Below are positions 1 to 64,000 of a stretch of 64,000 bases of DNA, piece after piece. The DNA is from Sphaerolaimus hirsutus (Eukaryota; Nematoda; Chromadorea; Monhysterida; Sphaerolaimidae): NCBI GenBank assembly GCA_964036195.1, contig OZ038453.1, forward strand, positions 3,673,469-3,737,468, written 5' to 3'. A model generated the notes under the pieces. The model saw only the letters and a list, made by a program, of their open reading frames with translations. It ran no database searches and was not told the DNA's origin. The position numbers and the translations under genes are program-made. Every line of letters begins with the position of its first letter. The stretch's first letter is position 1.

Positions 1-116
1 AAAAATTTGAATTTTTGTAAAATTGTATAAAAATTTGTATTTTTGTAAAATTGTATAAAAAATCATATTTTTTGTAAAAACATTTATCTTGTTGCTTGAG
101 CTTCTACCTGTTTATT
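1..116 (-). repeat. AT-rich end of a composite repeat (second copy at 11224-12276)
   Basis: The sequence is built from TTTTGTAAAATTG-like units. It is the reverse complement of the stretch around 12020-12130, including the unique part with CTTGAGCTTCTACCTGTTTATTCATGG. The element continues to the left of the window. Confidence 0.7.
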
Positions 117-386
117 CATGGAACTGGGGGCAGTCCCAAACATTGTAAGTGTCAATTGTCATGACAAATATAAATTGAAGTGTCAATTGTCAAGAAAATT
201 GTATCCAAATCTTGTGTTTTGTATCAAAATATTATGTTATGTATCCAAATCTTGTTGTTTTATAATGCAAACCTTATGTGAACATTTGGATACAAAAAAA
301 TAAGATTTTAATACAAAACATAAGCTTTGGATACAGAAAAAACATAAGATTTACACAATTTACACCTTGCATGACATATGTCATAA
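117..386. repeat. Nested 'CAGTCCCA' inverted-repeat element
   Basis: It starts at CTGGGGGCAGTCCCA and carries GTCAATTGTCATGACAAAT-type and ATCCAAATCTTATG-type units, followed by their inverted copies. The same junction with the flanking AT-rich repeat is seen at about 12015-12035. The right end is approximate. Short ORFs here are repeat translations and not genes. Confidence 0.6.
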
Positions 387-486
387 CAACGGTTTATTTA
401 TGTGTATATACAGTAGTATATGCTTATAAAAACTCATACGCCTCTGACAATGTTGTATTTTTGAATGTCTGAGTATGGAGACTTTT

Positions 487-621
487 GTAAAATTTCTGGC
501 GAAATAATAGACCCCCCTCGAATAAACCCCCCCTCGAATAAACCCCCCCTCGAATTAACCCCCCCTCAAAATTTGCTGTCGAAATAATAAACCCCCATGG
601 GGGTATTTCGAGGTAATACGT
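487..621. repeat. Partial CCGTATTTCC-family element
   Basis: C-rich CCCCCCTCGAATAA units lead into CCCATGGGGGTATTTCGAGG and an AATACG terminus. This is the right half of the family seen complete at 6218-6634. The left terminus is missing. Confidence 0.65.
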
Positions 622-839
622 TATTTATATTTATTTTTATTTTTTCCAGGTTTTTCTGAGAGAGATTTAATTATATTTTCTAAAAATTGACGATTTTTTT
701 CAATGCTAGCTGTGATTTACTTGCTTTGCTGCATTGACTTTGTGCTATTTTAACCGGAAATGTTGAATCAACTCTGTGTCGTCATTCTATGCACGGTCTG
801 TGACGTAACAATTTGAAAAACTAGGCAGAACTTAAAAAA

Positions 840-1300
840 GATTGCTGAAAAGTTGACGAAAAAATAGAAGGGCAGTCTCCAATAGAAGGGCGCCCTCTGT
901 TAGAAGAAATACGGTATTTAAAGCGTACTGGGCGGACCACACGCTATGCATATTTCTTAACCAAACACTGCATCGTGAAATTACCATATTCGCAATCAAA
1001 TCAAAAGTGTCTGAAATTTAGAAAAAGCGTTTCACGCTGGAAACCAGCTTCTGTGTACGCGACTAGGTATATACCGTATTTCTTCTAATATAACGGCATA
1101 CCTACAATAGAATGGCACCTCCAATAGAATGGCATCTCCAATAGAACCGCAGGTTGTGGCACTTTTTTGCGCTCACGAAAGCAATAGCATGGCAGCCTCC
1201 AATATAACGGCACCTCCAATAGAAGGGCACATAGAAATTACGCTGGAAACACAAAAATACATAAAATAACGGCACCCTATATAATGTGCCCACACAAAGT
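840..1300. repeat. CCGTATTTCTTC-family elements (two ends)
   Basis: A right end (ATAGAAGGGCGCCC, then TTAGAAGAAATACGGTA) finishes near 914. A new left end, TACCGTATTTCTTCTAATA, begins near 1070 and is followed by repeated CCTCCAATAGAATGGCA units to about 1300. The family is related to the complete copy at 8486-9587. Confidence 0.55.
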
Positions 1301-1514
1301 GATACATGAATCACTTTTAATATCCGTCAACTGTAGTTGACGGACATCTCATTCCCGAATACTCAAAAACATAATCATAATAAATGTTTTCACTCGATGA
1401 TTTCTGAGTGCTGTGTTTACTGTGATTAAGCAATAATAACATTTTTATGTCGTGATATTGCAAACCAATTATTAGCGTTACAAGTGCTGTAGGTGGGGGC
1501 TTATGAACATTATT

Positions 1515-1768
1515 GATATACTCCAGTCACTTTACACCCTGCACGCGTGGTTCCCGTTGGAAGCGTGCCAACGACTTTTTTACGCATGCGATTTTCATAA
1601 AAAAGTTGAAAAAAGTCTTATCCGTTATAGCGCTAGACGTTAACCTATTCACAATGACTTCTTTGATCTTTTATAGAAAAATAGCATGCTTTATCATCAT
1701 TGGCACGCTTCCAACGTGAGACATAAATCAGTGTGAGAGCAGAGTATCGTGTCCGCCGAGTATAACAG
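1515..1768 (+). repeat. Inverted-repeat element, copy 1
   Basis: The left half contains GGTTCCCGTTGGAAGCGTGCCAA and the right half TTGGCACGCTTCCAACGTGAG, so it is a fold-back. The same element lies in the opposite orientation at 20585-20822, including the ACTTTACACCCTGCACGCGT segment and the GAGTATAAC edge. Confidence 0.6.
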
Positions 1769-1832
1769 AAACTATCCCGATTATCCAGAACTTCATTAAC
1801 GCATTTGTTTCTGCCGTCATCTTGAACCGAAC

Positions 1833-2222
1833 TACAGTATTTCCTTTAAATAAACCCAGGGGGTTTATTTTTTCGCCAGCAAGTTTTGAGGGGAGCATAT
1901 TTAGGTGGGCGTTATTATTGCGCCAAAAGTATTCATAAAGTACATTAGTTAAGAATAGGCTTTTACATACTTAAAACTGGTATTAAATGTGGCCAACTAG
2001 GTTATACCGTTTTACCTCGAATTAAACCCCCCCTTGAATTGACTCCCCCCCACCCGCCTTCAAAATACCAGAGGTCTTGAATGATGTGCATGACTGTCTA
2101 CACAAACTAGTCTACATGTATGTAGCTGCGATGCATTTTGGCAGCCATTAATACATCATGTACATACATGATGTCCCAGATGGTTTCCTAATGGGGGGGA
2201 TATTCCAGGGGGGGTATTTTTA
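1833..2222. repeat. Fragmented CCGTATTTCC-family sequence
   Basis: It contains a left end with CAGTATTTCC followed by CCCAGGGGGTTTATTTTTTCGCC, a second left end TACCGTTTTACCTCGAATTA at about 2004, and G-rich pieces to about 2222. The pieces do not form one clean element. Confidence 0.45.
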
Positions 2223-2238
2223 TTCTGCCACTACAAAT

Positions 2239-3122
2239 CAGAGTTGGAAAAACGTATTTACGTTTACCCGAAATACCCGGTTATTCGGGTATTTATACTT
2301 ACGTTTACGTTTACGTTTTTCAAAAATACCATTACGTTTTGTTACGTTTTCCTGACCAAAATACCCATGTACTTTGGAAAACGTAAAAAAAACTTGTAAT
2401 CGTTCACACGTGCACATATTCAAATGGGCCGCACCACCTGCAGCCAACAATATTCTTATGTTATCGCATAAACGTAACATGACTGCATGCTTGCACTTAC
2501 ACATGGAATACTGGGTACATATTCATAAATGTGTTCAAACGCTGAACACAGAAACCTTTTTGTTTGTTTGTGGAGCCTTGCGTCTATAAATTTTTTTTGA
2601 TGAATACCGACGACGCCACTTGCAACAACTGTGAGTAACATTTTTAAAATGTTTTGAAACTGGCAGGTCGAGTGCAAGCTCTGGTGCCACTCCCAGACCA
2701 TGTAAAAAGCCCTGTAAAATGTCAAACGTCATGCAAAGTGTCAAAAGTCATGGGAAATGCCCAGCAAAATGGCAAAGATTTGCCACCTTCCAGGGCATTT
2801 TGCATGACTTAAGATACTTTGCATGCCATTTGACATTTTACAAGGCAATTTACAGGGTCTGGGACTCCCCCAGAATCACCAGCGTATAGTTGGATTTTGC
2901 CACACTTACAACAGAAAGTGGTGCAGATGTAGCGATTGACCCATCTAAAGGTGAAAAAATGATATTTTCCAAAGCACAAGTATTTTTACGTTTACGTTTT
3001 TTTTACGTATTCCTTGGTATTTTTAAAATACCTTACGTTTTAGTATTTATACTCTTGATTTGGAAAAGGTATTTACGTTTACGTTTACGTTTTCCAAAAA
3101 TACCAGTATTTGCACAACTCTG
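2239..3122. mobile_element. hAT-like non-autonomous transposon, CAGAGTTG family (TTACGT type)
   Basis: The termini are CAGAGTTGG and CACAACTCTG. They are flanked by a perfect 8-bp duplication CTACAAAT (2231-2238 and 3123-3130), the TSD length of hAT transposons. Both sub-terminal regions are packed with TTACGT/TTTACG hexamers interspersed with TTTCCAAAAATACC. There is no transposase ORF. The element at 2683-2872 is nested inside. I assign hAT from the TSD length and end sequence, not from a transposase. Confidence 0.85.
2683..2872. repeat. Nested 'CACTCCCAGACC' inverted-repeat element
   Basis: It starts with TGGTGCCACTCCCAGACC and ends with GGTCTGGGACTCCC, with AAAGTCATG/CATGACTT units folding onto each other inside. 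It belongs to the same family as 5047-5500 and 18951-19365. It interrupts the hAT-like element at 2239-3122. Confidence 0.6.
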
Positions 3123-3363
3123 CTACAAATAGATCCGTGTAAAATTGATGTCTTGACCTGTGTTCCTCCAATTTAATCAAAACTACTAAAAAAAGTTCCT
3201 ACTCACTTTTGCAAGGCGATTTTGTCCATACATAACAAACGTCTAAACATTTAAAAATTCATCGTGCACTTTTTGTGCTTACGATCAACCAGTGTGCAAG
3301 TTCGGTAAGTTCAAAGTCAACCTGCCCTCATGCATAACAGATGTTCAATTGTCTGCAGTAAAA

Positions 3364-4139
3364 CAGAGTTGGTAGTGGGTATTTACGTTTACCCTGAAAT
3401 ATGCATGAAACTGCAGACGGAGTAAATACTCATGGGTACAATACACTATTTGTACCAGTACCCATCAACACGCATCCTTATTCATGAGTACAGGGTAGTG
3501 GGTGGGTACTTCAGAGTATTTCAGAAAATTCAAAGGATGCAAAAAAAAGCCAAAAGTATGAACATAAGTTTATATGCCCACATTCATACACATCTTGACA
3601 ATTGACATATATTTCTGTCTTAGAATGCAGACATAGATAAACATATTCTTTGAAAGCCTGTAACATATACTTTGAAAAAAGATTGTTATGCTGCGATTAC
3701 AGCTTGGGCGTAAAATTGACCAGCGTAAAATTGATTTTTGGGCATAAAATAAATTACAGGTGAAAGATATGACATTGTAATTTCAGTCTAAGAAAGCGCA
3801 GATGCAGATGTTGCTTGTGTCCAAAGCTCATCAGTTTATTTTAATTGCACTAGAAGTTATGAATTTTGGCGCAAATTTTTTTAATTTAATGCCCTAATTT
3901 TACGCCACTTACAGCACATAATTGAAAAAATTGTACTAAAATTCATTACTCCCAGTATGATTAAAATAAACTCATGAGCTTTGGACACAAGAAACGTCTG
4001 CATCTAAGCTTCCTTTACTGAAATAACAATGTCGTATCTTCATCCATTCATCTGTAATTAATTTTATGCCCAAAATCAATTTTACGCCCGGTTAATTTTA
4101 CGCCCGAGCTGTAATCGCAGCATACGTATAACAACTCTG
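3364..4139. mobile_element. Probable hAT-like element, CAGAGTTG family, degraded
   Basis: It starts with CAGAGTTGG and ends with ACAACTCTG. The flanking octamers CAGTAAAA and CAGCAACA match at 6 of 8 positions, consistent with an old TSD. It contains the TA-flanked fold-back at 3689-4122. Sub-terminal hexamers are weak. Confidence 0.5.
3689..4122. mobile_element. 434-bp fold-back element with TA duplication
   Basis: The ends are TGCTGCGATTACAGC and GCTGTAATCGCAGCA, flanked by TA on both sides. The inverted similarity continues almost to the centre: TTTTGGGCATAAAAT faces ATTTTATGCCCAAAA, and GTGTCCAAAGCTCATCAG faces ATGAGCTTTGGACAC. The RNA or single strand would form a nearly full-length hairpin. 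The TA target suggests a Tc1/mariner-type MITE. There is no coding sequence. Confidence 0.75.
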
Positions 4140-5046
4140 CAGCAACACTTAGAACATCAGAATTGTGATAAATTTTCATTGCATGTATGGGCAGTGTTTG
4201 TTATGTTTTTCTATTTGCAAAATTAATGAATTTTGCTTATCAATAATTATCATGCACAAATGAATATAGATTCAATAAAATAGTTCAAAAAAACATCATA
4301 ATGACACAACAATGATCATCACATTTAGATGATAAGTTTTTGATGCTGACTTTTTATTTACTCCCTTTTACATTTTCCTGAAAGAAAAAGTCTTTTACTC
4401 ACATTTACGCATTATTACAAGTAAAAAAGCATTTTACATTTTCTATACTTTGTGGTGAGTAAAAAATACTTTACGTTTACATATATAGGTACTTAAAAAA
4501 GTTCAGTAATCCTAACAACTCAAATGTGTTGCATGCGTGCGTGCCATCACTAAGCTGTCAAAAAAGCGGGAACATTTTGCACTGGAAAACAGGAAACTGG
4601 AAGGGAAATTGGTTTGGAAACAAAAAAAGATCGCACAATTGACGAGAAAATTGCACGTAGGTTTGGCTCTGATTGTTGTAGAGTATTGATATTGCCGAAT
4701 TTACTTGTAATTTATGTACCTGATTTAACGGGACATTATCGTGAAAGAGAATGAACATAGAAACAATATCCTAAATTTGGCAAAATGCCAATTCCAACAG
4801 ATTTTACAAAGTGTAAGCAATTTGTTTTTAGACAGTAACTCAAGCATGATCAATTTCTCGGCTAGTTATACCGTCCCACTATGAAAAATACGTTAAAATG
4901 GCAGAAAACAACAAAAGAATATACAACATTACGATAATATAAAGGAACACATTTCTGCATGGCGTGGCCACAACGGGACGCTAAAAATAGACCATTTTCC
5001 CAGCAGCTTTTTTTCTACCACATTCATTGCAATTTGCAAAGGCCAC
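4140..5046. other. No gene seen; one transposon end
   Basis: About 900 bases of mostly unique, AT-rich sequence. Around 4440-4520 there is a CAGAGTTG-family right end (ACTTTACGTTTAC, then AGTTCAGTAATCCTAACAACTC). ORFs of 66 codons or fewer have no recognisable motif. Confidence 0.6.
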
Positions 5047-5500
5047 CTGGGGGCAGTCCCACACCTTGTAAAAGACCCTGTGAAGTGTAAAAGATTCTGT
5101 AAAACTTCACGTAAAAAACCCTGTAAAGTGTCATGTAAAATACACTGTGAAAAGTCATGTGCCATGTAAAATATGATGTCAAGTGTCAAATGTCATGTAA
5201 AAGACCCTGTAAAGTGTCACGTGTATCCAAATTTTTTTGTATCATATTCAAATCTTATGTTTTTGTATCCAAATCTTACTTTTGGACGTTTTTGGATACA
5301 AAAACATAATATTTGGATATGATACAAAAAGATCTGTATACACATGACACTGTAGGACCTTTTACATGACATTTAACACTTTACAGAATCTTTTACATTA
5401 CACATGATATGTTACATGTTTTTTTTATAATGACACATGTAACTTTACAGGGTATTTTACACCAAACAGGGTCTTTTTCAGGGTGTGGGACTGGCACCAG
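5047..5500. repeat. Inverted-repeat element, CAGTCCCACACC ends
   Basis: It starts CTGGGGGCAGTCCCACACC and ends GGTGTGGGACTGGCACCAG. The interior is made of AAAGACCCTGTAAAGTGTCATGT units on the left and their complements on the right, with ATCCAAATCTTATG units in the middle. This is the best-bounded copy of a family with at least six members in the window. I could not define a TSD. Confidence 0.7.
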
Positions 5501-5890
5501 CAACTTTAAAAACACTAATTAACTTCGCATCAACGAAGCTGGGGGATAAAGAAACCTCTTCTCCCAATTCAGCAGACAAAACGTTGCCCGATCATTTTTT
5601 CTAACGCTAAAAATATCTAACAGAAATGTGTATGACAACGCAATAAATTAGGGGGAAAAACGGGTTAAACTAATGAACAAATAACAAACCAAAATCAATG
5701 GAACCGGCTAAATTTGAGAGTCAAAAGTGTTGTTTTGCATGAAATGGAACATAAAAATACCATGGTAAATAGATCGACTGTTAATAAATACTGTTTAGAA
5801 AAACCCTGGCAAAAAAATCAAGCCTGAAAATGGAAATTGAGCCGGAAACAACAGGAAACTATTAAGTAAAAACGGCACAGGAAACAGGTG

Positions 5891-6106
5891 CCGGTTCCGC
5901 AAGTGGAAAAGTTAAGAGTTAAAACTTAAGAGTTGAGTAAAATGATAAATTATAAGTTAGAGTAATTTTAAAAGTTAAGAGTTGAGTAAAATCATTTGTT
6001 GTTTTACTCAACTCTTAACTCTTAACTTTACTCATAACTTGTCATTTGTCATTTTACTCAACTCTTAAATTGTAACTCTTAACTTTTCCACTTGCGGAAC
6101 TGGCCC
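5891..6106. repeat. Fold-back element of AAGAGTTAAG units
   Basis: GGTTCCGCAAGTGGAAAAG at the left faces CTTTTCCACTTGCGGAACTGG at the right. Between them are TTAAGAGTTGAGTAAAAT units and then their complements. It is a 216-bp near-palindrome with no ORF. Confidence 0.65.
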
Positions 6107-6217
6107 CAGATGTGGTCCAAATTGATCAATTCAATTCAATACAGTTCAAACAACACCAGTCCAGTGCCATACAGAATGGCATTAACAAGCATCAATTGGC
6201 AATGTCCCACGTAACTA

Positions 6218-6634
6218 CCGTATTACCTCGAAATACCCCCATGGGGGTTTATTATTTCGCCAGCAAAATTTGAAGGGGGTTAATTGGAGGGGTGGCTTAT
6301 TCGAGGGGATTTTATTATTTCGTCAGAAATTTTTGTAGGAATCGTATCGTAGTAAAGAGTAGGCATTTGCGTACCCAAAACAGGTAATAACTGTGTCCAA
6401 ACAGGATATATTTGGACATAAAAACGTAGATAGCTACACAAACTACTCTATGTGTAGCTGCAATGCAAATTAACAGTAATATACATCATGCACATTGCAT
6501 ATTTACATGATGTATATCATTCCGGAGGTGGTTATTTCGAGGGGGCTATAATTTCCCCAGCCCATTTTGAGGGGGGGGGGGGGTAATTCAAGGAGGGGGG
6601 TGGTATTCAAGGGGGATAATTCGTGATAATACGG
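6218..6634. mobile_element. CCGTATTTCC-family element, complete
   Basis: The ends are CCGTATTACCTCGAAATACC and GATAATACGG, with TA immediately outside both. The interior runs from C-rich to G-rich: CCCCCATGGGGGTTTATTATTTCGCC near the left, then AGGGGGG-rich runs near the right. There is no ORF. This is a well-bounded member of the commonest family in the window. Confidence 0.75.
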
Positions 6635-6692
6635 TAACTATATATAACCCTGACTCTGCAACAATGCAGTGAAAAGCGTGTCACGCTAATCA

Positions 6693-7936
6693 GCAATGCA
6701 TCGCAATTAGCATTGAAAAAATCTCTGGGAGATTTATATTTTAAAAATCTCAGAAAATCTCAGAAAATATAAGACTTTCTGAGATTTATATTTTTTCCAC
6801 GATTTTCCAGAGAGATTTAATTATATTTTCTCCTGATTGAGAAAATCTCTCTAGAAAATCTCTCTATAAGAGCATGTGTGATGTATTGATTTTAAGCAAT
6901 TATTGCATAATTAGCTAAAAAATGCAAAAAAATTCAATGGCTGAAAGTGAAATTATGGTGAATATGTTACATTTTTGGAGGTTCCTTGACTGAAACAATT
7001 TAGCAGTGATCAATTGCCAGCAACTATTGCCCATTTCCCTTAAATGCCCTTTTATTCCCTTACATTGAGTTGATGTAAATGTAATGTATTTTACCCACCA
7101 TCTGAGTACAGAAAACGAAAATACCATATTTCCTCGAAATATCTCCTTCAAAATAGGCACTTTGAATCTTTAAGCCTGCCCCCATTCGAAATACCCCCCA
7201 AATTGAGTGTAAAGAGAACGTGGATGAATAAAGCTTGGGTCAGTGATCCAGGAAATGTAGAACACACATCAAAAACAATGACTGTGTTACATTAGAACAT
7301 GGTTTATACGATCTACATAAATACTTAAAGAAGTCTTTAGACTCTTATACATTGGGCTTATTGTTGCTTTTTTCTACGTCGACCTATCGACAAATTAGTC
7401 GACGTCGACAAATTAGTATCGGGAGTGGGAATAATTTCTGGTAAAATAAAAAAACCCTCGAAATACCGCCCTCGTTTAACCCTTATCAAAATCCTCGACA
7501 CAATCACCCCGGGGGTATTTTGAGAAAATGCGGTACATAAAATAAATTAATTGTTTTACTTTTACTGATGCGCTCATGCAAGTACAATACATTTTCCTAG
7601 AAAATGTGACAATATTTTTGAGAACTGTTGCCATACAAAGTTGCCCTTTTTGCCTACAACATTTAAAGTCGTGAATGAAAAGCTTAAACAATACAAAAGG
7701 TGCTAAATCTACTCTTAATGATTCACACACCTTGAAATACCTATTAAAACATCACTCAAGTTGAGAGATTTTCTGAGATTTTTTTGAAGTGCAAGAGATT
7801 TTCTCAGAGATTTAATTATATTTTCAAAAATGACCCAAGAGATTTAATTATATTTTATTCTCGAGAGATTTTCTGAGATAATATTTAATTATATTTTCTC
7901 AAAATCGGCCATTTTTTTCAATGCTAATCGCAATAC
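6693..7936. repeat. Inverted-repeat element with AGAGATTTAATTATATTTTC units
   Basis: The left end ATGCATCGCAATTAGCATTG and right end CAATGCTAATCGCAATACATTG are inverted. Each is followed inward by AGAGATTTTCTGAGATTT and AGAGATTTAATTATATTTTC units. Related units occur at about 650-705. The CCGTATTTCC element at 7124-7533 is inserted in it. Confidence 0.55.
7124..7533. mobile_element. CCGTATTTCC-family element, diverged
   Basis: It runs from CCATATTTCCTCGAAATA to GAGAAAATGCGG, flanked by TA on both sides. It carries the family's C-rich stretch and the AACACACATC(A)AAAACAATGACTGTGTTA core also seen at 52900-52930. Confidence 0.65.
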
Positions 7937-8485
7937 ATTGATAATTGAGAGAAGTTGCAATTTGCGCTCACATCACACCCACACGTGTGTGAGGATGGCA
8001 AATGCTCTGGGAAATAGCATTTTAAATTTTTTTAAAAGTTTTTTAAAATCAAAAATGAGTTTTAGAATATTTCCTAAAGCAGCGTTTACCTACACTGTGT
8101 TTTGTGCCGACAAACAAGTCTTTCCAAACCACATTTTTTTGAGTTTGATCAATGACCAGGCGATAAAAGCTCGCCCTCCAGCAAACGCTAAAAATATCAA
8201 AATAGTGTCAAAGTTCCACTGTTCTGGAATAAAGTTCCATATGTGCAAGAAAAAGCAGTGAAGTATTTAAGTGAAGTGCTAAGTGTTTTTGCAGGTGTGA
8301 AAAAAACTTCGAAAATTCAAAAAGTTTTCTAATTTTCACATTTTTCTTGCCATCGTGAGTGTGACACGTGTGGCGATTCATAGTGTCCTATTCTTTCCGC
8401 GTGTGCGTGTTGGATTGGATGCAGTGTGCATCTAGAATGAGGAAATGCACTCATTTTTTATATTTTTTAATGAAAAAACTTATTC

Positions 8486-9587
8486 CCGTATTTCTTCTAA
8501 TAGAAAGAAGTGAGGCTTTTTACACAGGCCCCATATTATTTTTGTATAGTGATCGAAATCCTGCCGGGGACCGGTCCCCGACAATGTCGAAATCACCCCA
8601 ACCAGGGTCAAACGTCCCCGGTGAGAAAAATTTTTTTTCAGTAAACAAAGAATTTTGGTCCCTGACCAGGGACGTTTGTCCCTGGCAGGGGACAAATTTT
8701 TAGTCCCCTGCCGGGGACAAACGTCCTCGGTCGGGGACCAAAATTCTTTGTTTACTGAAAAAAAAATTTTCTCACCGGGGACGTTTGACCCCGGTCAGGG
8801 CCATTTCAACATTGCCGGTGACCGGTCCCCAGCAGGATTTCGATCACTATACAAAAATACAGTGATCGATGAACATTAAAGTGTAAATAAAATAGAATTC
8901 ACTAATCGCCCTGAGCTGAAATTTTGCATGCAAACTCACTAAGCGAAGGAGTACACGCATGTCAAATTTGAGCCAAATCGAATAAATATACACACACCCC
9001 AAAAAAATATGCATGGGTGTGTGTAACCATCTTGCAAAAATTGTGTGCATGCTAATTTGGTGATAATTCATCTAATGCACATGCAACCAACCCATACCGC
9101 CAATTATAGACTTTTTGAATTTTTTTATTTTTTGCTGGGGACTGGTCCCCGGCCGGGACCTGTGTAAATAGCCAAGAAGGGAACCCTTCTATTTTTTTGT
9201 CAAATTTTGTACCCGTCCTTTATTTTAAGCCGCCCTTCTATTTGTTGTCATTGTTGCAGACAATTTTTTCCAAGGTTCTGCTAAGTTCTGCCAAGGTTTT
9301 TCAAAGTGTTCACAACAGACGATTCATCGAATAGCGATTCATTGAGTTCATTCAACATTTGATCTTGAAATAGGTAGAACAAATCGATGGACCGAAGCCA
9401 CTAAATAATGGGTTGCACAGATATTGTTTTATTTTTTTTGCATTTGGCACACTGCCAGCAGTTTTAGACCCTTCTATTGGAGATTGTCCTTCAATTTTTT
9501 TCCTGGCCCAAATAAATTCAAAAAAGTGTACCTTCTTTTGGAGACGCCCTTCTATTGGACCCGCCCTTCTATTAGAAGAAATACGGT
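8486..9587. mobile_element. CCGTATTTCTTC-family element with a nested insertion
   Basis: The ends are CCGTATTTCTTCTAATAGAA and TTCTATTAGAAGAAATACGG. The right end is followed by TA; the left is preceded by TTCC, so the left TA is lost. The interior has CGCCCTTCTATT units. It is split by the Mutator-like element at 8514-9173. Confidence 0.65.
8514..9173. mobile_element. Mutator-like non-autonomous element, GGCTATTTACACAGG family
   Basis: It starts GGCTTTTTACACAGG and ends CCTGTGTAAATAGCC. The 9-bp flanks AAGAAGTGA (8505-8513) and AAGAAGGGA (9174-9182) match at 8 of 9, the duplication length of Mutator-like elements. The left half is a large hairpin of GGGGACCGGTCCCC-type palindromes (8560-8840) bounded by GTGATCGAAATCCTGC and its complement. 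The right half is unique and includes GCATGCTAATTTGGTGATAATTC. There is no transposase. Confidence 0.75.
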
Positions 9588-10786
9588 AATTAAACATAAC
9601 TCAGCAGCATTGCAATCAAGTCTGCGGCAAATTTTATGCAATATAAGCCTGAGTTGCATGGTTCCCACACTCAGCATAAATACATGATCATGTTCAATGA
9701 GAAATTGCAATTTGATACACAATGGTTTTATGAAACATTTCATGATACACCTACCTAGTTTACTAGCAGCAGGAGTAAATTCAAATTGTTGCTTATAAAT
9801 GAGCTGTGAACATATTTGAGTTGACAACAATGAATGTTTGAAAACTTTGTCAAGTTAAGTTGACACTTGACAGACACTTCATTCTGGTAAACTCAAATTA
9901 GTTCAAAGTAAAAGTCGGCGGACATTTCACCCTACAAAATCGGAGAGTTAGAATTCGCTCGTGAATAGAGCGAACAACGAAACTTGTGTCCCACGCGGAC
10001 GCTAGAAATTGAAAAAGAAAATACCATATTAAAAGAAAAATGGACGTTTCGCTGCGTCCGTGCGTGCCACGCCCTAGTTATCTACATTTTCAACGTTGCT
10101 CGTTGACATTCGTTGCTCGTCAACCATTTGACCGTTCAAACAACCGTTTTAGTTTTTGTTTATTTTTCATTCGTTGGCTCCATTCCAACAGAAGACAACT
10201 TGGCAGCCGGCCACAATTTCTAAATCCGCTATTAATATGAATAAAATAGGCTCACAATAGCTATATAACCATGTATATAACCAAAAATAGCTATTATGAA
10301 TGTGGAAATTGGCAAAGCGAAGCAAATTTCAACGATTTTTAGCTAACTTTGAGTTTTCACTCTCATTTGTATAATACGCAACCGATAACTGGGATAAGGG
10401 CCAAGTTTTCATACGTGACCCGATCTATTCCAATGGTTAAAATATTGCGTCACAATACCTAATGCCGTCATGCACTCTCCACTGGAGAGATTGACGCAAA
10501 TGTTTGTAGGGCGATATGTCTGCCGACTTTACTAATATTGATGTGTGTGCACAAAGTATCAAAGTAAATTACCACATCCAAGTTTACTGGCATTAGACTA
10601 GTGTGCGCAGAGCCAATATTTAGCTCACCATAAAATACAGTAGGGTGTCAACTTTAGATTTTCTAGCACTAAATTTTCCACATTCCTGATGTCAGAAAAA
10701 GTGAAAACTACTTCTCTGATTTCTAATTTACTACAGCTGAATTTCTAACATTTCCATTTCACAATCTTTCTGGGTGATTTTTATCG
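9588..10786. other. No gene seen
   Basis: Apparently unique, moderately AT-rich sequence. The frames present (up to 92 codons) have no motif I recognise. No RNA gene was identified. Confidence 0.5.
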
Positions 10787-11170
10787 GGGGTGCACTGATA
10801 CGCACATCTGCCCGATACGCACATTTGCCCGTTTTTTTCACTTGACACTTTTTAAAGTGATTTCAGATATGAGTGAAGTGAAAAACGCTGCACAATGACA
10901 TTAGTGAACTTTTTTCACTTCACTCATATCTGAAAATCACTTGAAAATGTGTCAAGTGAAAAACAGTGAAAAATGGCTATTTTTCACTGTTTTTTCACTT
11001 GACACATTCTCAAGTGATTTTCAGATATGAGTGAAGTGAAAAAAGTTCACTAATGTCATTGCGCAACTTTTTTTCACTTTACTCATATCTGAAAATCACT
11101 TGAAAAAGTGTAAATTGAAAAAAACGGGCAAATGTGCGTATCGGACAGATGTGCGTATCAGGCCTGCCCC
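10787..11170. repeat. 384-bp palindromic element (GATACGCACATCTG ends)
   Basis: The left arm TGATACGCACATCTGCCCGA is mirrored by the right arm TCGGACAGATGTGCGTATCA. Inside, TTTTTCACTTGACAC and AGATATGAGTGAAGTGAAAA units alternate as complements, so the whole element can fold. There is no ORF and no clear TSD. Confidence 0.7.
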
Positions 11171-11223
11171 ATTTTTATCACCCACACAATACTGTTTTTG
11201 TTTGTGTGTGTGCTAATCATGAC

Positions 11224-12276
11224 CAGGGTTGGTTTTATAAAAATTCATTTTAGTAAAATTGTATAAAAATTGTATAAAAATTTTATTTTATTTTTATTTT
11301 ATTCTTGTTTCATTGTATTTTATTTTATTTTATTCCCAAAAGTCATTAATAAAATAAAATGACACATTTTACAAAAATTTTACAAAAATTTTACAAAAAA
11401 TCAGAATCATGCATGCAAGGCCAAAAAAATGTTATAATTAGACCTATACATGAAAAACCTGTGACAAATTTTTCCCTTACTTTTCAAAAGTTGCATGCAG
11501 TATGTATTGTTAGCTAGCTGCAAGTGTAAAGTTACAATTATTGATAAGAATGGTTTGCATTTTCAGTAGAAGGACTAGTGGAGTGTGCTGGGCACATTTG
11601 TAAAATGTAATGCAATTTGTCAATTGTCTTGACAAATATAAAGTAAAGTGTCAATTCTCATGCAAAATGTCAAGTGTCATGTCAAATTTCAAGCAAAGTG
11701 GCAATTGTCATGACAAATGTCATGCAAAGTGTAAATTGTGTATCCAAATCTTGTGTTTTTGTATCCATAGTATGTTTTGTATCCAAACCTTATGTTTTTG
11801 TATCCAAATGTTCACATAAGATTTGGATACAACAACAACATAATTTGGATACAAAACATAAGATTTAGATATAAAACATAAGATTTGGACACAATTTACT
11901 TGACAATTGATACTTTATTTTTTACATGTCATGACAATTTACACTTGACCTTACATTTGTCATGACAATTGACACTGCATGACATTTTACATGACATTGG
12001 ACACTTTACACTTGGGACTGCTCCCAGATCCATGAATAAACAGGTAGAAACTCAAGCAACGAGATAAAATTTTACAAAAAATACGAATTTTTATACAATT
12101 TTACAAAAATACGAATTTTTATACAATTTTACCAAAATTTTACAAAAATTCGAATTTTTATACAATTTTTATTTTTATTCTTATATTTTCCATTTTATTT
12201 TATTTTATTTTATTCTTGAATATTCCATTTTATTTTTATTTTATTTTTATTTTTTTCTGAGATTTTGCCAACCCTG
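11224..12276. mobile_element. Composite element with CAGGGTTGG ends and a nested CAGTCCC element
   Basis: It starts CAGGGTTGGTTTTATAAA and ends TTTTGCCAACCCTG. Both arms have ATTTTATTTTATT and TTTTACAAAAATT units. An inner inverted-repeat element (about 11600-12030) has GTCATGACAAAT and ATCCAAATCTTATG units and ends in GGGACTGCTCCCAG. The same inner/outer junction occurs in the opposite orientation at positions 100-135. Confidence 0.65.
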
Positions 12277-12552
12277 ATCATGACACCCTCAGACAGATAA
12301 ATTTCGATAAATTTAGTTTCAATTCAACACATTTTGTCTTTTGAACACGAATAAAATGCTTGAAAATGTTCTTAACGATGTACACAAATTGTTACAAATG
12401 TATAAATACAACATAAAAATGCAGGTGTCTATGAATAATTATATAGAGCTTCAAAAATATGTTGAGCAGGGAACACACGCATATAAATGAAAATTGAAAG
12501 TAGTTAAAAACAAATCTGTATGCAAATGAGAAGAGACAGAACAGAATATATA

Positions 12553-12946
12553 CCCTCAATCCTCGAATAAGACCCCAGGGGAGTTATTTTTTTGTCAGAC
12601 GTTTTGGAGGGGGAGTTATTCAAGGGGGGGAGTCATTCGAGGGGGGAGTTATTATTTCATCAGGAAACTTGGACTTAATTCATAGTATGGATGCAGTATG
12701 TAAACTCGTGTAATTCAGGTATTTCACCATCCAATAGCAACAAAACAATGTGTATACACTGCATACACATTATGTATCCGCTGTCGCTGTCATAGACTAT
12801 TATTCTTTTATAGTTTTGTATTGTATCCTTTTCATCAGAGGGAGGAGGTTTTTTAGAGGGGGGAGTTTTTCAAGGGGGGAGTTATTTTTTCCTCACCCCG
12901 CCAGTAGGGGGGCTTATTCGAGGGGGGCTTATTCGAGGATTTGCGG
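12553..12946. repeat. CCGTATTTCC-family element, diverged
   Basis: A TACCCTCAATCCTCGAATAA left end and a CTTATTCGAGGATTTGCGGTA right end enclose GGGGGGAGTTATT-type runs. It is diverged but has the family layout. Confidence 0.55.
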
Positions 12947-13136
12947 TATATACAAATGAAATTGAGCACTGTACATAATCGTAATCTTACCATATTTTGT
13001 TGAACAAGAACACATGGAAAAATTTACGCAAAAATTCATCGATTGTGGCTGGCATCAATGTGATAAAAAAAAAACATAAAACTTTGGTTATACAATCAGA
13101 TGGAATATGAATGTTTTCATTGTAATGTGTAAGAAC

Positions 13137-13292
13137 TAGTGATGTAAAAAGCGCCAGGACTTTGGCGCCATGGCGCTTTTCCGAACCTCAGCGCCAAGCG
13201 CCAATGGCACCACAGCAAAATGGCGCGAAGCGCCAGACACGCCATGGCGTTTTTTGTTTTGGCGCCAGCGCCATGGCGCTTTTACATCACTA
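13137..13292. mobile_element. Short hAT-like element with GCGCCA arrays
   Basis: It starts TAGTGATGTAAAAAGCGCC and ends GGCGCTTTTACATCACTA, with TGGCGC/GCGCCA hexamers throughout. The ends match those of the GGCACC element at 28398-29244, so the two are related families with different hexamers. The flanks show no matching octamer. A GCGCTAGCGCC fragment also occurs near 22830. Confidence 0.6.
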
Positions 13293-13440
13293 TTCAGTTT
13301 CATGGTCTGGCCTATATTTATGTAGATTACTATGAGATTAAATAGCAAAAAAGCTTAAACCACAATCCTAATTGGATGTAAATAAATTAGTAGATCGAGT
13401 CAAATTCTATTTCTATGCAAATACCTACTATTGCATCCTT

Positions 13441-13557
13441 ACGATCCTTACGAAAATTTCTGACGAAATAATGCAACCCCCCCTCGAATTAACCCACCCC
13501 CCTCAAATTTTGCTGGCGAAATAATGATCCCGCATGGGGGTATTTCGAGGTAATATA
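13441..13557. repeat. CCGTATTTCC-family element cut by the assembly gap
   Basis: CCCCCCCTCGAATTAACCC units lead into CATGGGGGTATTTCGAGGTAATATA, where the gap begins. Confidence 0.6.
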
Positions 13558-13757
13558 NNNNNNNNNNNNNNNNNNNNNNNNNNNNNNNNNNNNNNNNNNN
13601 NNNNNNNNNNNNNNNNNNNNNNNNNNNNNNNNNNNNNNNNNNNNNNNNNNNNNNNNNNNNNNNNNNNNNNNNNNNNNNNNNNNNNNNNNNNNNNNNNNNN
13701 NNNNNNNNNNNNNNNNNNNNNNNNNNNNNNNNNNNNNNNNNNNNNNNNNNNNNNNNN
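13558..13757. other. Assembly gap of 200 N
   Basis: A run of exactly 200 N is a scaffold gap of probably unknown true length. Reading frames drawn across it are artefacts. Confidence 0.99.
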
Positions 13758-13934
13758 TGCACTTCATGTCCATTTGAGAGACACACTTCATGTCTATTTG
13801 CTGTGGAGGCAGCGTCGACTTTTTGTTTGGCTTTAGCCATTTTTTTACTGATATACTTCTTTTGTGTGGCCAGTGGCCCAGGCTTCCCTGAATGACACCC
13901 AGTAGGTGTCTTGCTGAACAATGTATATGCTGGC

Positions 13935-14105
13935 GAGTAGATGGCGCCACTCCACAAAAATGAAGCCATTTTGGAGTAGATGGCACTGCCGTTTTGGAGT
14001 AGATGGCGCCACTCCATGAAAATGATGCCGTTTTGGAGTAGTTGGCGCCACTCCATGAAAATGGCACCGTTTTGGAGAAGCTGGCACCATTCCATAAAAT
14101 TGCAC
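13935..14105. repeat. Minisatellite, about 41-bp unit
   Basis: About four imperfect copies of a unit containing GTAGATGGCGCCACTCC, ATGAAAATG and CCGTTTTGGA. The open frames across it are due to the unit length and are not genes. Confidence 0.7.
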
Positions 14106-14504
14106 AATTTGAAATCATAACCCTTGAAGACCCATATAGTGGCAGTATCACATCAAACAGCACTATATTTTGATCAAAAATATGCAACCCATAACTTGGA
14201 TGTGGGCCAAGTTTATATGTGACCGGGTGAATTTCATCCTACAAATATCGGCTGGCATGGTGCCAACGCGTGCCAACAATATTTGCATATGCTATGTGTT
14301 AAATGACATATCCAAAACTCATTGAGAAATGTCTCTTAAACAAAATTGGTCCACCATTAAGAGTTAAGGAGTGTATCATGCTTCTATGTACAACTCATAT
14401 TTGTGACAATAGCATGATGTGATTGTTCACAAAAAAAATTGACTAGAAATATGGATCACAGTTCAGTATCAATTTATCAAAGTTTTTCAATTTATGATTT
14501 TTAC

Positions 14505-15856
14505 TTGCCATTTCACTTCTCATTTGACTTTTGCCGATTTTCTTTGCAATTCACTTCTCACTTCTCTTTTTACTTGCCATTTGACTTGACTTTAGACTTG
14601 ACATTTATAACTTGACATTTGACTTGATATTTGATCACTTGACATTTAACTTGACATTTGATATGACATTTACCACTTGTAATTTGACTTGACATATGAC
14701 TTGTTATTTGACTTGACTTGAAATTTGTCACTTGACATTTGACATGACATTTATCAGTTGACATAAAACTTGACATTTATCAGTTGACATAAAACTTGAC
14801 ATTTGACTTGACATTTGACATGACATTTATCACTTAACATTAAACTTGACATTTCAGTTGAAATTTATCACTCGACATTAAACTTGACATTTGACATGAC
14901 ATTTATCACTTGACATTAAGCTTGACATTAAACTTGACATTTGACATGACATTTATCAGTTGACATTAAACTTGACATTAGACTTGACATTTGACATGAC
15001 ATTTATCACTTGACATTAAACTTGACATTTAACTTGACATTTGACTTGACATTTCACTTGAAATTTATTACTTGACCTTTCACTTGAAATTTATCACTTG
15101 GCATTTCGACTTGACATTTCAATTGAAAGTTATCACTTTATATTCACTTTGACATTTATCACTTGACATTTGACTTGACTTGACTTTAGACTTGACATTT
15201 ATAAGTTGACATTTGACTTGATATTTGATCACTTGACATTAAACTTTACATTTGACTTGACATTTATCACTTGAAATTTGACTTGACATTTATCACTTGA
15301 AGTTTGACTTGACATATAACTTGATATTTGACTTGACATTTATGAGTTGACATTAAACTTGACATTTCACTTGAAATTTGTCACTTGACATTTGACTTGA
15401 AATGTGTCACTTGACATTTGACTCGACATTTGACATTACATTTCACTTGAAATTTATCACTTTACATTTGACTTGACATTTGACACGACATTTATCACTT
15501 GACATTAAACTTGACATTTCAATTGAAATTTATCAGTTGACATTTGACTTGAAAGTTATCACTTGAAATTTGACTTGATACTTTATCACTTGATATTTTA
15601 TAACTATCTATCACTTGACATTTATCAATTGACATTTCACTTGAAATTTATCACTTGACAATTATCACTTGACAATTATCACTTGACATTTCACTTGAAA
15701 TCTACCACTTGACATTTATCACTTGATATTTGACTTGATATTTTATCACTTAATATTTTATCACTAGACATCTATCACTTGACATTTATCACTTGACATT
15801 TGACTTGACATTTATAACTTGGCATTTGATTTGACATCAACCACTAGACATTTATG
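14505..15856. repeat. CTTGACATTT satellite array, about 1.35 kb
   Basis: Continuous imperfect repetition of CTTGACATTTGACTTGACATTTATCA-like sequence, essentially a 10-mer CTTGACATTT with CTTGAAATTTATCA variants. There is no ORF of interest and no unique sequence inside. It begins from a CACTTCTCATTTGACTTTTGCC stretch. Confidence 0.85.
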
Positions 15857-16725
15857 ACCTGATAGTAATCAGCATGCAAGGTCACATGCTCAGTATCACA
15901 TGAAGCAGTAGTTCAGGCATGTTTGCGCATTTTACACAAAATAAGCAAACTTGAATAACTTTTGTAAATCTGTACCAAAATTGCCAAAAATTGGCTCATT
16001 TGAAAGCTCTAGTCATGGCACACATCAACAAATTTTTTTTATTGCCCCATTTGTATTCAAATTTTAAATTTATTGAGGTTTGAAAATTTCAAACACATAC
16101 CGTACCAAAGTGGGCGGAGCCTATGAAAAAAAATCCCGAAAATAAGAAATGGCATCATATTCTCTTTCAAATGAGCCATCAACCATGAAAATCGGTCGTG
16201 TTTCAAGGAAGTTATTGCAGTTTGAAGATTTTCGGGAGAACAAGAACAACAACAACAACAACAAGAACACTACTTGAAAAAGAAAATGCGTAATAACTTC
16301 CTCCGAACTCAACCGTTGGATCTGAAAATTTGCATGGTGGTACTTTTCGACACGGGCTTTTTAATGGTGCAGTCGGTTCTGCACTAGCGCATTGCGTTCC
16401 GAAGTTATTGCGATTTTAAATTTGCGATTTCCGCATTTTGGTGTGTCCGACCATATTATGGGTGGGTCGCTTGCGCCCTCCCTCGGCAGCGAGGGATGGC
16501 GCTGGCGCGCCCACCCGATAAAGGCGAGTACAGATACTTTTTTCAAAGTATCCGTATGCGTATTTATTCGGTACTCGAGTATGCGTACTTTTTGAGTAAA
16601 AGTAAATACGCATTAACAACTGTGTTACACTCATCAACAGTGACTGGCATTGTATCACTATTGCCAATGTCGCGTGGGCGTGGTATTTTTTTATACACTA
16701 TTATTGCGGTTTCACATTATAACTA
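15857..16725. other. No gene seen; short AAC array and transposon fragment
   Basis: Mostly unique sequence. An (AAC)n microsatellite lies at about 16243-16268. A TTTACG-type CAGAGTTG-family fragment lies at about 16518-16620 and ends ATTAACAACTGTG. The frames (up to 122 codons) have no motif I recognise. Confidence 0.5.
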
Positions 16726-17092
16726 CCGTATTTCCTCGAAATACCCCCCGGGGGGTGATTATTTCATAGTGGTCCCGAGAGGGGGGGGGGTTAAACGAGG
16801 GGGGGGGGGGGTATTTTTTCGCCAGAAATTTTTTGCAATCCTAGTACAAATTCGTTGTTTGTAATGTACGCTGAGGTAGAAAAAGCAACTATAATTGTCA
16901 TATATAAGGTTCTGTAGACTAATATTATTATGTAGATGGTATAAACATTGTTCTAACGTGACTCCGACATTGTTTTAGCGTGTGTTCTGCATTACACAGA
17001 ACACAAACTACAGTTTTTGTCATGTACGTTCCCTTTAGACACAATTTGGGGGGGTATTTCGAGGGGGGGGGGGGTATTTCGAGGAAATACGG
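16726..17092. mobile_element. CCGTATTTCC-family element, complete
   Basis: Perfectly inverted ends CCGTATTTCCTCGAAATACC and GGTATTTCGAGGAAATACGG lie with TA outside both. G runs of up to about 12 are inside, plus the core GTGTTCTGCATTACACAGAACACA shared with other copies. Confidence 0.8.
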
Positions 17093-17462
17093 TATTTTGT
17101 TTCTGCAAGTGTGGAATAAGTATCCCAAAGATATCCAGTTTTGAAAGAGCATGACAGAGTTTGAAGGAATTAGTAGTCAATTAGTTTGAAATCAGTAGGA
17201 ATTTTTACCATTCAAAAACTTTTTCGAAGCACTCGAAGGTCCCACCATTTTATGTCCAAGCATTTTGGTATATTTATGTATGACTGCATGCAAAAACTCG
17301 TGACATTATAAGTGATTGCGATGAAAAATCCCGGGTTCCACTAGAAAATTTTTTTCAATCGGGATGCCGATGCCGAATCCCGATAATTTTGGGATTTCGC
17401 GATTCTGATACAGAAACCCCAATTTAAAACCCGTACTCTCTTTCAGAGGAAACGTAAACGTA

Positions 17463-17582
17463 CCGTATTTCCTCGAATTACCCCCGGCCCCGGGGGTTTG
17501 TTATTTTCTGAGTGGAAATTTTGAGGGGGGGAGCTAAACGAGGGGGTATTAAGAGGGGGTTATTATTTCGTCAGAAATTTTG
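17463..17582. repeat. CCGTATTTCC-family element, left half
   Basis: It has CCGTATTTCCTCGAATTACC and CCCCGGGGGTTTGTTATTTTC, then G-rich units to ATTTCGTCAGAAATTTTGTGA. The right terminus is absent. Confidence 0.6.
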
Positions 17583-17608
17583 TGACACTCAAATTTTTGC
17601 ACGGGAAA

Positions 17609-17738
17609 CTCCCCGACACTGTAAAAAGCCCTGCGAACTGTCAGACCTCATGTACCTAAATGTCAGGAGAAAAAAGAAGAAAATTTGACATTTTACATGG
17701 CATTTTACAGGGCTTGGGACTAGCCCCTGGGCATTTTT
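17609..17738. repeat. CTGTAAAAAGCCC inverted-repeat element
   Basis: ACTCCCCGACACTGTAAAAAG at the left faces ACAGGGCTTGGGACTAG at the right. It is a short member of the 5047-5500 family. Confidence 0.5.
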
Positions 17739-17754
17739 CGGTGCTTTTTCCGGC

Positions 17755-18172
17755 GAGAACTCGGCCGTCAAGTAAACCCGGCCGTAAAGTAAATCCGGCC
17801 GTAAGGCATGGTTGTACAAACGTATTTACGTTTACTCTATAAATACGTATACTCGAGTGCTGCGTAAATACGTTTACGTTTCCTTCCGAAAAAATACCGG
17901 TACTCAGTTACTCGCGTACTTTTTGAAAGTACGCGAGTATAGAAAACGAGTATTTACATATATTTGTGTTTACTCACCTTTTACACAGCGTAAAAGTAGA
18001 AAATTTCTACTTTACGTTTTCTGTATTCAGGTGTGACTAAAAATAAAATACTTTATGTTTACGTTTACTTTGAAAATAGTTCAGTACCTTAAACAACTCT
18101 GCCGTAATGATGCCCGGCTTAAAGTAGCACCCTCCACTTTACGGCCGGGTTTACTTTACGGCCGGACCATCC
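17755..18172. repeat. GGCCGTAAAGTAAACCCGG inverted-repeat element, interrupted
   Basis: The left arm has GGCCGTAAAGTAAATCCGG units and the right arm CTTTACGGCCGGGTTTACTT units. The element is split by the hAT-like insertion at 17807-18101. Confidence 0.55.
17807..18101. mobile_element. hAT-like element, CAGAGTTG family, 295 bp
   Basis: It runs from CATGGTTGTACAAACG to TTAAACAACTCTG, flanked by CCGTAAGG (17799-17806) and CCGTAATG (18102-18109), which match at 7 of 8. The TTTACG and TACTCG hexamers are sub-terminal. It is inserted into the GGCCGTAAAG element. Confidence 0.7.
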
Positions 18173-18920
18173 CCGCTTTTTTCCATCACTAGTGGCATAT
18201 GACATGCGTCCCGTCTCTTAATGGATTCCATTAACCAGTGCTAGGTTGCTAGCATTTTGGTCCTTGCTCACTTAGTATCCATTTACATTTTGTCATGCTC
18301 ACAGTGTTTTTTTCTTCATTTTTGAGGAATATTCGCAGGTTTTGTATGCAAAATGGATGTGTGAAATGTGAAATGTGAATGCTGTAAAAAATTTTGAACT
18401 GTAAAATGGACAGACAGATCACTGTAGAAAGAATGATACCATATTTTGATGAATAAGGTCACGTGAAAAACTGCACCGAGTTAACCTAAAGTAGAAGCAA
18501 TTTGATAAATATGATGGAATTTTTTTATGTTTGTTCTTTTATTCAGATGGGGTATGGTAGATTTCATTGTAAGGTGTTATGTCGATGGAGTGTATGTTAT
18601 TTTAGGTAGGAGTCCTTGTCACATTTAATTGTGATTTTTTCTACTGTGAATTACCTACCTTGTTATTAAAACACCCAAATCATGTGTTTTCAATTTTTGC
18701 AGGAAAATTTTAAGGGTCATTTACTTTCTAATTTTACATCATTTTCAAAGAGATAATTATTATTATTATTTACGGAAATAGCCCAACAAATGTGAAGCGT
18801 GTGTTTATCTTAAAATAAATATGTAGTTATTCTGGCAGCAACTAAAACTTGAGCAATTTGTTGGTACCTACCTCTATTATCTGCTAAATGAAGACGTACA
18901 ATGAAGCTTGCAAATAATTA
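18173..18920. other. No gene seen
   Basis: Unique-looking AT-rich sequence without a long frame, repeat unit or recognisable RNA gene. Confidence 0.5.
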
Positions 18921-19441
18921 TCGTATTTCCTCGAAATACCCCCAGGATGCACTCCCAGACCCTGTAAACTGTCAAAGACCCTGTGAAGTGTCAAAGACCC
19001 TGTGAAGTGTCAAAGACCCTGTGAAGTGTCAAAGACCCTGTGAAGTGTCAAAGACCCTGTAAAGTGTCAAATGTCATGTAAAAGACCCTGTTAAGTGTAC
19101 CCAAATCTTATTTTATCATATCCAAATGTTATTTTTTTGTATCCAAATCTTATGTCAAAAAGTAATTTGTGTTTGGATTAGATTTGGATATGATAAAAAA
19201 AGATTTGGATACACATGACACTTTACAGGGTCTTTTACATGACATTTGACACTTTACAGGGTCTTTTACATGGCACATGATATTTTATAGGGCCTTTGAC
19301 ACTTTACAGGGTTTTTTACAGGGTCTTTGACACTTCACAGAGTCTTTTACAGGGTGTGGGATTGGCACAAGGGGGTTTATTTTTCCAGAGTCCAAATTTT
19401 GTAGGTGATTATTCCGATGGGGGTATTTCGAGGTGTTATTA
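18921..19441. mobile_element. CCGTATTTCC-family element with nested CAGTCCC-type insertion
   Basis: The left end TCGTATTTCCTCGAAATACC is preceded by TA, and the right part ends GGGGGTATTTCGAGGTG. It is interrupted at CCCCCAGG by a nested element (about 18951-19365) with AAAGACCCTGTGAAGTGTC units and a GGGTGTGGGATTGGCAC end. Confidence 0.6.
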
Positions 19442-19468
19442 TCTTGCTAGAATTGTTTTGAACTCACA

Positions 19469-19684
19469 GGCCCTGTAAAAGACCCTGTAAAACGTCATGT
19501 GTCATGTAAAATACCCTGTATGTCCAAACGTTATATTTGGATACAAAACATAAGATTTGGATATAAAAACTTGAGATTTGGATACTAAAGAATAACAAAA
19601 GGATACACCTGATAAATTACAGGGTCTTTTACATGACACATGACATTTTACAAGGTATGTTGCAGGGTCTGGGACAGGCACCAG
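19469..19684. repeat. Inverted-repeat element of the CCTGTAAAAGACC family
   Basis: The left GCCCTGTAAAAGACCCTGTA and right CAGGGTCTGGGACAGGCACC ends are inverted. ATTTGGATACAAAACATAAG units lie in the middle. Confidence 0.55.
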
Positions 19685-20584
19685 TACTTATTTGTTGTTT
19701 GTAACGTTTCTGTTGCACTGTCCTGTCATGCTCGCTATAACATGAACACTATTGACACATGCATGGATACATTAATTGACAGGTGCATGAACACATTAAT
19801 TGACAATGACATGTAGAAAATCACATTAGTTCGCATGTGCGTGGGCATGAGTTGACATATGGTAACTTAGGCAGTAAGCACATTAACTGACATGAGCACT
19901 TTAATTGACATGTCATTGTCATTGTCATTTTTAGTTGTCATTAATGACATCATTCTTATTAACCACGAGAAAAACAACCACCAAGTGGGATTTGAATATT
20001 ACATATGAATGAACATTTGTAATTTGTAATTTATATACCTAATTGGTGAGTTCATTTGGCAATGGCGCTAGGTAGTGCAACCACTAAGTTTAGTTGACAG
20101 CCAGTAAACTAGGATTTTGTTGAACTTATAAATAGGCTTTAAATGCATTTGAGTTTACCAGAATGTGCACAGTTGAAGAACTACAGTTGACAAACTTGTG
20201 GTACAGTCAAATTTGTTCAAATCTAATTTATGAGCACCCAATTTGAGTTTACTTCTGTTTGCAAACTAGTGTGTTTGACAACAATTACAAAGTTACATGT
20301 GCTCATTTATGTGAGACATCTTTTAGGGCTAAGTGCAATGTTTCTGTAGAAACTCCCATTCATAAAGTCACCAGTTATTTATGTGTTTTTGACGTTTTAT
20401 CTGACTGACTTTTGCTGCATTATATGGGTAGTTTTATGCCCCATACATACAAGCTGCAGAATATTTATGACTTTAGTTTTAACCTCAGTGAATATTTATG
20501 TTTGCAATTTGTTTCCTTGTAGGCAGCAGACAGTTATTCTTACCTTTTTTCTCTTAGAATGCATTTATGCATATACTCGGCGTA
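19685..20584. other. No gene seen
   Basis: Unique-looking sequence. Short TTGACATG/CATGTCATTG units occur at 19745-19950. The longest frame (68 codons) has a hydrophobic composition only because it is AT-rich. Confidence 0.45.
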
Positions 20585-20822
20585 CGTGATACTCTGCCCT
20601 CGCACTGATTTATGTCTCGTGTTGGAAGCGTGCCAATGATTATTAAATCATGCGATTTCCGTAAAAATATGAAAAAAATTCATCGATGTGAATATGTTAG
20701 TGAATAACATTATAACAACAATCAATTTTGTCATCTTTTAATGAAACTCGGACGCGTTAACCATCGTTGGCACACTTCCAGCGGGAACCACGCGTGCAGG
20801 GTGTAAAGTAACCCGAGTATAA
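20585..20822 (-). repeat. Inverted-repeat element, copy 2
   Basis: It is the reverse-oriented paralogue of 1515-1768. It shares GTGTTGGAAGCGTGCCAA, ACACTTCCAGCGGGAACCAC and GCGTGCAGGGTGTAAAGT. Confidence 0.6.
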
Positions 20823-22023
20823 CATGTTTGTGTTCCCTCCCAAAAGTCTGGGTATTCAGAGTTTTGATACTTTTTGAAAGTTTGACTTAAATTTTTTTCA
20901 TATTTTTTCACTTTTACATTGTCTTTTGGAGAGACAAATCCATGCTACATATGTACATAAAACAGTCAAAATGTATGCAAATGACAAACACAGGGAAATC
21001 AACTTACTGACAACTTGCTGCCAGCTGGGAAACTAGACAGGCTGACATGCAGTTGTTTACATTTGTCAGCAATTTGTCAGTGGGCTGTCAGCTTATTGAA
21101 AATCCACTGCTGTTATATGTAAACTGTCAACTTGTTGACAAAGTGAATTGTATTGACAATTTGTTGCATGTTATGACATGTCATTGTCAGCGAGGTAGCA
21201 GCAAATTGCAGAAAGTGCTTTTTTGAAGTAAACTGGTAGAAAAGTTGTCATCGAGCTGGGCTTGTTGCTTCTTTTTAGGCTAGCTGTCAGTAAGCTGTAT
21301 TTCCTTATGAAATTCAATACTTTTCTTTGGTGTATCAAAATTAGCATCATTTATTTTCCTACAGTAAAAATATAATATTACTTTGTCTTGCACTGGCTGA
21401 GACGTGAAGGGCGCATTACTCGATAATTAAATCTGTCCCCACGATATACCACATTTTTTGCACCCACGCTAACGATGGCAAACCCCCGAGAAAAAAGTAT
21501 TTAAATTTTTAAGTGTTTTTTCTAAAACTAATTTTCGAATTTTCGAATTTTTCCCCAAATTAATTTTCGAAGTTCGAATTTAATTTTTGAATTTTCGAAT
21601 TTTCGAATCTTTTTTAGCAATTTTCGAATTTTTTTGGCCAGTTTTCAAATTTTCTCCAAATAATTTTAGTATTTTTTGGAAAAATATTGAATCTGAAGCT
21701 TTAAACACATTATTTGGACTGTTTTCATATTCTCCTCAGATTTTATAACCTTAAAACGTCCCTTTCTGAATGCACCCAGTGGAACTTCCGCTACTAATAA
21801 TCCATTTTCTGTACACCTTGGACCGGTTATATTTATAAATATGAATAGTACTCGGTAATGTTAAATTTGTATTTCATAGGAACTGAATCCGTTCCTTTCC
21901 TTGTTTTTTTCTCGATATGATCGGATTTTTTAAAATGAAATTCAACATTTAAATGAAACCATTCAACCATACAACCAGACGTTCATTACCTATAAAGCCG
22001 GAGTTACAGCATAACGATAAATA
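20823..22023. other. No gene seen; TTCGAATTTT microsatellite
   Basis: Unique AT-rich sequence containing a degenerate AATTTTCGAATTTTCGAATT tract at about 21530-21660. There is no coding signal. Confidence 0.5.
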
Positions 22024-22451
22024 CCGTATTACCTTGAAATACCCCCAGGGGGTTTATTATTCCGCCAGCAAAATTTGAGGGGGGTAATTCGAGGGGGGTT
22101 TATTCGAAGGGGGTCTATTATTTCGCCATAAATTTTCGGAAAGACCCCATACGCAGACGTAGAAAAATCAAACAACCGCATAGATTTGTATGTGTTTATA
22201 GGCATATATTACTGTATATACACAAAAACCCTTCCCTAACGTCACTTAATCATCAGTTTTGACGTGTGTTCTGCATAGTACAGATCACAAACTGCGGTAT
22301 TTGTCATGTACGTTCACGTTACACTCAATTTTAGGGGGGGTATTTTGAGGGGGGGGGGTTTATTATTTCCTCAGCCGAAATTTAGGGGGGGGGGTATTTC
22401 GAGGGGGGGGGGGTTAATTCAAGGGGGGGGGGATAATTCGAGGTAATACGG
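22024..22451. mobile_element. CCGTATTTCC-family element, complete
   Basis: The ends CCGTATTACCTTGAAATACC and GAGGTAATACGG are flanked by TA. It has several runs of 8-10 G, and the core with TGTGTTCTGCATAGTACAG and TTTGTCATGTACGTTC. Confidence 0.75.
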
Positions 22452-22564
22452 TAGAAGGTATTTTCGTATTTCGTATACCCACAGGTCTGAGCGAGCTGAG
22501 GAAAAAAATACCCAAACCCGAATCGTGTGTAAAGAGAAAGTTACTAGTTAAAAGAAAAAAGGTG

Positions 22565-22673
22565 TAAAAACTCCCTGGCGAAATAATACCTCCATCCCCC
22601 TCGAATTACCCCCCGCAAAATTTGCACTTTTTGACAATGAAACCCCCCGGGGGGTATTTCGAGCCAATACGAT
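22565..22673. repeat. CCGTATTTCC-family fragment
   Basis: It has CCTCGAATTACCCC, then CCCCGGGGGGTATTTCGAGCC and AATACGATA. This is the right half only. Confidence 0.5.
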
Positions 22674-22900
22674 ATGGCAAATCTTTTCTCGCGCATCCGA
22701 CGCCCGTAATCCTCCAAACGCAAATAGCTTTTCGTGTTCTGACATGTACACTGTTATTCATTTATTCTAATTTCTTGTTTCCAGTGCACTTGCTAGTGCT
22801 GGGAAAGTTAGTGATGGAATTACGCCATGGCGCTAGCGCCATTTTCTCTGGCGCCCCGTACGGTGACATTTATTATCCTAGTAATGGTACTAAAATGCTT

Positions 22901-23050
22901 AGTTGTTAAAACGTATTTACATTTACTCGATAAATATGTATACTCGAGTACTGTGTAAATATTTACATTTACATTTCCTTCCAAAAATATAGCAGTGCTC
23001 GCTTACTCGCGTGAGTTTTGAAAGTACGCAAGTACAGAAAACGTATTTCA
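22901..23050. repeat. CAGAGTTG-family fragment, left part
   Basis: AGTTGTTAAAACGTATTTAC and TACTCGAGTACTGTGTAAAT match the copy at 17807-18101. No right end was found. Confidence 0.5.
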
Positions 23051-23349
23051 GATACGCTTCTATATGGGCTTTTTCAAGGCATAAAGGAAAAAGGAACTGT
23101 TTTTTTCAATGTTTTACTCAAGAAAACTTTATTATTTTTATGCTTCCAAATATGTAAGGGACACTTTTCATCATTTTCCAGGAAGCAGCATACCTATGTC
23201 CTAGCATATAAAGCATAACAAAGTGTAATGTACTTTTAGAATCAGGTACTAGGTATTCATTTTCAAGCATAGGCGTAAATATAAATAGTAATACCCAAAT
23301 TTTATAATACCCACCCAACCCAAGGCATTAATTTTCATAAGAAATTTTG

Positions 23350-23612
23350 ACTTGGGGGGGGGGTATTTGAATGGTAGTTATTTTTTCAGTGGAATTTTAA
23401 GTAAAATTATCAATGTATTGTCTGAATGGGGCTAATTTAGTCGCATAAACCTTTAAATCAGAATATAAATTCTGTAAACATGCAATGAAATCCATGATAG
23501 TTAATGATCATCAACTGAATAAGATTTTTATAAATACAACAATTTTTTTGGACGTCTTTTCGACCCCCCAAAGAGGGGGGGGGGGGTTTGCGGGGGCTTA
23601 TTCGAGAATATA
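23350..23612. repeat. CCGTATTTCC-family fragments
   Basis: A G-run with GGGTATTTGAATGG is followed by a second piece with AGAGGGGGGGGGGGTTTGC and CTTATTCGAGAATATACG. These are degraded copies. Confidence 0.45.
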
Positions 23613-23932
23613 CGATAAATTTTTGCAACAGTACAACAAATACCACGCATTGGCAGCCACCACGGCGCCATTGCTTATCAAAACACGATATTGATTAATT
23701 ACCATTAATTTGGTCTTCCATTTTTGTATTTATGATCAAATTAGTGTCCGAGGCCCCGCATGTGTATTTTCACGATCTAATCTGTGTTTTTATGCACTTT
23801 TATGTGTCAGTATGAATAACTGATAATGCAATACAAAAATTACGTGGTCGATTGAGCGATGTTATAATAATTCCGGACTATAAATAGTGTGTCTTTATAA
23901 AAAGGGGTTTCAATCAAGGGTGTTGTTGATAA

Positions 23933-25423
23933 CAGAGTTGCGAAAGTGTATGTACACTTACCCAAAATACACGGGTAAATGGGTATTTATATTTACACTT
24001 ACACTTACACTTTCATAAAATACCCATACACTTTTCCAATACCCCCAAATACTTTCCTGAGCAAAATACCCGGGTACAGAAAGTGTATTTTTTTCTTTCA
24101 GATCGCCCTGTTTTATGCTTTTGAGAAAGCATAAAATAAGGTCATAACTAGGGTGTCAAATTTCCGTTTTCCGTTTTCCGTTTCCGTTTTCCGCAGGCAA
24201 ATTTTTTCCGTTTTCCGTTCCGTTTTCCGGCTGCTGAAATTTTTTTTCCGTTTTCCGTTCCGTTTTCCGGCAACATTTTTTTCCGTTTCCGTTTTTCCGG
24301 CTCATTTTCCGTTTTCCGGCTAAATTTACAGTTTTTCCGCCTTTTTTTACTGTTTTCCGCCTCAATTTCCAGTTTTTCTGACTTTTTTCCATTTTCCGGC
24401 TCAATTTTCCATTTTTCCGCCTCATTTTACCTTTTTCTGGCTCAACTTTCTGTTTTCTGATCAGCCAAACTGGTAAAAATTCATGCAGATTGTCAATGAT
24501 GTAAAAAAATTCTGTTTCCAGCAAAATTACTGCAATTTTTTTTCCACTTCCAGCAAAATTTTAGCCAATTTTATCCATTTTCCAGCAAAATTTCAGCAAA
24601 TTTTTCCATTTCCATGCAAATTTGATTTTTCCGTTTCCGTTTTTCCGGCCTTTTTTTCCGTTTTACGGCCACTGAAATTTTTTTACCGTTTCCGTTTCCG
24701 TTTTCCGCCAAGTGCAAATTTTTTTCCGTTTTCCGTTCCGTTTTCCGGCCGCTGAAATTTTTTTTCCGTTTCCGTTTCCGTTTTCCGTAAAAAAATTTTT
24801 TTGACACCCTAGTCATAACTGTAAAAATAACGGTCATAAAAATAACTGCACAGTGCACACATGCAGTTATGCATTGAATGTAGAAAATATGGCAAATGTA
24901 CAAACTGGCCTTTGATCTCCAACCTTTGATCAGTACTCATGGTATTCTACAGTTTCATCATACTTTTGTAAAAAGGACAAGATCAATGGAAATTCACCAG
25001 CTGGACACAAAGTCAACTGGCTTTTGCATTGACATTTGCTGCACTTCCATTCTTACATTTAAACAGTGTGCATCACTGAAAAAGTGCCATTAGTAAAATA
25101 TCAACACTGAAAAAGTGCCATTATTAGGGAACTTCATACCACTACAGTATTTGTTACAGTACAATATGTTTCATAAAAGGCAGTAAAATGTGAAAAAATG
25201 CATGAAAATGACAAATAAATTGATCTAAAGGTGAAAACAGTGGTGTTTTCTAATGCTCAACAGTGAGAGCTATTTCTAAAAAAATTTACACTTACACTTT
25301 TTTTACACTTTCCTAGGTATTTTTAAAATACCTTACACTTTTAGTATCCATACTCAAAATTTGGAAAGTGTATTTACGCTTACACTTACACTTTCCAAAA
25401 ATACCGGTATTTTAACAACGCTG
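23933..25423. mobile_element. hAT-like element, CAGAGTTG family (TTACAC type)
   Basis: It runs from CAGAGTTGCGAAAGTG to TTTTAACAACGCTG, flanked by a perfect 8-bp duplication GTTGATAA (23925-23932 and 25424-25431). It is homologous to 2239-3122, but the sub-terminal hexamer is TTACAC instead of TTACGT at both ends. A second hAT-like element (24149-24811) is inserted in it. No transposase ORF is present. Confidence 0.85.
24149..24811. mobile_element. hAT-like element, TAGGGTGTCAA family (TTTCCG arrays)
   Basis: The ends TAGGGTGTCAA and TTGACACCCTA are perfect inverted repeats. The flanking octamer GTCATAAC is duplicated exactly (24141-24148 and 24812-24819). Both sub-terminal regions consist of TTTCCG/TTTTCCG hexamers on the same strand. 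The TAGGG start and 8-bp TSD fit hAT. The frames here (up to 122 codons) are translations of the hexamer. Confidence 0.88.
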
Positions 25424-25537
25424 GTTGATAAAAGTGATGAAAAATGTTGTTTTCATTTGTCATTGCCACAAACTGACCTGTCACTGGCAGAAGTAAATGG
25501 ATTTTTTACAATACAGCGCTATGTGAGTGACTCGGTG

Positions 25538-26125
25538 TAGGGTTGGGAATTTCAAAATTTTCGGTACAGTTTTATGGTTTTTGGTTCCAAAAAAGTTCAG
25601 TTTGGGGGTCGGTTCTCTTTACATCCAAATTTTCGAGTGAGTACCGGTTTTGGTTCTTAGGTTCGGTTTCGGTTGAATTTGAATTTGTGTGGAAAAAGCG
25701 CAGAAAACAACGATGCGGCCCGTGAATGCGAATCCTGACTGTGTTTGCTAAAACATTTCTGTAATGTTTTTTTGACTATAAACGTGGTTATAGCAAATTT
25801 TATTTATATTTATAGCTAGCTATTATAAAATTTTTGGCACACTGCCAGCTTGTCTCATGAGGGTATCTCCTCTTTTTTCTTACTGGGTGCCAGCAGCTTT
25901 ACGTTTGCATGAAAAAGTGACCAAACACAAACACACAACCACTGTTTTTGGTGATAAAGTTTTATAAAAATACATGGGTCGATCATTTTGGGTATCGGGT
26001 TCAGTTCTGTTATAAAATCCAGGTATTGGTTCCGGCTTGTGTATAACCTTCGGTTCCGGTTCTCAATTCTTGGTTCCAAAATATACCTAGAGGTTCGGTT
26101 CGGTTCGGGTACCCGAATTTCCAAC
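25538..26125. mobile_element. hAT-like element with GGTTCC/GGTTCG arrays
   Basis: It starts TAGGGTTGGGAATTTC and ends CGAATTTCCAACC. Sub-terminal regions are rich in CGGTTC, GGTTCC and TTCGGT hexamers. The flanking octamers do not match, so the insertion is older or the right boundary is off by a few bases. Confidence 0.6.
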
Positions 26126-26282
26126 CACAAGTCCCCAAACCAGTGCACACTTTTTAACGATCCAATTACATATGAGCAGTGTCAAATGCAGTGCTTTAAC
26201 CTAATTTTAATCAGAATATGCGTTTGCCTACCATACAAACAACTAGAATGACTTATAGAATGATGAAAAGTGGTGGTAATAC

Positions 26283-26839
26283 TAGGGTGTCAACTTTCCG
26301 TTTTCCGTTTTCCGTTTCCGCTTTCCGCAGGCAAATTTTTTTCCGTTTCCGTTTCCGTTTTCCGGCTGCTAAATTTTTTTTTTCCGTTTCCGTTTCCGTT
26401 TTTCCGGCTCATTTTCCGTTTTCCGGCTAAAATTCCAGTTTTTCCGCCTTTTTCCCGTTTTCCGGCTCAATTGTCTGTTTTTCCAACTTTTTTCCATTTT
26501 CTGACTCAATTCTCTGTTTTATGTTTCAGCCAAACTGGTAAACATGTATGCAGGTTCTCAATTATGTGAATTGTTTCTATTTCTAGCAAGATTTTTGATT
26601 TCTGGATAAATTTCTGCAATTTTTTTTCCGTTTCTGGCAAAATTTCAGCAATTTTTTTCCGTTTCCGGCATAAGTTCAGCAATTTTTTCCGTTTCCGTTT
26701 CCGTTTTCCGGCCTTTCATTTTTCCGTTTTCCGTTTTCCGGCAGGTGCCAATTTTTTTTCGTTTCCGTTTTCCGGCAAGTGTAAATTTTTTTCCGTTTCC
26801 ATTTCCGTTTTCCGCCAAAAAGTTTTTGTTGACACCCTA
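26283..26839. mobile_element. hAT-like element, TAGGGTGTCAA family, second copy
   Basis: The ends TAGGGTGTCAA and TTGACACCCTA are flanked by the perfect octamer GGTAATAC (26275-26282 and 26840-26847). The interior is TTTCCG arrays like 24149-24811, with CCGGCTAAAATTCC-type variation in the centre. Confidence 0.88.
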
Positions 26840-26961
26840 GGTAATACCGAACTTGCTTCAATAATTCCCCCTCGAATACCCCCACCCCCTGTTAGACTAG
26901 TGAGGAAAACATTAATAATTCCCCCCTCAAATAATTCCAATTTAGGCACTTTATTTAACTA

Positions 26962-27160
26962 CCGTATTTCCTCGATTTACCCCCCTTGAATTAACCCCCC
27001 CCCCCTCGAAATACCCCCAGGTGTTTTTGGGCTGGGGAAAAAATACCCCCCCCTCGAAATACCCCCGTCTGGAATTATGTACATGCAGTGTATGCAGTGT
27101 ACATTATGCATTTATATATTGGTCGCGGTTTGGGGTATGGGGTATTTCGAGGAAATACGG
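26962..27160. mobile_element. CCGTATTTCC-family element, short
   Basis: The ends CCGTATTTCCTCGATTTACC and TATTTCGAGGAAATACGG lie inside TA. A C-rich half is followed by a short right half. Confidence 0.7.
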
Positions 27161-27289
27161 TATGTTACTAACTCTCTAACGGCTCACTAACAGTGATTTC
27201 ACTGTTTGAATTGTGGATTTTGTATTCCTACAAATGATTTTTGCTACCAAATTTACCCCATTTGTGCAGTAAATTAAGCATACATTTTA

Positions 27290-27409
27290 TGGAAAATTCT
27301 GACGAAAAATACCCACCCCCCTTGAATAACTCCTCCCTCTGGAATAACCCCCCTCAAAAACTTCAGACAAGAAAATAACTCCCCGGGGGACTTATTCGAG
27401 GATATACAG
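27290..27409. repeat. CCGTATTTCC-family fragment
   Basis: It runs from TCTGACGAAAAATACCCACC to CTTATTCGAGGATATACAG. Only the right part of the element is present. Confidence 0.5.
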
Positions 27410-27574
27410 TATGCGTGCTGGTTAAATTACGGTCACCATGTCTCCTTTCTTATTATTTTAACAGACACCTTTTTACAGACATTTTTACGGTGATAAGTGA
27501 ATGTTTACCCTATTTTCAGAAAAATTTGATTATTGTGAAATGGACAGCTGAAAATTTTCGATTATGGATACATA

Positions 27575-27745
27575 CCATATTTGCTTGAATAGTTCCCCCC
27601 TTGAATAATCCCCCCTCCCCGTCGAATGATCCTTCCCCCCATGTACGACGAGTGAGGAAATGATAATTCCCCCCTCGAATAGTTCCCCCGCAAAAATGTC
27701 CGACGAAAAAATAATCCCCCAGGGGGTATATTCAAGCAAATACAG
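27575..27745. mobile_element. CCGTATTTCC-family element, CATATTTGCTTGAA variant
   Basis: The ends CCATATTTGCTTGAATAG and TATTCAAGCAAATACAG are inverted and lie inside TA. This is a diverged subfamily. Confidence 0.6.
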
Positions 27746-27869
27746 TATTTATTTACATAACAAAATGTCTTCTGGCACAAAAATGGCGCCATTCAGTTAA
27801 ATATTACTGATTATCTAAAAACGAGTGTTAGAAGGTCAAATTTTGGCTAGGTAATGTGAATGTCACAAG

Positions 27870-28389
27870 TAGGGCTCGAACTGGACTCGACTTGACCTGA
27901 CTCGTGACTCGAGGGTAAAATTGGGTACTGACTCGACTCGCTGACTCGACCGGAAATGTATGGCCCTGACTCGAGACTCAATGTTTTTGTCCGACTCGAC
28001 TCGAAATTTTGGCAAATTTCGAGTCAGGGTTCCCATTGAATATGTCCAAATATGTTGATTTTGATATCATTTTTGACATATTTTTCAAAAAATTTGTGCG
28101 CAAGCGCGCATTTCCACACTGCATGAATGATATTTCGATAATATGTTTGCCATAAATATGTATTGAATGATGTTAAAACACAAGTTTCTTATTACCAATG
28201 GTACCTTGTTGTGCTGCCTATGATAGGGCCAGTGTAACGGAATGAATCCAATCCAATGAACTCAAGATTTTTGCCTGACTCGACTCGACTTTTCACTGAC
28301 TCGACCGACTCGACTCGCTGACTCTACCAGAAATATTTTTGGGTTGAGACTTGAACTCGAGTTTGAAAAAGATCGAGTTTCGAGCCCTA
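27870..28389. mobile_element. hAT-like element with GACTCG arrays
   Basis: The ends TAGGGCTCGAA and TTCGAGCCCTA are perfect inverted repeats flanked by octamer GTCACAAG (27862-27869 and 28390-28397). Both sub-terminal regions are arrays of CTCGACTCGA/GACTCG. The centre is unique. Its right TSD copy is also the left TSD of the next element. Confidence 0.88.
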
Positions 28390-28397
28390 GTCACAAG

Positions 28398-29244
28398 TAG
28401 TGATGTTAAAGGCACCGGGAAAAATGGCACCGCACCGCACCGGCACCGGTGCCTTTTTGAAAAAATGGCACCGGCACCGAAGGGCACCGGCGGGTTGCCG
28501 GTGCTAGCACCGAAAGGCACCGCACGGGGCTGGAATTTCTGAAGTAAATATCGGGCAGTTTCTCAGTGGTCTCACCTTTGGAAATGCATATTTCCATGAA
28601 TTTTCAACCGATTTTGATGGTTGAGCGCTTAAAATGATCAGAATGATGTGGCAATCACTTTTATGAAGCAATTGCAATGATTACAAATGAAAGATAAAAT
28701 ATTTAATTCACTGCAATGTCCATAGCCACTATTGTCTACTGATTGGAGTCGTTGCTGTACAGGGAATGGAACTATCTCTGTCATAAACTTTTTGAACAAA
28801 CAAGTAAGATGAATATAAAATATAAAAATGATTTAAAATTCAACAAAATTTTAGATTCGCTCATCAGATCACGTATCAGGTATGATGGATTTCACAGTAG
28901 GTATATTTTTTTGATGGGAGGTTTACAAAATATGCAAAAACGGTTGGGTAAATATATCGCTGTTTTTTGAAATATGAATAAGCACATACTTTGGACAAAA
29001 TTGCACAGCACATGAAGCCTTGGCCGGTGCCTTTCCCGGTGCCTTTTTTTTTGGCCCTGGTGCTAGCACCTTTGGCACCGGCAAAAAAATGGCACCGCAC
29101 CGGCACCTGCTATTCTGAAAAAAAATGGCACCGGCACCGGCATGGCACCCCCGAAGATTGCAATGGCACCGCACCAGCACCGGTGCTGGTGCCCTTCGGT
29201 AACTAGCACCGGGGCACCGGGGCCCCGGTGCCTTTACATCACTA
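28398..29244. mobile_element. hAT-like element with GGCACC arrays
   Basis: The ends TAGTGATGTTAAAGGCACC and GGTGCCTTTACATCACTA are flanked by GTCACAAG on both sides (28390-28397 and 29245-29252). Sub-terminal regions are GGCACC/CACCGG arrays. The 400-bp centre is unique; a 75-codon frame there (28743-28970) has no recognisable motif. Confidence 0.88.
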
Positions 29245-29283
29245 GTCACAAGTACAAATTGGTACATTGCGCCGCCTATGCAT

Positions 29284-29779
29284 CATAGTTGTTAAAACGT
29301 ATTTAGGTTCTTTTACTCGATAAAATGTGCACTCAAGTCTCAGTACAAAGAAAATACGTTTTCGTTTTCATCTAAAAAAGGTTCCAGGGCTAGTTTCGTA
29401 AGAGTTAAAGAAAAGCGTATAAAGTAAAGAGTAAAGTAAAAATTGAAGAGTAAAGTAAAGAGTTAAGTAAAAATTGAAGAGTAAAATCACAAATGAAAAA
29501 TCATGATAAAAATGTTAAAAAGTTAATTTTTTTATATATAATTTACAATTTTTTTTAAAACATTTTTTCCTTATTTACTGCTTGTATGTTTATGTTATGT
29601 TTACGTTTCCACTTTTTTGTTTTACAGAGAAAAATTATTTTACCTACATTTACTCCGAAACAAAAGTAAAAAAAACTTTTTAATAAACAAATAAATGTTC
29701 TGTACATGGGGGTAAGTAAACAACAAATACTTTACATTTACGCATACTTTGAAAAAAGTTCGCTACTTTAACAACACTG
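29284..29779. mobile_element. hAT-like element, CAGAGTTG family
   Basis: It runs from CATAGTTGTTAAAACG to TTTAACAACACTG, with flanks CTATGCAT (29276-29283) and CTATGCAG (29780-29787), a 7 of 8 match. Internal units include AAAGTAAAGAGTTAAGTAAA. Confidence 0.7.
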
Positions 29780-29890
29780 CTATGCAGCTGGGTCTACTGT
29801 ATGTTTGCCTAGGATAGAATACCTCAGTATTCATTGTGCATGAAGCTTTGATGAGTAGAACTAATCACTCTTTCTTTGCACATGGTATTT

Positions 29891-30425
29891 ATGACCCTGT
29901 GCCGGCGGCCATGTAAACCCGCTGGCCAAGTAGCATCAAAAATGTTTATTTTTGACGTTTTTTTGTCACTTTTCACTCTTTAAAGTGCTTAACACATTTG
30001 AGTAAAGTCAAATATGGTAAGAAATGTAATTACTTATCATATTTTACTTTATTTCAATGCGTTCAGCATTTTAAAAAGTGAAAAGTGACAAAAACATCAA
30101 AAATGGACAGTTTTGTCACTTTTCACACTTTAAACTGATGAACACATTTGAGTAAAGTCAAATATGGTCACAAATGTAATTACTTATCATATTTGAGTAT
30201 ATTTCAATGTGTTCAGCATTTTAAAAAGTGAAAAGTGGGAAAAATGTCTATTTTTGAGGTTTTTGTCACTTTTCACTTTATAAAGTGAAGATATTCCATT
30301 CCTTGAATAAAGTCAAAATATCACGAGTAAAGATTAATAATAGTATACAGGGGGCTACATGGCCTCCGGGTAGAATTACATGTCCGCCGGTCTACATGTC
30401 TAGCGGGTTTACATGTCCAGGGAGC
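29891..30425. repeat. Repeat with CATGTAAACCCGC and TTTTTGTCACTTTTCAC units
   Basis: GCCATGTAAACCCGCTGG at the left faces AGCGGGTTTACATGTCC at the right. Between them, AAAAAGTGAAAAGTGACAAA and its complement alternate three times, giving a large fold-back. Confidence 0.6.
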
Positions 30426-30917
30426 CTACGTCGTATTTATGGCGTCACTGTGTCTGATGTGATCTGACATTGCAAATGGGTTTCCATTCTATGTTTGCAA
30501 ACACATTCATATCCAATACCCACATAAATTTCTCCATTGCCTGGTCTTATGTAATGTTCGAAGCCTGTAGGATCGATGCAGCAATAATCATTTCAGTTAT
30601 ATGAGGAATTTTTTTAATTGTATGTAGTACTTGGTTTATGCGGCATTGCTTGGATTTTGCCCTATTTTTGATTGGATTTTGATGCTTTGAGGAAATTCTC
30701 TGATTGTGTGTTATTCTCCGCAGATAGCACGCTATGCATTTTTGTAAAGGAAATATTCCATCATGACGTCATCGTAAATAAAATAAAAATTTTGCAAAAA
30801 AATTCTCCGTGTATTTCGTGTATTCTCCGCCTTTTCTTTTTCAATATTTTTGGTTTGTGCGTAAGTATACTTACTCAGTGGACAGCAAAGTATGCGCCAA
30901 AAATTACTTATGTTATA

Positions 30918-31365
30918 CCATATTTCCTCGAAATACCCCCGGGGGGTTTATTTTTTCAGAGTGAGAATTTTGAGGGGGGGTTAAACGAGGGGGGGGGTAT
31001 TTCGAGGGGGGGGTTTATTATTTCGCCAGAAAATTTTTGAAACCCCAGTACTAAACTGTCGTCTGAAACGTACGCAGACGTCGAAAAATGCAACAAAAAT
31101 CGCCATTTATAAGACTCTAAAGACATTTATAAGTGTGTAGGCGTACAAACACTGTTCTCACATAACAGAGTCATCGTTTTTAACGTGTGTTCTGCATTGC
31201 CGGGATGACCAACCGCAGCCTTTGTCATTTACGTTCTCTATACACTAAATTTGGGGGGGGGTATTTCGAGGGGGGGTTTATAAGTTCATAGTGTCCATTT
31301 TGAGGGGGGGTATTTCGAGGGGGGGGGGTATTTCGAGGGGGGGGGGGTATTTCGAGGAAATACGG
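30918..31365. mobile_element. CCGTATTTCC-family element, complete
   Basis: The ends CCATATTTCCTCGAAATACC and GTATTTCGAGGAAATACGG lie inside TA. It carries the GTGTTCTGCATTGC core and three consecutive GGTATTTCGAGGGGGG units near the right end. Confidence 0.78.
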
Positions 31366-32394
31366 TAGTTGATAATGGGTGAGCGAGATACTTATGTATG
31401 CACCTTCACAAAAAATGAAAATTTTTTTAAAACGAAAAAGGCGGAGTCAAATACAGCCAAAACATGTTTAGTGGCTGTAATAATACGTTTGCTCTGTATT
31501 TATATGGAACTTGGTGCTTGTATGATCCTCATTGCATTATACATGCTTGTAGGTATTTATTTATTTTGATGCTGACTAGGACATATTTCTGACTTTGTTA
31601 TAAGTTTGGTTGTCACTTGAGTTACCACTTAAATATAACATCACTTAACACTGAGGTACTTTTTGTCACTTGTCCACTTATTGAAACAATCGGGGTAATC
31701 TGCTTGAGATTTCATTTTATACATTTACATTGCTTTAAAGTTGGAAGTGCCCATTTTGATGTGAGCTGCCTTTGTGTTAAACATGGATATTTTTGTTTGT
31801 TTTATTTTTGGTCCCAGCTTTTATTGAATGTTATAGTATTTTTTTTTTCGGGAATTTTACTGGTGAGAAATCAACAAATCAATTTTCTGGCTTCATCTCA
31901 TTTTCAAATTTTTTTGAATTTGTGATTTTTTTAGAAAAATTAACAGTTTTGAGTTTTTATGTAGTGGTTCAAGAATTATTGTTTCAATTATTGTATCAAA
32001 AAAACTTTTGACAAAAATAAGCAGAGACAATAACAAAAAGTTATATTTAATATGTTGTTGCATCCTGGCTGCCTGCAATGCGATTTGTTGTGACTAATAT
32101 TTAATTAATGTGATGGATGATGCATAGTGCGGTTCAATGAATGAATCAATCTGCAAAATCCTCGCTTCAGTTGATCGGCACTCATCTCTGCAAATTGCCC
32201 TTCGAATAAGCCCCCACAAAATTTGCACTATGAGAAAATAAACCTACTGGGCCCAGATTTAATTCTCCCTACAGATTTGTCGTATGCCCGACATATTTTT
32301 AAAGTTTCACCACATCGACGCACACGCACTGAGAGCAAGGCAGTTTGGTAAATACACGAAACTATGCCTTAAGGTCGCCAATTTTACAATACTA
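31366..32394. other. No gene seen
   Basis: AT-rich, unique-looking sequence. Frames of up to 102 codons on both strands have no recognisable domain and no obvious splice-linked neighbours, so I do not call a gene. A host exon cannot be excluded. Confidence 0.45.
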
Positions 32395-33245
32395 GCAGTA
32401 TTCTCTCAGAAACTCAGCACATAATTTGTCAACTCCCATCAACTCATACCTAATTTGTCAACTCCCATCAACTCACACCTAATTTGCTAACTCCTGTCAA
32501 CTCAGCACCTAATTTGTTAACTTGTGTCAACTCATGCCTAATTTGTCAACTCCTGGCAACTCACACCTAATTTGTCAACTCCTGTTAGCTCAGCACCTAA
32601 TTTGTCTAATCCCATCAACTCACACCTAATTTGTCAACTCCCATCAACCCAGCACCTAATTTGTCAAACCCTATCAACTCATGTCGTATTTGATAAACTC
32701 CTATCAACTCAGTACATAATTTGTCAACTCCCATCAACTCACGTTTAATTTGTCAACTCCCGTCAACCCAGCACCTAATTTGTTAAATCCCATCAACTAG
32801 TGTCTTATTTGATAAACTCCCATCAACTCACGCCTAATTTGTCAATTCATGTAAACTCATGCCTTATTTGTCAACTGGTGTCAACTCACGCCCAATTTGT
32901 CAACTCCTATGAACTCCATACCCAATTTGTCAACTCCTATGAACTCAACACCTAATTTGTCAACTCCTATCAACTCAGCCGCTAATTTGTCTACTCATGT
33001 CAACTCATGCCTAATTTATCAATTTCTATCAACTCATGCCTAATTTGTCAACTCCCGTGAACTCACCAACTAATTTATAAAATCCTGTCAACTCAGCCCC
33101 TTATTTGTAAACTCCCATAAACTCAGCCCCTTTTTTGTAAAGTGCTGTAAACTCAGCCCATAATTTGTAAACTCAGGTCAACTCAGCCACTATTATGTAA
33201 ACTCCCATAAACTCAGCCCCCATAATTTGTAAACTCCTGTAATTC
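32395..33245. repeat. Minisatellite, about 30-bp unit, roughly 28 copies
   Basis: The unit resembles CACCTAATTTGTCAACTCC followed by TGTCAACTCAG. Copies differ at scattered positions and there is no constant-repeat/variable-spacer pattern. Confidence 0.88.
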
Positions 33246-33806
33246 CTACTATGCAGTGGAGATACCAATAGGTACAATTTTTTGAGACACTCTTGATTGT
33301 AGCTGCCAATCTTGACAAACAGGGTTTTCCATTGGCTATGCTTTGCACTGTGGCATACTTTGCACACAAAATAGGGCCTCTATAATATGACTAGATGACA
33401 TATTTTACTTAGATTTTGGCCTGGAAATCACGATTTCGTCATTTTTTTGGCCGGCAGTCAACTATTTCTTTTTTCGATTTTGTCGGGCACTTTACATTTG
33501 ACATTTTTCAGGGCATCTTATAATGTCTCGAAGCTGCGCCTGGTCTGTCTGCGATTAATGCTTACCTAAGGTTGTAAACAAACTGCTAATCTGCTGCGTT
33601 TGACACATCTAATAACTTTAATTAAAATGTTTATGTAAGCACCTTGAAAACATAAGACCACGCCCCACTAAGTTTCTGTATGTTTGTGTCTAGATGGCAC
33701 GTAAAAAAACAAATTTCTGTTGTTTTTTTCAATTATTATTTTTTGTTTAAGATAGCCGGTAATTAAGACAGTCGACGCAGTATTTGCTTGAATAACGTTT
33801 CTTCTA

Positions 33807-34032
33807 CCGTATTTCCTTGAAATACCATCTGGGGGATTGTTCCAGAGTGAGAATTTTGGTCCTCAACCAGGGACATTTGTCCCAGAAAGGGGACAAATTT
33901 TTAGTCCCCTGCTGGGGACCAACGTCCGATCACTATACAAAAATACAGTGATCGACAAAAATTAAAGTGTAAATAAAAAATACGCACTAACCGCTGAGCT
34001 AAAATTTGGCATGCGTACTCACTAAACAAAGG
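33807..34032. repeat. CCGTATTTCC left end broken by a Mutator-like fragment
   Basis: CCGTATTTCCTTGAAATACC is present to about 33845. It is followed by GACATTTGTCC/GGGGACAAATTTTTAG hairpin sequence and GATCACTATACAAAAATACAG, which match the interior of 8514-9173. Confidence 0.6.
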
Positions 34033-34200
34033 AGTTGTTAAAATACTGGTATTTTTGGAAAGCGTAAACGTAAGCTTAAATACACTTTCCAAATTTTGAG
34101 TATGCATACTCAAAGCGTAAGGTATTTTTAAAATACCTGGGAAAGCGTAAAAAAGCATAAGCATAAAAATTTTTTAACAGAGTCTTTGTTCAGAGGATTC
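34033..34200. repeat. CAGAGTTG-family element fragment (AAGCGT type)
   Basis: AGTTGTTAAAATACTGGTATTTTTGG is followed by AAAGCGTAA units, ending TTTTTTAACAGAGTC. The hexamer is the complement of ACGCTT, as in the 52-kb copy. Confidence 0.55.
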
Positions 34201-34239
34201 TTACAAAATAAAGCTCCCAGTGAAATTTTTTTGACACCC

Positions 34240-35910
34240 TGTCAGATATTTTACGTTTTTACTAATTTTACTAGTTTCCGTTTTTACCACAAAAATACGC
34301 CACTCGTCGAATTTTGCCGCGGCAGAGAATTGTAAATTCCGGTCCCTTTGCGCTTCTAATTGCGTGCGTAATTAAATAAATGATTGTTTTTATGGTACGG
34401 GGATTTTACACGCAAATCAGGAACGGCGCCAGTACCCCTTGGGGTCCTGACAGTTCCTGAGGACGGACACGGCAACTTACCAATCCCTTTTCGTAATTGC
34501 AGCCGGCGGTTTACTTCGATTAACTGTTAATAAGCCGTAATTAAAGTAAAGCCGAAATTAATAAAATTCAAATTAAAATTCAAGCAGTTAGTATGCTTCA
34601 GGGGGACCAAGTTGGATTCACGGGAACTTTATTTAGCAATATAATCAGAGTCAATTTCACAATAGCTCAAGTGAGTCGTATAGCCTCTAGTGGGTGAAAA
34701 AATGTAAAATCAGCGCGTTTTATAATCACCAAAAATCTACCATAAGCGAAATGAATACTAAATCAAAGACACAACAATTAACCGTAATGAGCGAAATATA
34801 AGGCGAATTCAATGATCACTGGGAAACTGTTAACATAGCGTACAAGGCATAAGTAATTTAATTAAATGCGGGAAAAATAACTAATAAACGGGTGCAAACG
34901 TAAATTAAATCAAGCGTAAGGTAACTGTGATTATTCAATGACGTAATTAAAATACAAATTATCTCGTAGGGAAGTGTCGGAAGCTGGGTTTCTATTCAGA
35001 GGTTACGGTACAATTTAGAGCAGGTGGTGTGACACATGTTATCAACCTGCGCCCCTTTAGGTGAGAAATATTTTATAGCGCGCCCGACCAAGGCCACAGA
35101 AAGAACGCTCACTTGCGGGGGTTGTTCAAGGTTATTGCATTGCCGGGTAAGGGTTGGAACTTCGGGCCTGAACACACGCCACTAGACACTAGCACTTGCG
35201 AGTTCACCATTCACCCTGGGTGATAGGAATAATTAATTGGCACTGCTGTGCTCTTCACTGTAACTGTGCTCTGCATGTGTCTTGCAGTTGCATGCCGACA
35301 ATAATTGCCGTTTGCCACTTTTCCACCCATTACCTAGTCCTAAATAAAAATGCACTTGGTCGGGGAATTTTCTGAATGTTATCTTTCGGGGCGTCTAGGC
35401 GTTTAACAGAGTCAACACCTTTTAGCTTAACTAGAAACATTAAAAGCCTTTCTAAACCATTCCCAGACACTGCACCCTTTTGACCAAAAATGTAAGCTTG
35501 ATAAAACCTAAAAATTATAACATTCGAAAGTACATATTGGGAAATACAAAAAGAAAACGAAAGTAATCACTTAATTAACTCAAAATGCGGGTAACCTAAT
35601 TAGCTTAATTAATGAAACATGAAGTAAAAAGAAAAATTAGCATCACACGGGAAGTAATTACGTAATTAACGGAAAAGAAATAATTAATAAATTCATGGCC
35701 GCAGTAGTGTCCATTCGGGCGTACCGTCCTGGGGCTGCGGCTTCGTTGGCGGATTTGCAGTGCACAGCGAACCGCACGTTCACTGTGACTTCCCTGTGCA
35801 CCGCGGGCCGTCATTCGGTCACACATGGTCGTTCTCGAGTCGTCGGGGTGTCTGCACAGAATTGTCGTTACGTTTTTACGCATGATTAGCTAGCCATATT
35901 TCCACCTACA
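34240..35910 (-). repeat. 3' LTR of the 17.5-kb element
   Basis: It is 1,671 bp and matches 50117-51787 with one mismatch seen. On the minus strand it starts TGTAGGTGG and ends CTGACA. It has a possible polyadenylation signal AATAAA on the minus strand at 34628-34633. A GC-rich part at 35700-35870 stands out from the AT-rich remainder. Confidence 0.95.
34628..34633 (-). promoter_or_regulatory. Possible polyadenylation signal in the 3' LTR
   Basis: AATAAA on the minus strand lies downstream of two TATA-like boxes of the LTR, the position expected for transcript end formation. Motif only. Confidence 0.35.
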
Positions 35911-36486
35911 ATCCCACCAGCCATTAATTTTTTTTACCTCCGGGCTAAAAACGGCATGTTCAGAAAAAGTGTTTTGCGTCGTTTTTTTGTTATTCAAAAA
36001 TCATGCCTTCTCTACATTTTTCGGTGGACGGCTGTGGCAGTCACATGCCCTGGGGGTGCAAATATGGCTCGTCTTCATTTGAATTATGGCATCAGCTTTC
36101 TACCGTGCCGGCTTTTTGTGCTCGAAACTTCGAAATTTTGGTTCCCGCTCAGGGCTCAATGTGAGAAAAAGTTTTTTCTTTTTTGGAAACTAATTAATCG
36201 GATTACTAATCTGTGTTATTTCACAGCATCGTGCCACTATTGGATGGGCAGTTTGGGATCAACATTCAAGTTACCTGCTCGACCGACATGTCGCAGTCCG
36301 TGCGTGTGAAAATTGATCGTCGACAAGATTTTCTAATTGTTTTCATGGAATATTAACAAGTATGTTTTTTTTTAATTGCTGATTTTTTGTTACAGAGTTG
36401 TCTGTTTCTCCTGATGACGAAAGTTGTGCATAAATTATTACACTTTAAAATTTTTATAATTGGTTTAGGCCAAAAATTGCGTCGTA
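35911..36486 (-). other. Spacer between helicase gene and 3' LTR
   Basis: About 575 bases with no minus-strand frame of note. The stretch next to the LTR on the minus strand (GCTGGTGGGAT) is only partly purine, so the polypurine tract is weak or unusual. Confidence 0.5.
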
Positions 36487-39400
36487 TCAATTTTCACAAT
36501 TACCATTTTCCATGTGGTGTTCTACCTGTTGCGCTGGGGCTTCCTCCGGTGGCAGTGGGATGGCCTCGACCGCGTCGTGGGGCTCGGGCGGCGGCGAGGG
36601 GGGCTCGGCTACGTTCTGCAGTGCCATGGCCGCCATGTCGTTGCTAATGGGGGAGTATTCTTCATTAGGGCGGTAAACTGGCTCGACAACGGGCACCACT
36701 TCCTCCAATACCGGCACACCTTCCTCCCGCGCGTCTGCGGAGGAGTCAGAGCCCGCGGTGGCGGTTTCAATATCGGATAAACATTCCGCCTGCAGTTCTT
36801 CTTCAAGGGCCGGGTATCTATCCGGTCCGACTAGTTCTTTCAAGTCAGCCCGCGGGCGCCATTCCGGTGGCCAAAATCCCAACACGTTTCCCCAGATTTG
36901 GCCTGATTCGTAAGAGTAAATCCGGTCGGCTTTGTGCTCGACCGTCAGAAACCGGTGGAAAAAGGTTGACCACAACATGGTCTCGGCATTGGCCACCACG
37001 ATGCGCACACATTTGGCGCGGGAGGTGGCTACGTTTCCCCGGGGCAACTCCGCTACAAATCCAACTCTACCGTACGCCTTTTTGGGATCGGCATCCAGCT
37101 GGGCGGAGTCGGTTGGCGGGCTGCCGCGCACGCAGGAAATGATGACCACTTCCGCTTCACGGGCCTGTGCTTTGTCGGCAGTAATTACGCGGGTGGCCCA
37201 GTAGGCCGCGTCGTGTTCTGTATGGGCTACTAGTCGACTGATTAGGGCGCGCGCCTGCGCCGCATAAAAGCACACAATTAGCAAACTAGTGGGATCTGTG
37301 AGATCTGCCCAGGGCAGGGTGGGATCTTCTTTCACTGTGGCCACGAGGTAATCGTACAGGTGCAGGATGATGCGCAGCTCCTTCTTGTTGATAATGGACA
37401 TGCCCTCTTTTGATTCGCAGCCCTGGTGCACCAACGTTGATGACAGCATGACGCCATCCTCGAAGTCGCCAGGTGCGGGCAACATGGTGGCGCCGTGCGC
37501 GGCGGTGTCGTTGTAGGCGCGTAGCAGTCCGTTGTACGCCGCCACAGAGTTGGCCTGAATGAGCTGGCGATGCCCGCGGAACACTGTTTCCAAGTGAACC
37601 ACGGGACATAGTTGATATTGTGTGAGCCTATCAATGAGGGTGGGGTCGGGTTTCAGGACAGGCTCCACCCAGTCTTGCACGCGAATCATACGCGTCAGTT
37701 GTTTACTGTCTCCAAATAGAAGTAGCATGCCGTTCACTGGGAGCTGAGCCGCCTGAACCACGCTAATTACGGCAGCGTCAGACGCCAAAGACGCTTCGTC
37801 AATAATTACCGCACACGCAATCACACTTTTTATACGGGCGTCGTGGGCGGAGTCTAAAGTGACATGGATTTGACCGGGCTGCACCACTTCCAAGAACACC
37901 CGGTGCAGCCTGACCGTAGCCCTGACATATTTAGACAGCGCCCTACGCAGCACCTTACCCCAAAATCCCTGGTCAGCTAAACTAGCCTCACCAGCCCGGG
38001 CGCCCGCCACGCCTGCCTCGAAGTCATCGAATGGCTGCTCGTCTCCATCTTCGGCGGTAAGAAATGGCACCTGCTCGGTCAGCTGCGCGCGTATAACGGC
38101 ATCGTCCGTGCAGTTGTTGATAATTTCGTCCACCAGCTCGTAGTCCTTCTTGGCGCCGTCGTACTTTTCCAGCGCGGCCGTCCATTCGGGGCTGAGGCGG
38201 ACAATGTTGTGGCCGGTTCGCTGTGCTAGGGTGTGCAGGGTTGGCAATTGGGTCGCGGGGGTGGTATTGTAAGTGGGGTCAGTTTCCCACATGGGGCTCA
38301 AAACGCGCACCGGAAATGCCGCTCTTAATTTAAAAAATTCTTCAAAACCCTCCAGTTTTTGCATTTCAGAAAATGGCGTATCGGCCATAGCGGTCCATTT
38401 CGCGCGCTCCCGCAACAAAACTTCCAAAGCCCCAAAAATATCCCGCTGCCCTAATTTATTCAGATTGGTCAGGGCCCTGCGCGCGCCTTCGTCGGCCGCC
38501 GAGTTGACCGTGCACGTGATGAGCGTCGAATGGTATTTGGCGTTCGGCTGCTTGTCCGATGGCAATTCGGAGCCCGCGCGCACCCTGGGTCTCGAGTTAT
38601 AATAATTATAGCCGCGCGAACACACATACGCCAGTTGATTTTGTGTGGTCGTCTTCCCGGACCCGAAAGGCGAGTCACACATAATCAAAAGGGGTTTGCG
38701 CATTTGCACGGCTGTGATCACAGCTCCTAAAACTTCTACCTGCCCCTGCTGCGGCAAAAACTCACCTAATTTGGCCTGAATCATTTGTTCGTTTTTTCCC
38801 CTGAACAATGATTCGTACAACTCATTAGCCTCGCGGCTAATTAGCGCCCAGTCAGTTTCGTCATCCAGCAGACGCAAATTCAATATCACAGCTAATTGGA
38901 TTTGCGCCTCCAGGGTGAGTACTTTTGACCCCTGAACCACTTTTGGCACCCAGCCGACCGGCGCTTTGTTCAGGGCAGCTTGCAGTGATCGCATGGTTCG
39001 GTCATAATTGGGCGAGTCGTTTGAGCCGCGCACCATGTATCTTCCACTCTCCAGAGTACGGGGCAACGCTGACTGCGACGCCGCCATGTCCAATTTCGCA
39101 CGCAGCATTGTAGTGGTTGGCTCTGATTCCACACTGGTAATTCTGACTGATAGATTGGGGCTGCCCGCCGCTGGTTTGTCTTCGTCTGGTCTGGCCAGCA
39201 CCAAGCTCAACACTGACATGGGCGTCGCCTGGTTCAACAGCTGTGTCTGCGTATTCACCTGCTCCAGCAGACGAACGCGCTGCTCTTCTGGTCCTTCGAA
39301 AGTGTCAGCTTGCAATTCTTCTGGGTCCGGGCGGCGCACCATAATGTCGCATGCAGTGCCCTGCGGCGTGTGTTCCCAGGACACATGCGCGCACACATCC

Positions 39401-40458
39401 GTTGCGCGTTTCGCCCGAAACCGCAAGAATGACTCGTTATAGCAGTGGGCCGCTGCTAAAATACTCAATTTATACCTGAGAAATGCGTCCATGTTGTCTC
39501 GGTTCTCTGTATCCGGCTGGATGCCCGAATTACTGATGTCCTCGGCCGTGGCGACCTGCAACCCGTACGCATGGCCGTAGAATTCGTCGCCAAACACGTC
39601 CAAATCATTCAAGTCGTGATACTCGACGTGGGCCAGCCCCAACTGTCCAGCACTCAAATTTTCCACTCTGCTGTCACTCACATATTCTCTGTGTAGAATG
39701 ACCAACTTTTCCGGCCCGGCATCGCCCCGCTCCGCCGCGCCCAGCGGTTCCAGATTTTTGTAATTCGACGGCGTGAAGGCCGCTCGCAGCCGCGCCGTTT
39801 TCCAGTCGCTCGTATAGGGCTGGTAGCCGGAAGTGTCGCCGCGCGTCAATGTACGTGCCGCTTGAGTAACGCGCCGCGTGCCCTGCGTACTCACTACCAC
39901 CGGGGCGGCAACGTTTAAGGGGCACTTTGTCTGATTACCCCATATCGCGACGCCGGTGAACTCCCAGTACCTTGGATTTTCTATTTTCTGTGCGATTGCG
40001 GTCGCCGAGAAACGCATTCCGTGGCGCACCAGGGGCAGAAACATCGAAGGGTGTTGTTTCTGAATTCTCGCGCACAAATCCACCAGCTGGGTGGTCCGTT
40101 TGTCCCTGGCCGCCTTGGCCCGCTTATTTGAATAGTAAAAATACGGATAGGCCTCATCCGCATTCACCCACTGCTCATTTTCGCTGAGTATCGCCATCGT
40201 TTGCTCAGAGATTCTCACATGGCACTGATACTCAACATGCCCGTCGGCGCCCGAGTCAATATACACTCGATCTACCCAGCCTTCGAATTTCCCTCTGCTG
40301 GGATAGATTTCCAGTCCATTTTGCATCTGCTGCACGCGGTAGAGTTGCCGCGGGGGGATGGTTCCGCCGCCGCAGGCACCATGTGTATTTGTCTCCTTGG
40401 ATTTAATGGGTGGGGCGTCTGCACCTTCAAATGGGCGTTTGCGAGAAGCCGAAGCCAT
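36487..40458 (-). CDS. Superfamily 1 (UPF1-like) helicase carried by the retrotransposon
   Basis: An uninterrupted 1,323-codon ORF starting with ATG. Helicase motifs appear in order: motif I GSGKTT at 599-604, motif II DEAS at 887-890, motif III GDSKQL at 916-921, FRGH near 960, motif V (QAREAEVVIIS) near 1090, and motif VI NVATSRAK at 1142-1149. This set fits the UPF1/DNA2-like branch of SF1, whose members unwind RNA or DNA with ATP. Residues 1-590 match nothing I recognise. The C-terminal 120 residues are acidic and proline-rich. The ORF lies between pol and the 3' LTR, the usual place of an envelope gene, 228 bases after pol, so it probably needs a spliced mRNA. Its intactness suggests selection. 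The role (for example remodelling the element's RNA or escaping host RNA decay) is inference. Confidence 0.85.
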   Translation of the reverse strand: MASASRKRPFEGADAPPIKSKETNTHGACGGGTIPPRQLYRVQQMQNGLEIYPSRGKFEGWVDRVYIDSGADGHVEYQCHVRISEQTMAILSENEQWVNADEAYPYFYYSNKRAKAARDKRTTQLVDLCARIQKQHPSMFLPLVRHGMRFSATAIAQKIENPRYWEFTGVAIWGNQTKCPLNVAAPVVVSTQGTRRVTQAARTLTRGDTSGYQPYTSDWKTARLRAAFTPSNYKNLEPLGAAERGDAGPEKLVILHREYVSDSRVENLSAGQLGLAHVEYHDLNDLDVFGDEFYGHAYGLQVATAEDISNSGIQPDTENRDNMDAFLRYKLSILAAAHCYNESFLRFRAKRATDVCAHVSWEHTPQGTACDIMVRRPDPEELQADTFEGPEEQRVRLLEQVNTQTQLLNQATPMSVLSLVLARPDEDKPAAGSPNLSVRITSVESEPTTTMLRAKLDMAASQSALPRTLESGRYMVRGSNDSPNYDRTMRSLQAALNKAPVGWVPKVVQGSKVLTLEAQIQLAVILNLRLLDDETDWALISREANELYESLFRGKNEQMIQAKLGEFLPQQGQVEVLGAVITAVQMRKPLLIMCDSPFGSGKTTTQNQLAYVCSRGYNYYNSRPRVRAGSELPSDKQPNAKYHSTLITCTVNSAADEGARRALTNLNKLGQRDIFGALEVLLRERAKWTAMADTPFSEMQKLEGFEEFFKLRAAFPVRVLSPMWETDPTYNTTPATQLPTLHTLAQRTGHNIVRLSPEWTAALEKYDGAKKDYELVDEIINNCTDDAVIRAQLTEQVPFLTAEDGDEQPFDDFEAGVAGARAGEASLADQGFWGKVLRRALSKYVRATVRLHRVFLEVVQPGQIHVTLDSAHDARIKSVIACAVIIDEASLASDAAVISVVQAAQLPVNGMLLLFGDSKQLTRMIRVQDWVEPVLKPDPTLIDRLTQYQLCPVVHLETVFRGHRQLIQANSVAAYNGLLRAYNDTAAHGATMLPAPGDFEDGVMLSSTLVHQGCESKEGMSIINKKELRIILHLYDYLVATVKEDPTLPWADLTDPTSLLIVCFYAAQARALISRLVAHTEHDAAYWATRVITADKAQAREAEVVIISCVRGSPPTDSAQLDADPKKAYGRVGFVAELPRGNVATSRAKCVRIVVANAETMLWSTFFHRFLTVEHKADRIYSYESGQIWGNVLGFWPPEWRPRADLKELVGPDRYPALEEELQAECLSDIETATAGSDSSADAREEGVPVLEEVVPVVEPVYRPNEEYSPISNDMAAMALQNVAEPPSPPPEPHDAVEAIPLPPEEAPAQQVEHHMENGNCEN

Positions 40459-40686
40459 TATAATTATAACAATGTGAAAAAATAATTAATTGCGAAGGTT
40501 TTAATGAACAGGGAAAGTAATAAAAACTCGTGCGGTCCAGTTGCCCGTGGGCAAAAGGGGTGCACGAGCTTCCTAAAAACACACGCACACTTTCACACAC
40601 ACTTCATACCTGTTATACCTGGTTCCGTGTTGCTTGACGCGACGGCGATGGTCGTAAAGGCTAATTAATCAGCTAATTAATCAATT

Positions 40687-43446
40687 TTAGTCGTCGCCGT
40701 ATAATTCACTGTAAGAAGGGGGAATTAAGTATTCACTGGTTGCCTTGCAGCGGTCTGCATGAACTACATAGATCTTCTTATTAATATTGTTGAACAAAGT
40801 CACTAATGGGTGGGCATAATCAATGCACTCATACGGGCCGATAAAGCGAGGCGCGAATTTCTTACTAGGGCCCGTCAACTGAGTAATACGCGGCGTGTAT
40901 ACGCGTACCGCTTGCCCGCGTTGCACATTCAATCGGCGCGCACGGCGATTGGCGTAAAATTGTTCCTTTTGCTGCGCCTTTGCTAAAGCGGTGTGCGCCG
41001 CTTCGCGTGCTGTGGTCAGACGCGCGCCTAATTCATTTATAAGGGCGCGCTTATGCGGCAATGAGGGCAATGCCTTGGTGTCAGGGGGAGGCTCGATCAT
41101 ACGCTCCCACATGGACGCAGCAGGCTTGCCAAATAGCAACGCATAGGGTGTGGTTTGCAAGGAAGGGTGTTTCGATGTATTGTACGCATGTACAGCGGCG
41201 CCTAAGTGTATGTCCCAATCGTCATGTGTACGATTTACGTAGTGTGATACTATTTCCATCAGAACACCATTCCTACGTTCCACCATTCCGTTGCTCTTGG
41301 GGGTGTACGCAAATGATGTATGTTGGGTCGCGTTCAAATATTGTAAAAGCTTGGCAAAAGTGCCCTCGGTAAAGCTAGGGGCGTTATCACTGAGTATAAT
41401 GGCCGGCACACTAAATATAGGCAAAATGTGCAACAAAAATGCAAATGATACGGTGTCTTGTTTTATGTCGGGAACGGGCACGGCAATTCCAAAACGTGTG
41501 CACTGATCAACAAATACTAACACATGTCGGTTTCTGCGTTTTGTGGTTAGTAAAGGTCCTATTGCGTCTACCGCTATCACATCACCTGGCCTTTTGGCTA
41601 CCTGGCGGCACACCATTTGTGTTCGCATTGCCGCTCTGAGACCTTTCTTGGCGTTGCACGAAGGGCAGGTGGCAACCCAGCCCGCACTTTCTGGCCGCAT
41701 TCCTGGAAACCACGCGAATTCCTGTAACCTTTCAAATGTTTTTATTATTCCCAAATGGCCCGCCGTGGGGTGATTGTGAGCTAATTCTAACACGAATGGA
41801 ACTAATTCCGATGGGATACATACTGGGTCGTATAATTGTATACCTGGTATCTGGGACGTTCCCGCTTGGCGACGTAACAAACCGTATTGGTCAATAAAAT
41901 ACGGCGCGGCGCTGTAAAAATTATCTGCGCGACACACTTCTATAGTCGTGGCTATGTACGGTTCTTCTGCTTGTAGTCGCTTCAATTTGTCAACTGAAGT
42001 CATGGGAGGTAGCGCCATGATTGTACTGCGCTTGGTTACACTCGTTAAACCCGGAGCAACTTCATTTCCGGCTCCTGAACCACCAGCCATTGTTCCAGTT
42101 CCAGGCGCTTCCGCATTCCGCTGTCGCTCTCGCAGCCCGGGTGACTCCGCCTCTTTTCGCCCGCGCGTCCGGTCGCTGATTGGTCGTAGTAACTCCGCCT
42201 CCTCGTTTACGCCGCTTCGTTCGCTGATTGGCTGATACGCCGCCCTGCTCGCCGCAGCTACCGTAACCTGCTTATCGTGCGGGATAGCGATTTCACGGCA
42301 CGTAACCTGTGCAAACTGCTCAAAAGCCTCATCCAGGTCCTTTTTCTCGTCGAATATCACTGGCGCGTCTTGTCTTCTAGATAGTGCATCTGCTAATTCG
42401 TTGCTTTTTCCCCTCAAGTGCTTGAACGTGATCTGGTACGGCGTAATTGCTAAAGCGAACTTGTGTAGCATGGCGTGCGGGGTAGTCTCTAAATTAGGAT
42501 TCTTTACCCATGAAATACTCTTGGCGTCGGTCCAGACTTCAAAGGGCCGTCCCGCCAGATAACAATGCCAATTACGTATACTTTCGTAGATTGCACATGC
42601 TTCCAATGAAATCGCTGGCCATTTGCTTTGGGTTGCACCTAGCTTCCGGATGTAAAAGGCACATGCATGTAGCCTTTTCTCGTCCTTTGCTCGTTGTGCT
42701 AGCACTCCTGCAACAGCAATTTTAGAGGCGTCCGTGATAATTATAAACATGCGTTTAGGATCGGGAAATTGCAAACATGGGCTTCCTAACAATACTTCCT
42801 TGAGCTTATGAAAAGCTTCCAGTGCTTTGGGTTTTGCTGTCAAATCCACCGGGGTGTCACTATTGTAATTTTCTCTTGGTCCCGTACGCGTGAGATTTGA
42901 CAAAGGTACGGCTAACTCTGCGCATCTGTGAATCATGCGTCTAAAAAATCCTATAGCTCCCAGAAAACCCTTAACCTCTTTTACGGTAGTGGGTACCGGC
43001 CAGTCCTGAATTATGTGACGTTTGTCATCCGGTACGCACACGCCGTCACGGCCAATCATAAATCCTAGAAAACGTACAGCGGTGACGCGTGCGAAAAAAC
43101 ACTTTTTTGGACTAATTTTGAAATTATTTCTAATTAATCTTTCCAACACCTGCCCTATGTCGTATAAATGTGTTTCCCAGGTTGCACTATAAATCAACAA
43201 GTCGTCGATGTATAATAACACATTTCGATGTATTAAGCCGGCCATAGCTAATTCAAAGCAGCGCTGCGCCAAACTAGGTGAGCATTTTAATCCCATTGGT
43301 AAACGTTTCAGTTGAAATTGTCCAAAAATGTTTCTAAATGACGTAATGTGTCGATCATCCGGATGCAAAGCAATGTTATAGAAAGCTTGGTTTATGTCGG
43401 CACTGCTAAAAATACTTGCAGCTACATAAGGATTCGACTGTTTCAT
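40687..43446 (-). CDS. pol: Pol, downstream part: RT, RNase H, integrase
   Basis: 919 codons. The printed ATG start is not a real start, because homology to RT begins before it and continues from the upstream frame. RT active site YIDD is at 79-82. The RNase H-type region follows, with ITDAS near 234 and the WTDAKS block near 310. The integrase zinc-binding H-H-C-C block is at about 552-595. The catalytic D (VDAIG) is near 626, and the later D (SDNAP) and E (VERRNG) near 685 and 721 are separated by exactly 35 residues. A GPY motif (IGPYE) is near the C-terminus; no chromodomain was seen. It replicates and integrates the element. It is one nucleotide out of frame with the upstream ORF: the junction lies in a run of five A (T on the coding strand) at 43408-43412, inside the RT domain. 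Confidence 0.93.
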   Translation of the reverse strand: MKQSNPYVAASIFSSADINQAFYNIALHPDDRHITSFRNIFGQFQLKRLPMGLKCSPSLAQRCFELAMAGLIHRNVLLYIDDLLIYSATWETHLYDIGQVLERLIRNNFKISPKKCFFARVTAVRFLGFMIGRDGVCVPDDKRHIIQDWPVPTTVKEVKGFLGAIGFFRRMIHRCAELAVPLSNLTRTGPRENYNSDTPVDLTAKPKALEAFHKLKEVLLGSPCLQFPDPKRMFIIITDASKIAVAGVLAQRAKDEKRLHACAFYIRKLGATQSKWPAISLEACAIYESIRNWHCYLAGRPFEVWTDAKSISWVKNPNLETTPHAMLHKFALAITPYQITFKHLRGKSNELADALSRRQDAPVIFDEKKDLDEAFEQFAQVTCREIAIPHDKQVTVAAASRAAYQPISERSGVNEEAELLRPISDRTRGRKEAESPGLRERQRNAEAPGTGTMAGGSGAGNEVAPGLTSVTKRSTIMALPPMTSVDKLKRLQAEEPYIATTIEVCRADNFYSAAPYFIDQYGLLRRQAGTSQIPGIQLYDPVCIPSELVPFVLELAHNHPTAGHLGIIKTFERLQEFAWFPGMRPESAGWVATCPSCNAKKGLRAAMRTQMVCRQVAKRPGDVIAVDAIGPLLTTKRRNRHVLVFVDQCTRFGIAVPVPDIKQDTVSFAFLLHILPIFSVPAIILSDNAPSFTEGTFAKLLQYLNATQHTSFAYTPKSNGMVERRNGVLMEIVSHYVNRTHDDWDIHLGAAVHAYNTSKHPSLQTTPYALLFGKPAASMWERMIEPPPDTKALPSLPHKRALINELGARLTTAREAAHTALAKAQQKEQFYANRRARRLNVQRGQAVRVYTPRITQLTGPSKKFAPRFIGPYECIDYAHPLVTLFNNINKKIYVVHADRCKATSEYLIPPSYSELYGDD

Positions 43447-46400
43447 CTAAGCGGGGTAATGGGAATTGGGGAGCGTGCAAAACAGCGTTCAGGCGTCTGT
43501 AATCAATTACCATCCGCTTTGCTCCATCCGGTTTGGATACCACCAGCGTGGGGGCACAATACGGGCTCGTACTGGGTTCCACGATGTCGTGCTCGATGAG
43601 GCATCTCAAATGATTTTCTAAGTATTGCTGATCATCCAGACTCAACCGGTACATTCTGCACGCAATTGGTTTTTTGTCCACTAATTGCAGCCGGTAGTCC
43701 ACTAATTCGCTGTAGCCGATGTCATACTTATGTCGGGCAAAAGCTTCTTTGTACTGCAAAATCACCTTTTTCAGTTCCTCTCTGCGTTTGTCCGTCAAAG
43801 TTTCTGGCACGGTGAATTCCATCACGTGTCCATCTGGGCATGCAACTTGCAATGGGGGTCCTAATTTGTCTTCGGCTACTTTGGGGGGAGGTTCAGTCGC
43901 TTGAACTTGTCGACACACATCTCTGTCATAACACTGCTTCACCCATTCAGCAGGGGGGTCTCCAGGTTTCACCTTCAGCACGCAGTCCACTGGTTCGACC
44001 ACTGCAATGCGCTGTCCTACCTGTAGCACTACGGGCTGGTTTCGTACATTTGCACATCTCACCTGAAACACGGGGGCACTGGTTTCATACGCCGCTGAAG
44101 CAGCCATAACTCCACAGCGTTCGCCTACCGTATCCAATCCCATGACCGTAAATAACTTTTCATCCATGGGGGCAGATAATTTCGCCGTCACTAGCGCTTC
44201 ATGTCTAGCCAGAATCTCTATTTTTTCGTTCACAATGGCGTAAATTCTGCGCTGCTGCACTTCCGGGTCGGGGTTATCAAATGGAATTATTGCGTTAGCC
44301 GTAGGGATTCGTAGTTCCCTTGCAGGTAGGTCTACTACCATGTGCTGCAGGACATCTGCGCCAATTAGAATTTCACCTGCTAATCCGTTCACTGCCTGAA
44401 ACACGATCCCGAAAGTGTGGTTTCCCATTGTTACCGGTATTTCCATTTGTCCCAGTACCAGAAGTTTCGAATCTGCTGCACACCTGAGGGCTCCAATAGG
44501 CGAGACTTCATCATGCTTAGTAGCTTTCTCCTTGTGTCGCATCAGCACGTCTCTGTTGCATAATGACCGCATGGCGCCGGTGTCCAGTAGACATCTCCGA
44601 TATTCTCTCCCATCGATGGTTATGGTAATGGATGGGCTGTAATACACGTGCACAATTTCTTCACGTCGATTGGCTACTTGATGTATGTTATCTCTTTCCT
44701 CCGTCGAAAAAGTGATCATGCACACCGATTCTTCTTCCAGATCGCATTTTCTGTTGATACTGTATTGTATAGCGGGAAAACGACGCGCGCCCGTGAGTGC
44801 GGGCATGCCACTTGGCATTCCCACGCACGGGTTAATTACCGTTCTTACCTTTACCTGTTCGCTAGGGCGGTCCTCAGCCAATTCGACAATGATATTGGAC
44901 TTTTCTTCTGTCTTTGGTCGCCTTTTGATTTTTTCCTTTGCCCTGTTCACCAAAGTCACGGCCATTTCCGGCGCTGCAGCCATGAGCGCGGCTAGTAAAT
45001 ATTGCATGGTGACTAGAGCACATATCAGGTAAATCCATACTTGCAGCCAGGTGCGCCAAGTGTCAAAATCCCACCATCCCAGCGCCAATACCGATTTTGC
45101 CAAAGTTCGATGCCTTTGCATGTGTGATTCCACCTTCGGCTCCGCCCCCTGCGTAATTTGCCGCACGATTGAATATGCATGCCATACGTCGTTTAGGGTG
45201 GTCGTCGGCAATAGTTCTGACAAGTTGTACATGGTTGTGGCGGCAAAAATCTGATGATGCACATCCTTAACCTTTTCCTGTTGCCATTTCTGCGGGAAAC
45301 TGTGTGTGTTATACATAGGTAAATGTTCCAGGCCGCCTACTTCCGGTAGATATTTGTACCACTGTTCATTTAACATTACCACACGATTGTGAGCATTGGT
45401 GCATGATCCCGGGATCGCTTGAAAGTGCAAAATGTTTGTCAACCGATTCATGTGCAACGTCACATTTTGCCCGTGTACACTAACTTGCACAGGTACTGTT
45501 TCATAGCATTCTGGAGACTTTTCCTCCTTCATGATCTCGTATGTTTTTACCGCGAAGCATTTGTGAACCAAAAATCCGTCCGGCGCGGGTTTGGCAATTA
45601 TTTCGTTATCATTCATGTACCAGCGGGCTGTCGTAGTGGCGTGTTCACTCATGGCCAGGCGCACAAATTCTTGGAAGTGTTGCACGTTCTTGCAGGTGGC
45701 TACGGCCTGTGCACGCATGGTTTGTTCTGCTGTTTCGTATACCGCCTGCATGCTGGCTGCTAATTGGCCTGCGCTCACTATTCCCAGCGTGGGTCGACCT
45801 TGTGCTCGTTTTTGTCTGACGCTTCGAATCACTGCCTTTTCAAATGGGGCCACTACTATATCCTGATCCGATTTCCATAGTCTGATGCCGCATGATTCAA
45901 CCTCTTCGTGTGCTCTGAAAGACAGTGATAGTGTATGATCATCGGCTAACCAGATATCCTGTCTAATGCGTCCATGCATTTCACGCCATTTTTCATAAGG
46001 GCATTCCGCCTTCGGGTTCGGTTTCCATGTTAATTGGCTGCCGTCTTCTAGCGTACATGCACCCATTTCATAATTGCACTTACTAACCTCACCCAGCGTG
46101 CTTTGCATGGTGTTGGCTCCATATCTCATTCGTACTTCCCCTCGAAACAGCCCACAGTGTGGTGTCGTTTCACTCACCCATTTGCAACAGTACAATCCAT
46201 GTCCTGAGTAGCTAACATTGGTGGGGTATTGGGTGTCCCATGCGTTGTCCAGGTCACTCACAGGGGTCATGGGCCCATTGTTGCATTTGTGATATTTAAT
46301 CATGCCTTCGCACTCGGCGGCGCCCACAGATCGGGGGTTAGAATCAAACTTTTCCAGCGTGACGTCGCCCCAGAAGTTCTGATACGTCCTTGCCGTTCTG

Positions 46401-49400
46401 GTAGAGGCCACACACCTGTGCGCTGCCGCACGATATTCTACCATATTTCGCTTGTATATTGTCAGTGTCAATTTTCGTGGCCGTTCTAATGACGCCGTAG
46501 TGTCAACAATAGCCGTGCAATTTGGTAGAGGGGGGTACGTGTATAAATCGTAGTGATCTGTCAAGTCACTGCAGAGCAGTGGAAACGAGGGCATGGTAGT
46601 CGCGCCCGCGCCCGGCAATAAAGCTAATCCCATTATAATTAACCCAACTGCCAATACAAAAAACAACGACTGTGCGACCTGGGGCATGTAGGGGGGTTCT
46701 GAGTATGCGCGTGGCGCGGGGCGCACCCCTTCCTCAGTAGACAGAAAACCCATATACCTGTCTATCTGGTTGCTGGAGTCAGTACGCGGCGGCAGTGCGG
46801 CCGGCGTGGCGTACAAAAACGGGTCCAAACTGATGTTCATGAGCACGTCCAAAGGCACCTCAGTCAGCGTGTCCGAGTGGTCGTCTGCAGGGCAATTAGG
46901 CCACAACGTACAGTTCGTTTCTCTCAAATCATGCATTCCGATCCTGCGTAGGAAGGCCAGCCAGGTAGTTCGAAATAGGTAACCTTTTTCAGTTCGCATG
47001 TATGCCCATGGTTTGATCCAGAATTCCCGCTCCTGCGCGAGCACATGCATTCCCGTAGTGCGCTGCTGCTCTTCGGGTGACTCTGGAACCAGTTCGTCAG
47101 GTTCCTCATCTTCTAATTCCAAGCCTTGCATCACAGGGATTAACTTATTAACGGGACGTATCATCATGCAGCGATCATCTTCACGCACATGCATGGTCAT
47201 TCCAGTCGTACTGGTCACTCGCGTGGGGTTCAGCGACTCTACGTGGGGGTTGCTTACCTGTACCGGTTGCATGTTATATTGTTGCATGCGCCCATCCGGT
47301 CCCATAGCCATCCAATTAGCTGGCGGCGTTTGATATGCCATCATCTGCGGTTGCATGTTCATATCGCCAGCTCTCTGTACCGTCTGCGCCGGCTGCACAG
47401 GCATCGGCTGAGCTGGTTGCCACTGCGGATATGCGTATTGCATGGGCATCATACCTGGTTGCATCGCTTGGGCTTGATCATTTCTCTGATAGCCACCACG
47501 TTGTCCTCCGCCGCGCCCACGTCCATTTCCTCTGGATGCTCCGCCGCCGCGGCTCCTTTTGAAATACTGTTCCCTTTGTTCTGGAGTTAGTTTGGGACAC
47601 TCATATCTGATGTGCTCTTCAGAGCCACATTCCCAACATCCTTTGTCAAATTTTCGTGGGGGCAATTTAGGGGGGTCCCTATTCAATCCCAAAAGTTTAC
47701 CTTCCAACGCGCCCAGTTGCGCTAATTTCTTCGCTATCTCTTGGTGCACAGAGTCGAATTTGGCAACACTCTCAGTCATTTTCTGTTCCATTGTCTCTAA
47801 CGTCTTGTCGGCCTGGGACGGCAGTCCAGCCATGGCGGGCATGTTTAGCGCCATCAACCTGTCCATTACCTTGTCTGTAGCGCTGGCAACCACATCCTGT
47901 TTGGATTTTTCTCCCTTATTCTGGCTCTGTTCTGCTTCCAGAAAGCTCTCTTGTGCGCGTGCGTTGTCAACCATCTCTTTCCAAGTGATAGACGCCGTGA
48001 CAGGTACATTGCGCCGAATTTCATTTCTCAGTCCTCCATGAAATTTTATCATGCACGTGTCACCTCGTTTTTCATGACCCATGCCTGGATAGGCGCGTTT
48101 TATCAATTTTTCCAAACGTACCGCCCATTCCAGTACCGACTCATCTGCGCCCTGTCGCGTCTCAAAAATCTCTCTCTGTGCGTGATGTTTGTCATTTGGA
48201 TTTTCATAGAATTTCTCCAGGGCTTGCATCATGTCCTTGTAGTTCAGGTCACGCAGTTCTCTGTATCGGGTGTTGAAAATGGCTCTGGCACTGCCTTTCA
48301 AAAACAATTTTACCAGCGGCTTCCGCTCCTGTAGTTTTATGCGCAGCGCATCACATACCGTGTCCCAGCTCCTTCTCCAGTCCCTGAAACCCTCATTTGG
48401 CTTGCCGCGAAAATATCCACATTGTTGTGCTAGGGCCGTAATGACTGCCGCATTGCTTTGTTCTAATTGCCAATTTTGTCCCGGGTCCGTGGGTCGCGCC
48501 ACTTCAGATGCAGCTGACGAGCTCCTGGAGGATGCTGGCGAACGGGATCGAGCGCGCCGCTGTGTAACAGTTCTCACCTGGTTTGTTCCAGCTGCCGACG
48601 GGGGCGCCGCTGGTGCCGTTGATGACTGTAAAGGCGCTGCTTGACCACTGGTCAGCACTATCGGCTGCTGGCCACTGGCCGGTGAATTTCCTCCCAGCGT
48701 CGCGTTCTGATTTTGTAGGGCTTGATTATGCTGCTGGTACGCAGTCGTCAGGTCAACTATATCATCGCCATGTAAGTTGTGGTGCGCTTCGAATTCCTGC
48801 AAATAATGTTCCACCCTAGGTACCTCGGCGACTGGGTCACTTCCCCATAAATTCATAGCAATTTTAATTAGTGTCACCATACGCAAGTCCCCTGGTTCAC
48901 CATTCTGTGAGAATGCGCCAACCGGTCTCGCCTGACTCATCATGTTTGCCCATTTCTTTGCGGCTTCACATGCCTTTTGGGGGGTCCATTGTGCACAGGA
49001 TGGCGTTGTTTGCACCGGGTCCAGGTCCATTATGGTAGCTTGGTAAATTAAATTCGTATTAGTGACCTTCGCGTATCTGTCTTCCAGCGCCGGGGCCGCC
49101 GTCTGGTTCGCGCCATTGTTTGTCATTCTGCTTGCGGGGCTGCTAATAGTTATCACGGGGGGGTTACTTGAAAATTCGGTCTTAATTAACTGGCGTCTAG
49201 CCTTTGCAGTTGCGCTCTGCGATCTCGACTGGTCGCTCGATAAGTTCCGACTGCTGTTGCCTGACACGTCTCTCGGCGTCGAAGTGCTCTTCGGGGGGCT
49301 TAACTGCAGCGCCGGGGAAGTGTCTCCACTCTGCGCCGCTGTCTCCAACAGTTCTGCTACGGTATTTTCAATCACGGGAAATTGATCTGCAGTAGCTCCA

Positions 49401-50002
49401 AGCTCAGCTGCAATCAAAGGATAATCACGTTGAATCGACGGCTGCCCTAGAGGCTCGCTGTCACCAACGTATCCGTCTGAACCAACTTCAGAACCCGATC
49501 GCACTCCAGGCGATATGGATGAGCTGCCCGCGCTCCAACCCAATGTCCTCCGAAGCTTAGACCACTTACCTGTCTTTCCTGCTTCCTTTCCTGCAGCTTG
49601 TCTGCTTGTCCCAGGCACCTCTTCAGCTTCTGCGCTGGACGTTAGCTGCCGTGCCGCTGTCGGTACAGCTGGCGTCTTCCACTGACTAAAACTGTCTGGC
49701 GCAGGCCCTGCGCCTTCAACCGTTGATAACCTGATTACCGGTGTATCCTCAGCTGTCTGTCCAGACCAGCGTTGACTTTCACTCTCCTCTAGCGCTTCCG
49801 GCGCTTCTGTTTCAGGGTTAACCGAATCGTTCGACTCACTGTCTCCTGCTTGACTCTCAGCTGCAGCAAGTTGTGCGTCCACTTCTTGCCCAGCCTTTTG
49901 TTGTCGCGCGCGCCTTTGTGCTTGTTTTTGCTTCTCCAACGCAGCGTGCCAAACTTGTTCTATGGTGTCCCCTTGTAAGCTTGCTGGCCCCCTCGATCTC
50001 AA
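43406..50002 (-). CDS. gag: Gag - envelope-like glycoprotein - protease - RT start polyprotein
   Basis: Residues are counted from 50002, which is TTG, not ATG. Residues 1-500 are Ser/Gln/Ala-rich. The Gag core is at about 530-650. A CCHC zinc knuckle is at 789-802, followed by an RG-rich RNA-binding stretch. A hydrophobic segment at about 1109-1132 ends in AGA, like a signal peptide. It is followed by a Cys-rich ectodomain with four N-glycosylation sequons, a furin-type RQKR at about 1395-1398 and a second membrane segment at about 1652-1676, so it is built like a cleaved viral envelope protein. The layout recalls chuvirus/mononegavirus-type glycoproteins (low confidence). The retropepsin DTGA is at 1807-1810. 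RT begins at about 2090 and stops at 43406 in KYF. The frame is open upstream to 50078 but has no ATG before 49126. Proteolytic separation of the parts is assumed. Confidence 0.88.
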   Translation of the reverse strand: MRSRGPASLQGDTIEQVWHAALEKQKQAQRRARQQKAGQEVDAQLAAAESQAGDSESNDSVNPETEAPEALEESESQRWSGQTAEDTPVIRLSTVEGAGPAPDSFSQWKTPAVPTAARQLTSSAEAEEVPGTSRQAAGKEAGKTGKWSKLRRTLGWSAGSSSISPGVRSGSEVGSDGYVGDSEPLGQPSIQRDYPLIAAELGATADQFPVIENTVAELLETAAQSGDTSPALQLSPPKSTSTPRDVSGNSSRNLSSDQSRSQSATAKARRQLIKTEFSSNPPVITISSPASRMTNNGANQTAAPALEDRYAKVTNTNLIYQATIMDLDPVQTTPSCAQWTPQKACEAAKKWANMMSQARPVGAFSQNGEPGDLRMVTLIKIAMNLWGSDPVAEVPRVEHYLQEFEAHHNLHGDDIVDLTTAYQQHNQALQNQNATLGGNSPASGQQPIVLTSGQAAPLQSSTAPAAPPSAAGTNQVRTVTQRRARSRSPASSRSSSAASEVARPTDPGQNWQLEQSNAAVITALAQQCGYFRGKPNEGFRDWRRSWDTVCDALRIKLQERKPLVKLFLKGSARAIFNTRYRELRDLNYKDMMQALEKFYENPNDKHHAQREIFETRQGADESVLEWAVRLEKLIKRAYPGMGHEKRGDTCMIKFHGGLRNEIRRNVPVTASITWKEMVDNARAQESFLEAEQSQNKGEKSKQDVVASATDKVMDRLMALNMPAMAGLPSQADKTLETMEQKMTESVAKFDSVHQEIAKKLAQLGALEGKLLGLNRDPPKLPPRKFDKGCWECGSEEHIRYECPKLTPEQREQYFKRSRGGGASRGNGRGRGGGQRGGYQRNDQAQAMQPGMMPMQYAYPQWQPAQPMPVQPAQTVQRAGDMNMQPQMMAYQTPPANWMAMGPDGRMQQYNMQPVQVSNPHVESLNPTRVTSTTGMTMHVREDDRCMMIRPVNKLIPVMQGLELEDEEPDELVPESPEEQQRTTGMHVLAQEREFWIKPWAYMRTEKGYLFRTTWLAFLRRIGMHDLRETNCTLWPNCPADDHSDTLTEVPLDVLMNISLDPFLYATPAALPPRTDSSNQIDRYMGFLSTEEGVRPAPRAYSEPPYMPQVAQSLFFVLAVGLIIMGLALLPGAGATTMPSFPLLCSDLTDHYDLYTYPPLPNCTAIVDTTASLERPRKLTLTIYKRNMVEYRAAAHRCVASTRTARTYQNFWGDVTLEKFDSNPRSVGAAECEGMIKYHKCNNGPMTPVSDLDNAWDTQYPTNVSYSGHGLYCCKWVSETTPHCGLFRGEVRMRYGANTMQSTLGEVSKCNYEMGACTLEDGSQLTWKPNPKAECPYEKWREMHGRIRQDIWLADDHTLSLSFRAHEEVESCGIRLWKSDQDIVVAPFEKAVIRSVRQKRAQGRPTLGIVSAGQLAASMQAVYETAEQTMRAQAVATCKNVQHFQEFVRLAMSEHATTTARWYMNDNEIIAKPAPDGFLVHKCFAVKTYEIMKEEKSPECYETVPVQVSVHGQNVTLHMNRLTNILHFQAIPGSCTNAHNRVVMLNEQWYKYLPEVGGLEHLPMYNTHSFPQKWQQEKVKDVHHQIFAATTMYNLSELLPTTTLNDVWHAYSIVRQITQGAEPKVESHMQRHRTLAKSVLALGWWDFDTWRTWLQVWIYLICALVTMQYLLAALMAAAPEMAVTLVNRAKEKIKRRPKTEEKSNIIVELAEDRPSEQVKVRTVINPCVGMPSGMPALTGARRFPAIQYSINRKCDLEEESVCMITFSTEERDNIHQVANRREEIVHVYYSPSITITIDGREYRRCLLDTGAMRSLCNRDVLMRHKEKATKHDEVSPIGALRCAADSKLLVLGQMEIPVTMGNHTFGIVFQAVNGLAGEILIGADVLQHMVVDLPARELRIPTANAIIPFDNPDPEVQQRRIYAIVNEKIEILARHEALVTAKLSAPMDEKLFTVMGLDTVGERCGVMAASAAYETSAPVFQVRCANVRNQPVVLQVGQRIAVVEPVDCVLKVKPGDPPAEWVKQCYDRDVCRQVQATEPPPKVAEDKLGPPLQVACPDGHVMEFTVPETLTDKRREELKKVILQYKEAFARHKYDIGYSELVDYRLQLVDKKPIACRMYRLSLDDQQYLENHLRCLIEHDIVEPSTSPYCAPTLVVSKPDGAKRMVIDYRRLNAVLHAPQFPLPRLDETVESLCSCKYF

Positions 50003-50096
50003 TTCCCTTTGGGGTGATTCGTTATCCGTGAAGCCGTTTTTGTAGAGGCGTTGATCAGGCGCCCCAGACAGAAAACTTTATGGCTTGCTTAGGAAA

Positions 50097-50114
50097 CCAC
50101 TCGCTACGCTACCA
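50097..50114 (-). other. Candidate primer-binding site
   Basis: On the minus strand, two bases after the 5' LTR, the sequence begins TGGTAGCGTAGCG. Its complement ends in CCA, as a tRNA 3' end would. I do not recognise which tRNA. Confidence 0.55.
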
Positions 50115-50116
50115 GT

Positions 50117-51787
50117 TGTCAGATATTTTACGTTTTTACTAATTTTACTAGTTTCCGTTTTTACCACAAAAATACGCCACTCGTCGAATTTTGCCGCGGC
50201 AGAGAATTGTAAATTCCGGTCCCTTTGCGCTTCTAATTGCGTGCGTAATTAAATAAATGATTGTTTTTATGGTACGGGGATTTTACACGCAAATCAGGAA
50301 CGGCGCCAGTACCCCTTGGGGTCCTGACAGTTCCTGAGGACGGACACGGCAACTTACCAATCCCTTTTCGTAATTGCAGCCGGCGGTTTACTTCGATTAA
50401 CTGTTAATAAGCCGTAATTAAAGTAAAGCCGAAATTAATAAAATTCAAATTAAAATTCAAGCAGTTAGTATGCTTCAGGGGGACCAAGTTGGATTCACGG
50501 GAACTTTATTTAGCAATATAATCAGAGTCAATTTCACAATAGCTCAAGTGAGTCGTATAGCCTCTAGTGGGTGAAAAAATGTAAAATCAGCGCGTTTTAT
50601 AATCACCAAAAATCTACCATAAGCAAAATGAATACTAAATCAAAGACACAACAATTAACCGTAATGAGCGAAATATAAGGCGAATTCAATGATCACTGGG
50701 AAACTGTTAACATAGCGTACAAGGCATAAGTAATTTAATTAAATGCGGGAAAAATAACTAATAAACGGGTGCAAACGTAAATTAAATCAAGCGTAAGGTA
50801 ACTGTGATTATTCAATGACGTAATTAAAATACAAATTATCTCGTAGGGAAGTGTCGGAAGCTGGGTTTCTATTCAGAGGTTACGGTACAATTTAGAGCAG
50901 GTGGTGTGACACATGTTATCAACCTGCGCCCCTTTAGGTGAGAAATATTTTATAGCGCGCCCGACCAAGGCCACAGAAAGAACGCTCACTTGCGGGGGTT
51001 GTTCAAGGTTATTGCATTGCCGGGTAAGGGTTGGAACTTCGGGCCTGAACACACGCCACTAGACACTAGCACTTGCGAGTTCACCATTCACCCTGGGTGA
51101 TAGGAATAATTAATTGGCACTGCTGTGCTCTTCACTGTAACTGTGCTCTGCATGTGTCTTGCAGTTGCATGCCGACAATAATTGCCGTTTGCCACTTTTC
51201 CACCCATTACCTAGTCCTAAATAAAAATGCACTTGGTCGGGGAATTTTCTGAATGTTATCTTTCGGGGCGTCTAGGCGTTTAACAGAGTCAACACCTTTT
51301 AGCTTAACTAGAAACATTAAAAGCCTTTCTAAACCATTCCCAGACACTGCACCCTTTTGACCAAAAATGTAAGCTTGATAAAACCTAAAAATTATAACAT
51401 TCGAAAGTACATATTGGGAAATACAAAAAGAAAACGAAAGTAATCACTTAATTAACTCAAAATGCGGGTAACCTAATTAGCTTAATTAATGAAACATGAA
51501 GTAAAAAGAAAAATTAGCATCACACGGGAAGTAATTACGTAATTAACGGAAAAGAAATAATTAATAAATTCATGGCCGCAGTAGTGTCCATTCGGGCGTA
51601 CCGTCCTGGGGCTGCGGCTTCGTTGGCGGATTTGCAGTGCACAGCGAACCGCACGTTCACTGTGACTTCCCTGTGCACCGCGGGCCGTCATTCGGTCACA
51701 CATGGTCGTTCTCGAGTCGTCGGGGTGTCTGCACAGAATTGTCGTTACGTTTTTACGCATGATTAGCTAGCCATATTTCCACCTACA
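50117..51787 (-). repeat. 5' LTR of the 17.5-kb element
   Basis: It carries the promoter for the minus-strand transcript. It is 1,671 bp. A 92-codon frame (51482-51760, with an identical copy at 35605-35883 in the 3' LTR) starts close to the LTR edge in its GC-rich part. I treat it as non-coding for now, because both copies are identical simply through LTR identity. Confidence 0.95.
50948..50954 (-). promoter_or_regulatory. Candidate TATA box in the 5' LTR
   Basis: TATAAAA on the minus strand in a GCGC context. A second TATAAAA lies at 50595-50601. Either could mark the start of R. Motif only. Confidence 0.35.
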
Positions 51788-51791
51788 ACCC

Positions 51792-52678
51792 ATTTGGTAG
51801 TCTGCCCTTAGATTCATTCAATTCATTGGCAATTCATCAGCAGAAACACTTAGTCATTGCTGCAGGCAGAGTTCACTAAGGCAGAGGCATTTCCGCTTTT
51901 TCCAGTGCATTATTGCACACACGCAGTAACTTGATTTGGTATGCAGTATTTTTGGTACTTTTTCAAACGCGTAACACCATACTGTGTGAAAAGCTTTTTT
52001 ACGCTTTTAGTACCCAGGTAATTCAGCCGGGAAAGCGTAATAAAGCGTATGGGTATTTTATGAAAGCGTAAGTGTAAGCGTAAGTATAAATACCCATTTA
52101 CCCGGGTATTTCATGTAAGCGTAAATACGCTTTCGCAACTCTGGTACACACATGCCAAAATTCAGACAAATCCAAAAAATTTATACACTCCCCCAAAGAA
52201 AATGCATCAGCACGTGTAACTGTCTCGCAAAAATTTTGTGCATGCTAATTTGGTGATAATTCTCCTAATTAACATGCAAACAACGCATACACACCAATGA
52301 TTCACTTTTGAAAAAAATTATTTTTTTTGTCAGGGACAGGTCCCCGGCCGGGGCCTGTGTAAATAGCCAGAAAGATGCCATTGATTTTCACATTAGCCCC
52401 GACATGAAATTACATCATATTCAATTATCAACAATTTTCGCTGAGCGGTAGACGAGTGATGTGCACGCGAACATAGTCGGACCTTACCCCCAACAAACTT
52501 ACTCCTTGAGAGGATGGCGGAGAGTCTCAACTATTCTGAATGCTAGTGTATTACCACCTCGACGTACCCCCGTTGAGTCCCCTGAAAATTGGTACTCTGA
52601 GAAAATAAAACCCCTGGGCCTGAGGGTATTTCGAGAAAACATGGGAGTTTCCTTTGGTGTAATTTATTACCTAATATA
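51792..52678. other. Transposon fragments, no gene
   Basis: A CAGAGTTG-family fragment (about 51940-52143) has TTACGC-type hexamers and ends GCAACTCTG. It is followed by the right part of a Mutator-like element (about 52144-52370) ending GGCCTGTGTAAATAGCC. The rest is unique, with no recognisable coding frame. Confidence 0.55.
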
Positions 52679-53188
52679 CCATGTTTCCACGAAATACCCC
52701 CTTCCCCCCTCGAAACACCCCCCCCCTCGAAATACCCCCCTCAAAATGGACACTATAAATTTATAACCCACCTCGAAATACCCCCCCCCCCTCAAAACGG
52801 ACACTATGAATTTATGACCCCCCCCCCTCGAAATACCCCCAAATAGGGTGTATAGAGAATGTAAATGACAAAAGCTACGGTTTGTGATCCGGGAAACGCA
52901 GAACACACGTCAAAACAATGACTGTGTTATGTTAGAACAGGGTTTTTACTGTCTATTTACGTACTTATATAACTCTATAGAGTCATATAAATGTCAGTTT
53001 TTGTTGCATTTTCGACATCTGTGTACGTTACAAACAACAATTTAGTACTAGGTAGTATTTACTTAGTACTTTAGTCAAAACATTTCTGGCAAAGTAATAA
53101 CCTCCTCAAAATACCCCCCTCGTTTAACTCCCTTCAAAATTCTCTATCTGAAAAGATAAACCCCCTGGGGGTATTTCGAGGAAATAAG
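52679..53188. mobile_element. CCGTATTTCC-family element, long copy
   Basis: It runs from CCATGTTTCCACGAAATACC to GGTATTTCGAGGAAATAAGG inside TA. It contains the uninterrupted core ACACACGTCAAAACAATGACTGTGTTATG, which is the target that was split in the copy at 54163-63095. Confidence 0.75.
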
Positions 53189-53327
53189 GTAGGTAAATAT
53201 TAGAGAAGATTTTTCTACAGCTGTATTGTTAATGATTTTCAACAAAGCTCGAATTCTATATAGCTAAACATGTTGCTTTATCTTCTAATTAATGAAAAAA
53301 TAATTGAAATCGCCCTCGGAATGTATA

Positions 53328-53666
53328 CCGTATTTCCTCGAAATACCCCACGGGGGTCATTGTTTCATAGTGCTCCCGAGAGGGGGGGGGGGGGGAACGA
53401 AGGGGGGGGGGGGGGTATTTCGAGGGGGGGGGGGGGTGATTATTTCGCCAGAAATTTTTTGAAATCCTAGTACAAAATCGTTGGTATGAACACTGTTCTA
53501 ACGTGATTCCGACATTGTTTTAACGTGTGTTCTGCACTACGCAGAACACAAAGTCCAGTATTTGTCATGTACGTTCTCTTTACACTCAATCTGGGGGGGG
53601 GGTATTTCGAGGGGGGGTGATTGTTTCATAGTGGTCTCGAGAGGGGGGTATTTCGAGGAAATACGG
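53328..53666. mobile_element. CCGTATTTCC-family element with very long G runs
   Basis: Perfect ends CCGTATTTCCTCGAAATACC and GTATTTCGAGGAAATACGG lie inside TA. Runs of 10-13 G occur at 53380-53440, and the GTGTTCTGCACTACGCAGAACACA core is present. Confidence 0.8.
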
Positions 53667-54162
53667 TAGATATTTATATATTTTGATGGCAACAGGATCA
53701 ATTTAATGATAACATGATGATAATTAATCTCACAAATGAAACTGACCGAGTAATCAAAATATAATCTTCCATCATTCCTTTCTTTTGCTATTATGTTTCC
53801 AATGTTAGCAATTTCAAAAAAGATTACTTCCACTTCCTGTTTTATGTGTTAAAATGTACTGGACTTGACATTTGTTTTTAGATAGATCTGATTTCTTTTT
53901 AGAACTTCTGTCAATGTGGACATTGTTGACACTTTCACTTTGACAAATATTATTGGCAATTGTCATCCGACAAGAAATCATACAAAAACAGTGATTTCAT
54001 ACTGAGACTGAATTATACAGTACCAAATCATATGAACTATAGGTGGCACAAGGTCCAAATTTTTATGTGATATTCACATTGGCCAAAATTTCACCTTGTG
54101 ACACTTTTTATGGCCCTGTGCCTGTAAACTTGTGAACCCGCTCGGCATGTGATTACAATATA
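53667..54162. other. No gene seen
   Basis: AT-rich unique sequence. Near 54115-54150 there is a piece of the CCTGTGCC...TGAACCCGC element also seen at about 29895. Confidence 0.45.
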
Positions 54163-54649
54163 CCGTACTTCCTCGAAATACACCCCCCTCGAAATACACC
54201 CCCATCAAAATGCCCCCCACTCGAAATACCCCCCCCCCTCAAAATGGACACTATGAACTTATAAACCCCTCCCCTCTAAATACCCCCCCCCCCCAAATTT
54301 AGTGTATAGAGAACGTAACGCGGTCTGTAACCCGGAGACGCAGAAAACACGTTAAAAGCGATGACTGTGGGCTATTTACACAGGTCCCGGCTGGGGACCG
54401 GGACCCGGCAAAAAAATAATTTTTTTCAAAAGAGAAAAATTGGCGTGTATGGGTTGTTTGCATGTTGATTAGGTGAATTATCACCAAATTAGCATGCACA
54501 AAATTGTTTTGAGATGGTTACACGTGCTGATGCATTTTCTTTGGGGGAGTGTATAATTTTTTTTTGGATTTGTCTGAATTTTGGCATGTGAGTACTCCTT
54601 TGTTTAGTGAGTACGCATGCCAAATTTCAGCTCAGCGCAGTTACCGGTT

Positions 54650-54798
54650 TGTTGGTTGCTCGGATGAATGGGAGAGATTTATAGTGTCGTTTATTACGTC
54701 AACCGACCTCGAAGCTTACTGATCGCTAGAATAAATAGCTGAAGAAAGGAACAACCTAAAATGTGTGCAATTGACAACAAAAAACACTGAATCCGTCA
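54650..54798 (-). repeat. 3' LTR of the 7.8-kb gypsy element
   Basis: TGTTGGTTGC...AATCCGTCA on the plus strand, 149 bp. It is identical by eye to 62265-62413. Confidence 0.93.
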
Positions 54799-54812
54799 TC
54801 ATCCCCTCTCAA
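54799..54812 (-). other. Polypurine tract
   Basis: The minus strand reads GAGAGGGGATGA immediately before the 3' LTR, the expected primer site for plus-strand DNA synthesis. Confidence 0.6.
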
Positions 54813-54848
54813 AATCAAAAGAATCATGCAATTCATAAAACGTTGAAA

Positions 54849-56156
54849 TTAGCGACCCGAACCACCATGACGCCTGCCCCCAAAATGTGGCTTTTTTGTG
54901 ATACGTGAGTGGATCTCTCGGATGTAGCGCGGTGCACGGGCATTATTGCGATGGCGGTGATGGTTGTAATTGTGATAGCTTGGGGGTGGCCGAGGGGTGT
55001 TGCACCTGCGAACACACAACCTCAAACATTTCAGCCAGAGACGACACAATGCTGACACTTGATTTCAAGTGCGAGGGACATACTAAAATCCGTCCGTCAA
55101 AAACACCCAAATTGAGTCCACAACCGAAAACAGGAAAACACGGATGAAATGAAGGCACTGCGACCTGTTATAATGTTGTTGCGGATACCGCTGTGCTGCT
55201 GTCACGCGTTGCACTGCCGACGGCCTTGTCCTGGGTGGCGTACGCGTTGGTGCGGTTGGCGGCGGGCTGACGGGCTCGTGGAAGGTGTCCGTGTTGGCGT
55301 CTGACAACTGCAAGGCCGCCTGGCGCCTGATCTCGATCGGGTTGACAGTCAGGTGACCATCGAAGCGCAGTAGGGGTCCATATTCTGGCCGCCTGAAGAA
55401 TCGTGCCCCATCGAGGTCGACATCCCCGGTCTGGGAAAGCAAATAGAAAAGGGTTTGACATAACACCCACACCATACATTCCCCCTTCCCCAACAAACAG
55501 CGGGGAAAAACGTTGTCTCAGTTTGCGTAAAAGATGTCGTAGTATGGAGTCCAGTGTCTAAGGCTTGCTGCATCCTTGCGTTTTCCGCAGTAAGATTGCG
55601 TATGGTGATATTTTTTTGAGCACTTTCTGCCTCAGATTTCACCAAAGATGCGCCTAAGTGGCGATTTTCCACACAGAATCCTATGACAGTCCTATGTCTA
55701 TCCGCATTTTCATCTTGAATGTTGTCAAAGTCACGACGCAGGCGCTGATATTTGTCGCCAAGCGCATCGAAATCCTTCAAATTAGAACTTGTAAAGTGTC
55801 ACTAATTGAATGAAAAAACATCCATCTAAACCTGGCACCTTGCTCATCCGAGCACAAACTCTCTTGCGCTCTTCAAACTTGCGCTCCAAATTGCTCAGTG
55901 AACGTTCCGCGTTGGACGGTCCGGGCACGTCAGCTGAATCTTCTGCGTACTGCGGTGTCTGGGCCCCTTGAGTGAGTTGGTCCGCTTCCGCAGGTGGGTT
56001 GTCGTCTGACGGGTCTGGCTCGTACGTTGGGGTTGCGGGCGGGGCCGGCGATGGTGTTGCACGGTCGGAGCTCGCTGTTTTGCTGCGTCAATGGCGCCGC
56101 GCAGCCACCGAAAATGCCACCAGGCATAACAGAACCACGTTTTTTAGGTGAAACAT
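54849..56156 (-). CDS. Predicted four-exon third gene of the gypsy element
   Basis: Four minus-strand frames join through GT...AG introns: exon 1 56156-55839, exon 2 55774-55499, exon 3 55430-55165, exon 4 55005-54849. The introns are 64, 68 and 159 bases; introns 1 and 2 fall between codons and intron 3 falls after the second base of a codon, and all keep the frame. The acceptors are good (CTTTCCCAG before exon 3, GTTCGCAG before exon 4); the donors are weak. The product would be about 338 codons: a hydrophobic signal-like N-terminus (MFHLKNVVLLCLVAFSVAA), a Pro/Asp-rich stretch, a coiled coil across exons 1-2 (heptads around LERKFEERK and LRRDFDNIQDEN), a Pro/Thr-rich part and a basic end rich in His and Arg. 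One in-frame TGA lies at 56088-56090. It sits where envelope genes sit, but there is no second membrane segment. Function unknown. Confidence 0.6.
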
Positions 56157-56293
56157 TGTCACAGAGAGGGCGCGTGTGGCAAAGTGATTTTGTAACATTT
56201 TACATTTGTTTACGTCAATTTAAATGATGGAAATGAGGAACTAGTAAGCGATCGTTAACACAAAAACTTGCAAAAACTTAATCGGCTTCCCCT

Positions 56294-58636
56294 TCACGGA
56301 CGCTGGCATTTCCAGCAATAACGTCCCGGTACAGTTTGCATTTCCGTACCGGTCTGAAAACACACATTGGGCCCGCATATATCCAAAACAATGAACGGCC
56401 CAGAGAATTTGGGGAGTGTTTTGTCACTAGAAAAATTTCGAACCATCACAGAGTCTCCAATATCAATTGACCGGGTTGGTTTAGACTCTAAATATTTTTT
56501 ATACTTCTCTCGATTCCGATCGCTCTGTGTTCTAGCGATCGACCTAATTTTGTCGGAATCAATATTCTTGGCCATAGTATAAAATAGGTTCCAATGTGGA
56601 AGATGGCCAAACACCAAATAAAATGGACAGCATGTGAGATTTTTATTCATTGATAAGTTGTATTTTAACATGACGACAGGCAATAACTCCTTCCAATGAG
56701 AATGAGGGTGTGAATTTTTCACGAATGAATAAATCTCGCGCATCCTACCATTCACTCGTTCCACCATTCCGTTTGCTGCAGGATTATGTGCCAAAACCGG
56801 GGAATGGTGTACTCCAAAATGTTCACAAAGAGCTTGAAAATCCGTATTCAAAAATTCGGTCCCTTGGTCAGTCACTAACATGCGCGGCGCACCATAAACC
56901 AAAAATATTTGCTTCATGACGGCTTTGGATACTGTTGACCCTTTGCATGATGACAAGGGAATTGCCACCGCGTAACGCGTAAACGCGTCAACTGCCACCA
57001 ACACTTTTGATTTTGGATTGGCATATTCAAATTGCATTGTATCTAAATGCAACACATCAAAAGGCTGTTGCGGAGTGTCGGTGCGGCCCAATGGAGCAGG
57101 GAAAAGACGATGTTTTTTAAATTGCATGCACTCTGAGCACTGTTGGCAAAAATCCAAAATGTGCTGTTTCATGTTTGGCCAAGAGAAATATTGGCATAGC
57201 AGGGCCATTGTTTTTTCGTGACTACCATGGCTCGCGTATATTCCCATATGTGCATGTTCAAGGCATGCTTGCTGCCAACTGCGTGGTGGCCAAATTGAAA
57301 AAGAACCATCTTTTGTAGGTGTTGAATGAAATAATATCCCATCAATGATTACTGCTTGTGGCACCGACTCGGGATCGGCCTCTAATTGGTAAATTATCTC
57401 GCTTAATTCAGGGTCTTCTCGCTGAATTGCTGCCCAGTCAAAATCAATGTCGTGTGATATAACTTTTGACTTGTGAATCGGCCCTGGTAGGTGAAAACCA
57501 GGTGTTGTTCGAAGCGCCAACCCACGAATCAAGTCAGTGGGCATGTCTAATTCCTCTGGGCCAAATTCTTTTTCATCGATCAGATTCCGGGAAAGGGCGT
57601 CAGCGACACAATTGAATTGGGCAGATCTGTGGACAAAGCGGGTCACGCGATCCTGTAGGAAGATTGCCCAACGTTCTAGTTTACTGTGCGCGGGGCTGCG
57701 TAACACCTGTTGTATACCTGAGTTGTCAGTTATAACCACGAGTTTCTGTCCTTCAACGAAATCGGCCAAACGCCAAATCGCCCAGACAATGCACAAACTC
57801 TCCAACTCAGCAGCGGAAAAAGTTCTGTGAGGGTGTGTCAAACGCTTTGATATGAAAGAAACTGGATGCAGTTTTCCATCCTCAGCGTATTGAGAAAGAA
57901 CCACCCCCAATCCCACTTGACTAGCATCAGTTTCCAATATATACGGCCTCCCGTCACGGTATGGATGTATGAGGATTGGTGATGATGCCAAACAATGTTT
58001 CAACGTGCCCCACGAATCTAGCATCATTTCATTCCATTCAAATGGCGTGTTCCCGTGTTTTGGCACTTTCCCTTTCAAAACGTCATACAATGGTGCGGCC
58101 ACTCTGCTATAATTCGGAATGAAATGTGAATAATAAACACATTTCCCTAGAAATCTACGCAAATCTTGTTTGGTGTGCATTTTTGGTAATTCGAGCATAG
58201 CGGCCACTCGTGATGGCGCTGGAGTAATGCCGTCTGCGGATATTTGGTGGCCCAGATACTTGAGAGTGGAAGTAAAAAAGTGGCACTTTACAGGTTGCAT
58301 TTTCAAGTTCGCCCATCTCAATCTTGCGAATAAACGTTGCAAATGATGCATATGTTCTGACACAGTGTCGCTGCATGCCAAAACGTCGTCAATGTAAGCC
58401 CGAATCCACGCTCGTCCGAGATCCTCGTTCAAATCCATGAGCATCAGGTTGACGAGGCGCATGAAAGTGGCGCCTGCGTTGCAGGTACCAAATGGCATTC
58501 TTGTATACCTGAACTGCCCTAGGCTACACACAAAACTTGTTTTTTCCCGCGAATCTTCATCGGCCAGCGGGATATTGTAATATCCATGACGATTGTCAAT
58601 GGCGCTGAATATTTTCCTTCCCGCAAACTCTGCCAA
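56294..58636 (-). CDS. pol: Pol, downstream part: RT, RNase H, integrase
   Basis: 780 codons in the same frame as the upstream ORF. The apparent start (TTG) is only the first start-like codon after a TGA. RT active site YIDD is at 81-84. RNase H has TDAS in ILETDASQVG and TDNSG further on. The integrase zinc-binding block has His (EHAHMG), His (HGSH) and CxxC (CQQCSEC). Catalytic residues are LDTMQ, TDQGTEF and the MVERVNG glutamate. SGPFIV is the GPF motif near the C-terminus. It copies and inserts the element. It stops at 56294, before the third gene. Confidence 0.92.
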   Translation of the reverse strand: MAEFAGRKIFSAIDNRHGYYNIPLADEDSREKTSFVCSLGQFRYTRMPFGTCNAGATFMRLVNLMLMDLNEDLGRAWIRAYIDDVLACSDTVSEHMHHLQRLFARLRWANLKMQPVKCHFFTSTLKYLGHQISADGITPAPSRVAAMLELPKMHTKQDLRRFLGKCVYYSHFIPNYSRVAAPLYDVLKGKVPKHGNTPFEWNEMMLDSWGTLKHCLASSPILIHPYRDGRPYILETDASQVGLGVVLSQYAEDGKLHPVSFISKRLTHPHRTFSAAELESLCIVWAIWRLADFVEGQKLVVITDNSGIQQVLRSPAHSKLERWAIFLQDRVTRFVHRSAQFNCVADALSRNLIDEKEFGPEELDMPTDLIRGLALRTTPGFHLPGPIHKSKVISHDIDFDWAAIQREDPELSEIIYQLEADPESVPQAVIIDGILFHSTPTKDGSFSIWPPRSWQQACLEHAHMGIYASHGSHEKTMALLCQYFSWPNMKQHILDFCQQCSECMQFKKHRLFPAPLGRTDTPQQPFDVLHLDTMQFEYANPKSKVLVAVDAFTRYAVAIPLSSCKGSTVSKAVMKQIFLVYGAPRMLVTDQGTEFLNTDFQALCEHFGVHHSPVLAHNPAANGMVERVNGRMREIYSFVKNSHPHSHWKELLPVVMLKYNLSMNKNLTCCPFYLVFGHLPHWNLFYTMAKNIDSDKIRSIARTQSDRNREKYKKYLESKPTRSIDIGDSVMVRNFSSDKTLPKFSGPFIVLDICGPNVCFQTGTEMQTVPGRYCWKCQRP

Positions 58637-58648
58637 AATTTCTCCAAT

Positions 58649-61600
58649 TCAAGGGAGAGGGTAACTGTCTATACGAGTAATTAAATTTACTTGCTTAAAA
58701 TCAACACAAAACCGGAAGTTATCCGTGCCTTTCGGTGCAATTGTAATTGGTGATGCCCACGGACCGTCAGAATATTCGATTATGCCTTTTTTCAGCATAC
58801 TCTTGATTGTTTTGTGAATGAAGTCGCGTTTGTGTGTCGGCTCGTACCTGGGGGCTTGTTTTATTGGTGGATGTTTCGGGTCAGTGACAATTTTATGTGT
58901 TATCAAATCTGTTTTTCCCACGTCGTATTCACTACACGCAAATATATCATTGTAATCGAATAATAGAGATTGAAACTGCTTTATTTCTGAGTCAGAAAGC
59001 GAAATCCGGTTTGTGAAAGATAAATTTTTCCAGATAAATTCAAAACGCTGTTCTTTTGTTAGTGGAATGTCCGGCTCAGAATTTTCTGCATCACATGGTG
59101 GAGGAGGAAGATGTATTGCTGGTGCAGCAATTGTGTTTTCACTTTTCATTTCGGCGTCATGTATTATGCCATTTTGTGATTTTGTGACAGTTTCATCCAT
59201 TTTCCGATTTTGTGATTTTGTAACACGTGTCATTCCAATGCATTTCTGGAAGGTTTTGTTCTCAAACAATTTGGAGAATTTTGGACCCGGATTGAAAAAG
59301 TGTTCTGTCGGCAACACATAAATATCTGTGACGTGTGTCCCTGCAGTCAAGGTGATTGGATGATCTGTCGCGTTGAAAAATGTCAAATAAGCGTGTTTAG
59401 ACGTTGTGTCAATTGAAGTGTTATACATGTGCAATTGTTCTGTGTCAGTGAGGCTTATATTAGAAAATAAGCACGTACATAATCCCCACTTGCTAGCTGT
59501 CATGGAAGGCGGTTTCTGTGGAACTTTTACTGGCAGTTTTTGTGAACTATTTGCTGGGACAAATAGCTTTTTCCTGAGAATTAGCCGCGTTGACATTTTT
59601 TGGAGAAATTCAGTTTCTAGCGAAGTGAGTTGTTCTTTTGCGGCAATGTTTTCCGGCGGTGCTACTGTAGTATTATCTTCTAAAGCAAGTGGAATTAGCC
59701 AGGAGAGCTTCAAATATGGCATGACGTCTGTGCCCAGTAAGATTTCATCCATCGCGTCTGACATCAAATTTACTAACACCACCACAAGCACTCGCCGAGA
59801 AACATTATCGAGCGGGGATACATGTTCGATAAATAAAGGTATTTCAGCCATGGAACCTTCCGAAGTTGTCCCAGACACCATATAGACGCGTATAGGGCTT
59901 GGTTTAAGGTATTTTTCCAAATTCAAATCAGATTTTTCGGCAATTTGGCGCAAACAGCTAATCGGAACAATAGTTCTCGTGCATCCGGTGTCTAAGAGAA
60001 CTTTACAAGGTATGGATTCAATGTTCACATTTGCATAGACTTGTGGTCCATTTGAAGGTTCGATCTTGACACAGACTAATTGTTTATCTCCAACGCAAGC
60101 GTACGCATGCACACAATTCCGTTCTGGCACTTTACCAAAAATCTGATCAGTATCGGTTGTTCCACAACCATCTTTAGGGGTCAAACCATCTCTTTCTTTT
60201 TCACCTTCACTAAAACTCAGAAGACTGCGGGAATAGTTCAGAAAACAGTTCTGCCACTCGTTTGTCGCCGGTGTCTGCGAAGAGATGTTTTCATGTTGAA
60301 ATAATGACCAAAAATGTCTTTGCCAACGAATTGACTGACTCGGGTCGCGTTCAAAAAGTTCAGCTACACGATGACGAAATTCGCTACAATACATTTCCCA
60401 AGGGGGCTCATCGCTGTCTATTTCATTCTCATTTTCTTCAATTTCACTTTCTGTAACTTTTGCGTCATTATCGAAATCTGTACCGCCGAATTTTGCTATC
60501 GGGTACTTTGGCTGAGGCGTGTCACTTGTGTGAGGTGGGCCTATTTTTTTTACCTGCCCATAACCGTCGGATTTTTGGCTCATTTGAGCTTGGTTTAACG
60601 TATTAACCGTCCCTGTGCCCTGTTGTTTCATGCGTTGCGTGATGCGGCAGTCACTCACGCGATGGCCTGTATGATTTGGCATGGGGCACCACGGGTCAAG
60701 CTGAGTTTCGGCGAGGAATTGTTTAAATGTCGCTCGCGCAGGCCTGTTATTGCGATCTGCCCTGTTGAAATTTTGCATTGGTTTGTCGCCAGCATGGGTT
60801 TTCACGTTGCGAAAGTAATCATCTATGGACTGCATCAATTGCGCAGGCGTTAAAGAGCTGTTCTTTGTCTTAGTGCGAAAATTTGCGATGACAAATTTGT
60901 CGAAACGATTGTCATCAAAACGGTGCCAAATTTTGGTTAAAACAAGTTTGTCCAATAGAGCCCGATCAAAATTCAAGGATACCCTGATTTTAGTTGGCAC
61001 CTTTGACAGCAGGCGCACATAAAAGTCCATCATGTTCTCATTTTTGAACATCGATGCTGTTTCCCACTCTGGATAGGTGTAATTTTTGTTGGACCGTTTG
61101 AACACTGAACCCAATTCTTTCAAAACTTTCCCGTGATCACTTAGGTCCTTAGGTTGGAACAAAGTTGTCAGCACTTTATGAGCGTCAGCTGTCAATTTAG
61201 TGGTAAAAACTTCCAGCCAGAAATGTTGCAATAATGACGGATCTGGCACTGACAATGCGGCCATTTGCACAACCCTGTTCCACTCAGAAAAACTTTGGAC
61301 ATCATTTTTTCCCGTGTAAGGTGGTATTTTGTCAAAAATGTGCGGTCGCGCCATATACCAGCTTTGCAACATTTCTGGGCGGCCGACAGAATTTGCCGCA
61401 TTCGGAATGTTTGCAAGGTGCCATATGTGCCATGGGTTTGATTGCGGTGGTGCAACGGAGGTTTGTGGGGCCTGTATTTGAGGTTGGCCTGTTGGTTGAG
61501 TAGAAAACCGACCCAGGGTGGAGAATTTCAGCTTCAATGCTTCGAATGCTTCCAAAAATTCGCGTTCTGAAGTCGTCTCGCCCAAAGCGGCTTGTTGTGT

Positions 61601-62137
61601 CTCGGTTTCGTTGTCGCGCGCATGTTCCTGTTGTGCTGCAACATTGACAGTCTGCGTTCCGGGTATGTTCGAATTCTGCAATGACAAATTGACCGAGTGT
61701 ATCGGTTGCGATGTGTCCGTCCAAAAAACGCGCTGGGCAAGATAAACTTGTGTCGGTTCCCGATTTTGTTTGAAACGGTGCATTTGCACATGCCACGGCA
61801 ATTGTACCGTATGGAGGAACTGCTCGGTCACATGAGAATGTACGGTGACTTCGCTACCAGAATGCTGTGACTGCTGTTGTGAGTTCACGTTATGCGTGGA
61901 ATTACGCACCACTCTGCCACGGATGGGTGATAAATGTGCATCTTCGCAATTGTAATACCTGGCCACTGGAAAGTGGGCTACGCGGCTTCCTTGCCGGAGC
62001 TGCTCATCTTGTACACGTCGAATGGCTTCGGCATGCAGCGTAGGATTGGGCAGCGTGTTGACCGGGTGAAGTCGCGTGTGGCGCTGGCGTACCGGTTCAG
62101 GGTCGGCATCCAGCGTGGGTTCACTCACAGTGAACAT
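58649..62137 (-). CDS. gag: Gag - protease - RT start
   Basis: 1,162 codons from a good ATG (MFTVSEPTLD). The N-terminal 200 residues are polar. The Gag core is at about 245-440. A degenerate zinc knuckle lies at 484-497 (CPMPNHTGHRVSDC, second Cys missing). The retropepsin DTGC is at 716-719. RT begins near 1040 and ends at SYPLP, where TGA (58649-58651) interrupts the fingers of RT. The next codons continue the RT domain in the same frame, so this is a single nonsense codon or a readthrough site, not a frameshift. Gag and Pol are fused in one frame without the usual frameshift signal. Confidence 0.9.
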   Translation of the reverse strand: MFTVSEPTLDADPEPVRQRHTRLHPVNTLPNPTLHAEAIRRVQDEQLRQGSRVAHFPVARYYNCEDAHLSPIRGRVVRNSTHNVNSQQQSQHSGSEVTVHSHVTEQFLHTVQLPWHVQMHRFKQNREPTQVYLAQRVFWTDTSQPIHSVNLSLQNSNIPGTQTVNVAAQQEHARDNETETQQAALGETTSEREFLEAFEALKLKFSTLGRFSTQPTGQPQIQAPQTSVAPPQSNPWHIWHLANIPNAANSVGRPEMLQSWYMARPHIFDKIPPYTGKNDVQSFSEWNRVVQMAALSVPDPSLLQHFWLEVFTTKLTADAHKVLTTLFQPKDLSDHGKVLKELGSVFKRSNKNYTYPEWETASMFKNENMMDFYVRLLSKVPTKIRVSLNFDRALLDKLVLTKIWHRFDDNRFDKFVIANFRTKTKNSSLTPAQLMQSIDDYFRNVKTHAGDKPMQNFNRADRNNRPARATFKQFLAETQLDPWCPMPNHTGHRVSDCRITQRMKQQGTGTVNTLNQAQMSQKSDGYGQVKKIGPPHTSDTPQPKYPIAKFGGTDFDNDAKVTESEIEENENEIDSDEPPWEMYCSEFRHRVAELFERDPSQSIRWQRHFWSLFQHENISSQTPATNEWQNCFLNYSRSLLSFSEGEKERDGLTPKDGCGTTDTDQIFGKVPERNCVHAYACVGDKQLVCVKIEPSNGPQVYANVNIESIPCKVLLDTGCTRTIVPISCLRQIAEKSDLNLEKYLKPSPIRVYMVSGTTSEGSMAEIPLFIEHVSPLDNVSRRVLVVVLVNLMSDAMDEILLGTDVMPYLKLSWLIPLALEDNTTVAPPENIAAKEQLTSLETEFLQKMSTRLILRKKLFVPANSSQKLPVKVPQKPPSMTASKWGLCTCLFSNISLTDTEQLHMYNTSIDTTSKHAYLTFFNATDHPITLTAGTHVTDIYVLPTEHFFNPGPKFSKLFENKTFQKCIGMTRVTKSQNRKMDETVTKSQNGIIHDAEMKSENTIAAPAIHLPPPPCDAENSEPDIPLTKEQRFEFIWKNLSFTNRISLSDSEIKQFQSLLFDYNDIFACSEYDVGKTDLITHKIVTDPKHPPIKQAPRYEPTHKRDFIHKTIKSMLKKGIIEYSDGPWASPITIAPKGTDNFRFCVDFKQVNLITRIDSYPLP

Positions 62138-62244
62138 GATTGTCGGCTGACGACTGGCTGATGACAGCGGTCACGATGACAGCCAGATGACAGGAGATTG
62201 TCAGCGGATGACAGGATACTCTCGACGGCGGCTGCCGGGTGATC

Positions 62245-62262
62245 CGTGCAGCACGTCCACCA
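62245..62262 (-). other. Candidate primer-binding site
   Basis: The minus strand begins TGGTGGACGTGC two bases after the 5' LTR; its complement ends CACCA. The primer tRNA is not identified. The leader beyond has several GATGACAG units. Confidence 0.55.
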
Positions 62263-62264
62263 CT

Positions 62265-62413
62265 TGTTGGTTGCTCGGATGAATGGGAGAGATTTATAGT
62301 GTCGTTTATTACGTCAACCGACCTCGAAGCTTACTGATCGCTAGAATAAATAGCTGAAGAAAGGAACAACCTAAAATGTGTGCAATTGACAACAAAAAAC
62401 ACTGAATCCGTCA
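62265..62413 (-). repeat. 5' LTR of the 7.8-kb gypsy element
   Basis: 149 bp, TG...CA ends, identical by eye to 54650-54798. It is very short for a gypsy LTR. No TATA box is obvious. Confidence 0.93.
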
Positions 62414-63095
62414 GGTTGTTATTTTATTTATACTTCAATTTTTTTCAATCACTGTATTTTTGTATAGTGATCAAAATCCTGCTGGGGACCGGTCCCCGGC
62501 AACGTCGAAATGGCCCCGACCGGGGCCAAATGTCCCCGGTGAGAAACTTTTCTTTCAGTAAACAACGAATTTTGGTCCCTGACCGGGGACGTTTGTCCCC
62601 AGCAGGGAACTCTAAACAAAGGAGTACACACATGCCATAATTCAGACAAATCCAAAAAAAATTATACACTCCCCCAAAGAAAATGCATCAGCACGTGTAA
62701 CCATCTCAAAACAATTTTGTGCATGGTAATTTGGTGATAATTCACCTAATTAACATGCAAACAACCCATACAAGCCAATTATTCACTTTTGAAAAAAAAT
62801 ATTTTTTGCCGGGTCCCGGTCCTCGGCTGGGACCTGTGTAAATAGCCATGACTGTGTTATGTTAGAGTTTATACTGCTATTCACTTATATAAGTCTATAG
62901 AGTCTTATAAATGGTGGTTTTTGTTGCATTTATTGACATCTGTGTACGTTACAAACGACAATTTCGTACTGGGATTTCGAAAAATTTCTTGCGAAATAAT
63001 AAACCCCCCTCGAAATCCCCCCCCCTCGTTTAAACCCCCTCAAAAATCTCACTCTGAAAAAATAAACCCCCTGGGGGTATTTCGAGGAAATATGA

Positions 63096-63604
63096 TAGCT
63101 GTGTATATCCCAAAATTGCGATTTTGAGATAAGAATTGACAAAATGGAACAAGAATTAACAATTTTGAGTGAAAATTTGGAAAAAATCGCTCGAAATTTT
63201 GCTACGCTTGTGATTGTCACAAGTTGTGACAACAAAAATTGCGCTTGTGACAGTCACGCGCCCAAGCACTTACGCCGCCTATGAATGAACCCAAATCATT
63301 GCAACTGAATTTAGTGTAGGTATGCTAGACTTTCCATTCAAAATGTTTGTTTTAAATGTTTTTAAATAACTCATAAATGTTTAAGACAAGTACTATAACA
63401 TTTCGTCACAAAAATATTGACAGATTGCGTCAAATTGCGTCTACTTTCTGAGTGGTTTATATGCAAAATAACCGTGTTTAATAAGTGCGCGAATAATATA
63501 TTTGAAGGGCACTTGAAATCAACAATATCATACCTACATACTGTATAAGTTATCCCTTTGAATTTTCCCCCCTGCTTGAATAGCCCCCAACTGTTTATCG
63601 AGTG
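63096..63604. other. No gene seen
   Basis: Unique AT-rich sequence with GTCACAAGTTGTGAC-type palindromic pieces near 63215-63260. There is no coding signal. Confidence 0.45.
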
Positions 63605-63810
63605 CAGGGTTGTTCAAATTACTGAACTTTTTACAAGGTATATGTATATGTAAAGTACTTTATTTTTACTCACCTTTGAGTACACAAAATGTAAATTAAA
63701 TTTTTACCTGTACTCATGTGAGTAAATTACGTTTCTTTCAGGAAAATGAAAAAGCGAGTACTTTTTCCCGCAGAAAATGTTAAAGCGAGTACTTTTCTTC
63801 TTAGAATATG
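63605..63810. repeat. CAGAGTTG-family fragment
   Basis: CAGGGTTGTTCAAATTACTGAAC is the reverse of the right end of 17807-18101. It is followed by TTTTTACTCACC and AAAGCGAGTACTTTT units. Confidence 0.55.
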
Positions 63811-63821
63811 TAAGCCAAAAA

Positions 63822-64000
63822 GGACTATTTACACAGGTCCCGGCCGGGGACCGGGACCCAGCAAAAAATAGTTTTTTTCAAAAGTGAATAATTGGCGTGT
63901 ATGGGTTGTTTGCATGTTAATTAGGTGAATTATCACCAAATTAGCATGCACAAAATTGTTTTGAGACGGTTACACGCGCTGATGCATTTTCTTTGGGGGA
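63822..64000. repeat. Mutator-like element, left part, runs off the window
   Basis: GGACTATTTACACAGGTCCC, the CCGGCCGGGGACCGGG palindrome and TTAGCATGCACAAAATTG match 54370-54560. Confidence 0.75.

What the first reader, a model, noticed from the sequence alone, without database searches (positions are those of the whole stretch)
34240..51787. A recent 17.5-kb gypsy element with the order Gag - envelope-like - protease - Pol - helicase
Directly seen: paired 1,671-bp LTRs, a 4-bp TSD, and three large minus-strand ORFs. The envelope-like, membrane-anchored part sits between the zinc knuckle and the protease instead of after integrase, and a helicase occupies the usual envelope position. As far as I know, described envelope-bearing gypsy and BEL elements carry the envelope gene 3' of pol. 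This combination could define a new lineage of retrovirus-like elements.
Basis: partly seen in the sequence, partly recalled or inferred. Interest (0 to 1): 0.9.

Follow-up and report, generated by a model that had tools for sequence, protein, structure and literature searches.

The report
Retroelement with envelope inside its polyprotein
A recently active, many-copy retrovirus-like element of an invertebrate genome carries its virus-type envelope protein inside the Gag-protease polyprotein instead of at the end, adds its own helicase, and splits its reverse transcriptase between two reading frames in every copy examined.

Summary
Window 34240-51787 is a complete 17.5-kb LTR element (minus strand): 1,671-bp LTRs with one mismatch, 4-bp TSD, order Gag, zinc knuckle, membrane-anchored glycoprotein, protease, RT-RNase H-IN, SF1 helicase. 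It is no chimera: capped searches of the host genome gave 120 RT, 65 envelope and 65 helicase places; 34 envelope-helicase pairs lie 7,836-7,898 bp apart, and 10 of 13 LTR pairs (window included) are spaced within 31 bp of the window's. All modules are under purifying selection (pN/pS 0.01-0.24). The envelope hits Pfam Monjiviricetes_fusion in 27 of 27 copies scanned. Two divergent families in the same genome also have Env before PR-RT-RH-IN, in single frames of 5,844 and 6,806 aa; a BEL/Pao family has a related Env after integrase. ICTV's Metaviridae profile places Env downstream of integrase. Best label: Ty3/gypsy-type retroelement, new variant; whether it is a distinct lineage is unresolved.

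The parts
50117..51787 (-). 5' LTR of the element (1,671 bp, TGTAGG...CTGACA on element strand)
   Evidence: 1 mismatch to the other LTR
34240..35910 (-). 3' LTR of the element
34236..34239 (.). target-site duplication ACCC, left
   Evidence: 3 of 3 LTR pairs examined, window included, have a 4-bp TSD
51788..51791 (.). target-site duplication ACCC, right
50099..50116 (-). presumed primer-binding site directly after the 5' LTR (tRNA not identified)
   Evidence: identical in the 4 copies aligned; assignment inferred
43406..50002 (-). ORF1: Gag - zinc knuckle - Env - protease - N-terminal part of RT (2,198 aa from the first TTG; frame open to 50077; no in-frame ATG before residue 293)
   Evidence: frame-0 pN/pS 0.20 in the ATG-less part against 1.24 and 1.38 in the other frames, 4 copies
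48074..48313 (-). Gag capsid region (Pfam Retrotrans_gag, aa 564-643)
   Evidence: E 1.1e-5; pN/pS 0.014 for aa 595-700
47591..47641 (-). CCHC zinc knuckle (aa 788-804)
   Evidence: E 0.02, below cut-off
46610..46666 (-). first hydrophobic segment, presumed signal/anchor of Env (aa 1113-1131)
   Evidence: Kyte-Doolittle 2.55
45029..46609 (-). Env ectodomain (about aa 1132-1658); 16 Cys and 4 N-glycosylation sequons counted in aa 1135-1640
   Evidence: Pfam Monjiviricetes_fusion aa 1297-1555, 27 of 27 copies; blastp to the Env of BEL family A, E 6e-6; counts
45806..45817 (-). RQKR, the only RX[KR]R motif in ORF1 (aa 1396-1399); possible furin-type cleavage site
   Evidence: invariant in 27 copies
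44972..45028 (-). second hydrophobic segment, presumed Env membrane anchor (aa 1659-1677)
   Evidence: Kyte-Doolittle 2.07
44354..44626 (-). aspartic protease (aa 1793-1883, DTG at 1807)
   Evidence: (E 0.067, below cut-off)
43405..43411 (-). TTT-TAG-C at the ORF1 stop inside RT: candidate +1 frameshift site
   Evidence: invariant in 21 of 21 copies
40687..43446 (-). ORF2: rest of RT (YIDD), RNase H, integrase (H2C2 + DDE-type core)
   Evidence: Pfam RVT_1, RT_RNaseH, Integrase_H2C2, rve; 120 of 120 scored RT places at 97% or more
36487..40458 (-). ORF3: 1,323-aa protein with SF1 (Upf1/IGHMBP2-like) helicase domain
   Evidence: Pfam AAA_12 E 4.9e-25; NCBIfam IGHMBP2 family E 2.4e-14, below its cut-off; pN/pS 0.036-0.052 in the helicase region, 11 copies
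36799..38841 (-). helicase core region of ORF3 (aa 540-1220): GSGKTT at 599, DEAS 887, GDSKQL 916, NVATSRAK 1142

Best explanation
A young, high-copy, envelope-bearing Ty3/gypsy-type LTR retroelement (retrovirus-like) of an invertebrate. Its genomic RNA is translated into a Gag-Env-protease polyprotein that ends inside RT at a slippery TTT-TAG-C. A minority of ribosomes shift +1 there and add RT-RNase H-integrase. Two hydrophobic segments thread the Env domain through the membrane, so that Gag on one side and protease/Pol on the other stay in the cytosol; Env is thus made 1:1 with Gag and tethered at the site of assembly, then freed by signal-peptidase/furin-type and element-protease cuts. ORF3 supplies an SF1 helicase of its own, possibly for the very long RNA (unwinding during reverse transcription, RNA export, or escape from NMD). 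Shown: anatomy, many copies, conservation of order, purifying selection on each module, conserved RT frame break. Inferred: frameshifting, membrane topology, cleavages, cell-to-cell spread, helicase role. The confidence given is for identity, order and a functional split RT; the expression and maturation details are less sure, about 0.6.
For: LTR/TSD (7, 99). Domains. Order conserved: 34 Env-helicase pairs at 7,836-7,898 bp, 10 of 13 LTR pairs at near-constant spacing. Selection: Env pN/pS 0.046 in 30 copies, ORF1 windows 0.014-0.109 in 30 copies, IN 0.044-0.052 and helicase 0.036-0.052 in 11 copies each; in copies chosen by LTR, not by protein, 0.20-0.24 (ORF1 N-terminal part) and 0.086-0.19 (ORF3 C-terminal part) in 4 copies each. 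RT split: invariant site 21 of 21, frames capped at 921 aa in 120 of 120, the two RT halves abut on 18 of the 18 proteins that match both halves. Within-element LTR differences 1-4 (3 pairs) against 43-65 between copies (4 comparisons). Env layout: two hydrophobic segments, 16 Cys, 4 sequons, one RQKR (86). Env before PR-RT-RH-IN in two other families.
Against: No expression, particle or infection data. No in-frame ATG in the first 292 codons of ORF1, so the start of translation is unexplained. No RNA structure downstream of the shift site (z +0.90). Env homology is weak: 25.8 bits in the whole ORF and 27.1 in the piece at a 27-bit cut-off; nothing in PDB (59); none of the 7,999 scored candidates of the protein database; the single-sequence fold failed (mean pLDDT 35.7). 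Most selection sets were the best protein matches and so lean to low pN; 3 of the 30 Env copies and 6 of the 65 Env places hold a stop. Two of 30 copies (L023, L025) have about 450-520 alignment columns that do not fit the window copy. No clean polypurine tract was seen.
Confidence: 0.8

Rival explanations
1. The RT frame break is a fixed defect of a source copy, and the family is moved in trans by other elements; it is not programmed recoding.
For: Such families exist in general (recalled). No stimulatory RNA structure was found. An in-frame stop in the same part of RT occurs in the unrelated gypsy copy at 56294-62137 of this window.
Against: RT halves, protease and integrase are under purifying selection in diverged copies (pN/pS 0.013-0.052), which a trans-mobilised defect would not need. 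The site is invariant while neighbouring synonymous positions vary. The halves abut without loss. In the second gypsy family 37 of 104 scored places have frames of 1,850-2,128 aa, two of them with a stop inside the match, so the host or assembly does not break every RT frame; none of the focal family's 120 places is unbroken.
Confidence: 0.12
2. The membrane protein between zinc knuckle and protease is not a fusion envelope but another membrane-tethering or lumenal domain.
For: Pfam score near or below the cut-off, no structure match, no hit among scored protein-database candidates. The position is outside the ICTV description of Metaviridae.
Against: 27 of 27 copies hit the same viral fusion family. 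Direct blastp match to the Env of a BEL family in the same genome (22%, E 6e-6), which itself scores Monjiviricetes_fusion E 9.1e-17 and sits at the canonical Env place. Signal/anchor layout, sequons and RQKR.
Confidence: 0.15
3. A one-off chimera or misassembly.
For: Unusual order.
Against: 34 Env-helicase pairs with near-constant spacing; places of the family on 11 large and several small contigs.
Confidence: 0.01
4. Env is expressed from a spliced subgenomic RNA, as in other retroviruses, and its place inside the frame is incidental.
For: Retroviral Env normally comes from a spliced mRNA (PMC10309623, passage); the ATG-less start of ORF1 hints at unrecognised splicing.
Against: Env is in one frame with the protease in all three Env-inside families and with a recognised Gag in two of them; no transcript data exist here either way.
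Confidence: 0.25

Closest known systems
Metaviridae (Ty3/gypsy), ICTV profile PMC7879559 (opening of the text shown with the outline)
   Same: LTRs, capsid-type Gag with CCHC, PR-RT-RH-IN order
   Different: the profile places Env downstream of integrase; here Env is before protease, RT is split between frames, and a helicase gene follows integrase
Anakin (BEL-Pao with chuvirus-type glycoprotein; PMC7642597, passages)
   Same: captured glycoprotein of the chuvirus/Monjiviricetes type in an LTR element
   Different: BEL-Pao pol; family A in this genome (BEL domains, Env after integrase) is of that kind, the window element is not. The same passages say that Roo, Tas and Cer-7 carry their envelope-like protein downstream of the polyprotein
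Errantivirus (Drosophila gypsy; PMC12992720, passages)
   Same: Ty3/gypsy-type pol plus an envelope
   Different: F-type baculovirus-like Env in a third ORF; another Env family and position here
LTR elements with additional ORFs upstream or downstream of gag-pol (introduction of PMC8220671, passages)
   Same: an env-like ORF that is not always at the 3' end
   Different: the passage speaks of an ORF outside gag-pol, not of an Env domain between nucleocapsid and protease in one frame
Bdelloid rotifer LTR elements (PMC5408684, passages)
   Same: LTR elements that captured extra ORFs, including a paramyxovirus-like Env
   Different: extra ORFs in the passages seen are Env, GDSL esterase or DEDDy exonuclease downstream of pol; the text mentions helicase once, in a place that I was not shown
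Cer1 of C. elegans (PMC10309623, passages)
   Same: gypsy-type element with an extra protein region
Troyka (PMC12440569, abstract, introduction and part of methods)
   Same: deep virus-like LTR lineage of animals
   Different: 3-bp TSD and CG...CG ends; here 4-bp TSD and TG...CA

Membership tests
Metaviridae (Ty3/gypsy) | Two LTRs flanking an internal region of 3 to >15 kb | tested here: met
   1,671-bp LTRs, 14.2-kb internal region, 4-bp TSD
Metaviridae (Ty3/gypsy) | Pol order PR-RT-RH-IN | tested here: met
   (protease weak, with DTG)
Metaviridae (Ty3/gypsy) | Gag with capsid and nucleocapsid domains | tested here: met
   Retrotrans_gag over its cut-off; CCHC below its cut-off
Metaviridae (Ty3/gypsy) | Env, where present, encoded downstream of integrase (PMC7879559) | tested here: not met
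   Env lies between zinc knuckle and protease in the window; Env-helicase spacing is constant in 34 pairs
Metaviridae (Ty3/gypsy) | RT places inside the family in a tree with reference clades | tested here: inconclusive
   no well-supported partner in trees of 29 and 28 rows; no GyDB/Repbase references at hand
Metaviridae (Ty3/gypsy) | PBS after the 5' LTR and polypurine tract before the 3' LTR | tested here: inconclusive
   conserved TGG-containing leader after the 5' LTR; no clean PPT by eye
Errantivirus | F-type baculovirus-like Env in a third ORF | tested here: not met
   Env piece hits Monjiviricetes_fusion only and lies in ORF1
Belpaoviridae / Anakin | BEL-Pao pol (Peptidase_A17, DUF5641) | tested here: not met
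   not among the hits of the window element, present in family A
Belpaoviridae / Anakin | chuvirus/Monjiviricetes-type glycoprotein | tested here: met
   (weak scores)
Troyka | 3-bp TSD, CG...CG termini | tested here: not met
Infectious retrovirus (function) | enveloped particles that infect cells | not testable with these tools
   only selection on Env is shown
+1 programmed frameshift (recalled definition) | slippery codon next to a stop, conserved across copies, with both frames under selection | tested here: met
   recoding itself not measured

The most novel reading that the evidence does not exclude
A lineage of invertebrate retrovirus-like elements built on a different plan from described retroviruses and envelope-bearing LTR elements: Env is an internal membrane-threaded domain of a Gag-Env-PR(-Pol) polyprotein, made 1:1 with Gag, the Gag/Pol ratio is set by +1 recoding inside RT instead of at gag/pol, and an element-encoded SF1 helicase serves the long genome. 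At least three families of one genome follow the Env-inside plan, one with a single 5,844-aa frame in a 20.9-kb element.
Probability: 0.5. Interest if true: 0.87.

Novelty: new variant of a known kind. Interest (0 to 1): 0.75.

Why it matters
In the LTR retroviruses and Env-bearing gypsy/BEL elements whose descriptions I saw, Env comes after integrase; as far as I recall, the frameshift or stop lies at gag/pol. Here the envelope sits upstream of the protease in one frame with Gag, the frame break is inside RT, and a helicase is added; all parts are under selection. This makes testable how an Env domain can pass through the membrane inside a polyprotein and be matured, whether Env supply can be tied to Gag, and whether retroelements can host their own helicases. 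The three Env-inside families and the BEL family with a related Env at the usual place, all in one genome, offer a natural series for how this order arose.

Tried and rejected
Helicase homologs: 1 weak hit among 7,987 scored candidates, a generic helicase. Env homologs: none among 7,999 scored. Pol homologs: 33 hits among 7,999 scored, 23-34% identical. IMG/VR scans with helicase, Env, RT and Gag pieces: nothing confirmed. PDB search with the Env alignment: best E 0.62. Single-sequence fold of Env: mean pLDDT 35.7, so no fold search was run. RNA structure after the shift site: none. PHROGs: one weak hit to a family without known function. Membranipora (bryozoan, also 11 chromosomes) as host was considered and rejected: 339.4 Mb in 21 scaffolds, longest 41.1 Mb, against 348.5 Mb in 762 contigs whose C1 is 33.97 Mb. 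Troyka rejected on ends and TSD. Chary & Hayashi (eLife 2025, Env-carrying retrotransposons of metazoans) is the paper most likely to hold a precedent; it is not held, and only passages of a meeting report about it were seen. That I found no print of this order rests on searches (listings) and on passages of the papers named. Rows dropped: 3 of 30 Env copies with a stop (L027, L028, L030), RT hits that did not cover the region, and in 119 and 121 also four long-branch rows (P0018, P0029, P0031, P0033). In one search the query's one partner was P0033 (89/80, below the tool's mark, on a branch the tool calls long and unsure); with it left out no partner remained.
Full report
ANATOMY. The element occupies 34240-51787 on the minus strand. 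Its LTRs are 1,671 bp with one mismatch, end TG...CA and are flanked by ACCC. Two more copies for which both LTRs were held also have 4-bp TSDs (AATG, CTAA) and 4 and 3 LTR substitutions, so 3 of 3 pairs agree. ORF1 (43406-50002) carries Gag, a CCHC knuckle, the glycoprotein and an aspartic protease, and ends inside RT. ORF2 (40687-43446) carries the rest of RT, RNase H and integrase. ORF3 (36487-40458) carries an SF1 helicase of Upf1/IGHMBP2 type, with GSGKTT, DEAS, GDSKQL and NVATSRAK in order (reading them as helicase motifs is recalled).

NOT A CHIMERA. The host assembly (G000) has 348.5 Mb in 762 contigs. Searching it gave, among best-scored candidates only (lower bounds): 40 LTR places (of 661 candidates), 65 Env places at 98% identity or more (of 1,233), 65 helicase places at 98% or more (of 512) and 120 RT places at 97% or more (of 1,506). 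Between the two lists of 65 there are 34 Env-helicase pairs on one strand 7,836-7,898 bp apart, one pair at 23,769 bp, one in reverse order and one on opposite strands. Two copies 15,877 bp apart on C6 account for the 23,769-bp pair and for one reverse-order pair. Of 13 LTR pairs, the window's included, 10 are 15,846-15,891 bp apart (window 15,877) and 3 are longer (17,467, 17,812, 28,380); none is shorter by more than 31 bp. Six of the 65 Env places hold a stop.

SELECTION. Among 30 Env copies (3 with a stop) mean pN is 0.0063 and pS 0.136, ratio 0.046. Thirteen windows of ORF1 from capsid to RT in the same 30 copies give 0.014-0.109, and the start of ORF2 0.013; two of the 30 (L023, L025) have stretches of about 450-520 columns that do not align to the window copy. 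Helicase (11 sequences, no stops) gives 0.036-0.052; in ORF2 the stretch between RNase H and IN gives 0.136 and the integrase part 0.044-0.052 (11 sequences). These sets were taken from the best protein matches and so lean low. Copies taken by their LTRs instead (the nearest ones to the window's LTR, 4 sequences each) give 0.20 and 0.24 for the N-terminal part of ORF1, against 1.24-1.88 in the other two frames, and 0.086 and 0.19 for the C-terminal part of ORF3. So Env and helicase are constrained to a degree like pol. LTRs differ by 1-4 substitutions within elements (3 pairs) but by 43-65 between copies (4 comparisons), which suggests several long-separated source lineages, each inserted recently.

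THE RT BREAK. ORF1 ends ...KYF-stop at TTT-TAG-C, and ORF2 continues the RT from the +1 frame. The junction is invariant in 21 of 21 copies while synonymous positions nearby vary. Of 120 RT places none has a frame over 921 aa, and of 65 Env places none has one over 2,233 aa. Against 36 proteins at hand (34 database proteins and pieces of families B and C) the ORF1 half of RT matched 18 and the ORF2 half 35; on all 18 that match both, the halves abut (offset -3 to 0), which fits a shift at this spot and argues against an intron or a lost segment. No stable RNA structure follows (z +0.90). As a control, the unrelated second gypsy copy of this window has an in-frame stop in RT, but 37 of its 104 scored relatives have frames of 1,850-2,128 aa, two of them with a stop inside the match (my count); RT breaks are thus not universal in this assembly. 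I read the focal break as programmed +1 frameshifting; that is inference.

THE ENV DOMAIN. It is the only part of ORF1 bounded by strong hydrophobic segments (1113, 1659), with 16 Cys, 4 sequons and the only RX[KR]R. Alone it hits Pfam Monjiviricetes_fusion at E 1.4e-6 (27.1 bits, cut-off 27), and 27 of 27 stop-free copies hit it, best 6.7e-8; within the whole ORF the score is 25.8 bits, below the cut-off. No homolog passed among 7,999 scored candidates of the protein database, and PDB gave nothing. The topology (Gag and protease both cytosolic, ectodomain outside) follows from the two segments and is inferred.

OTHER FAMILIES IN THE SAME GENOME. A search with PF24664 itself gave 68 scored hits of 1,557 candidates, all over the cut-off; none coincides with the 65 Env places, and 12 of the 68 lie in frames of 5,000 aa or more. 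Family A (L082, frame 2,900 aa) is BEL/Pao: RT, Pao peptidase, H2C2, DUF5641, then Env (E 9.1e-17), the usual order (its Gag end was not fetched). Its Env matches the focal Env by blastp (22%, E 6e-6). Family B (L083/L084, frame 5,844 aa) reads Gag, CCHC, about 2,700 aa without a Pfam match, Env, PR, RT, RNase H, IN. Its Env is cut between the two pieces, so the piece scores are below the cut-offs (Glycoprotein_B E 5.3e-7, Monjiviricetes_fusion E 4.9e-5); uncut it scores 56.6 bits, over the cut-off. It is an LTR element: a 598-bp repeat at C1:20653791-20654388 recurs at 100% after the ORF, and the two enclose 20.9 kb (coordinates; TSD not tested). Six of the 68 frames are 5,676-5,844 aa, and five of these six lie beside family-B DNA matches. 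Family C (L085/L086, frame 6,806 aa) has Env (match to A's Env, E 8e-22; 57.8 bits) before PR, RT, RNase H and IN; Gag was not recognised there and its LTRs were not tested. B and C are 66% identical over protease and pol. The focal helicase matched nothing in the pieces of A, B and C. So Env before PR-RT-RH-IN occurs in three families; the split RT and the helicase were seen only in the focal one.

PLACE AMONG KNOWN ELEMENTS. The pol hits are 23-34% identical. In a 29-row tree the focal RT has only a long-branch partner (P0033, 89/80, not starred) and stays outside the starred clade of eight rows that holds all seven chromodomain-bearing hits (Pfam names). With P0033 and three other long rows left out and A, B and C added it has no partner. 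One clade of focal + B + C is not rejected (p-AU 0.435), nor supported. The ICTV profile states that Env of Metaviridae lies downstream of integrase. One introduction says that extra, env-like ORFs may lie upstream or downstream of gag-pol (PMC8220671). The held literature showed no order like this one, but the most relevant paper is not held.

HOST. Places of the family fall on 11 large contigs and several small ones; lengths of 10 of the 11 were seen, 23.9-34.0 Mb, and the eleventh, C14, reaches at least 24.9 Mb by a hit coordinate. The mitochondrial contig C762 is 14,754 bp; its cox1 has 14 TGA inside and gives a 514-aa COX1 under code 5, with animal COX1 as best PDB matches as far as I recall those entries. 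I take it for an invertebrate animal; the species is not known.

OPEN. The start of ORF1 translation (no ATG before residue 293, yet the frame is under selection there), the tRNA primer, the role of the helicase and of the N-terminal 540 aa of ORF3, and the about 2,700 aa of unknown sequence in family B.

Noticed in passing
window 56294-62137 (-): A second, unrelated gypsy copy with an in-frame stop inside RT; 37 of its 104 scored relatives have frames of 1,850-2,128 aa, so this copy looks like ordinary decay.
   Followed up: partly
L083/L084 (G000:C1:20653791-20674738): Family B: a 20.9-kb LTR element with one 5,844-aa open frame, Gag-CCHC-unknown 2,700 aa-Env-PR-RT-RH-IN; 6 of 68 frames are 5,676-5,844 aa, five of them beside family-B DNA matches.
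   Followed up: partly
L085/L086 (G000:C1:17073700-17093500): Family C: 6,806-aa open frame with Env before PR-RT-RH-IN, 66% identical to family B over protease and pol.
   Followed up: partly
L082 (G000:C7:2972300-2982200): Family A: BEL/Pao element with Monjiviricetes-type Env after integrase in one frame of 2,900 aa.
   Followed up: partly
window 49127-50077 (-): ORF1 has no in-frame ATG in about 317 codons, yet this part is under purifying selection in frame: non-AUG start or unrecognised splicing.
   Followed up: partly
G000:C6:7571700-7597511: Two focal copies 15,877 bp apart, apparently a tandem sharing an LTR.
   Followed up: no
window 32411-33238 and 14568-15862: Long arrays of 30-bp and 12/26-bp tandem repeats near the element.
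   Followed up: no
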